Positions 1-64,000 of a stretch of DNA of 64,000 nt are shown here, piece after piece. How positions within the stretch are numbered: the first letter of the stretch is position 1; the number at the start of each line of letters is the position of its first letter. Below the pieces are notes generated by a model that saw only the letters and a list, made by a program, of their open reading frames with translations, was not told the DNA's origin and did not search any database. The DNA comes from Chloropicon primus (lineage: Eukaryota > Chlorophyta > Chloropicophyceae > Chloropicales > Chloropicaceae), in assembly GCA_023205875.1 (NCBI GenBank), contig CP060759.1, forward strand, positions 1,031,501-1,095,500. Reading direction: 5' to 3'. Both the position numbers and the translations under genes were made by a program.

Positions 1-93
1 GAGGCAGCCTCCGAGGCGGCGACCAACTCCTGCGGCGACAAGCAAAGACGCCTTGAGAACAACGTGCGAGGGGTCTCCAGCCTGAAAGCGTGA
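1..93 (+). CDS. 3' end of an upstream gene (partial)
   Basis: The first 93 bases form an open plus-strand frame ending in TGA at 91-93, encoding a polar 30-residue tail that ends GVSSLKA. No domain can be recognised in so short a piece. It is interpreted as the C-terminus of a gene running in from the left because PPK1 needs an upstream neighbour and a TGTAA motif follows at about 200. A chance open frame is equally hard to exclude. Confidence 0.3.
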   Translation, partial: EAASEAATNSCGDKQRRLENNVRGVSSLKA

Positions 94-494
94 CCTCGCT
101 TTTCCCGAGGAGAATCGACACGAGCAGCGACAGGAGTTTACTCTCCTCCGCCCTCTCGTTGTAGAGTCAGATTATGTTGTTGTTGTAGCATTAGGTGTAA
201 TGTAAGAACCGTCTTCGTCTTTCTTGTTCCCCCCTTTCCCTTTCCTCATCTATTCAATGAGATCTTGGCCGGCTTCCCCCAGCATCCACGATCCAGGCTT
301 TGGAGGACAGAGACTGAAACGCCTGTTGGCTTCTTCTTCTTCTTTGGTTGTGAAGAACCCAGCAGGGCGGGTACCGCAGTGGCGCGACCGGGCGGCAGGA
401 CGAGGAGGCGGGTCTCATGGACGCCTCGGCTTGGGCTTGACGGGCGCCGCGTCCTTTGCCGGGAGTGGAAGCACGACGAAGGGGAAGAGGCAGG
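94..494 (+). other. intergenic region / PPK1 leader
   Basis: No gene seen. A TGTAA motif near 200, in a T-rich stretch, could be the poly(A) signal of the partial gene ending at 93. From about 260 the sequence is open in the PPK1 frame but has no in-frame ATG before 495, so it is taken as 5' leader. Confidence 0.5.
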
Positions 495-3212
495 ATGGAG
501 GCAAGCGTTTCGAGGATTCGGCTCTCCGCGGGGGCCAGCGTCAGCAACGCGGGGAGTCGGCTCCGGTGCCACGTTGCTCGGCCCTCTCGCCGCCTGGAGG
601 ACCTGGCCTGGGGCAGGCGATTACCCGCGAAGAAAGGTCTCGACACCCCACGCGGGCGCGGGAAGGTCCAGAGGAGCTTGAAGGCTCAGCCCGAGGTGGG
701 GCCCGAGACCAGCACGGCGGTCGAGTTCGGCGCCGTCCACGAGGGGGACGAGTACTTCCTGCTGACCTACCTGAAGCAGAAGGCGGACCAAGCGGAAGAG
801 GGCACGGGGGAGTCCAGCAGCGTGGTGGCCCCCTCGGAGAGCGAGGGCGAGGACGACGCAGGGGAGAGGGACGCAGGGGCTCGGCACCACCTCGACATAC
901 CCTACCAGTGCGACAGCGACGTTGGCGGGCTGACAGTCAAGGAGCTGTGCCGGAGCTCGGCGGTGTACAATCCGGAGATCTCGTGGCTGGCTTTCAACTG
1001 GCGGGTGCTTTCCCAAGCGTGCAGCGAGAGGGTGCCGCTGCTGGAGAAGCTGTTCTTCCTGGGCGTCTCCGCATCGAATTTGGACGAGTTCTTCGCAAAG
1101 CGCGTGGGAGGCTTGAAGAGGCAGCTGGAGGCCAGCAAGGCGGACAAGCTCATGGAGGAGGAGGACCCTCTGATTTGGTCCCCAGACCATCAGCTCAAGC
1201 TCATAGCGGAGAACGTGAAGCAGCTCTCCCACCATCAGTCCCAGATCCTCCACACCCACCTCGAGCCGAGGCTGGCCGAGGAGGGCGTCCACATCACCAA
1301 GCGGTTCGCGGACCTGAGCCCAAACGAAAGGGAGAGGCTCACCAAGTACTTCACTGAGGAGCTCGAGCTGCTCCTGACGCCAATCAAGATGGATCCGGGC
1401 CACCCTTTCCCCTTCCTGCAGTCCCTCAGCATCGGGCTGGGGGTGAGACTGCAAGACTTGGGGGAAGACGCCGCCGCGGAGGGGGTCTCCTACGCCGTGG
1501 TGACCATTCCCTCGACCGTGGACAGGTGGATCAAGGTGGAGACCACCGGAAGCGAGGGTGGGAGCGGCAGGGGGATAGCCTTCCTTCCCGTGGAGCAGCT
1601 CATCATCAGCCACCTGGATCAGCTCTTCGGCGGCTGGAAGATCTTGGACGCCTGGCCTTACAGGGTGACGAGGAACGCCGAGCTGGAGAGGCACGAGGAT
1701 GAGGCCGAGGACCTGCTGGAGATGATCGCGGAGGAAGTCAGGGAAAGGATGTTCGCCCCTTTCGTGAGGCTGGAGGTGTTGCAGGGGACCCCAAACGACC
1801 TGGTCAATCTCCTGACGAACGAGCTGGAGCTCAACGCGGAGAGGGACGTCTACCACATCGAGTCTCTTTTGGATCTGTCGGACCTGAAGTCTCTCAAGAT
1901 TCCCGCGGACTCCCACCTTTCTAAACTCAAGTACCCGAGGTACGCCCCGGTCCCCATGAGCACGAACCCGTCCAGCACCCCGGTGAGTGAGCCGGAGGGG
2001 GCTGCGTCCAACAGGGGGGAGAGCATCTTCGACTCGATCAGCAGGAGCGACATCTTGGTCCACCACCCTTACGAGAGTTTCGAGAGCTCGACCCTCCGGT
2101 TCCTCGAGGAAGCGTCGACGGATCCTGATGTGCTGGCGATCAAGACCACGGTCTACAGGACGTCCAACGACAGCCCGGTGATCGAAGCCCTGCTCGAGGC
2201 AGCCGAGAGGAGGAAGGAGGTGGCCGTCCTGATGGAGCTCAAGGCGAGGTTCGACGAGGCGAGGAACGTGTCGTACGCCCAGGAGCTCGAGGCGGCCGGG
2301 TGCTCGGTGGCCTACGGACTCATCGGCCTCAAGACTCACTGCAAGTGCATGCTCGTGGTGAGGAGGGAGAGGGACTCGGGGGTTGCCCTGAAGACTTACG
2401 TTCACATCGGCACGGGAAACTACAACCCCGTGACCGCTGGCTTGTACTCGGACTTCAGCCTCTTCAGCTGCGACCCCGAGCTGGGCAGGGACGTGATGGA
2501 CGTCTTCAAGCACCTCACGGGCCTGCACAAGCAAGACGCCGTCGGGGGGTACAGGAAGCTCCTCGTGGCCCCAGCTTACATGAGGCAGCAGTTCGTGGAG
2601 ATGATCGAGCGGGAGATCGAGAACGCCAAGGCCGGCAGGCACGCCGCGATACTGGTCAAGGTGAACGGCCTCGATGACAGGGTCCTCGTCAGCAAGCTCT
2701 ACGAAGCGAGCCAGGCCAACGTCAGGGTGGACTGCATCGTTCGGGGCATGTGCAGGCTGAGGCCGGGGGTCGAGGGCGTGAGCGAGAATATCAGGGTGAT
2801 CAGCGTTCTCGGGCGCTTCCTGGAGCACCACCGCGTGGCGGTGTTCCACAACGACGGGGATCCGGCGTACTTCATCGGCTCGGCGGATTGGATGGCTCGC
2901 AACCTGAGCAGGAGGGTCGAGGTCGCCACCCCGATGGAGGACCCTAAGACCAAGGAGACCCTCTGCGACACCCTCTCGAGCTACCTGAGCGATCGTAACG
3001 CTTGGGAGATGATGCCGGATGGCACCTACAGGCAGCCCGCGACCCGGTGCGAGGAGAGCTCCCTCAGCGCCTGCTTCGTTCCCGGTGAGAAGATTCGCGA
3101 GGAGACCAAGCGGATCATGAAGGCAGCCGAGGAGGGAGGAGTTCAAGCCGCCCTCCTGATGGAGTACCATGAGTTTGATCGCTCTCACCAGACAAGACCA
3201 AGACCAAGATGA
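495..3212 (+). CDS. PPK1: polyphosphate kinase PPK1
   Basis: Single-exon, 905-residue PPK1. The family reversibly transfers the gamma phosphate of ATP to inorganic polyphosphate through a phosphohistidine. The N-domain motif NPEISWLAFNWRVL begins near residue 159. The two catalytic-domain histidines are in GLKTHCKC (His615) and GRFLEHHR (His778), matching E. coli His435 and His592; IGTGNYNP and IGSADWMARNLSRRVEV are also intact. It has about 150 residues more than bacterial PPK1 at the N-terminus: the first 50 are Arg/Ser/Ala-rich, like an organelle presequence, followed by an acidic linker. ATG 495 is chosen because the longer reading starts with TTG. PPK1 is mainly bacterial and patchy in protists and algae, so a transferred origin followed by targeting is likely (inference). 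Next gene downstream in the same direction after 397 bp. Confidence 0.95.
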   Translation: MEASVSRIRLSAGASVSNAGSRLRCHVARPSRRLEDLAWGRRLPAKKGLDTPRGRGKVQRSLKAQPEVGPETSTAVEFGAVHEGDEYFLLTYLKQKADQAEEGTGESSSVVAPSESEGEDDAGERDAGARHHLDIPYQCDSDVGGLTVKELCRSSAVYNPEISWLAFNWRVLSQACSERVPLLEKLFFLGVSASNLDEFFAKRVGGLKRQLEASKADKLMEEEDPLIWSPDHQLKLIAENVKQLSHHQSQILHTHLEPRLAEEGVHITKRFADLSPNERERLTKYFTEELELLLTPIKMDPGHPFPFLQSLSIGLGVRLQDLGEDAAAEGVSYAVVTIPSTVDRWIKVETTGSEGGSGRGIAFLPVEQLIISHLDQLFGGWKILDAWPYRVTRNAELERHEDEAEDLLEMIAEEVRERMFAPFVRLEVLQGTPNDLVNLLTNELELNAERDVYHIESLLDLSDLKSLKIPADSHLSKLKYPRYAPVPMSTNPSSTPVSEPEGAASNRGESIFDSISRSDILVHHPYESFESSTLRFLEEASTDPDVLAIKTTVYRTSNDSPVIEALLEAAERRKEVAVLMELKARFDEARNVSYAQELEAAGCSVAYGLIGLKTHCKCMLVVRRERDSGVALKTYVHIGTGNYNPVTAGLYSDFSLFSCDPELGRDVMDVFKHLTGLHKQDAVGGYRKLLVAPAYMRQQFVEMIEREIENAKAGRHAAILVKVNGLDDRVLVSKLYEASQANVRVDCIVRGMCRLRPGVEGVSENIRVISVLGRFLEHHRVAVFHNDGDPAYFIGSADWMARNLSRRVEVATPMEDPKTKETLCDTLSSYLSDRNAWEMMPDGTYRQPATRCEESSLSACFVPGEKIREETKRIMKAAEEGGVQAALLMEYHEFDRSHQTRPRPR

Positions 3213-3609
3213 CAAGACTTCGGGAGAGGAAGGCGGATCCCCGCCCCATTGAGAATCCCGCCCCCCCCCTCGAAGGTTGTGGACGATGACGGCAGTAGCC
3301 TTGCGTGCCTACACGTTTCAAGACTCCAGATTCTGACACAGCCCACCAACCAAGCCTCGCCACCGCCGGGGTGAGCTCCGACACGCCTGCATGAAAGTGT
3401 TTTACACTCGGCGCGGCTCCTCCCTCTTCGGGTAGGGAGGGAGTAGCGCGGACGGTTTCGATTCGCATGGGGGAGGGCCGCACAGATTACAATCGAAGGT
3501 ACTTGATGGGGGTTACCCCTGCGTGATGGTATCGTATTAATCACAATGATGTTACAGCACCCAGACGCAGCGCAGGCCGTAGCTCTGGCGAAGTCCTGCG
3601 GGTGCGTCC
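3213..3609. other. intergenic region with two hairpins
   Basis: No coding gene is supported. A small inverted repeat (AGTGT/ACACT) near 3395-3407 is followed by a larger hairpin at 3411-3450. No tRNA or snRNA signature was found. The stretch serves as the PPK1 3' region and the polymerase leader. Confidence 0.45.
3411..3450 (+). other. GC-rich hairpin
   Basis: The arms CTCCTCCCT and AGGGAGGGAG pair with one bulge, are flanked by self-complementary GCGCG ends, and close an 8-base loop that contains TTCGG. It could be part of a 3' UTR or a small structured RNA; no family is recognised. Confidence 0.4.
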
Positions 3610-6168
3610 ATGAGTGTGAGCGCTGGTGAGAGCGATCCCACGAGGATTCTAAATTTGCTAATAAAAGCGATTTGTGTATGTGTGAGAGAAGCCTCGACAG
3701 ACAGAAGGACGGGGAGGAGCCAAAAGCCCATGCCCATGGAACGCTACAAGCGTCGAGTCCTCCCGCCATCGTCGGAGAAGGTGGAGGAGTGGCTGAAGGA
3801 GGTCCCGCTGTGGCGTAGGAACACTAACTACGCGTGGCACGAGGGCGTGGCCCAGAAGCCGAACGCCAGGGAGGAGCGGGAGCGGGACAGGGGGTCGGTT
3901 CCTGCTCCTGCCTCTCGAGAGGAGGCGAGAGACTGGGAGGATGTGCGGCTCGGCGATCATTTGCGAGAGCTTTGCCAGCACTTCGTGGTGGAAAGGCCCT
4001 CCTCCTCGAGGCCACCAGCTCCTGCGCCCTCGAAAGCGAAGAAGAAGCGGCGGGTCAGCGACGGCGGGATCCAAGTCGTCGACCTCAGCGATCCTGCTGG
4101 ACCTTCTTCTGCGGAGGCCTTCTCGTCCCTGTTCTCGAACTCGCAGGAAGACTTGGTGCTTCCTGCGCACTTCCGCGACTTGAGCTCCCGGAAAAACTTC
4201 GACGAGTTCAAGCAACAGCTGGGGTCTGGTGTCGACTACGTCTTCACGCTGCTGCTCATGGCGAAGGCTTACGGCCGAGGACCACCTTCTGCGAAGTGGC
4301 GGAGCGCTGGGCAGTACTTCACATCCAGCACAGGCCTGGGGAAAGACCAGAAGAAGGTGCTGAAGACAAAGGTCGGCACCTCATTCTCGCAACTTGATCC
4401 AGAGGGGTTTCTGGTGGGGGTTTGCCTCAAGCCTGCGTCGCAGCGCTCCGGCGGGTCGGTCGATTTCCTCCCGATCTGCGAGGCAAAGGCGTGCTCGGCG
4501 AAGGTGAGCGAGGAAGTCTCCGTGGAAGAGCGAGTGAAGCTCTTCGAGAGGTTTCTTCGCAGCCCCAGCCACGGGCACGTTTGCTACGACGTACAGGGAG
4601 TCATCAGGCGGGTCCACACCGCGGGGCCCTCTGGCCTCATCACGCATCCAAAGACGAAGATCTTGGATCTCAAGCTCGTCTCGTGGTTGATCGAGCCTGG
4701 TCTCGTGCACGATGGCGTGATCGAGAGCTACGGACACGGCACTCTAGCGAGGCACTTCGGTATAGAGGAAGCTTGTGGTTGCCCTGTCGGGGGGGATCCA
4801 TTTTCGCTCGTCAGCCACGAGCTGGAGGTGTCAAAGGCCATGGCCGGCGTTCTCTACCGCCAAGTGACGAAGCTCCCGACGGAGCTTGTGACCTTTAACA
4901 TGGGCGTGGAAATGAACGTGGCTTCCGTGTTGGCAAACATGGGAAGCTTCTCCTACGATCTCCGTGAGATCCAACGTCACGAGGGGAAGATAAGGCAGAC
5001 TCTAAATGAGCTGGAGATCGAGGCGAACGCCTTGGCCGGGGAGGAGATAAACGTCCGAAGCCCGTCCGTCCTTGCGCGAATCTTTTATGACGTGATGAGA
5101 GCGCCTCCAATGACGTCAAAGACGTCTCGAAATCAGAACCCAAGGTCAACAGATGAGGCCAGAATGCAGAAACTGGCAAAGCTCAACCATCCAAAGATCT
5201 CGCGGCTGGCTTCTATCGTCCTCGAGTACCGCAAGCAGGCGCAAGTGATATCCAAGTGGATCGAAGCGGACTGGATAAAAAGCAGCGGGTGTTCAGCCCG
5301 CGACAGTTCGAAGGTGTTGCTGCAGAGCCAGTGGAGCCAGACCTCCACCGCCACCGGGCGAATCGCGAGCAGCAATCCGAACCTCCAGGCGGTGACCAAA
5401 TGCGAACTGGTTCGCAATGCGTTCTCACCCTCAGAAGAAGGAAAACTCTTTCTGGCTTTGGACTATTCTCAGATCGAGATACGACTGCTGGCGCACCTCA
5501 GCGGGGATGAAAAGCTGTGCGCACTTCTTGTAGCCGGGGGGGATATCTTTGAAAATCTGGCCCAGAGTAGCTGGCTCAAGGCAGTTCAACAAACCTCGCC
5601 CTCGGAGAAGGCCAGCGCCAGGGATCAGGCTAAGAGGGTGGTGTACAGTATCATCTATGGGACAAGCGCGATGGCTCTGGGCCAGCAGCTTGAGATGCCG
5701 GTTCAGAGGGCCCAGCAGCTGAGGAAAAGCTTCTTGAGTTCCTTCCCTCGGCTCCAAGAGTTTATGAGCCTGGTCGTCAGCGAGGCACGCAGGAACAAAT
5801 ACGTGGAAACTATCTTGAAAAGGAGAAGATACCTCCGCGACATCACCAGCAGCGACAGGCAGGCGAGGGCCGCAGCGGAGAGGAAGGCTGTGAACACCGT
5901 GGTGCAGGGCTCGGCGGCCGACCTCATCAAGGTCGCCATGGTGAGGTGGTCCAGGATGAGAAAGTCCACGCCGGAGGCGAGGAGCACCAAGCTGATGGCG
6001 ATGATCCACGACGAGCTCCTCTTCGAAGTCCCCAAAGAGGCCGTCCACTCCCAGGCGAAGCTTCTTGAGGAGATCATGTGCGGCGTGTTTCCCAACTTGA
6101 AAGTGCCCGTGGTCGTGAACGCCAGCAGCGGGTCGACCTGGGGGAGCTTGAAGCCGCTCCAATTGTAA
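3610..6168 (+). CDS. A-family DNA polymerase, POLN/POLQ type
   Basis: Single-exon protein of 852 residues (812 if ATG 3730 is used). The C-terminal half is an A-family polymerase: motif A LALDYSQIEIRLLAHLS (Asp about 618), the O-helix region RDQAKRVVYSIIYG, VNTVVQGSAADL, and motif C MIHDELLFEVP (Asp801). The wording of these motifs is that of the POLN/POLQ (Mus308) branch rather than plant organellar polymerases or bacterial Pol I. Residues 290-370 look like a degenerate exonuclease fold (DLKLVSWLIEPG). No helicase domain is present and the N-terminus is polar and low in complexity, so it resembles stand-alone Pol nu: translesion or crosslink repair synthesis. The stop lies inside TTGTAATAG, overlapping a putative poly(A) signal, and only 23 bp separate it from the convergent TMEM19 stop. 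Confidence 0.88.
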   Translation: MSVSAGESDPTRILNLLIKAICVCVREASTDRRTGRSQKPMPMERYKRRVLPPSSEKVEEWLKEVPLWRRNTNYAWHEGVAQKPNAREERERDRGSVPAPASREEARDWEDVRLGDHLRELCQHFVVERPSSSRPPAPAPSKAKKKRRVSDGGIQVVDLSDPAGPSSAEAFSSLFSNSQEDLVLPAHFRDLSSRKNFDEFKQQLGSGVDYVFTLLLMAKAYGRGPPSAKWRSAGQYFTSSTGLGKDQKKVLKTKVGTSFSQLDPEGFLVGVCLKPASQRSGGSVDFLPICEAKACSAKVSEEVSVEERVKLFERFLRSPSHGHVCYDVQGVIRRVHTAGPSGLITHPKTKILDLKLVSWLIEPGLVHDGVIESYGHGTLARHFGIEEACGCPVGGDPFSLVSHELEVSKAMAGVLYRQVTKLPTELVTFNMGVEMNVASVLANMGSFSYDLREIQRHEGKIRQTLNELEIEANALAGEEINVRSPSVLARIFYDVMRAPPMTSKTSRNQNPRSTDEARMQKLAKLNHPKISRLASIVLEYRKQAQVISKWIEADWIKSSGCSARDSSKVLLQSQWSQTSTATGRIASSNPNLQAVTKCELVRNAFSPSEEGKLFLALDYSQIEIRLLAHLSGDEKLCALLVAGGDIFENLAQSSWLKAVQQTSPSEKASARDQAKRVVYSIIYGTSAMALGQQLEMPVQRAQQLRKSFLSSFPRLQEFMSLVVSEARRNKYVETILKRRRYLRDITSSDRQARAAAERKAVNTVVQGSAADLIKVAMVRWSRMRKSTPEARSTKLMAMIHDELLFEVPKEAVHSQAKLLEEIMCGVFPNLKVPVVVNASSGSTWGSLKPLQL

Positions 6169-6191
6169 TAGAAGAAGAAAAAAACAACTTG

Positions 6192-7355
6192 TTACACTAC
6201 ACTAAACTTGTTAAAGACTATACCACACAGAAGAGCGGTCACCAGAGCGCTCACAAAATTCACGGCGTCGTTGTTGAGGAAGTGGAGGCCAGAGATGCGG
6301 ACGATGCCTTTCCCTGGCCTGTTTGACACCTTCATGGTCCCCTCCTCCACCCCCGAGAACTGGAGCGTGGCCCCGAGGACCGAATCGACGAGCGAGCCGA
6401 AGAGGCCCGCGAGGGAACACATCCAGATGCTCGCCGGGCTCGCGGAGAGTCCCGGCGACATCGCTGCCGCGATCCAGAACGACAATCCAATGAACGCCCC
6501 ACCCAACACGCTGGCCAAGAGTCCCCAGACGCTCACCCCGCCGTTCGTGCCTCTTCTCACCCGCCTGAGAGTCGTGATCAGGATGGGGTCGCTCGGGGAC
6601 AGCACCCCGATCTCGCTCGACCACGTGTCCCCGCAGCAGCAACTGTAGTACCCGAGGAACGCTCCAACCCAAAAGGCCTGGGGTGCGGCGTGCCGGACGG
6701 CCGCCGTGTAGCAGAAGGCGATCGCGGTGGGCACGCCTCCGTTGGCCAGGACCTGAATCCAATCCCTCTGCCCGTCCTTCTTGAAATCCTTCTCGACCTT
6801 CTCCTTCTCGTCCTGCTTCAGCTTGGTGAGGAAGGACGAGGAGAAGAAGAAGGACATCAGGACAACTCCGAAGGTGAACCAGGAGGAGAACGTGACGAAG
6901 CCCACGACGAGCGCCGAGGCGGAGCCGCTGAGGGACAGGGATCCCTTGGCGTACCCCCTCAGTGCTATGACCCCCGCGAGCGCCAGGGACACCGCGTACC
7001 GCGCCGCGGGCGGCATGACGTCAAAGTAGAACCCCATGAGGACCGCGAGCGTCGCCCCGGCGACAACCTTGGCCGTCTTTCTGACTTTCCTGACCGTCCT
7101 CTTTTTCGCCTCCATGATGTCGACCCTCTCCATGTTCTCGAGCTGTTCCTTCACCCTCTCCACCGAGGTCTCCGCCCGCTGCAGCGTCTCGAGGACCTGG
7201 GCCTCTCCCAGGCTCGCCCCACCCCCCTGCTCCGCGGCCTTGGGGGCCCCCACGCTCGACGACGGCCTCCCTAGCTGGTTGCGAGGACTCGAATGCCTCC
7301 TCGCCTTGACCTTTCCACTCCACTTGCCCGCCTTGGTGCCGAGTGTGGTCGGCAT
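6192..7355 (-). CDS. TMEM19: TMEM19/DUF92 integral membrane protein
   Basis: Single-exon, 387-residue multispanning protein of the TMEM19 (DUF92) family. Diagnostic pieces are QRDWIQVLANGGVPTAIAF, CCGDTWSSEIGVLS, RRGTNGGVSVWGLLASVLGG and GSLVDSVLGATLQ. The plant plastid member VTE6 is a phytyl-phosphate kinase; the cytoplasmic-type members have no settled function. Here the N-terminal 120 residues are basic with a short coiled coil before the first membrane segment, and no clear transit peptide is seen, so the TMEM19 name is preferred to VTE6. ATG 7355 is the first in frame. The stop TAA sits in GTGTAACAAG, again embedded in TGTAA, and faces the polymerase gene tail to tail. Confidence 0.88.
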   Translation of the reverse strand: MPTTLGTKAGKWSGKVKARRHSSPRNQLGRPSSSVGAPKAAEQGGGASLGEAQVLETLQRAETSVERVKEQLENMERVDIMEAKKRTVRKVRKTAKVVAGATLAVLMGFYFDVMPPAARYAVSLALAGVIALRGYAKGSLSLSGSASALVVGFVTFSSWFTFGVVLMSFFFSSSFLTKLKQDEKEKVEKDFKKDGQRDWIQVLANGGVPTAIAFCYTAAVRHAAPQAFWVGAFLGYYSCCCGDTWSSEIGVLSPSDPILITTLRRVRRGTNGGVSVWGLLASVLGGAFIGLSFWIAAAMSPGLSASPASIWMCSLAGLFGSLVDSVLGATLQFSGVEEGTMKVSNRPGKGIVRISGLHFLNNDAVNFVSALVTALLCGIVFNKFSVV

Positions 7356-7642
7356 ATGATCTCGAGGGTCTCCGTCGAGGGAAGCGCTGTGCAGAGGAAG
7401 GGGAAGGGGAAGGGGAAGGGAAGCGCTCGCTCGCTCGCTCGCGCTTCAGCACTTTGCGCTGATCCGTTCGACACGGAACGGAACGGAACGAGGTCGGACG
7501 CGGTACTTGCGCGCCGGATCACCTTGCCTCTCGGCCTCCAGACTCGAGACAGATGGTGAAACGCCCTCGCTTGAGGTGGAGTGTGTTAGTCTGCAATACG
7601 AGAGTATACTCCAGGGGGTGAAGCCTCCTCCTCTAGGGTTTC

Positions 7643-7696
<54 letters not shown>

Positions 7697-8488
7697 TGCG
7701 TGTCTTTGCTTTTTCTTTCTCCTTCGTTCTTTTTTTTTTCTTTTTTCTTTCTCCTTCTTTTGGAGGCCAAGGCCAAGGCAAGGAGGGATGATGGTTTCGT
7801 ATAAGGAAAAACCCTTCCCTCCTTCCCTCCTGAAGACTCCCGCCCTTGGACAAAACCAAGGACCACACGGGGTGAGCTTGGGGCCATCTCTCTCTTCGGC
7901 CGGATTATTCTTTGTTCTTTTTCCCCGGGGCTCGAGGGTCAAGGAAACACTTCACTTCACTTGATTGATTGATGCCAAGGAGAAGACAACGCTCGAGGGT
8001 CTCGAGACTGTCTCTCCAACCAAGGCAGGTCACGTCCAGGTCGCGAAGACTCCTTGGGAACACTCCTTGACGCTACGCGAGGCGGTGGCCAGGGCAAGCA
8101 CCGTCGGGAACAAGGAACGTCGGCAGGGGTAGGGTCGGTCGGTTGCAAAGGGAGAGAGGGACCAAGGCGGTGTCTTGGAGGGGGAGCCGAGGGAGTGTGC
8201 GTTGGGAGTGCGCCTGGGGAGAAAGAGGGCTGTCAAGGGAGAGAGCGAGGGGGGGGAGGGAGGGGAGGGAGGGAGAGATGGACAGGTGGTGTGCCCGAGG
8301 CAGAGGATTTCGTGGGAGAGAAACTCCTTGAGAGTTTGGGTAGAGAAGCGCTGTCCCACCAACGCAGCAAACAAAACCTATGGCTGAAAGAGAGAGGAGC
8401 AACAATACGTGTTAAGACTCCGAGACAAGGTATCGTGGAGTGGTTCCACGCTCTTGTAGTGTGGCTGTTCCACGCCTTCACGAGAATA
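7356..8488. other. divergent promoter region, repeat-rich
   Basis: 1.1 kb between the TMEM19 and kinase starts. It holds GGGAAG and GCTC tandem repeats at about 7396-7440, a (TC)n/(GT)n tract at 7647-7698, a T-rich tract to 7770, and G-rich GGGAGG runs near 8248-8280. The kinase frame is open from about 8054 but has no ATG before 8489. No RNA gene was recognised. Confidence 0.5.
7647..7698. repeat. (TC)n then (GT)n microsatellite
   Basis: About 16 TC dinucleotides run directly into about 9 GT dinucleotides between the divergent TMEM19 and kinase genes. Confidence 0.95.
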
Positions 8489-10936
8489 ATGGGTTGCCTC
8501 GCTAGCAAGGGCGCGGGACCAGCGGCCTACCAAGTAGGCAAGCTATCGAAGGGGGCGGAGGCGGAGGACCACGTCGAGGAGACGGAGGCCTCGATTACGG
8601 ATGGCGGCGATGGCTCGAACGACAAGGCGCTCTTCGTGCCGCTCTTCGACGAGGAGTTCCGGTTCAGCAGGACCGTGCAGGGGAAGAAGCTGGTGAGCAA
8701 GGTGACGCAGTCCAAGGCCGCCCCGCTGGAGCACGTCCTGGCCCAGCACCAGGACGAAGAGGGCGTTTCCATGAGCCCGGACGAGGACTACTCGCAGGGC
8801 AAGGAGTTCCTGGTGGAGACTCTGAGGAAAAAGTACTTTTTTGCCCACCTGAGGGACGCCGTGTTCCAGGAGCTGGTCGTGGTCGCAGAGAGGCACCACT
8901 GCTCCGCCCAAGACTCACTGTATAGGGAAGGTGAGGGGATAGACTGCGTGCACCTGATCGAGGCAGGCTCTTTCTTGTGCCTGATGTCGGACAACGACCG
9001 GTCGTTCAGCGCCAAGAAGGGCGACATCATAGCCAGCATGGAGGAGATCCGACTCCGCAAGAGGAACGGGGGAATGTCAGCCGTCTCGGCGGGGACGTAC
9101 TGGACGATAGACATCGGAACCTTCAAGAAGGCTTGTAGAAGCTTCATGGAGTCTCTGGACTACAGGTTTCTCACGCAGGTGGATTATTTCCTCTACCTGG
9201 GCGAGGACCACCTCCTGGAGTCCGCGTTTCACATGCAGGTCATCCACATTCCGAGGGGGCAGGCGCTGAGCCACTACGTGGACACAGGAAAGCATCTTTA
9301 CATTCTGAGGAAAGGAAGCATGTCGGACAACTCCACGGACAGGGTAATCTCGAGCCACCAGGTCTTCGGGGAGGCTGACATCTTCTGCGAGGAGTCCACC
9401 TCAGTGTCCAACTTCTCCTGCCTGGAGAAGTCCCTGGTTTTGCAGCTTCCGCAGTCCAAGTACGAGGACTACCTGGACCACGGCCTCATGGGCATCTTCG
9501 AGGACAAGATTAAGATCCAGATCGTGCAGGAGGTTGCGAGGATCAAGAAGGTCCACGGCAAACGGATGGACGACATCTTTCAGCTGTTCGAGGAGAAGGT
9601 CTACACGTCGGGAACGGCTTTGGCCATGCCCGGAGAGGCCATGGACAGCACAGTGATATTGAAGAAGGGAAAGCTTGTGCAGGTCGAGGAGAGGGGCGGA
9701 AAGATGACCAGCTGCGGCACTCTGAACCCTTACACGGTCTTTGGTTTGACTGCAATGATTAGGAACAAGAGGCCCAACACGGGGATCTGCGTCAAGAGCG
9801 AGTCTGCGACCTGCATCGTTCTGTCGAAGGCTGCCCTGAAGAAGGTCATTCAGGTCGAGGGCCCCCGGAGGAACTCCAGCTTCATCAAGGCGACGGTTCC
9901 GGCCATGACGAAGTCTTCGGTGGCGAAGAAGCCAAAGCAAAAGAAGAAGAAGAAGGGAGGCTATTCTCTTGGCGACTTTAGGCCCATGCGAATGCTTGGG
10001 CAAGGGCAGTTCGGGGTTGTTTTGCAGATGCAACACATCAAGTCAAACAAAATTTTTGCCTTGAAGGTGCAGTACAGAAGAGAGATAGAGGAGTTGGGCC
10101 AGGTCGAGAGAGTCAAGCAGGAGAGGCTGGCTCTGGGGCGGCTGGACCACCCGAACATCTGCAAATTTGTGGACAGCTTCAAGGACGAGAAGGCGGTGTA
10201 CCTCCTGATGGAGGCCGCGAGGGGTGGGGAGCTGTTTTATCACTTAGAGGCGTCCTCCACCAAGAGGTTCGACGAGCACACCGCGTGCTTCATCGCCGCG
10301 TCTGTATTGGGCGCCTTGCAGCACATCCACTCGTGTGGCCTGATATACAGGGACCTGAAGCCGGAGAACATTCTTCTGGACAGCAAGGGTTATCCAAAGC
10401 TGGTCGACTTTGGGTGCGCGAAAATCGCGGAGGAGTCCAACATGACGATGTGCGGGACTCCAGAGTACGTACCGCCCGAGCTCATAAAGGGCCTGGGCTA
10501 CGACTTCAAGTCGGACTACTGGCAGTTTGGCATTCTGCTTTACGAGATGATCTGTGGCTTCACCCCGTTTGAGCCCGGGTTTTGCGCGGACCATGCCACC
10601 AAGGCACGGTTAATTTACGAGAGAATTCTGATGGGGAACGTCGAGTTTCCGAGGCACGTGAGCCCGGACGCGAGGGATCTCATCAAGAAGCTCCTCCTCC
10701 TGCACCCGGACCAGCGGATGGACGGGCTCTTGGACGAGACGGCAAGAGTGATTGAGAACCACTCTTGGTTCCTGTATCACAAGATGACGACGTCAGGGAT
10801 CGCAAAGAGGAAGATCTCTCCTTGCTTGACTCCGGCTTCTGAGAACAGTTTCCAGCCCAACATGGGTGGCATGAACTTCACCAGAATACCTCAGCCAGCC
10901 ACAACGTCCACGAACGTGCTCGATGACGTATACTAG
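8489..10936 (+). CDS. PKG-like AGC kinase with three cNMP-binding-like domains
   Basis: 815 residues, one exon. The ATG at 8489 gives MGCLASKG, a classic N-myristoylation plus palmitoylation signal, which decides the start; the open frame upstream has no ATG. Three consecutive cyclic-nucleotide-binding folds occupy about 125-215, 225-345 and 350-465. The kinase follows: GQGQFGVV at 504, ALKV, YRDLKPEN (Asp622), DFGCAK (Asp640), GTPEYVPPEL, ending near 760. The layout is that of protist cGMP-dependent protein kinases. However, the phosphate-binding cassettes look degenerate: the first lacks both FGE and the conserved Arg, the second keeps FGEAD but has STSV where the Arg-Ala pair belongs, and the third reads FGLTAMIRNKRPNTG, losing the Glu. 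Ligand is therefore uncertain. Membrane attachment by acyl groups is inferred. Confidence 0.92.
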   Translation: MGCLASKGAGPAAYQVGKLSKGAEAEDHVEETEASITDGGDGSNDKALFVPLFDEEFRFSRTVQGKKLVSKVTQSKAAPLEHVLAQHQDEEGVSMSPDEDYSQGKEFLVETLRKKYFFAHLRDAVFQELVVVAERHHCSAQDSLYREGEGIDCVHLIEAGSFLCLMSDNDRSFSAKKGDIIASMEEIRLRKRNGGMSAVSAGTYWTIDIGTFKKACRSFMESLDYRFLTQVDYFLYLGEDHLLESAFHMQVIHIPRGQALSHYVDTGKHLYILRKGSMSDNSTDRVISSHQVFGEADIFCEESTSVSNFSCLEKSLVLQLPQSKYEDYLDHGLMGIFEDKIKIQIVQEVARIKKVHGKRMDDIFQLFEEKVYTSGTALAMPGEAMDSTVILKKGKLVQVEERGGKMTSCGTLNPYTVFGLTAMIRNKRPNTGICVKSESATCIVLSKAALKKVIQVEGPRRNSSFIKATVPAMTKSSVAKKPKQKKKKKGGYSLGDFRPMRMLGQGQFGVVLQMQHIKSNKIFALKVQYRREIEELGQVERVKQERLALGRLDHPNICKFVDSFKDEKAVYLLMEAARGGELFYHLEASSTKRFDEHTACFIAASVLGALQHIHSCGLIYRDLKPENILLDSKGYPKLVDFGCAKIAEESNMTMCGTPEYVPPELIKGLGYDFKSDYWQFGILLYEMICGFTPFEPGFCADHATKARLIYERILMGNVEFPRHVSPDARDLIKKLLLLHPDQRMDGLLDETARVIENHSWFLYHKMTTSGIAKRKISPCLTPASENSFQPNMGGMNFTRIPQPATTSTNVLDDVY

Positions 10937-11183
10937 CTCGCGTAGAGGAATGTGCTTGTATATTAAACGAGGGAATTTCATTGTAGCATTGTATGCACAC
11001 CGTTTGATGACCTTCAAGCTTTATTATTATAAAAAACCTTTGATCAGGGAAGCGTCGTTTCGTCTCCTACTCGGGCTTTCACTCTGATTCATATCTTGGG
11101 CGTACAACTGCAGCCATGCCCCCTCTCGCACACTCTTCCTCCTCTCGCCAGTCGCTCGGCGGGTTCGCGTCCCGTTTTCCCCC

Positions 11184-12143
11184 TCAAGTGGTCTTGGCCT
11201 TCTTGTCGTGGCGCTTGAAGTCCGGCATCATGTGAGCAATGTTGGAGAGTAAGGTGGACAAGAAGTTGTAGTCCATGATCTTCATCATCATCCTGAAGAA
11301 TATTGCGGTCGTGCCAATGTCCACCCAAACAGTCCTGCCGATGGCCTTGAGGATCTGCTCTGGCAGGGTATCGGGGTCGCACGCGAAGTTCTTGAAGAAA
11401 TCGAGCATGTCCATCTTGTGCGCCTTGTCATAAAACCTCGTGGCCACCGGAGATGGGTGGACGACGCAGACGTCCACGCCCTTGCTCTTAACCTCCGCGG
11501 CCAAGCCGGCAGCGAAGGCCGAGATGAAGCTCTTGGTCGCAGAGTACAGCGCAGTGAAGGGGGAGGGCATGCAAGCCGCGGCAGACGACGTGTAAACAAC
11601 GCATCCTCTCTTGTCCTCGCTCACCATCCTCTTGACGAAGTGGTGGGTCACGGACACGGAACTTATGGCATTGCACTCGATGTTGGCGAGCTGCCTGTCC
11701 AGCGTGCTGTCGATGAAGAAGCCCGTGAGCATGTAACCCGCGTTCGCGAAGACGACCTGGACGCTTATGTCCTTGGTCGCCTCCTCAATCTCTGCGAGAT
11801 AGCCCGTCTTCCCCAAGTTGACCCCGATCTCTCTGAACTCGACTCGCTTGAAACGCTTCTTCAGTTCCTTGTACGTTCCGCTGAGGACCTCGTCCGGCAG
11901 AGCCACGAGGCAGACGTTGAGCCCCTGCTTGGCGCACTCCACGGCAAGCGACTTGCCGATCCCACTCGAGGCCCCAGTTACGAGAGCCCACTCGGCCTTG
12001 TACCTCTTCTTCAAGTCCACGGGTGGCAGCGCGTTCACGATGGCTTGAATGAGGACGTAGCCCGCGAAGGATATGGCAGAAAAGGCCGCAAGGACGACCG
12101 CCACCTTCCAAACCAGGTACGAAACTATCGCGTTCAACACCAT
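11184..12143 (-). CDS. short-chain dehydrogenase/reductase, membrane-anchored
   Basis: 319 residues, one exon. An N-terminal hydrophobic segment (about 12-36) is followed by a classical SDR: TGASSGIG cofactor loop at 56-63, NAG at 134-136, and the YSATK active site with Tyr190 and Lys194. Size, anchor and a lysine-rich C-terminus (RHDKKAKTT) recall ER reductases such as the very-long-chain 3-ketoacyl-CoA reductase/HSD17B12 group, but family assignment within SDRs is not secure. ATG 12143 is preferred; the frame is open further upstream, yet that would run antisense through exon 1 of the next gene. Convergent with the kinase (247-bp gap) and divergent from the CtlX-like gene. Confidence 0.85.
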   Translation of the reverse strand: MVLNAIVSYLVWKVAVVLAAFSAISFAGYVLIQAIVNALPPVDLKKRYKAEWALVTGASSGIGKSLAVECAKQGLNVCLVALPDEVLSGTYKELKKRFKRVEFREIGVNLGKTGYLAEIEEATKDISVQVVFANAGYMLTGFFIDSTLDRQLANIECNAISSVSVTHHFVKRMVSEDKRGCVVYTSSAAACMPSPFTALYSATKSFISAFAAGLAAEVKSKGVDVCVVHPSPVATRFYDKAHKMDMLDFFKNFACDPDTLPEQILKAIGRTVWVDIGTTAIFFRMMMKIMDYNFLSTLLSNIAHMMPDFKRHDKKAKTT

Positions 12144-12550
12144 GGTCACTTCAATCACACCGCTGATCCCTTGTTCCCCCTTGATGATCACCACCACCAC
12201 CACCACCACCAACACACAAACACAAGAGAGAGAGAGGATCTCAGTTTCAGTTTCAGTCGCTGGTCCCGACGCCGGACGCCGTGCGTCCTCTCCAAGCGGC
12301 GCGGCGGGTGGAAACGAGAGACCCCGGCGTGACGGCGTCCCCGGATCTCCCCCACCCCCCAAGCATGGTGTCCCTCGCTCCTCCTCCTTGCCTACCTGCT
12401 CTGCTCGGTGGTCTGTTCGGTTGCGCGCCAAGAGGAGGAGCACGATTGAGATCAGAGTTGGCCTCGGCGGCGTTTGGGGGACGAGGGAGGGGAACGATAG
12501 AGGTCGAACGGCGACGAGAGAGTGGTGACGAGGGTGGGGGTTGGGACGGA
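12144..12550. other. divergent promoter SDR / CtlX-like
   Basis: 407 bp between two start codons. It contains a (CAC)n run at about 12190-12213 and three tandem TCAGTT units near 12240-12257. No gene seen. Confidence 0.5.
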
Positions 12551-13817
12551 ATGAGTTCGGTGACTGCGATGAGGACGAGCGTCCTCGCGGCGCGAACCGT
12601 TCTGTCTTGCTCGCAAGCGGTCTCCCTCGCGGGGACCGAGGTGACCCTCCTTCAACAGAACACCACTTCACCACCCACGAAAAGTTTGCTCGGGTACTGC
12701 AGCGAGTTGGTGGCCAAGGGCGGCCAAGGGCTCGTTCCAGGGCATCGACTTCGGTACGCCACGGCGTCCGGTCGGGGGCAGCAGAGCACGAACGAGGTTC
12801 TCATGGTCGCACCGACGGCATTCGAGTACAACTCGTCCGCAGCGGTGGACAACCACTTCATGACGGCCGTGGGCGAGGACGAAAAGAGCCTCGTGAGGGA
12901 GGCCGTGGTGAGGGAGCACGGTGAGTAAGACGAGCGACCGCCCCTTGGGGCAGAGATAGCGTTTCCTTTTCTGCGGCTGACAAGCCTTAATTGTTCGTTC
13001 ACTGTTTTTCCTTTTCCCACAAACAGAGGGCTTGCGCAACATGCTGAAGGATCAGCTCGGTCTCAAGGTCCACCTGTTCGACCACAGCGAGGCTCACGGC
13101 ACGCCCGACGCCGTGTTCCCCAACAACTGGTTCAGTACCCACGGCGGGGGGGAGGTCGACAAGTCGACTCTGGTGACTTATCCCATGAAGAGTGAGAGTC
13201 GAAGGAGGGAGAGGAGGGAGGACATCCTGAGCTACCTGAGGGGGTTGGGGGGCTACGAGAAGGAGCTGGTCATGGAAGAGTCTGAGGGCAAGGGCATCTT
13301 CCTCGAGGGGACCGGGGCTCTCGTGCTGGACAGGGCAAACAAGGTCGCTTACGCTGTCATCTCCGAGAGGTGCGACCGAGACCTGGCGGAGGCCTGGGTC
13401 AAGGAGGTTGGCTACGACAGGCTCGTCGCCTTCCACTCCTACGACGGGGAGGGCCAGCCCGTGTACCACACCAACGTGGTCATGGCGATCGGCACGAGCG
13501 TCGCGGTCGTGTGCACCGACTCTGTCACCGACGCGGGGGAGAGAGCTTTCTTGCTCGACAATTTGAGGGCGCACCGGGCCGTGGTTGAGATCTCCCACGA
13601 CCAGATGTCGCGGTTCTGCGGCAACGTCCTCGAGGTCATGAACGCCAAAGGCCTTCCTTGCTTCGTCATGTCGACCCAGGCCTACGACGCCTTCACGGAC
13701 GACCAGAAGGCGGTCCTCCGCGCCAACCTGGAGGGGGGCGTCCACCACGTCCCGCTCGACACCATAGAAAAGATCGGGGGCGGGGGCGTCCGATGCACCA
13801 TCGCTGAGATCTTCTAA
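12551..13817 (+). CDS. citrulline hydrolase (CtlX)/eukaryotic DDAH-like amidinotransferase-fold enzyme
   Basis: Two exons, 12551-12920 and 13027-13817, joined at GTGAGT...CAG, give 386 residues; the junction reads REH-EGLRN. The protein has the pentein/amidinotransferase fold signatures of the CtlX family: VLMVAPTAFEYN, TPDAVFPNNWFSTH, EGTGALVLDRANKVAYA, YHTNVVMAIG with the catalytic His, GNVLEVMNAKG, and GGGGVRCTIAEIF with the nucleophilic Cys near the C-terminus. CtlX in bacteria hydrolyses citrulline to ornithine; eukaryotic relatives are poorly studied. About 60 residues before the domain are Ser/Thr/Ala-rich and may be a targeting peptide. An 8-bp hairpin follows the stop. It would complement CarB and the ureide permease in this window in nitrogen recycling (inference). 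Confidence 0.88.
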
Positions 13818-13824
13818 AGCCACC

Positions 13825-13844
13825 ATCACTTGTTGGCAAGTGAT
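13825..13844 (+). other. hairpin just after the CtlX-like stop
   Basis: Perfect inverted repeat ATCACTTG/CAAGTGAT with a TTGG loop, starting 8 bp after the stop codon. Possible 3' UTR structure. Confidence 0.5.
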
Positions 13845-13983
13845 TGTGAACAACAATTGTAGCCAGGCCAGTTTCCGTTTTTTTCGTTCCCCTCTCCTCC
13901 CCAGATTTTTTCAAAATATAAAACGGACTGGACTGACAGAAGCCCAAGGCGAGCGAGCGTTTCTCGCGACAAACGAAACGCTT

Positions 13984-14020
13984 CCCCCCCCTCGCGCCAC
14001 CGTCGGGCGCGAGGGGGGGG
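13984..14020 (+). other. perfect 15-bp GC hairpin in leader of Pmp gene
   Basis: Eight C then TCGCGCC at 13984-13998 pairs perfectly with GGCGCGA and eight G at 14006-14020 around a 7-base loop ACCGTCG. It lies 71 bp before the ATG of the large membrane protein, followed by tandem TTCGCCC units at about 14038-14073. Confidence 0.75.
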
Positions 14021-14091
14021 TCGAGATACACGAGATCCTTCGCCCCTTCGCCCTTCGCCCTTCGCCCTTCGCCTTTGATCGAGTACAGACG

Positions 14092-17000
14092 ATGCGCACC
14101 TCGAAGCGTGGCATCCTCCTCCTGTGTGCAGCCTTGGTCCTCCTCCTCGTGGCTTGCGTGCGAGGGAGTAATGGCGAGGCACGCGACTGCGAGGAGAACC
14201 TGGAGAGGGTGAAGCCGCCGTGCGTGGAGGCGTTTCTTGCCGGCGAGGGGGCCAGCTCTGCGTGCTGCGACCTCCTGACGAGTCAGGCGAGTCGGGAGTG
14301 CATAGCGAGCGGGGCGTACGACGACCTGCTTTCCTCGAGCGTTGGGCAAGTCTTTCTCGACCTGCTCGAGGACTGCCCGGAGCCCGAGCCCGAGCCCGAG
14401 CCCGTTGCCGAGGCAGTGGAGGAGGCCGAGGCGAGGCGAGGCGAACCGCCCTGGAGCCTCGGGGTGTGCCTGGATGAAGGGAGGCTGGAGGTGGTTTGGG
14501 ACTGGGAGAGCTTGGTGGATTATGCTTGCCGAGGCGGAGCGGCGTGCACCAGCGACGGGTCCACCGCACCGCCGTCTGTGGTCTTGGAGAGGCGTGTGGA
14601 CCGAGGGAGCGGGGGCGAGGCCGAGATCGTCTCGCAGTGGCAGCGCCTTGACAACACCACGGGCGGAAGTGGCGTCACAAAATTTGTGCACCAAGGGGCT
14701 CCGTGCACGACGACGGGAGACTTGTCGTACAAGCTGTCGATCGTGCGAGGGGAGGGCGTGGTCCTGGCGAGCACCCCGTTCAGAAAGGTACTCCGGGCCT
14801 CCGAGCACACCTTTGTTTCTGGGTTTCACGGCCAGAACAGCCAGGGAAGGTGCGGGTCGTGGAGCCTGCCTTGCAGGAACCTCGGAGATGCCATCGCTGC
14901 CGCATTGGGATCTGAGAGCGAGGCCAGCGTCGTCGTCCTTCCCGGAGAGTACGCGGTCGATCCGAACAGCGGCTTTCGCATCGAGAACGCCACTCTCTCG
15001 GTCACCGGGGTGGGAGGGCCCACGGAAACCACTTTGACGTGCGCGGGGGGGAGCGGGTTTTCGTTCACGGGGGGCGCAGTTGCTCTGCTGAAAGGGCTGA
15101 CAATACGGAATTGCGTGTCTGGGGCCGGGGCAGCGATCATGGCCACGGGAAGCAAGCTCGCAATGGAGGACGTCGCTCTGACCAACAATTCAGCGGCGGG
15201 GGACGGGGCGGTCGGCGGGGCGGTGGCCATTTACGGTGGCTCCGACGTCATCATCGAGAAGTCGCACATCTTTGAGAACGAGGCCACAAAGTACGGGGCG
15301 GGGGTCTACATAAGCAGCTCCCGGGTTTCCTTGGACGGGTGCACGATCCGTTCCAACGCGCTAGTCGCCGCTGGGAGGGGAGCTGGAATCGCAGCCTTCG
15401 CGGACTCTGTCGTGAACATCAGCCACTCCTTGATCAGTCGAAACGAGGGGTACTTTGCCGGGGCTGTCATGGTGGAGAAGTCCAACCTGACGTTGTGGAA
15501 CACGAAAGTCACGAACAATACCGCCAACTACGGGGGAGGCCTGGTCTTCGTCTCAGCTCTGTCCACCATCGAGGGCTCTGAGGTGGAGGGGAACCACGCC
15601 GCTCAGTACGGAGGCGCGTTTCTCGCCGAGTCCGCCCAGTCTGTAACAGTTCGCAACAGCACTCTGAAGCGAAATGACGCGAGGGAAGGGGGCTGCTTTT
15701 ACTCCTCAAATTCCTCCATCGCGATGACAGATGCCGTGCTCGAGGGGAACGAGGCGAGAGCGAGTGGTGGAGTAGGGGCCTACGTTGATTGCGGGTCAGA
15801 GCCCAAAGAAGCCTGCCATTCCTATCTGGCCATCTCTGACTCGTTCCTGAGGAACAACACTGCCGTCCTGGGAGGGGGGTTCTCCTTCAAGTCGGCGCAT
15901 GCCTCTTTCGCGTCCGTGGAGGTCAGCGGGAACACCGCCGAGGAAGGCGGCGGCTTCATCTGCTCATCCTCCTTGATCGAATTGGGGGAATCCCGCGTCA
16001 GCGAGAATCGGGCCACGCGGTCGGGGGGTGCAGCAACGATCGGTCGCAAGTGCACGACCGCCGTTTCTCAGTCCGATCTGGATTCGAATGCCGCCCCAAG
16101 AGGGGGTGGCTTCCACGCCAGCGCGGAGGGACCGGCCGAAGGCTTGCTGACGGTCACGCTCCACGAGTCGAGCATGAGAGGCAACAGCGCTGAGTTTGGG
16201 GGAGCGCTTTTTGGATTCGGTGACGCGGCCTTGTTTGAGCTGGAGAATTCCATCCTGGTCGGTAACCGCGCATCGGATGGGGGAGGAATCCTGCTGAGAA
16301 ACAATGCGAGCCTGCGCATGCGAAATTCCACTCTCAGGGAGAACACGGCAGTGGATGCGGGGGGCTCTGCCTCCCTCTTTGGGGCACCGTGCTCAATCAT
16401 CGATTCGAGGTTCGAGAGCAACACGGCGCGCAGGGGCGGTGCGATCAGCGTGTTCTCCGACTTGGAGGCATACCCAGCGGAGTTCAAGGCCCTCGCTTTC
16501 CAGGACAACGCCGCTCTGGACGGGTCTTCGATCTACTGGTCTAGCAAAGATTCTCCCCGGAGACAGCTTGCGTGCGTGGATTGCATCCACTGGGAATCTG
16601 CGTCGTCGGTCATCTCCACGGAGGCTGTGAAGCTGGGGTTCCTGGCACCATTCAACCCCTTGGTGTACTCCACCGAGGAGGTCCCCACGTTCCAAATCGG
16701 TTTGATCGATTTTTATGATCAGGTGGCCTTGACGTCCCCGAAGCACCTGTGCCAGCTCACCTCGAACGCCAGCCCCGCTCGATTCTCTGACGAGCTGTTG
16801 ATCTCGAGCGAAGGCCAGCAGGAATCTCACAACGGGACCGCGACGTATTCGAGGGTGCGGATGGAGGGCAAGATCGGAATGGATTATCAAGTCCAAGCGA
16901 AGTGCTTTTCTAGCCTCTCCACGGGTAAGCTCGCCATGAGTTTCAACATCACCATATCGGGGTGCAGGCCGGGGCAAGAGCCGGACCAGGACTTGAGGAA

Positions 17001-18550
17001 CTGCATTGATTGCAAGTACGGCTACTACAACTTTGATGGGATCTCGTGCAAGGTCTGTCCGCAGGGGGGCTTGTGCCCCGGGAGAGAGAGGCTGTACACT
17101 CAGGGCGGGTGGTGGAGGCCGAAAAACACTTCAGAGGAGCTTTATCGTTGTCCAAGCGCGGGAAGTTGCGAGTCTGGGGGGGCCAGCGGAGACGGCTTGT
17201 GCAAGCCGGGGAGCCGGGGCCCGGTCTGCGCGCTTTGCACGAAGGTAAGTAGACGAGGAGGAGGAGGAGGAGGAGGTGTTCCGTAATCGGTAACGGACGA
17301 GAATGCGTTACTGAAACTTGTCCCGTGTTTTGCTCTGACGGCAGTCTTTCGAGAAGTGGGGGAACACGTGCAAAAAATGTAGCAGAGCAATCGCCTACGT
17401 CCTGCCACTCGCCGCTGGCGTTACGCTGTCGTTTCTCGTGATCGTGGTCCTGAGCAACTCTGGGCTTCAGGTCGACCCGAGCCAAGACGACTTCATGGTT
17501 CGCACGAATCTCCTGATATCCTACTGCCAGGTCGTCGGCAGGCTCAATTACTACGGAATGGAGTGGACCCCGGCGATCTCCCTGGCTCTTGGCGTGTTCG
17601 ACTACTGGAACATCGGTGACAAGGTGACGAGAAAAGTTTCGTCCCCGCCCTGCAACCTCATCTCCTCGAAGGAGACGTCCTTCTACGAGACCTACCTGTA
17701 CACGATGTCGGTGCCGGTGACGATTGTGCTCGGCTACATGCTTTTGTACAGCCTCAAAAGGTTTTTCTTCCGGGGGAAAAGGGGGCCCTGGAGCGAGACA
17801 GAAGTGGTGGAGGCGAAAGTCTACTGCTGCAGGAACATCCTGTGGCTTCTGACCCTGGTTTACATTCAAGTGGCTAGCATGTCCTTTGAGATTTTTCGGA
17901 CTCATTTGATCGAGGACAAGCAGTACCTGGTGAGCGACTACAACATCGTGGTGAAGGAGGGCGAGGAGGGGTACAAGCCAAAGCACAAGTCCATACTCGC
18001 GGTGGGCACGATGTTTCTTTTGCTCTACGCCGTTGGGATTCCACTCTTCTCGTACGCCCTGCTGAAGTATTGCAGGAGGGACCCTGTGTATCAGGGCGCG
18101 GTGTCGTTTCTGGAGTGCGGGTACAGGAAGGCCTACCATTACTGGGAGGTGCTGCAGATGATGAGGGACCTCTTCATCTCGCTGGTTCCCACCATATTCC
18201 CTCAGAACACGACTTTGCAGAACGCCACCTTGCAGACGGTCCTCATGACCTTTCTCGTGGCCTTGCTGCTGTGCCAACCTTACCAGAAGAGGTCGAACCT
18301 CATCTTGCAGTGCCTTCACCTCTGCACGATCTGGGTTCTCATCAGCGGCGGCGTCGTGATCCAGAGTGGAACCCTCTCGGTGGACGCGCAGGCATCCATC
18401 TCGTCCATTCTGGTGTTCACCATTAATTTCACCCTCATCGTCATTGTCGGAGCGTGCTGCGGTGGGGCCCTCAACTCCAGGTCAAAAGCGGGCGAGGGGG
18501 CGTGGAAGCGCTGGAGGACGTGGAGAAGGAACGAGGTGTGCCCAGCCTGA
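14092..18550 (+). CDS. large Pmp-repeat, Cys-rich, multispanning membrane protein
   Basis: Two exons (14092-17244, 17345-18550; donor AAG/GTAAGT, acceptor GGCAG, phase 0) encode 1452 residues. A signal peptide (MRTSKRGILLLCAALVLLL) starts the protein. About 270-850 is a right-handed beta-helix built from Pmp-like repeats with many GGA/GGG and FxxN-type N-N pairs (RNEGYFAGAVMV, TNNTANYGGGLVF). A Cys-rich GCC2/GCC3-like stretch follows (CRPGQEPDQDLRNCIDC, CKVCPQGGLCPG, CALCTKSFEKWGNTCKKC), then about eight membrane segments, and a basic cytosolic tail. Such proteins form families in algae, oomycetes and ciliates and are presumed surface receptors or adhesins; no function is established. An earlier ATG is absent. 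Tail to tail with CCD, 42 bp apart. Confidence 0.85.
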
Positions 18551-18592
18551 GCCAAGCCAGCACACGTACATCATTCGAGAGGGAAAAATGGA

Positions 18593-20285
18593 TTACAACA
18601 AACTGGAGTGATCAATCCAGCACCCTGAGAGGGAAAGGGGGGAGTAATTATTTTGTGTGTGAATTATCAGTATTGCATTGATCGCAAGGCATGGAGGAAA
18701 GGAAAGGAGAGAGAGGGCCAGGTTAGAGCCTCTGATGCGCTTTGCTAGTTCGCTTTCTTGACTTACCGTGTAAACCCGAGCAAACTTTTTCAGGCAACTC
18801 GATTGAAGAGAGGGGGCCTTTTTCAAGGTTTTGAGCATCAAAAATCAGAAAAAAACTTTTGTCGACGACAGGGTTCGTCGCCGTGCAGACGAGGAAACCG
18901 TCGTCCTCCGCGGAAGATCCCTCCGAAGGCACGAACGTGGGCTCGAAAAGGTACAAGCCCTCTTCCGCATCGAACCTCGAAACAACTTCTCCCTGGCGAC
19001 GACCCTCCTCGTCGTTGTCGTCAAGGAGAACTTTCGCGAACGTCTGATAAGTCACACCAACATCCGGATATGCCCACGTCTTCAAGTTCCCGAGAAGCGT
19101 GTCGACGACCATGTAAGCAAACTTGGCTTTCCTGCCCTGCCTCATCGGATTTATGCAAGGGAACTCGCTGCCCAGGTTGCCAAGCCGTTTCTCTTGGACC
19201 CCGTTCGTGTTCGGGTTGAGCCTCCACTCGTGCAGATACGAAGGAGAGTATTCATTGAAGACGTACCCTGATCGCTCTGGCTCCGATCGCAACGCGTGCA
19301 GAACGATTTCCCCCGTTCCCTCGTCGTTGTACGCATTTACAGTGTGGAAGACGTTGCCTCCCCGGGCGATGTCAAACCACTGGACTTCCGTTCCGCCCCC
19401 CCTCTTGATGAGCCCAAGCCTGGCTTGAGCATCCTTCTTGAACTGCACCGGAAACTCGTTCCTCGTGATCATGTCCGAGAAGGAGAACTCGAGGGGCAGA
19501 TCGAAAAGGATCGTGTGGTCGGAAGTTATCGCCATGTCGTGCGCCATGGATCCGCGCTTCATGTCTCGAATCCCCACCGAGTGCTTGATCTGACCGTCCG
19601 CAGAGACCTCCGTGTAGCGCATGTGTGGCTGGCTCGTCATGTCGTAGGAGAACAGGAGCATCTCCCCCGTCACGGGATCCTTCTTCGGGTGGGCAGTCAT
19701 GTTTCCCTCGAGCATCCCATCGAAATCGTAACCCGCCTCGGCCGTCTCAAACCGCTGGAGTTGGTCGTCCTTGACCACGAGCTCCATCCGCACCGGCTTC
19801 TGGGCCTCCATCAACGCTAGTATCTTGCCGGCGTGAGAAACCACTGCGGTGTTAGTCGTCTCCTTCGTCCCGTTCGTCCCCAAAGCGCCGTGGAAGATGA
19901 TGTTGTGAGCAATTCCCTTCAACATCTCGACGCCGTTGTTCACGAGAATGCCCTTGAAGAGCTTCTGTCCGGCCTCCTTCTCCTTCTTGTAGCCAGTGCT
20001 CTGAACCCAGCGGTTGCAGTACGAGACCTTCCCGCTCGGCAAGAACGAAACCAAGTGTATCATCCCGTCGCCGTCAAAAAAGTGATCGCTCCCCACGCCA
20101 TACTTGGTGTTCGGTCCATTCCTCAAGTACGAGCCGGCGGGAAACCCCACCGGAACCCTCGCCTCGGGCAAGGTCACCGGTCCTGTCTCCCCTCGGGTCG
20201 GGTCGAAGACGTACTCAATGTGCCTCTCGAGCTCCTCATTCCCCCGAACGTCCCTCGCCCTCGTCCTCCTCCCTCCTCCCACGGC

Positions 20286-20326
<41 letters not shown>

Positions 20327-20501
20327 ATGATGACCTTTCCGCACCCACGTTGACGTCGTCGTCCACCGTCCTGGCTCCTCTCCGCCACTCCCGTCGCCTC
20401 GCCAAGGAAGCAGGCAACCCTATCCCCTTGGCACCCCCTCCCCCCGAACGCGAAGGCGCCTGCCTCGCCCCTCCCCTCGCCTCTCGCCCGAGGGTCGCCA
20501 T
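18593..20501 (-). CDS. carotenoid cleavage dioxygenase
   Basis: Two exons on the minus strand, 20501-18767 and 18624-18593, encode 588 residues. The short last exon is supported because it supplies residues after GLHG, which carries the fourth iron-binding histidine; without splicing the frame continues into SRKRTSKAH. Iron ligands are seen in MTAHPKKDP, MAHDMAIT, VFHTVNAYND and GLHGCW. The family oxidatively cleaves carotenoid or apocarotenoid double bonds with a non-heme Fe(II) centre. About 90 N-terminal residues are Arg/Ser/Ala-rich with poly-Ser and poly-Ala runs, compatible with plastid targeting. ATG 20501 is the first usable; the frame upstream begins with GTG. The stop TAA is inside TTGTAA, a putative poly(A) signal. 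Substrate class is not assigned. Confidence 0.9.
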
Positions 20502-21242
20502 GATGCTCAGATCTTGTGGAGGAGATCGGATCTCAGCCTTTGCCTCTTCTCCCCAATGCCAATGCCTCGGGTGAAGACGAAGACTCTTCACTGAAGAGGG
20601 AGGGATGATGAAGGAAGGACGAGGGAAGGAAGTGCACCAGAGTCGCCCTTGCTTGCTCGCTTGCTTGCCTTGCCATTGTTGTGAACCTCCTCTGTTTTCC
20701 TCGATGGAGGATGGAGGATGGAGGGGAGGAGGGGGAGGATTGGGGTGATCCTCCGGGAGAGGACGGACGCGGGGACCTCGGCGGGATCGCAAACCAATTG
20801 TCCAAGACCTCCCCTCGCTTTCTTGTTTCCCCCTTGCCTCTGCCCCTTGCCATGATTGCACTCCTCCTCCTCCTCCTCCTCGTCTGTCTTGTCCGTTAGA
20901 GGATCAGGATCATCTCTTTTGATTTAAAATCCTAGAAAAAGCTTGTTTCCAAGGGAGGAACAGGAGGACAAGGACAAGGACACGGCTCCAACTCCAGGAC
21001 GAGGCAACTCTGGACGCGAGGAGCGCCCTGGGGAGGGACCAGGCCTGGAAAAGGGCGCAACAAGATCGCATCTTGGCAACACCTTGACGCGACGACAAGA
21101 AAGAAACTCAAGTACGCGAAAACGGTGAGGGGGAAACACACACACACTTGAGGATTGGGAAGAGTGGGGTTGGGGTTGGCCACGCTTTTGTGTCGTGTTG
21201 TTGCGGAACCGATCTGTAGGTATCAGGTCTGGCCAGAGTTCC
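20502..21242. other. divergent promoter CCD / coiled-coil gene
   Basis: 741 bp between start codons. Purine/pyrimidine asymmetric stretches (GGAGGATGGAGGGGAGG near 20708-20730; CTCCTC runs near 20862-20880) and an (AC)n tract near 21135 are present. No conserved open frame or RNA gene recognised. Confidence 0.45.
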
Positions 21243-22244
21243 ATGGCCAGTGCTTTGACGACGGAAAGAGAACTTCGCTCTCCCTTCATCGAGGACGGGG
21301 GACTGCAAGTAAGTGGACGACCAAAGAGAGACAGAGAGAGAGGTGGGGGCCCGTACGCAAGCTTACGGGCGGACGAGGGATTGGAGAGTTCGATGGCTGA
21401 CTTTGGTTCCTTGTGATTTCTGTTGGTTGGGTGTGTGAACCTTCGCCGCCGCGTGAAGACCTTCCCACTGAGCATGTTGTCTGAAAACCGCTCGACAAGT
21501 TCAGCCTCAGGAGATACCGCCACAACAAAGTTCAGACAGGGGGAGGAAAGCGAGAAGGGACAGGTGGCCAGAGACCTCTCGCTGGAGTTCAAGGAGAAGG
21601 AGAACAGGCAGCAACAGCACAACCAACAGCAGCAGCGACGAGGGTCCGCGGAGGAGAAGAGGGTGACGTTTAACATCGTTGAAGAGGGGAGGGAGGAGGA
21701 GAGCGGAAAGGGGATGGCCGGACTGGGCTCGAGCAGCTTCGAGTCCCCCAGGCGGAGGGAGAGGGACGAGTTCAAGAGCCTTCAGAAGGAGAGAGTGGGG
21801 TACAGCCCCGCATCCAAGCTGATCGTCCCGCCGATATCGAGCGCGCCCTTCCAGCAGCTGTCCAAGGTCGTCAACGGGGTGAAGGACCTGGAGAGGCGGG
21901 TGCTTTCGATCGAGAGGTTGGGCCAGGAGGGCAGGTCGATCGACGAGGTCATGAACAGCCACCTGACCTTGCAGCAGATGGAAGCGGATCGGAAGAGGTT
22001 GGAGACCGAGGTCAAACTGATACAGAGGAAGCTCAGCGACATCAGCTCCAAAATGTTGACCGGAGGCGCGGCCCCAACGATCCACGTGGCCCGCGAGAAG
22101 CAGGCGGGTGGACTGGTGCGGAACCTGGTGAAGCTTGCAGGCATGACCGCGCTCAACCTGCTCCTCCTCGTGGCCGCCATCGCCGTCGCTGCCTTGCTGA
22201 CAAACTGCAGGGAAAACTCGTTCGCGTACGAGACCCCGACTTAA
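21243..22244 (+). CDS. tail-anchored coiled-coil protein, unknown
   Basis: Predicted as two exons, 21243-21308 and 21459-22244 (donor CAA/GTAAGT, first AG after the T-rich tract), giving 283 residues; if unspliced, the start is ATG 21474 (256 residues). The middle is Gln/Glu-rich, about 170-240 is a heptad-like coiled coil (VNGVKDLERRVLSIERL; ADRKRLETEVKLIQRKL), and a single hydrophobic segment (MTALNLLLLVAAIAVAALL) lies 15 residues from the end. This is the plan of a tail-anchored ER or vesicle protein, such as a tether or SNARE-like factor, but no family is recognised. A TGTAA follows the stop by 10 bp. Confidence 0.6.
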
Positions 22245-22448
22245 GGACCGCCGTTGTAATACTACTGGGACTCGAGAAAAGCGAGGGCGGGACTTTTCGC
22301 TCCCCCGAAAGCTCGGGAGAGGGCAAAAGCAAGCCCAAGACGGCTGCGAGGCCGTCGTGCGCAACATCGAGGCGATTCTCAGATCTAAGGTTCGCAAGGT
22401 GCCTTTACAAACATAATTTCAAGTTGGGCGCGGTTGCTCGACCCCCTC

Positions 22449-23114
22449 TCAGAAGAATTTGCTCAAGAGATTGAGCACCCTGGCCTTTGGGAGACCCATG
22501 ACCCCGTCCATCGTCCCCTCGATCTTCACCACGTGGGGCTGCACCAGGGGGTGCTCCACCAGGAGCCCCCCCGCCGCCCAGAACACCTCGCCCTCCTTGA
22601 TCAAAGTCTCCACGGACTCCTCCGGGATGCTCTCGAAGTGAATGTTCGCGACGTCGATCTCGAGCTCCACCTTCCCCGTGCTGAGCTCGGTCACCGCGAT
22701 GGCTCCCACCGTCGAGGGGTACGACTTGGCGTACCCCTTGACGTTCTCCCTCACCTCCTCCTCGCTCTCGGGCTTCTCCAGGATCCTTCCCTCGTGCACG
22801 ACGACCTGGTCGCACGTGATGAGCAGGGTGTTTCCGTTATCCTCCGCCTCGAGCTTCTTCTTGATCGCCTCCGCCTTGGCCAAGGCAAGTGTGGTCACGA
22901 GGTCCTCTGGCTTCTCCCTCCGGATCGCCTTCTCGTCGATATCCGCGGTTCGCACTTGGTACTGGAGCAGTCCGTCCCCAACCTCGGAGCACAGCTCGTC
23001 CATCAGGGTCCTCCGCACCTTGGAGGACGAACCCAGGATGATCCGAGTCGCCTTTCCTCGAGGAGTCCTCAGAAACGTTCTCGCCGCACCCAACGCCGTC
23101 GACGCCATCGCCAT
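22449..23114 (-). CDS. Maf-like nucleotide pyrophosphatase
   Basis: 221 residues, single exon. Maf/ASMTL family signatures are present: RIILGSSSKVRRTLMDEL near the start, TADIDEKAIRREKPEDLV, LLITCDQVVV, and a final KARVLNLLSKFF. Maf proteins hydrolyse non-canonical or modified nucleoside triphosphates to monophosphates, a house-cleaning role. ATG 23114 opens with MAMASTALGAARTFL, a possible short targeting peptide. Convergent with the coiled-coil gene (204-bp gap), and 181 bp downstream of the ABC1/beta-lactamase gene on the same strand. Confidence 0.88.
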   Translation of the reverse strand: MAMASTALGAARTFLRTPRGKATRIILGSSSKVRRTLMDELCSEVGDGLLQYQVRTADIDEKAIRREKPEDLVTTLALAKAEAIKKKLEAEDNGNTLLITCDQVVVHEGRILEKPESEEEVRENVKGYAKSYPSTVGAIAVTELSTGKVELEIDVANIHFESIPEESVETLIKEGEVFWAAGGLLVEHPLVQPHVVKIEGTMDGVMGLPKARVLNLLSKFF

Positions 23115-23295
23115 TGGTTTTGCCGAATCAATTCGCGAGGCCAGCTGTCGGGGGGGGGGACGATGGGATGGCGATGGATTGAGAATGATGATATATTGAG
23201 ATATTGAAAGGAAAGGTTTGTTCTTACTAGTACATGTGCCCCGTCTGTCTGTCTGCCCGGATGAATGGTGAATCCCAGTCGGCCGACTGCACCTC

Positions 23296-26121
23296 TCAAT
23301 CGGTGATGGGTTCGAGCCCATACTGCTGGGCGATGGTGCGAACGAGCTCGAGGGAGGGGGGGTTCTCGCCGAAATGCAGGGCGTTGAGCGTGATGCCGAC
23401 CGCGACCTTCTCCCTAGGAATGCAAAACCCTGCATTTCCTCCCACGCCTAGATGGCCGACCGCCGGTACGATCTCTCCCGTCTTCAAGTCTCTGAACCTG
23501 AAGACTTGGAAGCCGAGCCCTTGCTGCCGGGAAAGGGAGCTGTTCTCCGAGGCTGAGGTGGAAGCTGACTTGGCGTGAGACAGGACCCTTTCCAACGTTT
23601 CGGGCCCAAGCAAGGGTTCCCCCTCCAAGAAAAGCTTGCTCAACAGCGTCGACACCCCCCTGGCTGTCATGTGGCTGTTCGCGGACGGCAGCGCCGCTGC
23701 TCGGACCTCCTTCATGTTGAACACTGTCGGGTTGGTGAACCCTGCGCCCAGGGGCTCGACCACGGACCCCGTCTGCCTGAGCTGGACCGGGTTCACCACG
23801 GAAGCTATCCTGTCGTCCTGGATCGAATCCGGCAGCCCTCCCACGAAGAGGTCGTCAGAAAGGCCCGCGGGCTCCAAAAACTCCTTCTCGATGAATTCGG
23901 CCATGTTCCTCCCGGTGGCTCCCTTCACGAGCCCGCCGACCAGCCAGCAGTACGAGATCGCGTGGTAATTGAATGTGCCAGCGCCTTGGGCAGGCGCCTT
24001 GGCCACGAAATCGACCATCTTCTCGAAGTCAAGCAAGGGGGCGAGGCCCTTCCTTTTCAAGTCGGGCATGGCGTTGGCCAAGCCAGCCTCGTGGGAGAGT
24101 AGTTGAGAGACCGTTATGTTCCCCTTGCCCTCCTGGCCGAACTCGGGCCAGTGCTTGGAAACGGGGTCGTCCAGGTTGACGACACCCCTCTCGACGAGGA
24201 GGTGCACAGCCGCAGCAAGGAGGGCCTTTGTGACCGAGAAGGCGATGAACAGAGTCTTCTCGGTGACGGGTCTCAAATCCATCTCTGAGACGGTCCCGGC
24301 GGCAACATTGGCCTCCAGCATTCCGTCCTTGAGGACCGTGCATTGGAGGCCTTGCAGCTTTTCCTTTTCGGAGAGCTCCTGGACGTTCCTTTCGAGCTTC
24401 TTCTGCAGCTCAGTCCGTGGAACGGGAAACGGGTACAGCAAATGCTGAGCTCGCTTCTCATCGGGCACGGCTTCCCTCACGGTCTCGATGGCCGTTTCGG
24501 CCATGACTTGGAGATACCCAAACTCGATGTCCATTTTCGAGGTCAAGCCCTTGAGCAAACCGGTGACTCGGATAAAAAAGACGAGCTCCGACGGCCAGGC
24601 CTCCACTGGCCGCTTCACCTTCTCTCTCGGCCCGCTCCTCCTCTCCTCCTCCTCCTCCTCCTTCCTCCTCTCCTGCCTCTCCTTCGCCATGACTGCCTTC
24701 CTTTCCTTGAGGCGAGACATTGGGGTGGGACTGAAGAGTCTCCTCGTGTTGTTCAGGTCGCGAAAAGGGTCTTTGACCTTCTCGTTGATCACGAAGTTCA
24801 TCTCCACCAGGCTCCTTGACAGCTGATCGAGGTCCTGGCAGTAGGAGGAAAAAATCAGTTTCGAAAACGCCTGCTTCATCCTGTCGCTGGGGAAGCTCTT
24901 CACGAGGCCAAAGTCAAGCAACACCGGCACGGACTTGTCTTCCCCAGATTCCGTCGACACCAGTATGTTTCCAGGGTGCGGGTCCGCGTGGTAGAACCCG
25001 TACCGATGGATCTGGTGCGCAAACGCAGAACAAAGGCGCCTCATAAAGACCTCTCTGTCGGTCCCGTGCGCGTCCATCGCTTCGGTGTCCTTGGGGCTGA
25101 AGCCCTCGCAAAACTGCATCACAAGGACGCTCTCCGTGCAGAGTTCCTTCTCCTTCAAGGGCAGGGGGATCTTCACCTTGACGCCGGAGTCCTGCATGTT
25201 CTGCGCGACGACCTTCAAGTTGTTCGCCTCCCTCCTCAGGTCGAGCTCCTCCTTCACCGCGGGTCGCCACTCCGCAACGATCTTGCGGTAGTCTTGATCC
25301 GGTTCGAAGTAAGCCAGCGTGTTCGTGAGGATTCTCAGGTTTTGCAAGTCCTGGAGCATCTTCTTCCTGATCCCCTTGTGCATCACCTTGAGGGCAACCT
25401 TCTGGCTTCCCTCCTTGAGCACGGCGACGTGCACTTGCGCGATGCTCGCAGCGCTCAGGGGGTTCTCGTCGACCAGCGAGAAGTGTTTCCTCCAGTCCTT
25501 GCCAAGCTCCCTCTCCAAGGTTCCTTGAACCTCCGCCCACGGCCGAGGTGGGATGGAGTCCTGCAAGTCGCTGAGGACCCTAACGTACTCCATCGGAACC
25601 ACGTCAGGCCGAGAGGAAAGGAACTGACCGGCCTTTACCCACAATCCTTTCAGCTCGAGGATGCCGTCGTAAAGTAGTCTGGCGTTTTTTTCGTGGGCCG
25701 CGCACCAGATCTCGTCGATCTCGGGGTGTTCGTCCGCATCCGGGTCGTTTTCGATTCCCAGCCCCCTCTTCACGCCCTCCGCCCGCTTCCTCGTCCTCCG
25801 GTAGTCGAAGTAGACTGCCGCCGCGAGACGATAAATCTTGTACGCCCGGGCCATGGAGCTGAAGAATCCCGTTCCTTCCCTCCTGTTCATGGCATCGCTC
25901 GACGCCGGCACGCACCTCGACATCTCCTCGGACCCCCTGTCGCTCGCCACTGCCCTCGAAGCCCAGCACTCCCCGACTCGAACTCGATCCCGATGTTGTT
26001 GATGATGATGACGACGACGACGACCTCGAGGCTGGTTCCGCCGTGCGTCGTTCCTCCCGCCACCGCACCACGTCCTCAGCCTGCGCGTCGCGGTCCCTCC
26101 GACGACCAAACCTGCACGCAT
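23296..26121 (-). CDS. ABC1/ADCK atypical kinase fused to beta-lactamase-like domain
   Basis: 941 residues, one exon. The N-terminal half is an ABC1/UbiB atypical kinase: LWVKAGQFLSSRPDVVP (KxGQ motif), ALKVMHKG, YHADPHPGNILV and LLDFGLVK. After an Arg/Glu-rich linker the C-terminal half is a class C beta-lactamase/LACTB-type serine hydrolase, with FSVTKALLAA (SxxK nucleophile), LLSHEAGL and FNYHAISYCWLVGG. The same fusion is known in land plants (the Arabidopsis AT5G24810 type). ABC1 kinases act on quinone and lipid metabolism in plastids or mitochondria; the hydrolase partner's role is unknown. ATG 26121 gives an Arg/His-rich presequence; a later ATG at 25923 (MSRCVPASS) is a possible shorter start. 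A poly-Glu run lies between the domains. Confidence 0.92.
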   Translation of the reverse strand: MRAGLVVGGTATRRLRTWCGGGRNDARRNQPRGRRRRHHHQQHRDRVRVGECWASRAVASDRGSEEMSRCVPASSDAMNRREGTGFFSSMARAYKIYRLAAAVYFDYRRTRKRAEGVKRGLGIENDPDADEHPEIDEIWCAAHEKNARLLYDGILELKGLWVKAGQFLSSRPDVVPMEYVRVLSDLQDSIPPRPWAEVQGTLERELGKDWRKHFSLVDENPLSAASIAQVHVAVLKEGSQKVALKVMHKGIRKKMLQDLQNLRILTNTLAYFEPDQDYRKIVAEWRPAVKEELDLRREANNLKVVAQNMQDSGVKVKIPLPLKEKELCTESVLVMQFCEGFSPKDTEAMDAHGTDREVFMRRLCSAFAHQIHRYGFYHADPHPGNILVSTESGEDKSVPVLLDFGLVKSFPSDRMKQAFSKLIFSSYCQDLDQLSRSLVEMNFVINEKVKDPFRDLNNTRRLFSPTPMSRLKERKAVMAKERQERRKEEEEEERRSGPREKVKRPVEAWPSELVFFIRVTGLLKGLTSKMDIEFGYLQVMAETAIETVREAVPDEKRAQHLLYPFPVPRTELQKKLERNVQELSEKEKLQGLQCTVLKDGMLEANVAAGTVSEMDLRPVTEKTLFIAFSVTKALLAAAVHLLVERGVVNLDDPVSKHWPEFGQEGKGNITVSQLLSHEAGLANAMPDLKRKGLAPLLDFEKMVDFVAKAPAQGAGTFNYHAISYCWLVGGLVKGATGRNMAEFIEKEFLEPAGLSDDLFVGGLPDSIQDDRIASVVNPVQLRQTGSVVEPLGAGFTNPTVFNMKEVRAAALPSANSHMTARGVSTLLSKLFLEGEPLLGPETLERVLSHAKSASTSASENSSLSRQQGLGFQVFRFRDLKTGEIVPAVGHLGVGGNAGFCIPREKVAVGITLNALHFGENPPSLELVRTIAQQYGLEPITD

Positions 26122-26396
26122 CGCCCGATGGCCGTGATCTTTGCTGTAGCTCTATCTCCCGGGAAATTTTGTGGCCCAAAAGAAAGCAAAGGTCGTGGAG
26201 GGAAGGGGGGGGAAGGGAGGAGGGACCAAAGCGGTCTTGCTTCCCTTGTCCGAGTTTGAACTCATTGGATGATAGTGGGGTGAGTCTTCTGTCTGTGGAA
26301 GCTTTATTACAAGGAAGTCGTGGGTGGGTGGTAGTTTGTGTGTGTTTGTGTGTGTGTTTGTGTGTGGGGTCGTGCATAATATGCCCGCCCGTCGTC

Positions 26397-27337
26397 CTAG
26401 CATCGGAGCACGATGGGAATCTCAAACGTGGAGCTCTCCGAGGAGGAGCTCTTCTCCTTCTGCTTCTGCAGCTCCGCGTTGATCTCGATCTCCGCCGCGA
26501 GCATCTTTGAGATGGGTGGGTGGTCTGGGATCTTGACGGGCTTCGCCTTGAGCTCCGGGATTTTCCTATCCTTGAGGTTCGGGCAGTGGATCTTGCACGT
26601 GGAGAGCTGGGAGCAAGCGGTCAAGTCCAAGTTCACCAGCTTGTCGCTCCATATCATGATCGTCTCTATGCTGGTCGACCCCTCGATGCTCAGGGTGGAG
26701 AGGTTCTTGCAGTGAAGCAGGAGCTTCTTGACCCCGCAGCGGGACAGCAAAATCTTCTCCACGCTCTCCGACTGGATGAGAACGAACTCCAGCTTGGGTG
26801 ACAGGGACAAGTCAATCTCCTTGAGCAGGGGGCACGCCGTGAGCGGCGACAGGACGAACTTCGTGAGGCTTGACGACCCCCGAAACGACAGCTTTGCCAG
26901 CTCCGGGGGGGCCAGCTTGACCATCTCCGAGGCAAAGGCGTCACTGACGGAGGGGCTCCAAGTGACTTGTATCGTCATGCAGGACAAAATGATTCTCTCT
27001 CTCAGAGCACCCCAGGTCGGCCAAGCGTTTGGATCCGGCAGGGCGTCTATGGGCCTGTCCCACCTTCCCTGCTCCACCGCCTGGCACACGCACACAGAGG
27101 AGGAGAAGAGAGCGAGGGGGAAAAGAAAGAAAGAAAGAAAGAGAGTTAGAGACGAATTCCACCCATCCATCGAAACGAGTTTTTGCACAGCATTAATTCC
27201 TGGGTCCCCTCCACTCCACGCACGCCACAAGCCCGCAACCACGTCGTACTTACTCGCTCCCATCCTGGATCGTGTGGTGGCTCTGTAGGCTCTGAGTCCT
27301 TCTTGGACTTCTTCTTCCCCTTTCCCTTCTTTCCCAT
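26397..27337 (-). CDS. small leucine-rich protein, unknown
   Basis: Two exons, 27337-27254 and 27080-26397, joined at CGA/GTAAGT and GCCAG/GCG, yield 255 residues; the junction makes DPGWER-AVEQGRWDRP, a smooth reading. The first 20 residues are lysine-rich (MGKKGKGKKKSKK). The body is a series of irregular leucine-rich units of about 20 residues (LKEIDLSLSPKLEFVLI; LVNLDLTACSQLSTCKI), similar to F-box/LRR or adenylate-binding LRR solenoids, though no F-box is visible. It ends with a short Glu/Lys segment. Function unknown. Divergent from the NDUFB2-like gene. Confidence 0.72.
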
Positions 27338-27569
27338 CGCGAGTCGGTGTCTCCTGCCGTCTCCGTGGTCGTCGTCCTCCTGTTCTCCTGTTCTCCTGTT
27401 CTCCTTTCTCCTAAAAGTCAAAATCCTCTTCCTTTCATTCGGACTGCTGTGGTCGTAAAGGAGTGTACCACGACAAGGCGACAAAACGACGAGGAGCGAG
27501 AGCGGCGAGAGACAAAACGACGGAGAGGGTTTCGGACGAGGAGGGGTTGGGTTGGTTCGGGCTTTGGGA

Positions 27570-27615
<46 letters not shown>

Positions 27616-27707
27616 AGAGGAGGGGCGCTATACACGAAAGGGCGTCGTTTCGTGGCTCCGGAGAGGGACGAAGAGAGTAAGAAGGAGTTACGGCACGTAG
27701 GGGGACC
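27338..27707. other. divergent promoter LRR-like / NDUFB2-like
   Basis: 370 bp with three GTTCTCCT units near 27382-27407 and a (GAGGAC)7 array at 27571-27613. Open frames across it are low-complexity only. A conserved start context GGGGACCATG precedes the next gene. Confidence 0.5.
27571..27613. repeat. (GAGGAC)7 hexanucleotide repeat
   Basis: Seven hexamers in tandem upstream of the NDUFB2-like gene; trinucleotide periodicity keeps all frames open and creates spurious Asp/Glu or Arg/Gly readings. Confidence 0.95.
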
Positions 27708-28379
27708 ATGACGTTGGGAACGTTTGCGAGTGCGGCCGCGAGAGGCCTGGGGCTGAGGGCGAGGGTCGCGCAAGGTGGTCTGAGCAACTTAAAGTCCGCG
27801 GGAACCACCACAACCACCACGAGGTCTTACGCCGCAGGTGAGTCCATCGGAACTCCATTTCGCTTTCCTTCCCACTCGCACGCACGGGGAACGCTCCTTG
27901 ACTGAACGCTGGCTTCCTCTTGTTTCCTCTCTTTCGCTTCCGCGTCCGCGTCCGCTCCTCCTTTTTGCGAATCCGTTGCTTTCGCCGCCGCACGCTTTCG
28001 CCAGGGGGGAAGGGCGAGACCTTCGAGGGGGTCACCATTCACCACGCCTCCAATTGGCACAAGTTTGGTGCCCAGGCCTTCGGTGGGGTCATGTGGTTTT
28101 GGATTTTCTACCGTCTGAGGAACGATTTTGACACCTTCATGGTGAGTTGCGAGGGGACAACCCTCTTTAATCGACTATTGGGGGGCGTTGTCTGTCCTCG
28201 AGAGTTCGCAGAGAGATGTGTGTTTGTTGTGTTTGTTGTGTGTGTGTGTGTGTGTGACGGGCACTGACCTGACCTCCTCGCTCGCTCTTCGTTCGTTCGT
28301 CGTTCACGTCGTGCAGTTTGGTCACGCCCAGCATTTCGAGCATGAGATGGAACACGAAAAGGAGGGCGGCCACCATTGA
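27708..28379 (+). CDS. NDUFB2: complex I subunit NDUFB2-like
   Basis: Three exons, 27708-27837, 28005-28141 and 28317-28379, with GTGAGT donors and CAG acceptors, encode 109 residues. The N-terminus is an Arg/Ala/Thr-rich mitochondrial presequence of about 40 residues ending RSYAAG. The mature part reads GVTIHHASNWHKFGAQAFGG, MWFWIFYRLRNDFDTFMFGH, a single membrane helix typical of the NDUFB2/AGGG (plant NDUB2) accessory subunit of NADH:ubiquinone oxidoreductase, and ends in a Glu/His-rich tail. Length fits the family. The introns split presequence, helix and tail neatly. Confidence 0.8.
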
Positions 28380-28513
28380 CCGAGCCTACGGTCTCGCGAC
28401 GGTGATGATGATTGGCACAGAGACTAAAGAGTGATGATGACATTTGTTTATTTACAGCTTGCTTATACCCTTCCTAAGGCTTTTTTTTTCTCTACGCAAA
28501 GGAATCTCCCTCC

Positions 28514-29983
28514 TCACTCCTCCTGCTTGACCTTGACGATGGAAGGAGCCGCCTTGCTTCGTGTTCTCTTCGACGAGCGACGAGGAGCTTTGCAGAGCCC
28601 GACCTCTTCCAGGTACTCTCTCTTCACAATGCATTGTTCCTTGTCGCTCAGCTTAAGAGATGCGTCCGCAAAGATGATCCTCAACGCCTCGTTGTAGTCC
28701 GCGATCTCTTTCTTCTTCTCCGGGGACTTGCTGTCGTAACGCTGGGCCTCCTGCACGGCTTCGGCGTACTCCTCCTCCGTCATCAGGCCGGACTCGAGAG
28801 CCTCTCTCAAATCCAAAGCATAGGGAGAGGGAGAACTCGTCGCCGTCATGTTGTTGTTGGCGGCTGAGTTGGAGTCCTCCTCATTCAGGTTGTCGGCGGT
28901 TGATCGATTCAAGTATTCCTTGGCAATGGCATATATTCCCAGGGCATTGCGAACAAAGCGGGGACTGCGTGAACAAGCAGCACTGACCCTCTTCTGCAAT
29001 TTCTCATCATCAGTAGAAACAGAACCATCCATACGCCTGAACACATATAGCTTCTTCGCCTTGATACGGGCAAGGATCTCTTTGATGTGCAAGCTCCTTC
29101 CCACATCTTGAAGAACGCGATAGATGGCATCCCGAAGCGTTGAGGTGCTGACAGCAACTTGAGTATTGGACCCATTCAAATATTCCTTGGCAATGGCATA
29201 TAATCCGTATGCAGTGCGAACAAAGAGGGGGCTCTGTGTACAAGCAGAGCTGACAGTGTCCCGCATACTCTTCGGATCAGTATGAACAGAACCATCTTTT
29301 CGCTTGAACACATACAACTTCTTGGCCCGGATCCGACCAAAGATCTCCTTCACGTGCAAGCTCCCTCCCGCATCTTGAAGAACGCGGTAGATGGCATCCC
29401 GAAGCGGTGAGGGCCTGACAGCATCTTGAGTATTGGACCCATTCAAGTATTCCTTGGCAATGGCATATCTTCCGTATGCAGTGCGAACAAAGCTGGGGCT
29501 CTGTAAACAAGCAGTGCTGACAAGTCTCCGCATTTTCTTCGGATCAGTATGGACAGAGCCATCTCTCCGCCTGAACACATATAGCTTCTTCGCCTGGATC
29601 CGTGCATGGATCTCTTTGGCGCGCAAGCTCCCTCCCGCAGCATCTTGAAGAACGAGGTAGATGGCAGCCACAAGCGTTCTCTTTCCATTCCTAGTCTTGA
29701 TAGGACGTGCGTTGCCTCTCATCATAGTCACCTCTGCTGGCTCAGGCTGAAAAGACGAACCCGCACCACCACTATCCTCCTCACTGTCGCTCTCCTCTTC
29801 GATGATCGTCGTAGAGCCCGTCGAGAAGCTCGCCAAATACTCTCCGTCCACGTCCATGTCCATGGCACCTGGGGACAATCCTCCCTTGTCGTCATCACCA
29901 CCGGCGACGGCCCTCGCCGCCGCGATCATCGCCGCCGTCGACCTGGTGCGTGTCCAGCTTCTCTGTCTCGTGGGACACCTCAT
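28514..29983 (-). CDS. protein with three tandem winged-helix (HARE-HTH-like) repeats
   Basis: 489 residues from ATG 29983, one exon; a frame open further upstream runs into the duplicated block and is not used. After an acidic, Ser/Asp-rich N-terminus come three repeats of 89 residues, each with L-AIY-VLQD, S-L--KEI---I-AKKLYVF, DGSV-TD, V--AC--SP-FVR-A-G-YAIAKEYLN. The 267-bp units are so alike at DNA level that the duplication is recent or homogenised. The pattern (helix, helix, aromatic-ended wing, F-R---G-YA) resembles HARE-HTH or forkhead-like winged helices, so DNA binding is inferred. The C-terminus is charged and ends KVKQEE, a SUMOylation-like motif. Its 5' end and upstream region recur in part at 60.8 kb. 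Divergent from the FAD monooxygenase. Confidence 0.72.
   Translation of the reverse strand: MRCPTRQRSWTRTRSTAAMIAAARAVAGGDDDKGGLSPGAMDMDVDGEYLASFSTGSTTIIEEESDSEEDSGGAGSSFQPEPAEVTMMRGNARPIKTRNGKRTLVAAIYLVLQDAAGGSLRAKEIHARIQAKKLYVFRRRDGSVHTDPKKMRRLVSTACLQSPSFVRTAYGRYAIAKEYLNGSNTQDAVRPSPLRDAIYRVLQDAGGSLHVKEIFGRIRAKKLYVFKRKDGSVHTDPKSMRDTVSSACTQSPLFVRTAYGLYAIAKEYLNGSNTQVAVSTSTLRDAIYRVLQDVGRSLHIKEILARIKAKKLYVFRRMDGSVSTDDEKLQKRVSAACSRSPRFVRNALGIYAIAKEYLNRSTADNLNEEDSNSAANNNMTATSSPSPYALDLREALESGLMTEEEYAEAVQEAQRYDSKSPEKKKEIADYNEALRIIFADASLKLSDKEQCIVKREYLEEVGLCKAPRRSSKRTRSKAAPSIVKVKQEE
28897..29697 (-). repeat. three tandem 267-bp coding repeats
   Basis: Units 29697-29431, 29430-29164 and 29163-28897 on the minus strand each encode one 89-residue winged-helix-like module. 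The phrase ATTCAAGTATTCCTTGGCAA recurs with one or no change near the start of each unit on the plus strand. Confidence 0.9.
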
Positions 29984-30424
29984 GATGAAACAAAGCACCG
30001 CACGACACTGCGCAGCTCGACGAAGACTTGCCTTCCTCTTCCTCGTCACACAACCGAGCCAACAACTCACGAAACAAACTTCGAGGCAACCTCCTCCTGT
30101 AACGCCTGTCGTAGCAAAGAGAGCGAGCGAGCGGAGGACCACTCCGTGCGCCAAAACCTTCAGCCGAGGTGTCGATCGAAAGCCCTTGAGACGCGCTTTC
30201 GTTCTTTCAACACCTCCTCCCCTTCGCCGTCCCCGTCCGTGCACAAAGTCCTCGACAAAAACACCTTCCCTCTCCCTTGTTGCGCGACGAACCCGGGCGT
30301 TAATTCTCACTCGTGTTTTCAACTCCTTATCTTCTTCTTCTAGGGTTTTTCGCGCGAGGAAATCCTCAGGAGGGGACGCCGAACCAGGAGGGGGATGGAG
30401 GGATGATGTAGAAGGGAGAAGGGG
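29931..30424. repeat. duplicated intergenic block, copy A
   Basis: Copy A spans the 5' end of the winged-helix-repeat gene and the whole space to the FAD monooxygenase, ending 12 bp before its ATG. It matches 60780-61250 throughout, apart from indels and substitutions mostly in the left third, and its core 30157-30334 also matches 32068-32244. Core copies differ at only a handful of positions by eye. Confidence 0.93.
30395..30411 (+). promoter_or_regulatory. two minimal upstream ORFs before the FAD monooxygenase
   Basis: ATG GAG GGA TGA (30395-30406) and ATG ATG TAG (30403-30411) overlap in different frames 26-42 bp before the start codon at 30437. If the mRNA starts upstream, both would be met first by scanning ribosomes. 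Confidence 0.4.
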
Positions 30425-30436
30425 GACCAGGGCAGC

Positions 30437-31672
30437 ATGGCAGCAGCGGTGTTAACCACCCCGCGAGGAGGGGGGCGAGGCCCCAGGGTGCGAGCTCACG
30501 CCGCTTCAGGCGTGGATCGGAGCCTGTCTGATCGCGTTGTCGTCGTGGGGGGAGGCATCGCTGGGCTGGCGTGCGCCGTGGCTCTGAAACGGGCAAGGTT
30601 TCCCGTCACCGTCCTGGAGTCCGCCAAAGGGAAACGCGAGGGCGGGACGGCGATAGCCTTGTGGACGAATGCTTGGCGTGCTCTCGAGAGTCTCGGGGTG
30701 GCGGACGAGCTTCGCGCGGGGCATCAGGAACTGAATCAGATCCAGCTGTGCGCAGCAAAGCAGAAAGTCTTGAAGTCGTTCTCGCTCGACGAGTGCGACG
30801 GGGGGCCGCACGAGTTCCGTGGGGTGTACAGGAGGGAACTATTAAGCGCCTTGGAGTCCAAGCTTGACGGGACTGACATCATGTACGGCGTGGAGGTGAA
30901 GGAAGCGACCACGAGCGGCCAGGGGGTGCTGCTGCAGACGAGCCAGGGCCAGGCGTTGGAGTGCAGGGCGGTTGTGGGTTGCGACGGCATCGGATCAAGG
31001 GTGGCCGACAGCCTTGGGCTGCCCAAACCGAACTTCTCGGGCTACTCTGCGATCCGAGGGGTGGCCACCTTTCCCTCCGACTTAAAGCCCATTTCGAACA
31101 CCGTCAGGCAGATCATGGGCAGCGGGATGCGCGCGGGGATGTACCCTCTGTCGCGCTCAGAGGTTTACTGGTTTGTCTGCTTTAACTCGGATTCAGACTG
31201 GGCCAAAACGTGTCGCAAAGACGATGTTTTGGAGAAGTTGAAATTGTTCAACGACTGGGATCACGCCCTTTCTGAAACAATTGCTGCGACAGACGTGGAG
31301 TCCGTGTCTGTGGGCTCGATCAGCGACAGATGGCGTTGGGGAGGCGTTGGCGTCGGCAACCTCACCGTGGCCGGCGATGCCTTACATCCGATGACACCTA
31401 ACTTGGGCCAAGGCGGCTGCTGTGCCTTGGAGGATGCTGTCGTTCTTTCCAACTGCCTTGCCCGTGGCCAGGGGACAATGGAAGAGGCTCTGAGAGAGTA
31501 CGAGAGGGAGAGGCTGAAGAGGTGCTTCCCCCTGACGGTGCGCGCGAACATCATGGGCGCCCTCCTTCAGATAGGGAACCCTATCGTCACCGGGGTGAGG
31601 GACGCCGTCATCGAGAGGGTGTTCTCGCCTGCTCACTTCCTGGATCACACTTGTTTTGATTGTAGATTGTAA
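30437..31672 (+). CDS. FAD-dependent monooxygenase, MO1/zeaxanthin-epoxidase-like
   Basis: 411 residues, one exon. A 30-residue Arg/Ala-rich leader precedes a PHBH-type flavoprotein: VVVVGGGIAGLACAVAL (FAD Rossmann motif), ALWTNAWRALESLGV, the DG motif in VVGCDGIGSRVADSLG, and GDALHPMTPNLGQGG (second FAD motif). Closest by eye are plant MO1/CTF2 monooxygenases and zeaxanthin epoxidase relatives; it lacks the FHA domain of true zeaxanthin epoxidase, so substrate is unassigned. The leader suggests plastid targeting. The stop TAA lies in TTGTAAGG, again TGTAA, and MIF ends 19 bp away on the other strand. Confidence 0.88.
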   Translation: MAAAVLTTPRGGGRGPRVRAHAASGVDRSLSDRVVVVGGGIAGLACAVALKRARFPVTVLESAKGKREGGTAIALWTNAWRALESLGVADELRAGHQELNQIQLCAAKQKVLKSFSLDECDGGPHEFRGVYRRELLSALESKLDGTDIMYGVEVKEATTSGQGVLLQTSQGQALECRAVVGCDGIGSRVADSLGLPKPNFSGYSAIRGVATFPSDLKPISNTVRQIMGSGMRAGMYPLSRSEVYWFVCFNSDSDWAKTCRKDDVLEKLKLFNDWDHALSETIAATDVESVSVGSISDRWRWGGVGVGNLTVAGDALHPMTPNLGQGGCCALEDAVVLSNCLARGQGTMEEALREYERERLKRCFPLTVRANIMGALLQIGNPIVTGVRDAVIERVFSPAHFLDHTCFDCRL

Positions 31673-31691
31673 GGTTTTTATAATGTACGAA

Positions 31692-32048
31692 TTACTTTGC
31701 GAACGTGCTCGAGTTGAAGCCAAAGTTAGACCTCGGGGGATCAATGAAGTGGATGTAAGTCCTGTTCGGCGCAACGCCCAGCTTTGCCTGAACGAACTCA
31801 CATATCCCTTTACTGATGGTTTTGTTCTTCTCTCCACCAATCGATCCTAAGCTCACGAGCTCCACGAAGGCCGCGGGTTCCTCCGTTCCCCCGAACGCCA
31901 TCGTGACGCCCGCCTCCAGCAAAACCATCACGTAAGCCTCTGGTTTCCCGAGGAGATCGGCAACCAGCGCACTTGCCTCCCTCACGACGTCCGACTGCGA
32001 GATCCTGTCGACGCTGGTCGTGTTGGTCTTAATACTCAACGTGGGCAT
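31692..32048 (-). CDS. MIF: macrophage migration inhibitory factor/tautomerase homologue
   Basis: 118 residues, one exon, the standard length of MIF/D-dopachrome tautomerase. Met-Pro at the start leaves the catalytic Pro2 after methionine removal. Other family marks are SDVVREASALVADLLGKPE, YVMVLLEAGVTMAFGG, ELVSLGSIGGEKN and RTYIHFIDPPRSNFGFN. In plants and algae such proteins are cytosolic or peroxisomal tautomerases. The ATG is only 20 bp from copy B of the duplicated intergenic block, so that block probably provides its promoter (inference). Confidence 0.93.
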   Translation of the reverse strand: MPTLSIKTNTTSVDRISQSDVVREASALVADLLGKPEAYVMVLLEAGVTMAFGGTEEPAAFVELVSLGSIGGEKNKTISKGICEFVQAKLGVAPNRTYIHFIDPPRSNFGFNSSTFAK

Positions 32049-32067
32049 GGCTCCACCCTCCCTAAAC

Positions 32068-32244
32068 CCTTCAGCCGAGGTGTCGATCGAAAGCCCTTGA
32101 GACGCGCTTTCGTTCTTTCAACACCTCCTCCCCTTCGCCGTCCCCGTCCGTGCACAAAGTCCTCGACAACAACACCTTCCCTCTCCCTTGTCGTGCGACG
32201 AACCCGGGCGTTAAATCTCACTCGTGTTTTCAACTCCTTATCTT
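32068..32244. repeat. duplicated intergenic block, copy B (core only)
   Basis: 177 bp nearly identical to 30157-30334 and 60983-61159, including TTTCAACACCTCCTCCCCTT and CCCGGGCGTTAA. Lies between MIF (minus) and ureide permease (plus). Neither the left part with the gene 5' end nor the right GGATGATGTAG part is present. Confidence 0.93.
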
Positions 32245-32384
32245 TTTGAGTTTTGCAGAGCCCAGGTTGGAGGAGGCGAGTCCTGCGACAAGGATGGAGT
32301 TGGATGGATGAAGGGGACGAGGGGAAGAGGGGAAGAGGGGAAGAGGGGTAGAGAGGTTTTAACCCGGACAGTGCTGTCGTTGTG

Positions 32385-33581
32385 ATGGTATCGTCGTGGA
32401 CTTGGGTGGAGCTCGGAGCCTCCCTGGTGTGCTTGGGGACGTGGCCGGCCTTGCTGGAGCTGGCGAGGCGGCCCAGGAAGACCACCTCTCACGAGAGATG
32501 TCAGCACGTGTGCTTTCTGGATTACGCTCTGAGCTACGGCGTGTTCGGCCTTGTGCTCCTGGTCGCGGCGAGTGGACGCGACGGGCTCGGTGTGCACGTG
32601 AGGACGATCGGGGGAACCACGCTTTGCCTTGTCGCGGCTCTCGGTGGGGCGCTGCTTCAGACGGGGAACAGCTGCATGCAGGAAGCTCTGGCGCTCGGTT
32701 GCCCGCTCACGACGCTGCTCCCGCTCGAGGCTGCCTTGTGCGTCGTCATCGGCACGACCGCGAACTTCTCGCTCCAACCTGAGCGGAGCGACCCGAGACT
32801 CCTCTTCTCCGGCGTCGCGCTTTACCTGGTCGCGATCCTCTCTTCTACCGGAGCACAGCTCACTCACCAGTTCGGAGGAGGGGAGGAGGCTTTGAGAGGG
32901 GAAGCGGGGGCCACGGGCGCGGGGGTGCCTGAGCTCGAGCCCCTCGTGGTCGGCGGGGGGAGCGTCGACGCCGACGAGATCTCGCCGGATGCCATCGCGA
33001 GCTTCAGGGACCGAACGAGCTTCAGGGAACGGGGGAGGAGCCAAAGGGCCCGCACCAACAGGAGGAAGGGCCTCATGATCGGCGTGCTGGGCGGCGTCGC
33101 ATTCGGGTTCTTCACCCCAGCGTTCAACATCGCTGTGAACGATCCTTTCTCGTTCGTGGCGAGCGCCGAGGGCCCCCACAGCCCCCTCAGCGTAACGGCG
33201 GCCAACATGATCTTCGCCCTGTCCTTCACGGCCTCGGCTGTGCTTTCCCAGTCCCGAAGCCTCCTGAAGAAGCACGAGAAAGAGACCGCGGCGTCGATTC
33301 TTAGGGCAAGGTACTTGGGGTCGGGCGGGGTGAGGCGAGCGTACGCCATCCTGTCCGGAATTTTCTGCTGCCTCGGGAATTTTCTGCAGTTTCACGGGGG
33401 GAAACTTGCAGGCTTTGCCGCCGCGGATGTGGTGCAGGCCTTCCCCCTCGTCGGTACGCTGTGGGGTGTCCTGCTCTTCCAGGATTACAATCACGCGAAC
33501 CGGAGGACCATCTTCCTCCTCTCGAACACATACTTGTTCTACTCCGGGGCGGTTGCCCTCCTCGGCTTGAGCGCCAAGTGA
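32385..33581 (+). CDS. UPS: ureide permease (UPS) family transporter
   Basis: 398 residues, one exon, about ten membrane helices in two halves of five separated by a cytosolic loop (about 165-225). The N-terminal signature LVCLGTWPALLELARR followed by a conserved LDY, and the internal NFSLQPERSDPRLLFSGVAL and PLSVTAANMIFALSFTASAV, match plant ureide permeases, which import allantoin, uracil and related oxo-heterocycles with protons. The start is ATG 32385; the frame opens 3 bp earlier with GTG. Divergent from MIF with copy B of the duplicated block between. A TGTAA was not seen close to the stop. Confidence 0.82.
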   Translation: MVSSWTWVELGASLVCLGTWPALLELARRPRKTTSHERCQHVCFLDYALSYGVFGLVLLVAASGRDGLGVHVRTIGGTTLCLVAALGGALLQTGNSCMQEALALGCPLTTLLPLEAALCVVIGTTANFSLQPERSDPRLLFSGVALYLVAILSSTGAQLTHQFGGGEEALRGEAGATGAGVPELEPLVVGGGSVDADEISPDAIASFRDRTSFRERGRSQRARTNRRKGLMIGVLGGVAFGFFTPAFNIAVNDPFSFVASAEGPHSPLSVTAANMIFALSFTASAVLSQSRSLLKKHEKETAASILRARYLGSGGVRRAYAILSGIFCCLGNFLQFHGGKLAGFAAADVVQAFPLVGTLWGVLLFQDYNHANRRTIFLLSNTYLFYSGAVALLGLSAK

Positions 33582-33930
33582 TCAGGGCCGCTCGGATCTG
33601 ATTCGTTTTCTATTCATTCATTCATTCATTTATTCATTATTTCTTTTCATCCATGCCTCGATCGATGTTCGACCGCCCCCGCCACCGCCACCGCCACCGC
33701 CATCGCCATCGCCATCGCCATCGCTTTCTCTCAGATATTTTCGCGCTCATTTCGATTTTGAGGACTCCAGTCCTTCTGTCGATCGATCGGCTGCCTCGAC
33801 TCGACTGCGCGCGAGCAAGGGAGGGCGAGACCAAGGAAGGGCGACACCAAGGAAGGCCTCGCCTCGCACTGTGATTCGCTTGGACGTGACGTGAGGCGAC
33901 GACGCGACGGCGGACGGCCTGGACGAAATT
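33582..33930. other. intergenic region with simple repeats
   Basis: 349 bp holding (CATT)n at about 33614-33640 and (CACCGC)/(CATCGC) arrays at 33678-33722. Serves as the ureide permease 3' region and leader of the next gene; nothing else recognised. Confidence 0.5.
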
Positions 33931-34461
33931 ATGGAGTGGGAATGGAACAAGGAGGCCAGAACTTCCCAGGGCTGCGTTTCCGTGCCGCAGTGGGCGGCAG
34001 AGACCCACGTCTGCTCCTGGGGGTGTCAGATCGAGCACGTCATAGGAAACATGTGAGTTCTCTCCTCTCTCTCTGCTTCCCTCTCTCACACACACACGCA
34101 CGCACACACCGCTCACACACTTTTTTTTTTCATTGTGCGTGTGTGTGTGTTTGGCGCAAACAACCACAGGTACAGGTGCGCCGCTTCAGGCAGCGTGCAT
34201 ATCTGTGACCAGAACTGCAAGCAAAAGATTCCCCACGGCCCCAACGAGGATATCTGCTACGTGAGCAGGAGGATCTTCGAGAAGAGGAGAGAGAACCAGC
34301 CGAGCAGGAAGAGGGGAGCCTGCCAGGCGGACTGCGATTGGGGGGCCAGCAAAGCGGCGCTGCAGCGGACTCTCCACCAGCCCAAGTTCGTCTCGGCCTT
34401 CTCCTTCGCGCGATCGGGTGCGATCGCCGCAGTGGACCCTGTAAACTTCGACATCTTGTAA
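33931..34461 (+). CDS. small Cys/His-rich putative zinc-binding protein
   Basis: Two exons, 33931-34052 and 34170-34461 (AT/GTGAGT, CACAG/G, phase 2), encode 137 residues. The first half has an ordered set of Cys and His: HVCSWGCQIEH, MYRCAASGSVHICDQNC and EDICYVSRR, i.e. two C-x3-C pairs, H-x-C and later Cys, suggestive of one or two zinc sites. The second half is basic then hydrophobic/aromatic (FVSAFSFARSGAIAAV). I do not recognise the family. The intron removes an (AC)n/(T)n/(GT)n stretch. The stop TAA is within TTGTAAC, overlapping a putative poly(A) signal; the convergent DNAJC21 gene ends 59 bp away. Confidence 0.68.
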
Positions 34462-34520
34462 CTTTCTCTCTCTCTCTCTGTGTAACAGTAACACCTGATG
34501 AATTACCCAAACAACCAATA

Positions 34521-36227
34521 TTACTTCAGGGCCGCGTGCTTTGTCTTCTTTATGTGCTGGAAGAGCTTGTTCCTGGACTCGAACTGCAGGCCGCACACCG
34601 AGCATTTCAGGGCCTCCATCTTCTTTTCCTCCTCGAGCCTCTTCTGGGCCAACTTCTTCTCCTTCCTCAGCTGAGTCTTGTTTAGCTTCTTCTTTCCCTT
34701 ATTCTCCGCCGGCGGTTCCACGGCCTCCGTCTCCATCTCCTCGGCCTGCTGCTCTTCCCTCCCGCGCCCCTTCCCGCGCTTCTTCCCCTTCTTGTTGCTG
34801 CGCTTCGAGTTTCGGAGCCCTTCGTAAGCTTCGATGATTTCTTCCGCTTTCACGTCCTCCTGATCACTCTCCTCCGACTCGGAGGAGGACTCTTTGCCCA
34901 CGTTCATCGAAGACGACATCATGCGGGTCAACATCGCGTCCTCGTCCTCCTGATCACTCTCCTCCGACTCGGAGGAGGACTCTTTGCCCACGTTCATCGA
35001 AGACGACGTCATGCGGGCCAATATCGCGTCCTCCTCCTCCTCCTCGTCGTCCTCCCCCTCGCTCGAGCTCGCCCCTTGCTGGTCGACGGGCCCGTCCCCC
35101 CCCTCGGCAGGAGCTGGTGGCTCCTCCTCCTCCTCCTCCCCCTCCTCGCCCTCCTCTTCGGCGGCCATGGCGGCCATTTGCCTCTCCTCCTCCTCAAGGA
35201 ACTTCCTCATCTCCTCCACATTTTGGAGGTGCTTCTTGGACTTCTCGTGGTTCTTGAGCTGCTTCTCCGATTTGAACTTCTTGCTGCAGACGACGCAGTA
35301 GGACCCCTTCTTGACTTGCTTCACCTTCTCGTCGTCGTCCTCAGCAACCTTGCAGGCTGCGCCGTCCCCATAAATATCATCATCCGGCTCTTCGTCCTGG
35401 TCGGCAAAGGCCGAGTCGTCGTAAGCCGCAGCCTTCCTGAGCCTCTCCTCCTTCTCCCTCCTCCGCCTCTCCTCCAGTTCCGCTTTCTTCGCTTCCTTCT
35501 CCTCCTCCTTCTCCTTCTTGCGCTTCGCCACCCTCTGGTCCCGCCTCTTCACGAAGGCTGCCAAGTCCCTCACCAAGTCGTTGAACTCCTTCTTTGCGTG
35601 CTTCTTGAGCTTCTTGTTCTCCTCCTCCATCAGCCTGCGCACCTTGCGGTTCGGGGCGGAAGCCAAGTTGTACTCCTCCACCCAACCGAAGTCCCTCTCC
35701 GTGCAGAAGTTCGACCAGTGGTCGTAGAACGCCTTGACGTCCACCCAAGCGCTGGTGCTCTTGCCGAAGGGAGGGGGGAAGCTGAAGTCCTTCCCCTTGG
35801 ACTCGGCCCTGCTCCTCTCCACCTCCGATACGAGGTCAAAGAGCTCCGAGTAGACGCTGTAGAACCCTTGCCTGTCGTCCCCAAAGCCCTTGTAGCAGCT
35901 CGAGCTAAAGTACTTGTACAAGTCAATGCTGGCCTCGTCGTCAGGCTGCTCGCTCCCTCCGCCTGCCCCGGAGCTCCCTCCCTTCTGGTGCCTCTCCCCG
36001 GAACGCAGAATCGCATCTCGGTGGCTGTCGTACCACTTCCTCTCGTCCGCATCGCTCAGAACCTCGTAAGCGTTGGTGATCTCCTTGAAGGTCTTCTCGG
36101 CCTCCTCCTTGTTGTTCGGGTTCTTGTCCGGGTGCCACTTTATGGCTTGCTTCCTGTACGCCTTCTTTATCGCCGCGTCGTCCGCGGACTGCTCCACGCC
36201 AAGGATCTCGTAAAGGCACTTCACCAT
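34521..36227 (-). CDS. DNAJC21: DNAJC21/JJJ1-type J-protein
   Basis: 568 residues, one exon. A J domain ([30 protein letters not shown] intact) begins at residue 3. The JJJ1-specific region [20 protein letters not shown] and AYDDSAF follows, then a U1-like C2H2 zinc finger ([24 protein letters not shown]), acidic repeats, and a second C2H2 finger at the very end ([17 protein letters not shown]). Yeast Jjj1 and DNAJC21 stimulate Hsp70 in cytosolic maturation of the 60S ribosomal subunit. A 90-bp tandem duplication sits in the acidic part. The start is ATG 36227; an upstream GTG is ignored. Confidence 0.94.
34856..35035 (-). repeat. 90-bp tandem duplication in DNAJC21 coding sequence
   Basis: Two adjacent 90-bp units, 34856-34945 and 34946-35035, differ at only a few bases and encode a 30-residue acidic module with [20 protein letters not shown]. 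The reading frame is kept. Confidence 0.95.
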
Positions 36228-36487
36228 CCCGCCCCCCACAAGCCACAAAGCCACAAGGCTGACCGACCGACCGACCGACTCTTCTCTTCACCAGCCGCCT
36301 CAGATCTGCAGACTAAAGGGAGAGAGGGAGGGATTGGATGGGAGGGAGGGAGGGAGGGGTTGGTACAAAACTCCAGAAGAGGTGGGACTGTGATGTTACA
36401 CATATACCTCTCTCTCTCTCTCTCAACAAACGATGGATTGGATTGGATTGGATTGAATTGAATTGGAGGGATTGGTGGTGTTACATC

Positions 36488-37348
36488 TCAGCGATTCTCG
36501 TTGCTGCTGCTGGTTTTCGCGTCGCTGGTGCTGAAGTTGAAGTAGGGGTCGTCGTACGTGATGATGTTCTCCCTTGCCTGCGTGCTATACAGGATCGAGG
36601 GGTTGCGAATCAAGTACACGCAGGCGTCCTCGTTCGGCATCAGCCTCTTGATCTCCTCGATCGCAAACTCGACCTGCTGAAGGTCCAGGAATATCGGATT
36701 CAGCTCCACGGCGCGATCGACGTCGTCCGTCTTCAGGAGCGCCTTGAGCCTCTCCGCCTTCTTCTCGACGAAGCCCATGTCCTCGTAGAGAATTGTCGGG
36801 TTCGAGGCCACCAGCCTCGAGACGTTGGCCCGCGGGAAGATCTCCTTGAGCTTCAGAAGGTCGTGGGGGATCGTTTTGCACTTGACCGCAAGCCTCGCAA
36901 TATCCCCCACCTTCATGGTCTTCAGCTTGGGCTTCAAGTCGGGGACCAGCTTCTGCAGAAGAACCAGGCGCCTCCTGACGTGGTCCTCCTCCACCCCAAG
37001 CTCCCGCGCCACGCACTCCACCGCCAGCGCCAGCTTCGAGTCGTCGTTCCAGCCCGCGGGCTCCAGAAAGTCCTCGTCCGCGTCCACGATATTCCCCAAA
37101 GAGTTTGTCCGCCTCTTCCTCCGTTTGGTGATGTACTCGCCGATAACCCAAGGCTGAGCCCGGTCACCCCCCTCCGACTCCGACTCCGCTCGTATCCTCC
37201 ATCCCCCTCGTCGACCCGACCCCGATGCCGAGCTCCCCGCACCCCTCCTCGTCGACCCCGACGCCGAGCACCACTCCCTCCTCGTCGTCGACCCCGACGC
37301 CGAGCACCACTCCCTCCTTCGCGTCGTCGTCGTCGTCGTCGTCGCCAT
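36488..37348 (-). CDS. mTERF-like helical-repeat protein, probably organellar
   Basis: 286 residues, one exon. The first 60 are Arg/Ser/Thr-rich with tandem RREWCSASGST-type repeats, a plausible transit peptide. About 90-260 contains mTERF-like helical units, with the Pro-x-Leu/Ile-Leu ends characteristic of the family (VSRLVASNPTILYED; VDRAVELNPIFLDLQ; ACVYLIRNPSILYS). mTERF proteins bind organellar nucleic acid and act in transcription, splicing or translation. It is shorter than usual, with four or five units. ATG 37348 is the first in the domain frame that does not overlap the divergent GNAT gene. Confidence 0.62.
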   Translation of the reverse strand: MATTTTTTTRRREWCSASGSTTRREWCSASGSTRRGAGSSASGSGRRGGWRIRAESESEGGDRAQPWVIGEYITKRRKRRTNSLGNIVDADEDFLEPAGWNDDSKLALAVECVARELGVEEDHVRRRLVLLQKLVPDLKPKLKTMKVGDIARLAVKCKTIPHDLLKLKEIFPRANVSRLVASNPTILYEDMGFVEKKAERLKALLKTDDVDRAVELNPIFLDLQQVEFAIEEIKRLMPNEDACVYLIRNPSILYSTQARENIITYDDPYFNFSTSDAKTSSSNENR

Positions 37349-37514
37349 CTCCGTCCGTCGCGATACGATTTGGATAACGGAACGCTTCCTGGCCGCAGGT
37401 TCGCGGGAGGCCAAGCGCCAAGGGGTTGGATCGATCGATTGTTGTTGTGTTGTTGCGTTTGGCGAGGGAGAGGAAAAGGGGTGAGGGGCCTGCGTCAGTG
37501 GACTCGGGCTTTGG

Positions 37515-38477
37515 ATGGATTTCTCACAAGTGCGGAGGCTGCCGAGGCACGCTACCCCGCTGAGGAGGCAGGTCACCTCGTGCAGCTTTCTGAGAACCAG
37601 GACCAAAGTGGTGGAGAATGTTGTGAGGGCTCGGCAGAAGACGCCGCGGTTCAAGAGGGGTGGACTCGAGATCTACGAGGCGGAGCTGGGGGACTACCAG
37701 ATGGTGTCGAGGCTCCTCGTGGAGGCCTTTTACACGGACACGCGCGTTCCCGAGAACAACCTCTCGCCCATGCAGAAGAGGGGCCTCGAGAGGGACCAGA
37801 ACCTGGACCTGCGGGCGCGGTACGGGAGGGCGTCCAGGGAAGGGGGAGGGGTGATTCAGAGCACGATCCTCGTGGCGAGCAAGACTGAGACGACGTCGGA
37901 GGGCGACCAAGTCGAGGAGGAGGTCGGGTGCGTGGCCTTGGGGACCACGCCCTTCGTGGGAAGCGAGGCCCAGCTGAACATCAGGGACTTGTACGCGTAC
38001 TCCAACAGGGTTGGGGCGACCAAGTTCCGGCAAGTGGAGGACGACGGGACGTGTCTGAGGCCCGTCGTGGCGAACTTGGCGGTCCTGCCGAAGGCGAGGA
38101 GGAAGGGCATCGCCAAAAAACTGATGAGGGAGGCCGAGGAGGTCGCCAAAGCGTGGGGCTACCAAGAGTTGTGGCTCTTGGTCGAGAAGGATAACCCCAA
38201 GGCGAGGAAGCTGTACGGGGGGTTGGGCTTCAAGGCGGTCAAGGAGGAGCCGGACGACGCGTACAAGTTGGTGGAAGGCAGGATCGAAAAGCTGGACACG
38301 ACGAACATCTACATGAAGAAGTCCCTGAGGGGCTTCCCGCTGCAGCAGCTGGAGAACGCCGATTGGGTGTCCATCGCCCTCCTGGCGGGCCTCGGCTCGG
38401 CCCTCACGCAGGACGACGTGAGGGAGCTCGTCTCGGCGCGGTTGCTGGGCGTCAGTGACTTTTTGAACCACGTGTAA
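37515..38477 (+). CDS. GNAT acetyltransferase, plastid-type
   Basis: 320 residues, one exon. A basic, Ser/Thr/Arg-rich N-terminus (MDFSQVRRLPRHATPLRRQ) suggests organelle import. The GNAT core has VVANLAVLPKARRKGIAKKL (acetyl-CoA loop in RRKGIA) and WLLVEKDNPKARKLYGGLGF, the order found in plant plastid GNAT enzymes that acetylate lysines and N-termini. The extra 70 residues at the C-terminus are Leu-rich and unassigned. The stop TAA lies in CGTGTAATC (TGTAA), and glyoxalase I ends 17 bp away on the other strand. Divergent from the mTERF-like gene with 166 bp between. Confidence 0.82.
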   Translation: MDFSQVRRLPRHATPLRRQVTSCSFLRTRTKVVENVVRARQKTPRFKRGGLEIYEAELGDYQMVSRLLVEAFYTDTRVPENNLSPMQKRGLERDQNLDLRARYGRASREGGGVIQSTILVASKTETTSEGDQVEEEVGCVALGTTPFVGSEAQLNIRDLYAYSNRVGATKFRQVEDDGTCLRPVVANLAVLPKARRKGIAKKLMREAEEVAKAWGYQELWLLVEKDNPKARKLYGGLGFKAVKEEPDDAYKLVEGRIEKLDTTNIYMKKSLRGFPLQQLENADWVSIALLAGLGSALTQDDVRELVSARLLGVSDFLNHV

Positions 38478-38494
38478 TCTTAAAATCTTTTGTG

Positions 38495-39514
38495 TTACTT
38501 GAAGCTCTCTGGGTTCATCCCCCTGTTGATGATCTCGATCCAGTAGCCGTCCGGATCGAGGCAGAAAGCGAGGCCCTTCATGGATCCGTCGTCAGGCTTC
38601 TTGTGGAATTCGACGCCGGCGCCCTCCAAACCTTTGGAGAACTCGTAGACGTCGTCCACCAGGAAGCCGATGTGACCGAACCCCCTCCTGGGCTCGACGT
38701 TGCCGTTGTTGTGCTGAAAGTCCGAGTCGCTCTCCGTTCCGTGATTGTGAGTCAGCTCGAGAACTGGAACCGCGTTTGGGTACAGGTGCGACTTGATGTG
38801 CTGCATGGCCTCCGGCGTGGTCGGGTCGGGGGTGGTCTCGCCCTCCACGTCCGCCTCGTTCGCGAGAAAGTAGAGGGAAAAGTCCCCCTTGTCCTTGCCG
38901 TAGTGCCTTTCCGCAAGCAGACGCATGCCGAACTGCTCCGTGTAGAATGGAATGCTTTTGGAGGGATCCTTGATGCGAAGCATCGTTTGCGCCAACGCAA
39001 ACTCTGGACAGCCAGAGTCCACCGTTCCCTCTCGCTTCACGATCTCGACCCAGTACCCGTCCGGATCCAGGGCAAAGGCAAGGCCCTTCATTCTCCCCTC
39101 GTCGGGCTTCTTCTTGAACTCCACGCCCTCGGCAAGAAGCTTGTCGCTCGCCGCGTAGACGTCGTCGACAGCCACCGCGATGTGCCCAAACCCGTCCCTA
39201 TCCTTGTTCCCAGGGTGGATCGGGGGCTGGTCCTCCCCCCAGTTGTGCGTCAGCTCCAGCGTGACCAGGTCACGGTCGAACACGTTCCCGCCCTTGCCCC
39301 CTTCCCCCGGCATCGGCGTGCCCATGAAGTACAGGCTGAACTCCCACTGAGGAAAGTCCCACTTGCTCAGCAGCTGGAATCCCAAACTCTTCTCGTAGAA
39401 CGCCACGGATCTCTCCGCATCCTTCACCCGCAGCATGGTTTGCTGCCAGTACGGCCGGTTCGCCTTCGCGTTCGACGACATCGCCCTCCCCACCGCTCTC
39501 CCTCCCCTCAACAT
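38495..39514 (-). CDS. GLO1: glyoxalase I with two domains
   Basis: 339 residues, one exon. Two complete lactoylglutathione lyase domains lie in tandem. Each keeps the four metal ligands of the human-type enzyme: QQTMLRVKD / AQTMLRIKD (Gln), LELTHNWG / LELTHNHG (Glu), FGHIAV / FGHIGF (His) and DPDGYWVEI / DPDGYWIEI (Glu). Such monomeric double-domain forms are known in yeast and Plasmodium, with two active sites per chain. It converts the methylglyoxal-glutathione hemithioacetal to S-lactoylglutathione. The start is ATG 39514 (MLRGGRAVGRAMSSN), perhaps a short organelle presequence, with a second ATG closer to the domain. Overlaps nothing; divergent from the sirtuin. Confidence 0.95.
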   Translation of the reverse strand: MLRGGRAVGRAMSSNAKANRPYWQQTMLRVKDAERSVAFYEKSLGFQLLSKWDFPQWEFSLYFMGTPMPGEGGKGGNVFDRDLVTLELTHNWGEDQPPIHPGNKDRDGFGHIAVAVDDVYAASDKLLAEGVEFKKKPDEGRMKGLAFALDPDGYWVEIVKREGTVDSGCPEFALAQTMLRIKDPSKSIPFYTEQFGMRLLAERHYGKDKGDFSLYFLANEADVEGETTPDPTTPEAMQHIKSHLYPNAVPVLELTHNHGTESDSDFQHNNGNVEPRRGFGHIGFLVDDVYEFSKGLEGAGVEFHKKPDDGSMKGLAFCLDPDGYWIEIINRGMNPESFK

Positions 39515-39780
39515 GGACCAAACCACACCCCAGATCCCTGAATCCCTCCACGAAAACGAAGAACCCAAAACAAGACCGAAACCACGCCACGCCACCTGTT
39601 CCGTGTGTGCGCTCCCGGCGTTCTCTCCAGCCCTCTGCCTCTCCGTCCTCGTCCTCGTCGTCGTTCCCCTCGTCGCTGGGAAGAGGCAGGCAGCCGTCCG
39701 CGCGCGTTGTTGAGACAGAGAGAGCCACCGGTGGGCGAAGCGAAGGGGAGGGGCGAAGAGAGGAGAGAGGAGAGGAGAGG

Positions 39781-40833
39781 ATGAAGGAGAAGGGGGAGGG
39801 GGAGGAGGCGAGGGGGCCGACCGTGGCGGAGTTGTTCGAGAGCGAGAGTGAAAGCGAGGGCGACGGAGGGATGGAGGAGTTTTTGATGAATATGCTCAAC
39901 CTCAAGCTGGGTTCTCCCAGGGAGGAGGAGGAGGACCTCTCGGCGACGCCGCTGCTGACGTCGTTCGACCTCGATGGGGTGGCCGAGTACATCCAGAGGG
40001 GGGAGTGCAAGAACGTCATCGTGCTGGCGGGTGCGGGCATATCGGTCTCCGCAGGCATACCGGACTTCAGGAGCCCGGGGAGTGGCTTGTACTCCAAGCT
40101 CGCGGAGTACGGGTTGCCGCACCCCGAGGCAATATTCGAGCTGGACTTCTTCAGGAACAATCCGGATCCCTTCTACACGTTGGCCCAGGAGCTCTTCCCG
40201 GGCAACAGGTACCACCCCACGCCGGCCCACTACTTCATCAAGCTCCTGCACGAGAAGGGGATCCTGCTGAGGTGCTTCACTCAGAACATAGACTCGCTCG
40301 AGACTCAGGCCGGCCTGCCGAGGGAGAAGCTCGTGGCTGCCCACGGCAACTTTGACTCCGCGACGTGCATCGACACGGGGAAGAAGGTCCCCATAGACGA
40401 GGTGGAGAGGGCGATATTCGACGACTCTTTTGGTTGGAAGAGTCTCGGGAAGAAGCACGGCGGACTGGTGAAGCCAGACATCGTGTTTTTCGGGGAGCAG
40501 CTCCCCAGCCAGTTTTTCAAGCTGGCCGAGGAGGACTTTCCAAAGTGCGACCTCTTGATTGTCATGGGGACGTCACTCGTGGTGCAACCCTTCGCCAGCT
40601 TGATCGGCCGGGTGTCCAGCAAAGTGCCTAGGCTGCTGATAAACAGGGAGAAGGTTGGCGTGTACAACAAGTCGAAGTCCTATGCCCCGGGAATAGGCCA
40701 GTACGGATTCAGGTTCGACAAAAACAACTACAGGGACGCACTTTTCCTGGGGGACTGCGACAAGGGGGTCGAAGAGCTCTCTGATCTCCTGGGCTGGGCG
40801 GTAGACTTGAGGACGCTGATCGAGTCGCGGTAG
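39781..40833 (+). CDS. SIR2: SIRT2/Hst2-like sirtuin lacking most zinc cysteines
   Basis: 350 residues, one exon. The Rossmann and catalytic motifs are intact: GAGISVSAGIPDFRSP, FTQNIDSLE, AAHGNF with the catalytic His, LVKPDIVFFGEQLP and VMGTSLVVQPF, so NAD-dependent deacylase chemistry is likely. The zinc module that should hold four Cys in two C-x-x-C pairs reads ATCIDTGKKVP ... FGWKSLGKKHGG: one Cys remains. The N-terminus is acidic. ATG 39781 is used because the longer frame begins with GTG. Sequence overall is closest to cytosolic SIRT2. Convergent with CarB (126-bp gap); a TGTAA lies about 35 bp after the stop. Confidence 0.92.
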   Translation: MKEKGEGEEARGPTVAELFESESESEGDGGMEEFLMNMLNLKLGSPREEEEDLSATPLLTSFDLDGVAEYIQRGECKNVIVLAGAGISVSAGIPDFRSPGSGLYSKLAEYGLPHPEAIFELDFFRNNPDPFYTLAQELFPGNRYHPTPAHYFIKLLHEKGILLRCFTQNIDSLETQAGLPREKLVAAHGNFDSATCIDTGKKVPIDEVERAIFDDSFGWKSLGKKHGGLVKPDIVFFGEQLPSQFFKLAEEDFPKCDLLIVMGTSLVVQPFASLIGRVSSKVPRLLINREKVGVYNKSKSYAPGIGQYGFRFDKNNYRDALFLGDCDKGVEELSDLLGWAVDLRTLIESR

Positions 40834-40959
40834 AAACGTATCGCGTATAATCATAGCAAAGTTTGTAAAAACCTCAAAAAAAAACCTGTAGCACGCCGCA
40901 GGGCGATCAAGAATCTGGTATGGATGAATTACAAGAAATGGAGAGGATGATTCAGAGTC

Positions 40960-43900
40960 TCAGAAGAAATCCTGCAGCGCGTCCATCTTCAACTTCTTCG
41001 TCTGCATCGCTCGGATGGACTCTACGATCGCCTTGGCGGCTGGGAGGGTCGTGACGAGGGGGATCTTGTACGCGAGGGCCTTTCTTCTAAGCACGAGCCC
41101 GTCCTTCTGGTCCACCTCATCGCCCGAGGGCGTGATAATCATGAGCTGAATCTCGTCGTTCTGCATCATGTCAATCCCGTGCGGCCTCCCCTCGTGAAGC
41201 TTGAGCACAGAAGTCACCTCGACGCCGTTGCTCTTCAAGAAGTCCGCGGTTCCTTTCGTTGCGACCACCTTGAAGCCGAGCTGAGAGAGTCCCTTCGCCA
41301 CGGACACGCTCTCCTGCTTGGTGGCGTCCGTCATGCTCATGTACGCCGTTCCCGAGGTGGGGAGCTTCGTTCCCGCAGCGATCTGGGCCTTGGCGTAGGC
41401 GTTTGCATAGCTCGCGTCGATTCCCATGACTTCCCCCGTGCTGCGCATCTCTGGACCGAGGATTGTATCCGTTCCCGGGAACTTGTCGAACGGCAAGACG
41501 GCCTCCTTCACAGCGACGTGGTCCAAAACGGGCTCTTGCGTGAACCCGAGCTCCTTCAGGGTTTTCCCGGCCATCAAAAGGCTGGCGTACTTTGCCAACG
41601 GGCTTCCGATGGCCTTGGACACAAAAGGGACCGTACGACTTGCCCTTGGGTTGGCCTCGATGATGTAAGGCTTCCCCTCGTGGACGGCGTACTGGATGTT
41701 CAACAGGCCAACCACCCCGAGGCTCTTGGCAAGAGCTGGGGTCCACTCCCTGATGGTAGTCAGAGCATCAAAAGGAATGGATTGGGTGGGGAGGGCGCAG
41801 GCGGAGTCTCCACTGTGAACTCCCGCCTCCTCGATGTGCTCCATGATTCCTCCGATCACCACGTTCCCGTCCTTGTCGGCAAGGGCGTCGACGTCCAGCT
41901 CAGTGGCCCCGCTCAGGTACTTGTCCACAAGAACAGGCTGCTCTGGATCCACAGCTACTGCGGTGTTGATGTACTTGACCAGACTCTTCTCGTTGTAAAC
42001 GACTTCCATGGCACGGCCACCAAGGACATAAGAGGGCCGGACCATCACTGGGTATCCTAGCTTGTTGGCCGCTTCAATGGCCTCGCCCTCGCTCCTGGCG
42101 ATGCCTCCAGCAGGCTGGTCGATGTTCAGCTCCTTGAGCAGGGCCTCGAACTGCTCTCTGTCCTCCGCCGCGTCAATGCTGTCCGGGCTCGTTCCCCATA
42201 TCTTCACGTTTCCCCTTCCACTTGCCGCTGGTATCGGGTTCTCCTCCAGGTACTTCTGCAGGGGCTTGGCCAACTTCAGCGGAGTCTGGCCACCGAACTG
42301 AACGATGATCCCCTCTGGCCTCTCCGCCTCCAGGACGTTCACAACGTCTTCCACGGTGAGAGGCTCAAAGTAAAGACGGTCCGAAGTGTCGTAATCCGTA
42401 GAGACTGTCTCGGGGTTGGAGTTCATCATGATCGTCTCGTAGCCCTCGGCACTCAACGAGAAGGCGGCATGGCAGCAGCAGTAATCAAACTCAATCCCCT
42501 GGCCGATTCTGTTTGGACCCCCTCCCAAGATCAACACCTTTGACTTGTTGTTCGCGCCGCACTCGTCCTCCCCGTCGTAAGTGGAGTACATGTAAGGCGT
42601 GTTTGCCTCAAACTCTGCGGCACACGTGTCGACGCGCTTCATCTGTGGAACGACGCCGCACTTCCTCCTCAGGCTCCGCACCACGTCCTCTGGCACCCGC
42701 GCAAACTCAGCGATCTGAGAGTCAGAGAAGCCCCTGGACTTGATTTGCTTCCAGTCGCTGGCGCTCAGGCTCTCAAGGTCGCTGGCTTTCACGTATTCGC
42801 CGACGTCCTTGAGGCACCTCAGCTGGTTGACAAACCAAGGGTCCATCTTGGTCAATTCGATCACCTCCTCCGTGGAGAATCCAGCGTCCATGGCATACCA
42901 CACCGCCACGAGGCGGTCCGGGTTGGGCGTTCGCAAGTTGTACCTCAACTCCTCCTCCGTTGGAGTGGCAGCCCCTTTGGGGCCGGACCAGCCATTCAAG
43001 CCGACTTCAAGGGACCGCAAGGCCTTTTGAAAGGACTCCTGGAAGGTTCTGCCGATCGCCATGGCCTCGCCGACGCTCTTCATCTGCGTCGTGAGCACCG
43101 GGGACGACCCGGGGAACTTCTCGAAAGCAAATCTGGGTATCTTGGTCACCACGTAGTCAATGGAGGGCTCAAAGGAGGCTGGGGTCTTCTGCGTGATGTC
43201 GTTGGGAATGCAGTCGAGCGTGTAACCGATGGCAAGCTTGGCGGCCATCTTTGCGATAGGGAACCCAGTGGCCTTGGAGGCCAGCGCGGACGACCTGCTC
43301 ACCCTGGGGTTCATCTCGATCACCATGACCTCGCCGTCCACTGGGTTCACGCCGAATTGCACGTTGGAGCCGCCGCACTCCACTCCCACCTCCCTTATGA
43401 TGGCCACGGAGGCGTCCCTGAGCCTTTGGTACTCCTTGTCCGTCAGGGTCTGCGCGGGGGCCACAGTCACGCTGTCGCCCGTGTGCACGCCCATCGGATC
43501 TATGTTCTCGATGGAGCAAATGATGACGACGTTGTCCTTCAAGTCCCTCATCACCTCAAGCTCGTACTCCTTCCAGCCAATGAGAGACTTCTCGATCAGC
43601 ACCTGGCTAGTCATCGAGGCGGTCAGACCAGCCTGCACGATCTGGTTGAACTCCTCCATGTTGTAAGCGATTCCTCCGCCCGTGCCTCCCAGGGTGAAGG
43701 CGGGCCTGATGATGATCGGGAAGTTGCCAATCTCCTTCTGGATGGCATGCGCCTCCTCCATGTTCTCCGCTGTGCCGCTGGGCGGGGTCTTCAACCCGAT
43801 CCTGTCCATGGCCTCCTTGAAGAGCAGGCGGTCCTCAGCGACATTGATGGCGTCGAGCTTCGCCCCGATCAGCTCGATGTTGAGCTCGTCCAGGTCGCCG

Positions 43901-44286
43901 TTCTCGGCGAGCGCCTTGGCCAGGTTCAGGGCCGTCTGCCCCCCCATCGTGGGAAGGAGGGCGTCCGGCTTCTCCTTGATGAGAATATCCTTGACGGACT
44001 CGGGCGTCATGGGACCCACGTAGGTGCGGTCCGCCGTGCCCGGGTCCGTCATGATGGTGGCAGGGTTCGAGTTCACTAGGACGATCTCGTAGCCCTCCTG
44101 CTTGAGGGCCTTGCACGCCTGGGTTCCACTGTAGTCGAACTCGCAGGCCTTTTGAGAAAGCGAACGAAGCGAAGCGAGGAACGAGGAAAGAAAAGAAGAA
44201 GAAGATGAAGAAGATGATGATGATGATGATGAAGTGTGTCAGCGATCGCGACGGGGGTAGCTGGCGCGCGAGAGGTAAACACACAC

Positions 44287-44345
<59 letters not shown>

Positions 44346-44759
44346 GAGAGAGAAAGAGAGAGAACCCACCTGCCCAATGACGATAGGACCCGCTCCGAGG
44401 ATCACTATCTTCTTGATGTCCTCGCGCTTCTGCCCATCGCGGCTCGACCACTCCTGAAAGGCGGGGGCCTCGGGGGCTGCCGCCGAGCGGGCTCGCACGC
44501 TGTCCCTCCTCCCGAGGACCCTGTCCGCCCCCGCGTACTCCGCCTTGGCCCTCACGCAGGCATTCCTCGCGAGCGTCCTGCGAGACACAGCAAGCACGAG
44601 CGCCGTGCGTCAGTACAAGAAAAGATTTAATGATCTCCCCCCCCAATCTTATCTTCCTCGCCGTCGACCGCCTTACCTCTTCTCGGTCCCCGCGAGAACT
44701 TTCTTGGTTCGCTGCTTTGCGGCTGCGGCCTTGTTGCTAAAGACGACAGCCTGCTTCAT
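40960..44759 (-). CDS. CARB: carbamoyl-phosphate synthase large subunit, plastid type
   Basis: Three exons, 44759-44677, 44577-44370 and 44148-40960, joined at AG/GTAAGG...CAG and CAG/GTGGGT...AAAAG, encode 1159 residues. The second junction restores [15 protein letters not shown], invariant in the family. Two ATP-grasp halves follow ([10 protein letters not shown] and [20 protein letters not shown] mark their starts), then an MGS-like allosteric domain. It makes carbamoyl phosphate from bicarbonate, ammonia passed from the small subunit, and two ATP, for arginine and pyrimidines. It is a stand-alone subunit like bacteria and plants, not the fused animal/fungal CAD. The first 75 residues ([16 protein letters not shown], then Arg/Ala-rich) look like a plastid transit peptide. 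Intron 2 is full of simple repeats. Confidence 0.95.
44205..44363. repeat. simple repeats inside CARB intron 2
   Basis: (GAT)n at about 44212-44232 and a 70-base (GA)n tract at 44293-44363 lie inside the 221-bp intron 44149-44369; on the transcribed strand the tract is a long (CT)n just after the donor. Confidence 0.92.
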
Positions 44760-45014
44760 CTCGTCTCGTCTCCTCTCGCACGTTCCGCACCGCACGCACC
44801 TCTCGGCTCGAGGTACACAACCGCTCTCTCCTCGCGAAAGCCGCCTTCCCTCTCGGAGCAGATGAATGGCTCTCGGGGGAGAGAGCCAGCACGTGAGGGA
44901 GAGGAGGGAGGGAAGGGGATCAGAGATCAGGAGGGGGTCAAGGATTTTGTGAATGAATAGAGAACATGTTCTAGGGTACAACTTTACCTTAGGATGTATG
45001 CATGTCACTGATAT

Positions 45015-46277
45015 TTACGGCTTGGGCTTGAAGACCTGGACTTTGCCGATGTCCTCGATGAGTTCGAAGGAAACGCCGGTTTGTGGCATCGTTTTCCACA
45101 GCAAGTCGCCCATGGAGGCCGCGGGGGTCAGCACGCCGCCAAGCATGTGGATCTCGCCCTTGTGCTCCTCCTTCTTGCTGAGGCACAAGGCCGTGTGGAG
45201 GGACATGGCGCTGGTCAACTTGTAGCCCGGGTCTCCCCCCCTTCCCTTGACCCAAACCACGGCGCCGCTCGCTCCTTCCTCATCTTGCACTTGGCCGTAC
45301 AAGAACTCGTTCATGAACCCGGTCTCCCTGATTTCCTTCGAGGGGCCCTCGCCCGGCTTGGGGAGGACGCCCCAGCGCACGAGCGACCTCCTGGCCCAGC
45401 CACTCGCCAAGACCACGTTGGCGAGGCCCATGAGCAGCGCCGCTAGGATGGCGACCATCCTGCGCTTGACTGCTGTGAACTGCTGGAAGGTGAAGTCCCC
45501 GTACAAGTCCTCCAGCAAGCCCCTCGTGCGGTACACCACTTTGGCGTTTACTGGCTCCATGATGCTCGGCGCGAGGTACGTCTTGCTCGGCTCGTGGTAG
45601 GACAGGGACGAGTAGGGGAGCGCCCCCTCGGCACCCTCGGGCGCCTTGGGGTCCAGGCAGTGGTTTTCCAGCGAGACCCCGACGAAGGACTCTGCCGAGG
45701 CGATCGTGCCGCCGCTGACCGAGCCCTTGCTGGGCCCCGTGAGGGCTTGGACGAATATCTTTTTCCCCTTGGCCCCGCCCACCCTCGCTCTGAGGTGCTT
45801 CACCAGGCCCAAGCTCCCCACGTCAAAGGGAACCGAGTCGTAGCCGCACGAAGTGAGTATAGTGACACCCTTGGACTTGGCCTCCTCGTGCATCTTGAGC
45901 AGCTCCATCTGGTACGTCGCCTCCCCCGTGATGTCGCACAGATCCGAGCCGTGCGCGATGGCTGCCCTCGCCAGCGGAAGACCGTACTTGAGATACGGCC
46001 CCACGTAGGACAACACGACCTTGCTCGAGGAGCACATCTCCTCGAGGAAGGCCGGGTCGCTCCCCGACCCCACGAGCTCCCCCACCTGCTCGAACCTCTC
46101 GTCCACCTCCTTGCATAGTCTCTCCTTGAGTTCCCCCAGCCTCGTGGCAGACCTTCCCGCAATGGCGTACTTCGACCACCCCCCTTCCACCTTGAGCCTC
46201 CTCGCCAGGTGCTCCGCTGCGAGGGAACCCGTGAACCCCGTCGCACCGAATATTGTCACGTCGTACTTTCGCGACAT
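45015..46277 (-). CDS. SCCPDH: saccharopine-dehydrogenase-like oxidoreductase
   Basis: 420 residues, one exon. N-terminal Rossmann fold (YDVTIFGATGFTGSLAAEHL), VVLSYVGPYLKYGLPL, DLCDITGEATY, and CGYDSVPFDVGSLGLV are the hallmarks of the SCCPDH/trans-acting enoyl reductase family found in lipid droplets and membranes. A hydrophobic segment (MVAILAALLMGLANVVLASG) lies near 275-295, as in relatives. True saccharopine dehydrogenase activity is not expected; substrates are unknown, probably lipids. ATG 46277 is clear. Same strand as CARB (255 bp) and DNAAF11 (90 bp). Confidence 0.9.
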   Translation of the reverse strand: MSRKYDVTIFGATGFTGSLAAEHLARRLKVEGGWSKYAIAGRSATRLGELKERLCKEVDERFEQVGELVGSGSDPAFLEEMCSSSKVVLSYVGPYLKYGLPLARAAIAHGSDLCDITGEATYQMELLKMHEEAKSKGVTILTSCGYDSVPFDVGSLGLVKHLRARVGGAKGKKIFVQALTGPSKGSVSGGTIASAESFVGVSLENHCLDPKAPEGAEGALPYSSLSYHEPSKTYLAPSIMEPVNAKVVYRTRGLLEDLYGDFTFQQFTAVKRRMVAILAALLMGLANVVLASGWARRSLVRWGVLPKPGEGPSKEIRETGFMNEFLYGQVQDEEGASGAVVWVKGRGGDPGYKLTSAMSLHTALCLSKKEEHKGEIHMLGGVLTPAASMGDLLWKTMPQTGVSFELIEDIGKVQVFKPKP

Positions 46278-46367
46278 CCTCCTCCACTTCTCCAGGCTCC
46301 TCCACTTCTCCAGGCTCCTCCACTCTTCTCCGCCACAAGATCATCTAATGATGATATGTTAGGTGTC

Positions 46368-47702
46368 CTATGTCAGGGGTGGGATGTCGTCGTTGTCGTC
46401 GTCGTCATTGTCATTGTCATTGTCGTCGTCATCGGAGGAGGAGGCCTCGGGAACCTGAGCCGATCTCTCCTTAATGAGAAAGCCCTGGGCCTGATCCGTC
46501 TTGGAGAGGTCTTGGACGATGCCCCGAATCGAAACGGCTCCTCCTCCACCGCTCTTTGGATCGTCGCCGTTCGCAAGCTTGTGGTCCTTCACCACGCTGT
46601 AGTGCTGGTTCACGAGGGAAGCGTTCGCCCGGAGCGTCTGGTTCGCTTTGGGCATCGTGACCACCAGGTGCCCCGTGTGCTTGTTCCTCTGTGCCTGGCT
46701 CTTGTCGGGGCTCACCTCCTCGGCCAAAGTGAGCTGCAAAAGCTTGCCCTTGATCAGAAGGCGGACGTAAGTGGGCTGCACGTCGGCCTCGATGAGGGAA
46801 GTGTCCAGGAACTTCCCCACGGCCACGTCGAGAACGATCTTGGCGTCGTCCTCCGAGTCCAGGAGGGTGAAGTCCCACCTGCCCTCGTTCTTGTTCAGGA
46901 CGCGCTGCCCCTCCGCGATAGGCTCCAGCTTCTCCCGCCTCTTCGTCGGCGGCTTGTCGAAAATCCTGTCCCTCTCGCTCTTCTTCTTCTCCTCGGCCTC
47001 CCTCTCCTCCTTCTCGTTCTCCCTCGCCTCGAGGACCCGGGTGGCTGGGCACCAAGGCCGGTGCTTCTCCCCGTCCTTCTCCACCGCGTTCCTGTCCGCC
47101 TCCTCGAGCTCGTCCTCGTCGTACTCGGGGGGGATCTCCACGTCGACCCAAACGTCCGGGTCCGTGCCCTCGTCGACCAGCTCCTTCCTTAGCCTCTCCG
47201 TGAGCCCGGCGAGCTTCTGCTTGGCGCCGATCCTCTCCGAAGGCTTTATCTCGGTGCCGTCCAGCTTGTTCAAGTGAGGCAAAGTCGCCACCACGAAGTC
47301 CCTGTAGCCTCCCCAGTCCGCGCACGGGTTGCCCGTCAGGTACATCTCCTTCAAGTGCACGTTGTGGCTCAGACTATGGAGCGAAAGCAGGCCCGCCTTG
47401 GTGATGAAGTTGAGCGTCAGGTCGAGCTTGGTCAAGAACTCGCACCGCTGCAAGTTCTCCACCTTCTGAATGTTGTTCAGAGCGAGGTTGAGGTACTCCA
47501 GCTCCTTTAGCTTGTGAAGGTTCTGAATCTTTCCGATCACATTGCTCTGCAACAAAAGGATCTTCAACCGCTTGCAAAGGACGCCGATGACTTCTATCTT
47601 CTCGATATTGAGCTGGTGCAGGGAAACCTCCTCGAGCGTGGACACGATTCCCTCGTTGTGCTCCGACCTCTGCCGGATCATCTGCTCGGTGATCGGCGCC
47701 AT
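46368..47702 (-). CDS. DNAAF11: dynein axonemal assembly factor DNAAF11 (LRRC6)
   Basis: 444 residues, one exon. Five SDS22-like leucine-rich repeats (LKILLLQSNVIGKIQNLHKL, LEYLNLALNNIQKVENLQR) with an LRR cap (PHLNKLDGTEIKPSERIGA), a charged coiled region, and a CS/p23-like domain near 270-370 match LRRC6/tilB. The protein is required in the cytoplasm to pre-assemble axonemal dynein arms, so the organism or one of its life stages should have motile cilia. The C-terminus is an Asp/Asn run encoded by a trinucleotide repeat at about 46385-46435. ATG 47702 is clear. Confidence 0.94.
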   Translation of the reverse strand: MAPITEQMIRQRSEHNEGIVSTLEEVSLHQLNIEKIEVIGVLCKRLKILLLQSNVIGKIQNLHKLKELEYLNLALNNIQKVENLQRCEFLTKLDLTLNFITKAGLLSLHSLSHNVHLKEMYLTGNPCADWGGYRDFVVATLPHLNKLDGTEIKPSERIGAKQKLAGLTERLRKELVDEGTDPDVWVDVEIPPEYDEDELEEADRNAVEKDGEKHRPWCPATRVLEARENEKEEREAEEKKKSERDRIFDKPPTKRREKLEPIAEGQRVLNKNEGRWDFTLLDSEDDAKIVLDVAVGKFLDTSLIEADVQPTYVRLLIKGKLLQLTLAEEVSPDKSQAQRNKHTGHLVVTMPKANQTLRANASLVNQHYSVVKDHKLANGDDPKSGGGGAVSIRGIVQDLSKTDQAQGFLIKERSAQVPEASSSDDDDNDNDNDDDDNDDIPPLT

Positions 47703-47840
47703 GTTGCTGTGCCTCAGTCAAAAACCAACCCAAACCACTACCCCAAAGGCTCAACCCAGATCTTCTCCAAGCTCTGCTCCCCCCACCTCACGCAAGAAGA
47801 CACACAGACACAAGACCAAGCCAGCCAGGGAGGGAGCTCG

Positions 47841-47884
47841 TGTCGTGTCGTGTCGTGTCGTGTCGTGTCGTGTCGTGTCGTGTC
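47841..47884. repeat. (TGTCG)8 array, left arm of inverted pair
   Basis: Eight full TGTCG units plus TGTC. Complementary to the array at 48151-48180. Confidence 0.97.
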
Positions 47885-48150
47885 TGATCGTTGCAGATGT
47901 TTTCCCCTGGGAATAAGAAGGTTAGAGAATCCTCAAGGTCCCTTGTCCTGTCCTGCGGTTTCCTGTGGTTTCTCCTGTGGTATCCTATGTTCCCGCCCTG
48001 GTTTCCCTGGTTTCTTGATGTCTCGTATCGTATAGGTACCGTTGGCTCCTTTGACTGTCGAGCTGAAATTTGAATGAATGAAAGGATTATCCTGGAGAAG
48101 AGGAAGGGACCCAGGGGTGGGGACGAGACCAACACAACACAACAGAACAC

Positions 48151-48180
48151 GACACGACACGACACGACACGACACGACAC
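48151..48180. repeat. (GACAC)6 array, right arm of inverted pair
   Basis: Six GACAC units, preceded by degenerate CAACA/AGAACAC units. Together with the left arm it could form a 30-bp stem closing about 270 bases. Confidence 0.97.
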
Positions 48181-48523
48181 CTGTCCCAGGGGGGGGGGAG
48201 CTTGGGAGGAACAAGGGACTTCACTGGGGATTGGGATTTCGTTGGACCCCCCAACTCGCATCACACTCGCTCGTTGGGGACAACCACGAGGGACACACGG
48301 ACACGGACACGGACACGGACACTGGAGGGGTGGGAAGGCTGAAAGAGGAGGAAAGAGGCTATAGGAGTGTCACTGGGTAAACGACGACGAAGAGGTTGGA
48401 CGAGGAGGGACGCGTTGTTGGAGGAATCAGTCACCGTGGCCAAAGACGAGGAGCGCCGCGAATGGCTCTCTTCGAAGGTCGTCCGCTGGGGGGTAGCGTA
48501 GTGTAGTAGCGTCAGAGTTGAAC

Positions 48524-50770
48524 ATGGCAGAGCAGACGACTGAAAGGAAAATGGAGGGCACTATCACCGACAAGCCCAAAGGGAGCGTTAGGGTGTGCAT
48601 AAGGGTTCGCCCGCAGCTGAAGCGCGAGGTCCTGTACAGGCAAGTGGTTGAGGCGGTTTCCGACAAGATTGTGCACCTTCTCAGGGATGGGAGCATAGTG
48701 GAGGCCCAGTTTGACAGAGTCTTCGACCAAGACGTGTCTCAGAAAGAGGCCTACGAGTCGGTGAGCGACGCTGTCGAGGCCGTGACGAAGGGGTACAACT
48801 CGACCATCTTTGCGTATGGCCAGACAGGGACGGGAAAGACCTTCACGATATTGGGCGGCTCCTTCACGGGCAAGGAATCCGTTGCCGCTGCAAGGGACGA
48901 GTCCAGCGCAACCAAGTCTGCGGGCAGGAATGAGCTGCCCCAGTACGCCGGAATCATCCCTCGGGCAGCGGATGAGCTCTTCCACTTCGCCCAGCAGTCC
49001 GCTCTGAAAGCAGAGAAGGTCGACGTGTTTTGCACGTACCTGGAGATATACAACGAAAGGATGCACGACTTGCTGGAGCCGTTCAAGAAAAGCAGGAAGA
49101 AGGACCCCCTCGACGTCTCCCGGAAGAAGGCGGGGCTGGAGCTGAGGGACGACCCGGAGAGGGGCATCTACGTTCCCGGATCGACGGTCGTGAAAGTAAC
49201 GAGCGCCCAGTCCCTTATGAAGATCCTAAGGAGGGGGAACAAGCACAGGACGGTGAGACAGACGGAGATGAACCAGAAGAGTAGTAGGAGTCACACCATT
49301 CTGCAGCTGTCCGTGGAGCAAAAGGTCAACAGAGGCGGAAAGGCCGTGCTCATTCGATCCAAGCTCAATCTCGTGGACTTGGCTGGGTCGGAGCGATTCC
49401 CACAAATGGAGAGCGAGGAGGAGAGGATACAGGAGCAAAGGACGATCAATGCTTCCCTGTCCGCCCTCGCAAACTGCATTGCTTGCATCACGGAAAAGGG
49501 TAGAGTCCACATTCCTTACAGGGACAGCAAGCTCACGCACTTGCTGCAGGACAGCTTGGGGGGGAACTGCCTCACGACGATTGTTGCCACGATATCTCCC
49601 AGCGAGTGTGCCGTGGACGAGACGATGTCTACCCTCAAGTTCGCCACCAGGGCGAGCAACGTGAAGAACGTCGCGACGACGAATATCGTTGAGGACCCTC
49701 GGAGGCAGATAGAAGCCAAGGACAAGGAGATCGAGCGCCTGAGGATGCTGTTGTCAAAGTTCATCTCCGATGATGGTAACACTGACATCTCTGTGCTCAC
49801 GAGCCTGCAAGAGAAGCTGAACGACGCGACCGTGGAACTGGATAGCCTGAGGGTGGAGGCCGCTCACCTGCGGGAGGAGCTCAAGTCAGAAAAGCTGCAA
49901 AAGAAGCAGCTCTTGGGCATCTTAAAGGCCAAGCAAGACGAGCGCTACGAGTATAGGGCGGATGGCAGCTTGTCACGGCAGGGAAGCAGCGGCAGGGCTT
50001 CCAGAACCCCTCAGGACGAAACCAGGTTAGGGCCCGATGGCACCGCGGGGCATCACGGCTATGCCAATTCCGACTCTGGCATGGCTGTGAAGCAGCCGAG
50101 AACGTACGAGGAAGGGATGACCCCCTCAACCAATATGCTCAAGTTCCAGGACAGAATGCGGTCGGAGATTGACTACCAGAACAGCATGGATAGGAAGAAG
50201 AAGTCAACGGGGGCTGCAAAGAAGAAGACGGGGAGGAGCACACTGACAAGCAATTTGCCAGAAAAGACTCCGGGGAATGATTGGAGCAAGATGCAGCAGG
50301 AAATCGACAGCTTGCGCTCGAATCTTGGCATGGGGAACGGCGGGACGCTTGACTTTGAGTCCCAGCCCGTCAACTCTCCCAAAAAGGCTTGGGGAAGGTC
50401 ATCTCTGTTCAGGACATCGTCAGAGCCGCAGCCTCCGCCGCTCATGCCAACGACGAACCAGATGGCGTGGACAAACTCAAACTCTGTGGATGACCAGTTC
50501 AAGCTGAACAAGAGCACTTCCAACCGAAGCGTCTTGGAGCCCCGGACGAACTTTGGCAGGAGCACCTTGGGCCTGGGACAAAGCAAAGCAAAGCCCCCCA
50601 CGATTTCCCGTGCCATTGACGAGACCCAGTTCGACAGGGGGTCCCTCATCTACATTTTGGGCAACAGCTCCTCGTCGGTTTGGGCGAAGAAAATCATGTC
50701 CGACATCGAGAAGGGCAACAGACGGTTGAAAAATATTCAGGGCAACAGGACCCGAGGTGGCTTTGCTTGA
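48524..50770 (+). CDS. kinesin with N-terminal motor
   Basis: 748 residues, one exon. The motor spans about 20-390: RVCIRVRPQ, P-loop AYGQTGTGKTFT, switch I NQKSSRSHT, switch II LVDLAGSE, and IPYRDSKLTHLLQDSLGG. A neck and two coiled-coil stretches follow (EAKDKEIERLRMLLSKF; LDSLRVEAAHLREELKS), then a Ser/Thr-rich, basic tail with no known domain. The short MAEQTTERKM start and motor-first order indicate a plus-end-type kinesin, but I cannot place it in a numbered family. ATG 48524 is used; a TTG two codons earlier is ignored. Tail to tail with MAD3, 38 bp apart, with TGTAA about 25 bp past the stop. Confidence 0.92.
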   Translation: MAEQTTERKMEGTITDKPKGSVRVCIRVRPQLKREVLYRQVVEAVSDKIVHLLRDGSIVEAQFDRVFDQDVSQKEAYESVSDAVEAVTKGYNSTIFAYGQTGTGKTFTILGGSFTGKESVAAARDESSATKSAGRNELPQYAGIIPRAADELFHFAQQSALKAEKVDVFCTYLEIYNERMHDLLEPFKKSRKKDPLDVSRKKAGLELRDDPERGIYVPGSTVVKVTSAQSLMKILRRGNKHRTVRQTEMNQKSSRSHTILQLSVEQKVNRGGKAVLIRSKLNLVDLAGSERFPQMESEEERIQEQRTINASLSALANCIACITEKGRVHIPYRDSKLTHLLQDSLGGNCLTTIVATISPSECAVDETMSTLKFATRASNVKNVATTNIVEDPRRQIEAKDKEIERLRMLLSKFISDDGNTDISVLTSLQEKLNDATVELDSLRVEAAHLREELKSEKLQKKQLLGILKAKQDERYEYRADGSLSRQGSSGRASRTPQDETRLGPDGTAGHHGYANSDSGMAVKQPRTYEEGMTPSTNMLKFQDRMRSEIDYQNSMDRKKKSTGAAKKKTGRSTLTSNLPEKTPGNDWSKMQQEIDSLRSNLGMGNGGTLDFESQPVNSPKKAWGRSSLFRTSSEPQPPPLMPTTNQMAWTNSNSVDDQFKLNKSTSNRSVLEPRTNFGRSTLGLGQSKAKPPTISRAIDETQFDRGSLIYILGNSSSSVWAKKIMSDIEKGNRRLKNIQGNRTRGGFA

Positions 50771-50808
50771 CCTTATGTGCAATATAATCTGTAATTCAGA
50801 AAGCAAGT

Positions 50809-52992
50809 TTATTCTTCATCGCAAAACACTTGGAAGTCATCCGTCTCATCGCTGGTGAAAGCCTTCAAGCGGTCCGCTGGCAATTCCAAAAGGCTCTCGT
50901 CTCTTGTAAAGATGTCATCGTCGTCAAAGTCATCCAGCGCCAACCCACTGCCCACCTCAATACCCCGGGACCTCAGCTCATCGTCGCTCATCTCGTCAAG
51001 CGGCAGGCCTTCCCTCGGCGCGCAATTCCCCAGACCACCTGCCGCTCCACTGAACAACCCGTTCTCCTTGTCCTCCACCTCTTCAGCACAGAACTTGGCG
51101 TTCCCAGGCTCTTGCGCCTCGCTGGTCGAAGGCAGGAAGGTGGTATCCTCGTAGATTTCCAGATCGAACCCAGCTCCGGCGTCCTTTCCGACGGACTGCA
51201 GGCCGAAGTCCAACTTCTTCTGGTGGGAAAACGGAGCCGCCTGCACCGAGCTAGATGCCGCAGGAGTTGTGATTTTCTTGCTCTTTTGTGATGTGAACAT
51301 GGCATCAATCGTCTCGAAGGCCTCTTTCGTGTACAGAGTGACGTCCTCCCCCTGTGAGGTACCCACTTCCAGTTCCGACTGGACATCTTCCTCACCAATG
51401 GTGAGTGCCCGCATGTCGTGCAGGAGCAAAGCCCTCCTCTCCTCGAAGCTAAGGTCCTCTCCCGTCTCTGCATCCTTGACGTTGAGCTCGTCATAGGCCA
51501 TGACCGTCTCGCTCGGTTTGACCTTTGACTTTCTCGAGGATCCCTTCATGGCGGAAGAAACGACGCCTTTCCTCGCGGAATCCCCGACGTGCCCGTCCGC
51601 TCTCTGCCTCACGGTGGACGCGGGATCGGTCCCGAGCGCGAAGGGCGTGGGCTCCACGAACTCCTCGTCCACGAGAATGTCCAGGGAGGGCGCGGCTGGT
51701 GCACCTGCCCCGGGCTGCTGCTGCATGCCAGGCCCCGCGTTCGACTGCGCGATACTATAGGTGTTCCACTTGGACGCCGCTTGCTCATTCTCCTTTGAAA
51801 TCTCATCCTGCGTCTGAAGCCTGTTCCAGTCGGGTTGGGACTGCTCCGCCGCCCCTTCCTGGGCAATGGTTGACAAAGCGTTCCTCACAACGCTGTTCTT
51901 GTTGGTGTTCATCTCAGAAGGCGTGTCGGCGTAAATGCTGAACTCCTCGTTGTTGTTGTTGTTGTTGCTCCTGGCCTGTTGCTGCGCTGCCGCTGGAGTT
52001 GCCTGCACAGGCGTTTGAAACACCCCGGCGTTTTGGCGCCTGTCCTGCGAGAAAGGAGCAGACCTCTGGATGCTCGACAGAGCGTGCCTGCCCTGGCTGC
52101 CTTGCGTCATGGGAGTGGCTTGCAAGGACCTCCTCGCATCCCTCTCTGCTCTCTTCGCCATCCTTTTGTGGAAACCAGTCAGCTTCTTCCTCAGGCGGTC
52201 CAGTGGCATTGCCATGTTCGCTATCCCCAGGTCGTAGACCGCCATGGCTTCCTTGTGGCTCCCCCTCTTTTCCAGACACAGGGCGTACGCCTCGTAAAAC
52301 AGAGCAAACTCCTGCCCAATGTTGTGGACTTGCAGGAAGCGAAAGATGTCTTCGGGGTCTTTCACGAGGTCGGCGTACTGGATCCAAATTCGAAGCATCC
52401 TCGCGTCCCTTTTGCACTTCTCGTCCTCGAAGAGGTCGTTCGTGCACCTCTCGAGCAACTGGACCAACGCGGTCTGCTTGCTCGCTGCCGGCAACGCCGT
52501 CTGGTACCACTTCAGGTAAAGCACCCAAAGCCCAAGCTTGTCATCGCCCTCGTATGAGGTCAGCTCCGCCTCGAACGACCTGTTGAGTCCAAGGGAGAAG
52601 GGACCAAGCGTTGATCGGTCAGCGTGCCGCGCACGAAAAAGAAAAGAAAAGAGCAACGCGGGAGAAGGAGGGAAGGCCTCTCGTGGAACCTGCGTGCGGC
52701 GGTCCGAACGAACCCTTCGCTCTCTCCCGATGAGCGAACGAGCAAACGGCCGGTCTTACCTCTTTTTGTCCTCGAACTCCTGCGTTGCCTTTTGCGCGGC
52801 CCTTCTGTCGCCCGACACGAGCCCCGTGGCCTGCTTCAAGGCCTCGGCACTCCTGCCGACCTTGACGGGCTGCAAGTTTTCCTTACTTGTCTCCCACTGA
52901 AACCCCTCTTGTTCTTCCTCCTTCCTCGCCTCCCTCTCCATTCCCGCTGCAGGTTCGGCGGGTTTCGCGAAGACCTGACCCTCTCCTTCCAT
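50809..52992 (-). CDS. MAD3: MAD3/BUBR1 spindle checkpoint protein
   Basis: Two exons, 52992-52760 and 52579-50809 (AG/GTAAGA...CAACAG/G), encode 667 residues; the junction gives EDKKR-SFEAELTSYEG. Exon 1 carries the N-terminal KEN box in WETSKENLQPVKVGR, the wording of BUBR1/Mad3 KEN1. Exon 2 opens with the Mad3/BUB1 TPR-like domain (LGLWVLYLKWYQTALP; LRIWIQYADLVKDPEDIFRF; FYEAYALCLEKRG). Two more KEN motifs occur (EISKENEQ, EDKENGLF). There is no kinase domain, so it is the Mad3 type: a pseudosubstrate inhibitor of APC/C-Cdc20 in the mitotic checkpoint complex. The rest is acidic and low in complexity. Confidence 0.92.
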
Positions 52993-53364
52993 TTTCTCTC
53001 CTATATCTATATCTATATCTATATCTCACGCAACCTCTTGTTCCCTCCTTCCCCTCCCCGGGTTCGACCTCGTCGCCCTCCGTCGCCACCCCGCCCTCTC
53101 CGTCTGTCGTTTTCCCCTCCCCTTCGAGCGCGAACAATTTCAAAAAAAAAATCAATCGAGCCCAGGAGGGGTGCTCGTGCTGGGGGAGGGGAAGAAGGAA
53201 GGAGCGCCGGCGGTCTTCGCTGTGTGAAAACGTGCTACAATGATTGATGATTGATGCCATTTCAAAGGAACTCGCGGTGCTTCCCTGGTGGCGGGACGAG
53301 GGATCAGCGAGCGAGTCGCTATCCCGACTTTATAGGAGAAGATGAAAAAAAGGCGGGGCGGTTC
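52993..53364. other. MAD3 leader / RAB6 3' region
   Basis: 372 bp with four ATATCT-type units at about 53001-53026 and C-rich stretches. No gene supported; the open readings are low-complexity Arg/Pro/Ser. Confidence 0.5.
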
Positions 53365-56261
<2,897 letters not shown>

Positions 56262-56753
56262 TTCGGGCTCTCCACCTTTCCCAAGAAGAAAGACGTCGTT
56301 CCAAGGGCTTTCTCTAGTGTAATAAAGAAGAAGATGAACAAGTCACTTGCGGCTGTTTCTCTCCCAGAATGGTCCAAAACCCCTTTCCTCATCATCCTAT
56401 CCTTCCTATCCTATCCTTCATCTCGTCATCTCCTGCATGCTGGGCCTCTTCGCGTGGCTTCTTCATGGGGGGCCATACGAACAGACGTATAAGGCCAAGG
56501 CAGAGATCGCAGAGAGCGGATGGAGGGCAGGAGGCCTTACCTCCTGGGAGTGGGCGAGGGGAATGAAAGATCTGGATAATCACCTTCATCGAGCACATCG
56601 AGCACATCAAGCGCATCACCAAAAACCATTGCTCAAAGAGGAGACACGACTTTGGGATGGGGGTGATGTGCTCGTGACAAGTCTGCAAGTGGTGTGACCA
56701 TGATCTCCGTCTCTTGATACAGCGGGTGCTTGTGTACCAAAGTTATAGTCGTG
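56262..56753. other. intergenic region EML / PA-domain gene
   Basis: 492 bp. TGTAATAAAG near 56317 fits the EML poly(A) signal. CGAGCACAT-type units are repeated at 56597-56615. A reading from ATG 56437 has 86 codons but no recognisable features. AT content rises from here to about 60.5 kb. Confidence 0.45.
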
Positions 56754-59700
56754 ATGACTGGGGGTCGTACCACGATGATGACTTTTGCCAAGGTCTTCGT
56801 CGTCTTGTTCGTCTTGTTGATCTCCTGGAGTCCCAAAGCAGTGGTCTGCAACGAGTGGTCCTACTTCACGATAAGGAACGCTACCTCTACCCTCCAAATA
56901 GGGTGCCAAGGGCAGCCACACAAGGTGAGACAGGGTGAACTGGCCTCAATAACGATAGCGAAAGAAGACATCGACCTTGTCGAAACCAAGCGCCAGACTC
57001 GGGAAACAGGTACTGACCACTGCTGAACTTGTCGGAAGACTTCTCGACCTCTAGGGAGCAATGAAAGTATTACTCTTGTGCAGGCTAACATGGACTGCGC
57101 GCAGGAGATGAAATACGTTGAGGACTTGGATGTTGAAACGGTGAGGCTCCTCTTCGCTTGAAGGCATCTATGTCTTCCAAGCCAGAGAATTCCCACTTGG
57201 TAGCGCTGAAAACCTGACGCACCCTGTTTTTGCTCAATGTCTCTCTCGTCTTTGTGCCACCTGTGCAGGTGAAGGACAAAATTGTGCTTCTTCAATTCTC
57301 GAACTGCGCAACGACCTGGACCGAAGCGAACCAGGAATACTTCCACACAAGTCTCTATTTTCTTATGTCCACCTCAGCCCGTGGCATGATCTTCGCAGAA
57401 CGTTATCGTGGGAAGTTGCCTGGTGTCTCTGTGCTTGGAGAGAATCTTCAGAACTTCATGCCACCGTCTTGCATCATCACCGCCGAATCGTATGACAAGG
57501 TGCTTCAAACATACATACGCGAGGCGGGTGGGAGCAACACCATCCATCAGGGGTCTTCTTGGGAAGCAGACATGTCCTCTGTGTCCTTTCCACCTCTCAA
57601 GGCGCCTGACGCCGGAGATCCTGTTCAAGTCTCGTTAACGCAGGCGTACAAATTGTTCAATTCCTTCAAGTACGGGGACAAGGCTGAAGCGATGGATACG
57701 TTCATAGAATCGTTCGAGTTCCTGTACCCTCTGCAGTACATTAACTTCCTTGGCGAAGCGACTGAGTTACCTCTTGGTAGAGCGAACAATTTGGGGCCCC
57801 AAGTCAATCCTCAGATCATCAGCGAAATGGTTGTTGTACGTAGGAACGGGACCTGTATGCAGAAAAGCTATTCCGCTTGTGCTTCTCATTGTTACGGGAG
57901 GCCCTTGTCTGAAATGTTTGACTCGCAAGAATTGGCAGGCAAGATTGCCCTTGTCATTATCCCGGAAAGCCAATCAGAAGAATCCTCTGTGATGGAAGGG
58001 TGTTTCCGGAGCCTTCAAGATTATCCGATTTTGCTGCAGGAACTAGGGGTGAGTGCAGTGATTCTATCACTTGGCGAGGATTTCGAGCTGCCTCATCGTG
58101 ACCAGGCAGTACCTTTTGCAGATATCAAAGTGCCTGTGCTCCTTGCGCCCTTATCGTATGCGAAGTACCTGAATTTCACGAATCAGTTGGGGGAAAGGCC
58201 TGAGGGTGAACCATTGGCGCCTGCTTTGTTCATAAAAAATGCGACGCTGCCGGCAGTGAGTGATTTATTGGATGTGATGAACTTGGGGGTGATGAGAAAA
58301 CAGCCGCATTTCAAATACCTGCCATTTGGTGCTCCTGCAAACCAAATCGTTCATACCAGGAAGAATTCCTCAGCAGCTGTTGGTCTCTCAGAAATGATGT
58401 CCAAGTATTTTGCAGACCCCATGAATGGTGATTATTTTCTCAGGAGTTTAGACGCTATGCTTGGGGAGCAGTACAGGTTCACTGTATCGGAAGTCACTCC
58501 CGAGAAATCGGACTCGAGTGCTACCGAGACTGGCGCAAGAGGCAGTGTGACTTACTCTTATATGCATGGCATTCAAGACACCTTCTTCTCGGGTGCTGAG
58601 TCCAATCACTCCTATTGGAATCAAAATTATTTTGACCCTCCCCGCTTCGACGATGACGTCGCGGCGTGGAAAGGAATGAGAATGTTGCAACTGAAGCCCA
58701 CAGATCACTGCACACCCCCACCAGGGACTTTGATGGGATTTTGCTTGGATTCGTGCGTTGGCAGTGGCTATTTCCAGCCCCTCGCAAACATCACAGCGTA
58801 TGACGACGTTGCTCTGTTGTTTGATGAAAGTGAGCACGTGTGCCTGCCGACTAGAGAGATCTACCTTCGTGCGCTTTCTGAACTCAATTTTACAAACGTT
58901 CGAGCTCTTTTGGTCGGTAGCGACGAGACAACGAAAGTTTCTACTTTTGTGCACAGGGAAGAAGGGGCCGATTTTGGTGTGTACGACGTGCACCTCGACA
59001 TCTTAAGCAGGTACAGAGAAGCATCTGTTTTGGACTTGAACAAGAAAGAAGTCTACTTATCACGGGATGTTGTGGAAGAAGAACTCACTCGCTTTTGCAG
59101 TTCCGGTCACATTGTAGAGTCCTTCAGACAAGCCGTCCGTGGAATGCTCAACGGCTTGAACATCACGGGTGGGGAGGGAGGGGAAATGTATGATTTGGAG
59201 AACGCCTCGTCGCTGCCCTTCGCAGTCGAACAACTCCGTGAAAACATTGGGGACATGTGCGGAGAGTTCGACAAAAAAGCGACGAAAGCAATCAAGGTAC
59301 TACACCCACGATCGTCAGTACTGAGAAGGCAAAGGAAAGAGAAAGAGAATAAACCTATCCTGTGGGAGAGTTACAACAGGATAGGACTAGAGTTTGCGGG
59401 AGTAGCAACAGACAGTGCTTCGCTTGAATCTTTTTCTGGTGAAGTGGTCCTTGTGGAAACCCACCCCAGCTGCTCCTCGATTGATTGCACAGGCTGCAAC
59501 GAAAGGTTCAATGACGTTGACCTCCGAGGCAAGATAGCTTTCATTCCTTTTTTGCGTGAAGAATACCTTCAGGACAACTATGTGGCGGACTTTTACTTGG
59601 CGATAGATCAGAATGTTACCGTCGAGGAGGTTTTGAGCAATCAGAAAGATTTTCTGTCGATCCTTCGTTCTTCCGCACAGGAGAGAATGCAAGCAGCTGG

Positions 59701-60397
59701 CGGAATCCACGCCAGCTGCTTGTTGCCGACGTACAATTTGATGAGGTTGCTCAAGGAAAGAGGTGCAAGCGCTGTTGTGTTTGGGAACGATATGTATGAA
59801 ATCTATCGGACGACGTTCCGCGGGTGGATGGCGGAGGACACAATACCGATGTTGAATATCAACGACTTGGCCAGCAGGGAATGGTACAGAATTTTGAAGC
59901 ACGCGAACGAGTCGCTGATTGTGGACGTCCGAAGTTGGAATCGGATCTCTTCGGTGGATCTGGCTGAAATCTTCTTGCAGAGATTGGACAAGGAACCGAA
60001 GAAACAATTTTTAGACAGGATGAAGGTGACGATGGCCATCGACAAAGTCACGAATGAACCGTATTCTGGCGTGACCACGATCATTGCCACCCCAAGCATT
60101 GAATCTCTCAAGAGCGAGAAGGCACGCGATGAAGATTGGGCTTACAAGACTGCCCTTTGGGGCGGAATCGCATCCGTGTGCTTTGCGGTCGGCGTCGTGA
60201 GTCTGTTGATCAGGCACTACATGGGGAGGCTCTCCCTTGCAAGACTGCAGGAGGTCCAGACAGTGGACCTGTCAAATCTGCCCATGGCTATGAGGAATGA
60301 GAGCAACGCCACGAGACGTAACCCCAATGTTATCTTCCAGCAAGACACCTACGGTTGGGGCCCATTCCGAGAAAGGAGAAGCCGTTCCTACGTTTAA
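56754..60397 (+). CDS. large type I membrane protein with PA-like domains, unknown
   Basis: Three exons, 56754-56924, 57084-57140 and 57269-60397 (GTGAG donors, TGTGCAG acceptors, phase 0), encode 1118 residues. Signal peptide MMTFAKVFVVLFVLLISWSP; the lumenal part carries several protease-associated-like units: VETVKDKIVLLQFSNCATTW, ELAGKIALVIIPE followed by LQELGVSAVILS, DLRGKIAFIPF and LLKERGASAVVFGND. Many N-glycosylation sites (NAT, NHS, NIT, NES) fit an extracellular or vacuolar lumen. One transmembrane helix (ALWGGIASVCFAVGVVSLLI) lies about 65 residues from the end, before a cytosolic tail with basic end. No protease catalytic motif was found. Codons are markedly more A/T-ending than in neighbours. 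Function unknown; sorting receptors share this plan. Confidence 0.72.
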
Positions 60398-60779
60398 GAA
60401 TTTTTGCCCGGCAAGACTTTTTTTGTGGACGAGACAAACTTTTGGAGAAGAGATAAAGTAATAATGGTAGCAACAACAACAACAACACAACTGTATCATA
60501 ATTAGCCCCCATTTCAAACACAGCCTGCCTCCTCTCTTGTCTCTCTCTCCTCTTCTTCCTCTCCTTGCAAAATTGTCTGACGGGGGGCCCGTCCTTGCCT
60601 CCCTCGCTCGCCCGAATCACACCGAGGGCTTCCTGGGGTCGAACATCCTCTCCTTGGAGTTGGTCCGGGCGACCGCCTCGTTGTCCTTGGACTGGTCTGC
60701 GTTGTTTGACATAAATAACGTCTTGCCGCCCTCGTCCTCCCCCTCGTCGTCGGCGGCGCAGGTCACCAGGGTTGTCAGC
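60398..60779. other. 3' region of PA-domain gene and unassigned DNA
   Basis: Contains (CAA)n at about 60469-60490. Between about 60617 and 60780 the minus strand is open in frame with the 5' fragment of the winged-helix-repeat gene but does not resemble that gene. Confidence 0.4.
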
Positions 60780-60919
60780 GCCGCCGTCGACCTGGCGCGT
60801 GTAAAGCGTCTCTGTCTCGTGGGACGCCTCCTCACCGCACTGCACCGCTCGCGACTTGCTCCTTCGAAGACTTCCCTCCTCTTCCTCTTCACGAACCGAG
60901 CCAACAACTCACAAAACAA
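60617..60919 (-). pseudogene. 5'-end fragment copy of the winged-helix-repeat gene
   Basis: The minus strand encodes RRPTRQRRFTRARSTAAL, matching the N-terminus of the gene at 28.5 kb (MRCPTRQRSWTRTRSTAAM), but the homologous ATG is missing and the similarity stops right after this; none of the winged-helix repeats follow. It is part of duplicated block copy C. The open frame goes on for about 50 unrelated residues to a stop. Interpreted as a truncated duplicate; a new chimeric gene is possible but unsupported. Confidence 0.45.
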
Positions 60920-61250
60920 ACTTCAAGGCAGCCTCCTGTAACGCCTGTCGTCTCAAAGGGAGGACCACTCTGTGAGCCAAAACCTTCAGCCGAGGTATCA
61001 ATCGAAAGCCCTTGAGACGCGCTTTCGTTCTTTCAACACCTCCTCCCCTTCGCCGTCCCCGTCCGTGCACAAAGTCCTCGACAACAACACCTTCCCTCTC
61101 CCTTGTTGCGCGACGAACCCGGGCGTTAATTCTCACTCGTGTTTTCAACTCCTTATCTTCTTCTTCTAGGGTTTTTCGCGCGAGGAAATCCTCAGGAGGG
61201 GACGCCGAACCAGGAGGGGGATGGAGGGATGATGTAGAAGGGAGAAGGGG
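60780..61250. repeat. duplicated intergenic block, copy C
   Basis: Matches 29931-30424 from GCCGCCGTCG to GAAGGGAGAAGGGG. The right two thirds (from about 60975) are nearly identical to copy A, including GGATGATGTAG; the left third is more diverged with indels. The core 60983-61159 also matches copy B. No plus-strand gene equivalent to the FAD monooxygenase follows. Confidence 0.93.
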
Positions 61251-62293
61251 ATGAGGGAAAGAGAGGAGGGATAGGTGGATAGAAGGAACGTGTATCTCCA
61301 GACCTTTGACGCATCCATCCTCTGGTCCATCCTCCTCCCTATCTTCTGCTCGCTTCCTCTCCTCCTCCTCCTCCTCCTCAATCACCACCACCAGTGATGG
61401 TACATTCATCACCTCCGCCACACCCGGCTGCTGGAGAAGGAAAGGAAAGGAAAAGGTAAGGTGCGGTAGCGGCAGTGGTGGTGTTACCTTCCCGACCGAT
61501 CGCGATCAACATTCTGCTCGCCGAGGTCGAGGATCTCACGCGTGGCACTTAAGATCAGGTTTCTCGGAGCTTGAAACACGAAAAAGGCGTTTGTTTCTTC
61601 TTCGTGAACAAGCACTTCACCGAGACCGATTGAGTCATAACCACGCAATAATAAAAGGCAGCATCGACCGGGTGAGGCGGCTATCTTGGGGCTTTGCCCT
61701 TTGGTCCGTCGCTCTCGCCTTTCCTTCCAGGAAGGAGTGCGTGTCCACGTTCGTGCGTTCTGCACAAGCGAGGCTGTGTTCCCTCTCCGGTGGTCGGGTT
61801 GCGCTCCCGCGCTTGCTCGAGGTCCTTGTGAGCTCCCCTCTCAAGAGGTGTTCACTTCAAGCAACGTGTACATATCACGCACAAACGCTACGCTCTGCTT
61901 GGCATCCACAACGCGCGAGGACGATGTTCGTTCTAACACCCCGAACTGCTGCTTGCTCGTTTGACGGCCCTTGGGTACAGAATGCGGTGACTGCCGAAAG
62001 GAGCGGCGTCTCTTGCTCCGCTACCGATGCGCACCCGTTTTTCAGCGAAAGCTTGTGCTGCTGCGGTTTGGGGGATCACTGGCGAGGTGGAATACGGTTT
62101 GGGAGGACTCCTACTGGTTCGACACGCCAGTTGATCCTTGTGGCCGCTCACACTGTTTTTGCTTGCTGCATTGTATTATATTGATCTGGAATTATGCCTT
62201 GTCCAAGACCTTCTTGTCCCCCCCCCCCTTGCCGTCACTTGCCTCCAGCTGCGCGGCATGGCCTCCTTCCAGGAGCTCTCGCGCTTCGCTGGC
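61251..62293. other. gene-poor stretch, lower GC
   Basis: About 1 kb with no frame showing conserved motifs on either strand. A hairpin pairs AAGGTAA with TTACCTT (about 61453-61492), and GTTTC/GAAAC pair near 61558-61577. No tRNA, snRNA, SRP or RNase P signature was recognised. The right end is the 3' region of the secreted-protein gene. Confidence 0.45.
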
Positions 62294-63514
62294 CTAAAAC
62301 GTGAGAAGGCAGCTGGTGTCCCGGTGCGAGCAAAACTTTTTGCTGCACTTTGGCTCGGCCCCGGCCAGGGTCTCACCCACCCCCTCTGGCAGATCCAAAG
62401 AGAACAGGTTGGCCGCCTCAACCAGGCTGAGACTGCCAGGAGTTCCAGTGACCAGGTGGAAAGACCCTGACATGTCTTCCGCGCTGGGATCCAGTGGTTT
62501 GGACTCGAAGAGGGCCTCGGCTGCGGCGACGATGTCCCCCTCTTGGGCATTCGCGCCAAACGATCCAGAGTGGGAGCCGCTAGGCGCGACAATCGAAATT
62601 TGAGACGGATCCAGCTCCCTCACGAACGTGCAAACCTTCGAGAAGCAAGAGCAAGAGCGCAGACGAAGAGGAAGTCGACGGCGGACGTTGCAGTTCGGGG
62701 GTCAGTGGGGAGTGGCGGCGGAAGGGAATGGACTGGTTCGACTTACCGTGTAGGTGGACTCCCCGCTTTCCTCGCTCTCGACGTAGGTGAAGTTGAAGAG
62801 GGGAGTCTCCAGTTCGATGTTGAGGGTAGGATAGCCGTTACCGACTTGGCTGATGTCGGCGCCGTCCTCGATCAAAATTCTCGATGGACGTCCAGGTTCC
62901 GCGGCGGGGGGCTCCACGCTGAAGGCCTCCTCCTCGAGTCCTCTTGCGACGGCGGCAGGCTCGGAACGCGGGGTCACGCGGATGCCGAGGTTCTCCAAGG
63001 CCGGCCCGACGTTGAAGACAATGTCAACCTCCGGCGTCTGCACCGCGATGCCCACTCTGTCGGAACTCTTCACCTCGCCTGCGGCGCGGGTCGACGACCT
63101 CGAGAAGGACGACGAGGAGGAGGAGGAGGAGGAGGAGTAGGTGTAGGTGCTGCTGCCGGACCCCCCCCCGCGGGTAGACGACGTCGAGGACCTGCTCGTC
63201 CTCCTCGCGCTCGCGTCACTCGACGAGGAGGCCATCTCGGTGGCCGTCGTCAGAGGAACCTCGCTGAGCACGGTGATCTCCGCGCGTCCGCCGCCGCTCC
63301 CCCCGAGGTTGGCCTTCTCCCACTCCCTCATCCTTTCCAGGCTCTCCCTCTGCTGCCTTTGCCTGGCCCTCATGAACTCCTGCATCCTCTTCGTCGCCTC
63401 GTCGACGCCCGAACCCGCCGTCGCAGACACCGCCAGGAGCGTCACGCACGCCCACGCCACCAGCGCGAACCTCGCCCACCTCCCTCTTCCAAAGCCACTC
63501 GACCTCGACGCCAT
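62294..63514 (-). CDS. secreted protein of unknown function with Ser-rich linker
   Basis: Two exons, 63514-62747 and 62635-62294 (ACG/GTAAGT, CGAAG/G, phase 0), encode 369 residues; the junction reads ESTYT-VCTFVRELDP. A signal peptide (ARFALVAWACVTLLAVSATA) follows a basic start. Then come an Arg/Gln-rich helix (MQEFMRARQRQQRESLERM), a long Ser/Arg/Tyr-rich region, and a compact domain (VGIAVQTPEVDIVFNVGPAL, TLNIELETPLFNFTYVE, SGSFHLVTGTPGSLSLVE) of beta-like alternation. It ends in a Cys-containing tail. No family is recognised; thylakoid-lumen or ER lumen routing are both possible. Without the intron the frame would end soon after SRTSPFPSAATPH. Confidence 0.62.
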
Positions 63515-64000
63515 GGTGTCCCTCTTTGTCGTAACGCTCGACAAAGGCAAAGGCAAAAGGGCGCTTGCCCGGTCAAAACAAAACGATGTTGACCACAGCA
63601 GCTTCGGAGACCAATGAAAGGGGAGGAGGGGAGGGGAGGGGAACGAAAGCAGGAACAACCAAGACCAAGGGGAACAAGACCAAGGGGAACAAGACCAAGG
63701 GGAACAAGACCAAGGGGAACCGATGGCCTTGGTTTGGCTATGGGTCACCAAGAAACCGAACGCTTTCTACCATGGTGGCATCAGCAACGACGGGAGCGAG
63801 AGCCCCATCTAAAAATCAGGGTCGGTCGAGGCGTGATCGTGACGTGATGGGTGTGATGGGGGCCAACGCCGTCCACCGGGGCAGAAGGGGCCGGAACGGG
63901 GCGCCACGATCGCAAGCGAGGAAGCATGACCGGGGTCAGGAAACGCCAAGAGAGGAGGGCCTTCGAGGTTAGGCCGAGCGGGCCGCCGCCCGACGAGGAG
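63515..64000. other. right end of window, repeat-bearing intergenic DNA
   Basis: Contains the 15-bp minisatellite at 63661-63720. From about 63847 a plus-strand Arg/Gly-rich reading appears but has no recognisable domain. A gene starting beyond 64000 may have its leader here. Confidence 0.4.
63661..63720. repeat. 15-bp minisatellite, four units
   Basis: AAGACCAAGGGGAAC is repeated four times without change, upstream of the secreted-protein gene. Confidence 0.97.

Follow-up and report, generated by a model that had tools for sequence, protein, structure and literature searches.

Within the window, which is the whole 64,000-nucleotide stretch of Chloropicon primus DNA analyzed here, one intergenic block is found in three places, referred to as copies A, B and C. 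What kind of sequence is it, and why are its copies so alike? The preliminary description regarded it as a duplicated bidirectional promoter, either spread as a module or homogenised by gene conversion. The repeat itself is real. A core of 184 bp is common to all three copies at 96-98% identity (B and A agree at 178/184 positions, C and B at 177/184, and C and A at 98%), and the alignment of A (29926-30424) with C (60775-61250) has 442 identical bases among 469 aligned, with 37 gap positions. A 30-mer of the core, allowed up to 3 mismatches, matches three times in the window and never in 100 shuffles, and a self-BLAST of the window (E up to 1e-5, >60 bp) returned no other dispersed intergenic repeat. 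The features concerned are as follows.

28514..29983, minus strand: intact HARE-HTH family gene linked to copy A, 489 aa with about three repeats of ~89 aa
29926..30152, strand not given: 5' arm of copy A, comprising the HARE gene leader and first ~20 codons
30153..30336, plus strand: core of copy A, 184 bp, most conserved in its first 107 bp
30161..30185, minus strand (sense taken as minus, toward the HARE gene): directional 25-bp element in A
30337..30436, plus strand: right arm of copy A (type I), a pyrimidine tract, TAGGGTTTT, then DNA to the monooxygenase ATG
30437..31672, plus strand: FAD-binding monooxygenase-like gene (PF01494, E 2.5e-26)
31692..32048, minus strand: MIF gene (PF01187, E 2.1e-26), ATG 15 bp from the copy B core
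32064..32247, plus strand: core of copy B, without an attached HARE gene
32072..32096, minus strand: copy B instance of the directional 25-bp element, lying 23 bp upstream of the MIF start codon
about 32250..32347, plus strand: right arm of copy B (type II), matched at loci C14, C4:1352335 and C8:552960
32385..33581, plus strand: ureide permease gene (PF07168, E 3.9e-43)
60775..60978, strand not given: 5' arm of copy C, a decayed HARE gene 5' end with the start codon gone
60979..61162, plus strand: core of copy C
60987..61011, minus strand: directional 25-bp element in C
61163..61250, plus strand: right arm of copy C, identical to that of copy A

The genes and domains on either side of copy A are as first described, namely a HARE-HTH (winged-helix) gene on the minus strand, with its ATG at 29983, and an FAD monooxygenase on the plus strand. 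The 489-aa product matches PF05066 over two stretches (E 6.5e-12; 46.1 bits against a cut-off of 25.9). Divergent starts flank the block at A (HARE and monooxygenase) and at B (MIF and permease), not at C, and the fixed orientation of the duplicated block is borne out. Two details required correction: the MIF ATG, at 32048, is 15 bp rather than 20 bp from the core of copy B, and copy B is more than a core, as its right flank (~32250-32347) matches the second arm type, which is also present on locus C19 via C14 and C4. At copy C, alignment with A reveals that the position of the family ATG is no longer ATG and that only about 60 bp of 5' coding sequence is left, in agreement with the degraded gene end reported there. 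The lack of an obvious plus-strand partner was likewise confirmed, since the DNA to the right of C, as far as the minus ORF at 62702-63514, yielded no plus ORF that both starts with ATG and has coding-like codon usage. We also note that plus ORFs do exist there by the mechanical ORF rule.

The genome-wide search with the core, proposed at the outset, returned at least 41 matches, of which 28 share one register, upstream of either a HARE-HTH gene or its 5' arm; the other 13, copy B among these, lack such a partner. No HARE match in the wrong orientation was found to the left of the core among the 41. The stretch 29920-30160 matches 33 times in the genome, and tblastn with the HARE protein gave 93 matches, nine of which, including the copy A gene, span residues 1-489. 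In three core copies the right side also bears the tail of the following tandem unit. Relics of the gene take several forms: at C6:621933 the HARE 3' end and 46 bp of the 5' arm are kept, at C7:390515 a 70%-identical HARE 3' flank abuts core position 72, and several core-only copies retain 35-50 bp of the 5' arm. Traces of a lost gene are absent at B, C4:1352335, C18 and C20, and amount to at most a few bases at C1:1798085. Because 28 of the 41 core matches are in register with the gene or its arm and 13 are without it, the block, as judged by sequence comparison, is the 5' flank of a dispersed multigene HARE-HTH family, and copies B and C are, on the same grounds, copies or relics lacking a working family gene. 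The idea of a duplicated bidirectional promoter holds in so far as the block is intergenic, mostly beside gene starts and divergent-promoter-like, but it is primarily a family 5' flank. It is not in the first place an independent promoter module; the part that does occur widely alone is a ~25-bp element within it.

Could the block instead be a non-autonomous mobile element, or a mobile promoter inserting upstream of genes, with the HARE gene as a passenger or absent? Copies are dispersed over many chromosomes beside unrelated genes, and the left edge of the core is often sharp in BLAST. However, several of these sharp left edges retain 35-50 bp of 5' arm, the flank comparison found no common end point on either side, and homology in the 3' flank stops at many different places. 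The repeats listed between 29000 and 62500 include no inverted termini; the flanks were inspected for target-site duplications by eye only. A freely moving module is disfavoured because both ends are ragged, and we consider this origin very unlikely.

The relation of the copies to neighbouring gene starts was evaluated over 40 readable copies. In 25 of the 34 with a called right-hand ORF, a gene start pointing away from the block lies on the right (p 0.0045 against 0.5; p 0.031 against the intergenic null of 0.565). Counting the three tandem cases as failures gives 25/37 (p 0.024 against 0.5; p 0.12 against 0.565). The refuting condition, copies placed regardless of gene starts, is not borne out, but the excess of right-hand starts is modest and, with the tandem cases as failures, not significant against the intergenic null. 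Among the core-only matches, called starts lie within 600 bp on both sides in two of 13 (B and C15), and the copy on C18 sits between two gene ends. Promoter activity of the block, and a common control of MIF, permease, monooxygenase and HARE gene, are putative.

The ~25-bp element, which lies close to the core's left edge, is far more abundant than the block. Its 15-mer, with up to 2 mismatches, occurs at 448 genome sites compared with 7 in a reversed control, and its 19-mer, with up to 3 mismatches, at 219 sites compared with 2 in the control; 63 of the 70 listed sites outside scored cores have no HARE or arm match within 2.5 kb. In seven host genes the reverse complement of the element faces the start codon at 23-251 bp, these being MIF (about 23 bp), a pyridoxal-dependent decarboxylase (about 42 bp), the kinase at C2:745146 (about 51 bp), JmjC (about 55 bp), V-ATPase AC39/d (about 86 bp), AMP-binding (about 214 bp) and MCM (about 251 bp). 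Among the 11 core-only copies that keep the element, the side to which it points is a gene start in five, the 3' end of a plus-strand ORF in five, and free of a called ORF in one. A second, outward-facing element is present in five of the 40 right flanks, ~298-320 bp from core position 1, the distance at C20 being counted from the match start at core position 8. The opposite orientation never exceeds a score of 0.5 in these 40 flanks, and no second element above score 2 was found in the remaining 35, those of A, B and C included. In two more facing pairs the 25-mers begin ~282 and ~311 bp apart; the ~282-bp pair lies at a HARE arm relic.

A role of the element as a universal promoter signal was rejected. 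In the upstream regions of 99 other genes its best scores have no significant sense bias (p 0.10), with five sense and two antisense cases of a score >12. Among the enriched 7- and 8-mers of gene upstream regions, the top 45 are low-complexity or ATCGATC-type words, and AGGGTTT was dismissed as a general start motif (9 in the window, ~6 expected; no pattern by eye). A by-eye comparison of kinase, ankyrin and RRM gene positions against the listed element sites gave a single close and consistently oriented case, the kinase at C1:1445329 (282 bp), where a second kinase lies on the opposite side. The three further cases are more distant and inconsistent, and the numbers are too small to use. A viral link was rejected, as viral contigs contained neither a match to the 29-bp core pattern nor a relative of the HARE protein. 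The single 20-mer match in the bacterial collection, to a Paracoccaceae MAG, was judged to be chance (~2 expected).

The signs of homogenisation are borne out. Over 253 pairs, divergence of the 5' arm and of the core is uncorrelated (Spearman 0.05, p 0.45); A and C8:552960 differ at 0/200 arm and 6/107 core positions, and A and copy C at 40/189 and 3/107. Cores on the same chromosome are closer (divergence 0.055 compared with 0.083 otherwise, permutation p 2e-4), and same-chromosome 5' arms are not (p 0.18). In 101 of 120 pairs, core positions 1-107 have diverged less than the third codon positions of HARE. Low divergence is nevertheless not special to the promoter, because silent sites in the HARE gene's first 60 codons vary even less than the core does (dS 0.005). 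The uncoupled histories of core and arm suggest ectopic gene conversion, and we infer that conversion, rather than shared duplication history, is the cause of the similarity. Other recombination would give the same conflicting relationships of adjacent segments, and local duplication may be the source of the same-chromosome similarity.

In a rival reading the copies are neutral debris: duplication would have taken HARE genes along with their flanks, and core-only copies, B and C among them, would be decaying with no effect on their neighbours. Graded relics, the lost start codon of copy C and the many HARE fragments scattered in the genome are consistent with this, as are the identity of core-only copies to the consensus, no closer than that of linked copies (0.948 and 0.951), and the five of 11 core-only copies in which the element faces a gene 3' end. 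Yet the core is kept where the adjoining gene is gone, copy B lies only 15 bp from the MIF ATG, and the element recurs at >400 sites, most of those listed outside scored cores having no HARE or arm match within 2.5 kb. We regard such inert decay as possible but doubtful. A structured non-coding RNA or introner-like intron is still less credible and seems most improbable. The pyrimidine tract and AG at the right edge, and an imperfect inverted repeat in core 14-64 of A and B, would fit such a sequence; facing element pairs ~300 bp apart, however, make no sense as splice donors, and structured RNA was rejected on folding z-scores of only -1.5 to -1.8 on both strands and the lack of an Rfam match at gathering score in the window. 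A coding function of the core was also dismissed, its variable sites being distributed 10/8/4 across the three phases without a clear pattern.

The explanation that we favour, and consider moderately probable, is that the block serves the HARE-HTH family as its divergent promoter region, driven by the ~25-bp element, spread by segmental duplication and kept alike in its cores by gene conversion. Segmental duplications, differing in their end points, would have carried family genes and their 5' flank to intergenic sites. If the gene did not travel with its flank, or was deleted afterwards, a promoter segment would be left beside other genes, as at MIF and the permease (copy B), which it may now drive, and at copy C. 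The element, in its presumed sense, would initiate transcription of the left-hand (minus) gene, while the right-hand gene would start from the other core edge or, at some loci, from the second outward-facing element ~300 bp away. Ectopic conversion would then homogenise the cores, mainly within a chromosome. Against this explanation stand the five core-only copies whose element faces a gene 3' end, the 35 right flanks that have no second element above score 2, the modest excess of right-hand starts, the lack of a significant sense bias upstream of the 99 other genes, the still lower silent-site divergence of the HARE gene start, and the core-only copies being no nearer the consensus than linked ones.

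A broader and more speculative reading, which we put forward as a rather long shot, is that roughly 440 sites carry a ~25-bp directional promoter element, arranged as outward-facing ~300-bp pairs in divergent gene pairs, and that the HARE-HTH family, whose own fold is a DNA-binding one, bears many of these elements and seeds promoter segments before housekeeping genes, so that unrelated genes share a start signal possibly read by HARE-HTH proteins. With near-copies in the hundreds and next to no background, the element offers a direct handle on where transcription may start. If the core-only copies are active, a gene family would be visibly handing its promoter to unrelated genes while recombination keeps the copies alike. 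The promoter grammar of Chloropicon seems little studied; a word search for "promoter" had no match in the main text of either of the two Chloropicon genome papers. Among the literature matches listed for the element letters, prasinophyte promoter motifs, bidirectional-promoter duplication and promoter conversion, no such report was found.

Several known systems are comparable. Like the divergent promoters of compact eukaryotic genomes, the block is a short intergenic segment between divergent starts, with two outward-facing element copies ~300 bp apart at some loci; in contrast to these, it has been copied to at least 41 sites where the right-hand partners are unrelated, and its activity is putative. 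Dispersed families under concerted evolution similarly comprise many paralogs and fragments with mosaic similarity and closer same-chromosome cores, whereas here the history of the promoter core is uncoupled from that of the gene arm and the core survives without the gene. MITEs and promoter-bringing elements also place repeated promoter-proximal DNA beside unrelated genes, but the present block has no defined ends, belongs to a longer unit that includes a gene, and contains a ~25-bp element far more widespread than the whole unit. HARE-HTH (PF05066) proteins such as ASXL and HB1 share the winged-helix domain, present here as about three repeats, in contrast to which the proteins described here form a multicopy family in a picoalga.

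The threefold repeat reported in the preliminary description is real and meaningful. A 184-bp core is common to the three copies in the window, termed A, B and C. On its left the core may be accompanied by a 5′ arm, which consists of the first codons and leader of a HARE gene (a dispersed family gene with winged-helix HARE-HTH domains), and on its other side by a right arm:

29926-30424, copy A: minus-strand HARE gene on the left, monooxygenase gene on the right
32064-32247, copy B: the 184-bp core, with the MIF gene on the left and a ureide permease gene on the right
60775-61250, copy C: HARE start codon gone

A and C can be aligned over their full length, the core is found again in B, and core identity among the three is 96-98%. 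A core 30-mer, with up to 3 mismatches, has 3 sites in the window compared with 0 in 100 shuffles. Other features of the window include a region of low G+C (49-51% at 56001-60000, compared with about 59% for the greater part of the window) with an ORF of 1010 aa, 57365-60397; a 90-bp tandem duplication, 93-96% identical, at 34845-35041 within a gene with a start that resembles a J-domain protein; and two facing arrays of the pentamer GTGTC/GACAC, 248 bp apart, at 47825-48190.

The genome of the green alga Chloropicon primus is compact. The 17,584,162-bp assembly (20 contigs of 417,210 to 1,855,637 bp) was searched with the core, as the preliminary description had proposed, and the flanking genes were listed. 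At least 41 core matches were obtained, one just 49 bp long; of 65 candidates, 40 were scored. The 5′ arm gave 33 matches and the right arm of A just 10. The minus-strand gene beside A encodes a 489-aa protein with HARE-HTH domains (PF05066), and a tblastn search with this protein gave 93 matches, 9 of them spanning residues 1-489. On the left of 28 of the 41 core matches, within 400 bp and in the expected orientation, there is a HARE gene or its 5′ arm; the other 13 (core-only) have neither there; no wrong-orientation HARE match was found within 400 bp left of any of the 41. The tail of the next tandem HARE unit follows on the right in 3 copies. Owing to this register, the absence of wrong-oriented matches and the tandem tails, the block is the 5′ flank of the HARE-HTH family. 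It is best understood as a divergent promoter region belonging to this dispersed family. When core, 5′-arm and right-arm matches were clustered with 81 of the 93 tblastn rows, 71 clusters resulted: 25 with core and HARE or 5′ arm, 11 with core alone, 33 with HARE or 5′ arm without a scored core, and 2 with the right arm alone. Adjoining HARE units with spacer DNA at three examined loci (L050, L022 and L029, on C4, C9 and C13) hold the longest spacers shared in the family.

The preliminary description also considered a mobile or duplicating module. The left edge is seemingly sharp at core position 1 in the BLAST table; on inspection of the flanks, 35-50 bp of the 5′ arm is still present in several core-only copies. 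The core match ends on the right anywhere from position 107 to 184 and further, and homology 3′ of the HARE gene has many end points, between about 40 and 520 bp. At C6:621933 (contig:position) the HARE 3′ end and 46 bp of the 5′ arm are retained, and at C7:390515 a HARE 3′ flank, 70% identical, abuts core position 72; both structures are as internal deletions would leave them. The right arm of B (type II) is matched at C14, C4:1352335 and C8:552960, and that of A is type I. No trace of the HARE gene was found on the left side of B. The variable end points, partial 5′ arms and graded HARE remnants do not fit a transposon with defined ends. The pattern is that of segmental duplication and decay, in which B is best read as a solo copy beside MIF and the permease and C as a relic.

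Homogenisation by gene conversion, the other possibility raised, bears on the high conservation of the core. Among 23 HARE-linked copies, how far the 5′ arm has diverged is uncorrelated with the divergence of core positions 1-107 (253 pairs, Spearman 0.05, p 0.45). A and C8:552960 differ at 0/200 arm and 6/107 core positions, A and C at 40/189 and 3/107. Core divergence is 0.055 within a chromosome versus 0.083 otherwise (p 2e-4); 5′ arms are not closer within a chromosome (p 0.18). The variant GAGGTGTCGATCGAAAG is, among scored core copies, common only to A and B, though these differ in the right arm. Ectopic gene conversion probably fits the uncoupled divergence and same-chromosome closeness best, although repeated local duplication can account for part of the similarity. 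In pairwise comparison of 16 copies, core positions 1-107 are less diverged than the third positions of HARE codons in 101 of the 120 pairs. Silent changes are rarer still in the first 60 HARE codons (29804-29983 and homologs; nine copies, dS 0.005, dN 0.029), so the low divergence need not mean constraint on the core in particular. Across the aligned region of the nine full-length copies, HARE dN/dS is about 0.69.

The genes right of the cores are mostly conserved and unrelated.

Pfam matches of right-hand genes
In the window: monooxygenase (A), permease (B)
Elsewhere, among others: NamZ, cyclophilin, guanylate cyclase, zinc knuckle, Utp11, FHA, aldehyde dehydrogenase (two), Duc1, glutamine synthetase, GKRP, P450, glycosyl hydrolase 14, SelO, V-ATPase AC39 (d), JmjC, RAMA, a Methyltransf_4 methyltransferase, MCM, AMP-binding

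A 474-aa ORF at C1:690009, also right of a core, has no Pfam match. Of 40 readable copies, 34 have a called ORF on the right, which starts away from the core in 25 and points towards it in 9; a tandem HARE tail follows in three of the 6 without a call. The excess of gene starts has p 0.0045 against even chance and 0.031 against 0.565, a rounded null from the make-up of intergenic DNA in the examined loci; with tandem tails as failures, the values are 0.024 and 0.12. Left of the 13 core-only matches are 6 minus ORFs starting towards the core, 6 plus-ORF 3′ ends and one site without a called ORF. Of the 6 minus ORFs, 5 start at most about 300 bp away: MIF, a pyridoxal-dependent decarboxylase and three ORFs that have no Pfam match.

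The putative family promoter region carries a directional element of ~25 bp, CAGCCGAGGTRTCRATCGAAAGCCC (core positions 9-33), which is found at hundreds of other sites. With up to 3 mismatches it has 85 genome sites (control 0); its inner 19-mer has 219 (control 2) and its inner 15-mer has 448 when at most 2 mismatches are allowed (control 7). Another conserved stretch of the core, GTGCACAAAGTCCTCGACAA, has just 60 (control 1). The element occurs much more widely than the block, since 63 of 70 listed sites outside scored cores lie more than 2.5 kb from HARE or arm matches; 5 of the other 7 are in register, with about 1.4 expected at random. Variants with altered middle letters (for example GGCTCTTTCGAAAGATC or GGGGTCAAACGAAAGATC) precede other genes (L026 1311, L051 1456 and L043, the last upstream of C3:735795). 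Same-orientation pairs 178-186 bp apart occur at C12:501814/502000, C6:586120/586306, C18:336388/336566 and C5:694850/695031.

A second, outward-facing element is present in 5 of 40 right flanks. Counted from core position 1, it lies at +298, +299, +320 and, weakly (score 7.2), +315; on C20 it is at +291 from the match start, or about +298. No score above 0.5 was found there in the opposite orientation. In two more facing pairs, of which the first sits at the relic of a HARE arm, the 25-mer starts are about 282 and 311 bp apart. None of A, B and C carries a second element. A weight matrix from non-core sites, reversed, gave no match scoring 8 or more in the examined loci. Upstream of 99 other genes, sense scores show no significant difference from antisense ones (p 0.10); the element is no universal signal. 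A further strong match, C8:554583, falls right at the edge of its locus, where its relation to genes is unreadable.

The reverse complement of the element faces the start codon in seven host genes, at distances from about 23 to 251 bp: MIF and the decarboxylase at core copies, a kinase at C2:745146 (Vps15-like in our reading of the translation), and the JmjC, V-ATPase d, AMP-binding and MCM genes right of cores. Against this count, the element points to a gene 3′ end in 5 of the 11 core-only matches that keep it, to a gene start in 5 and to nothing called in 1. From the sequence we infer that the block may have promoter activity and may confer shared control.
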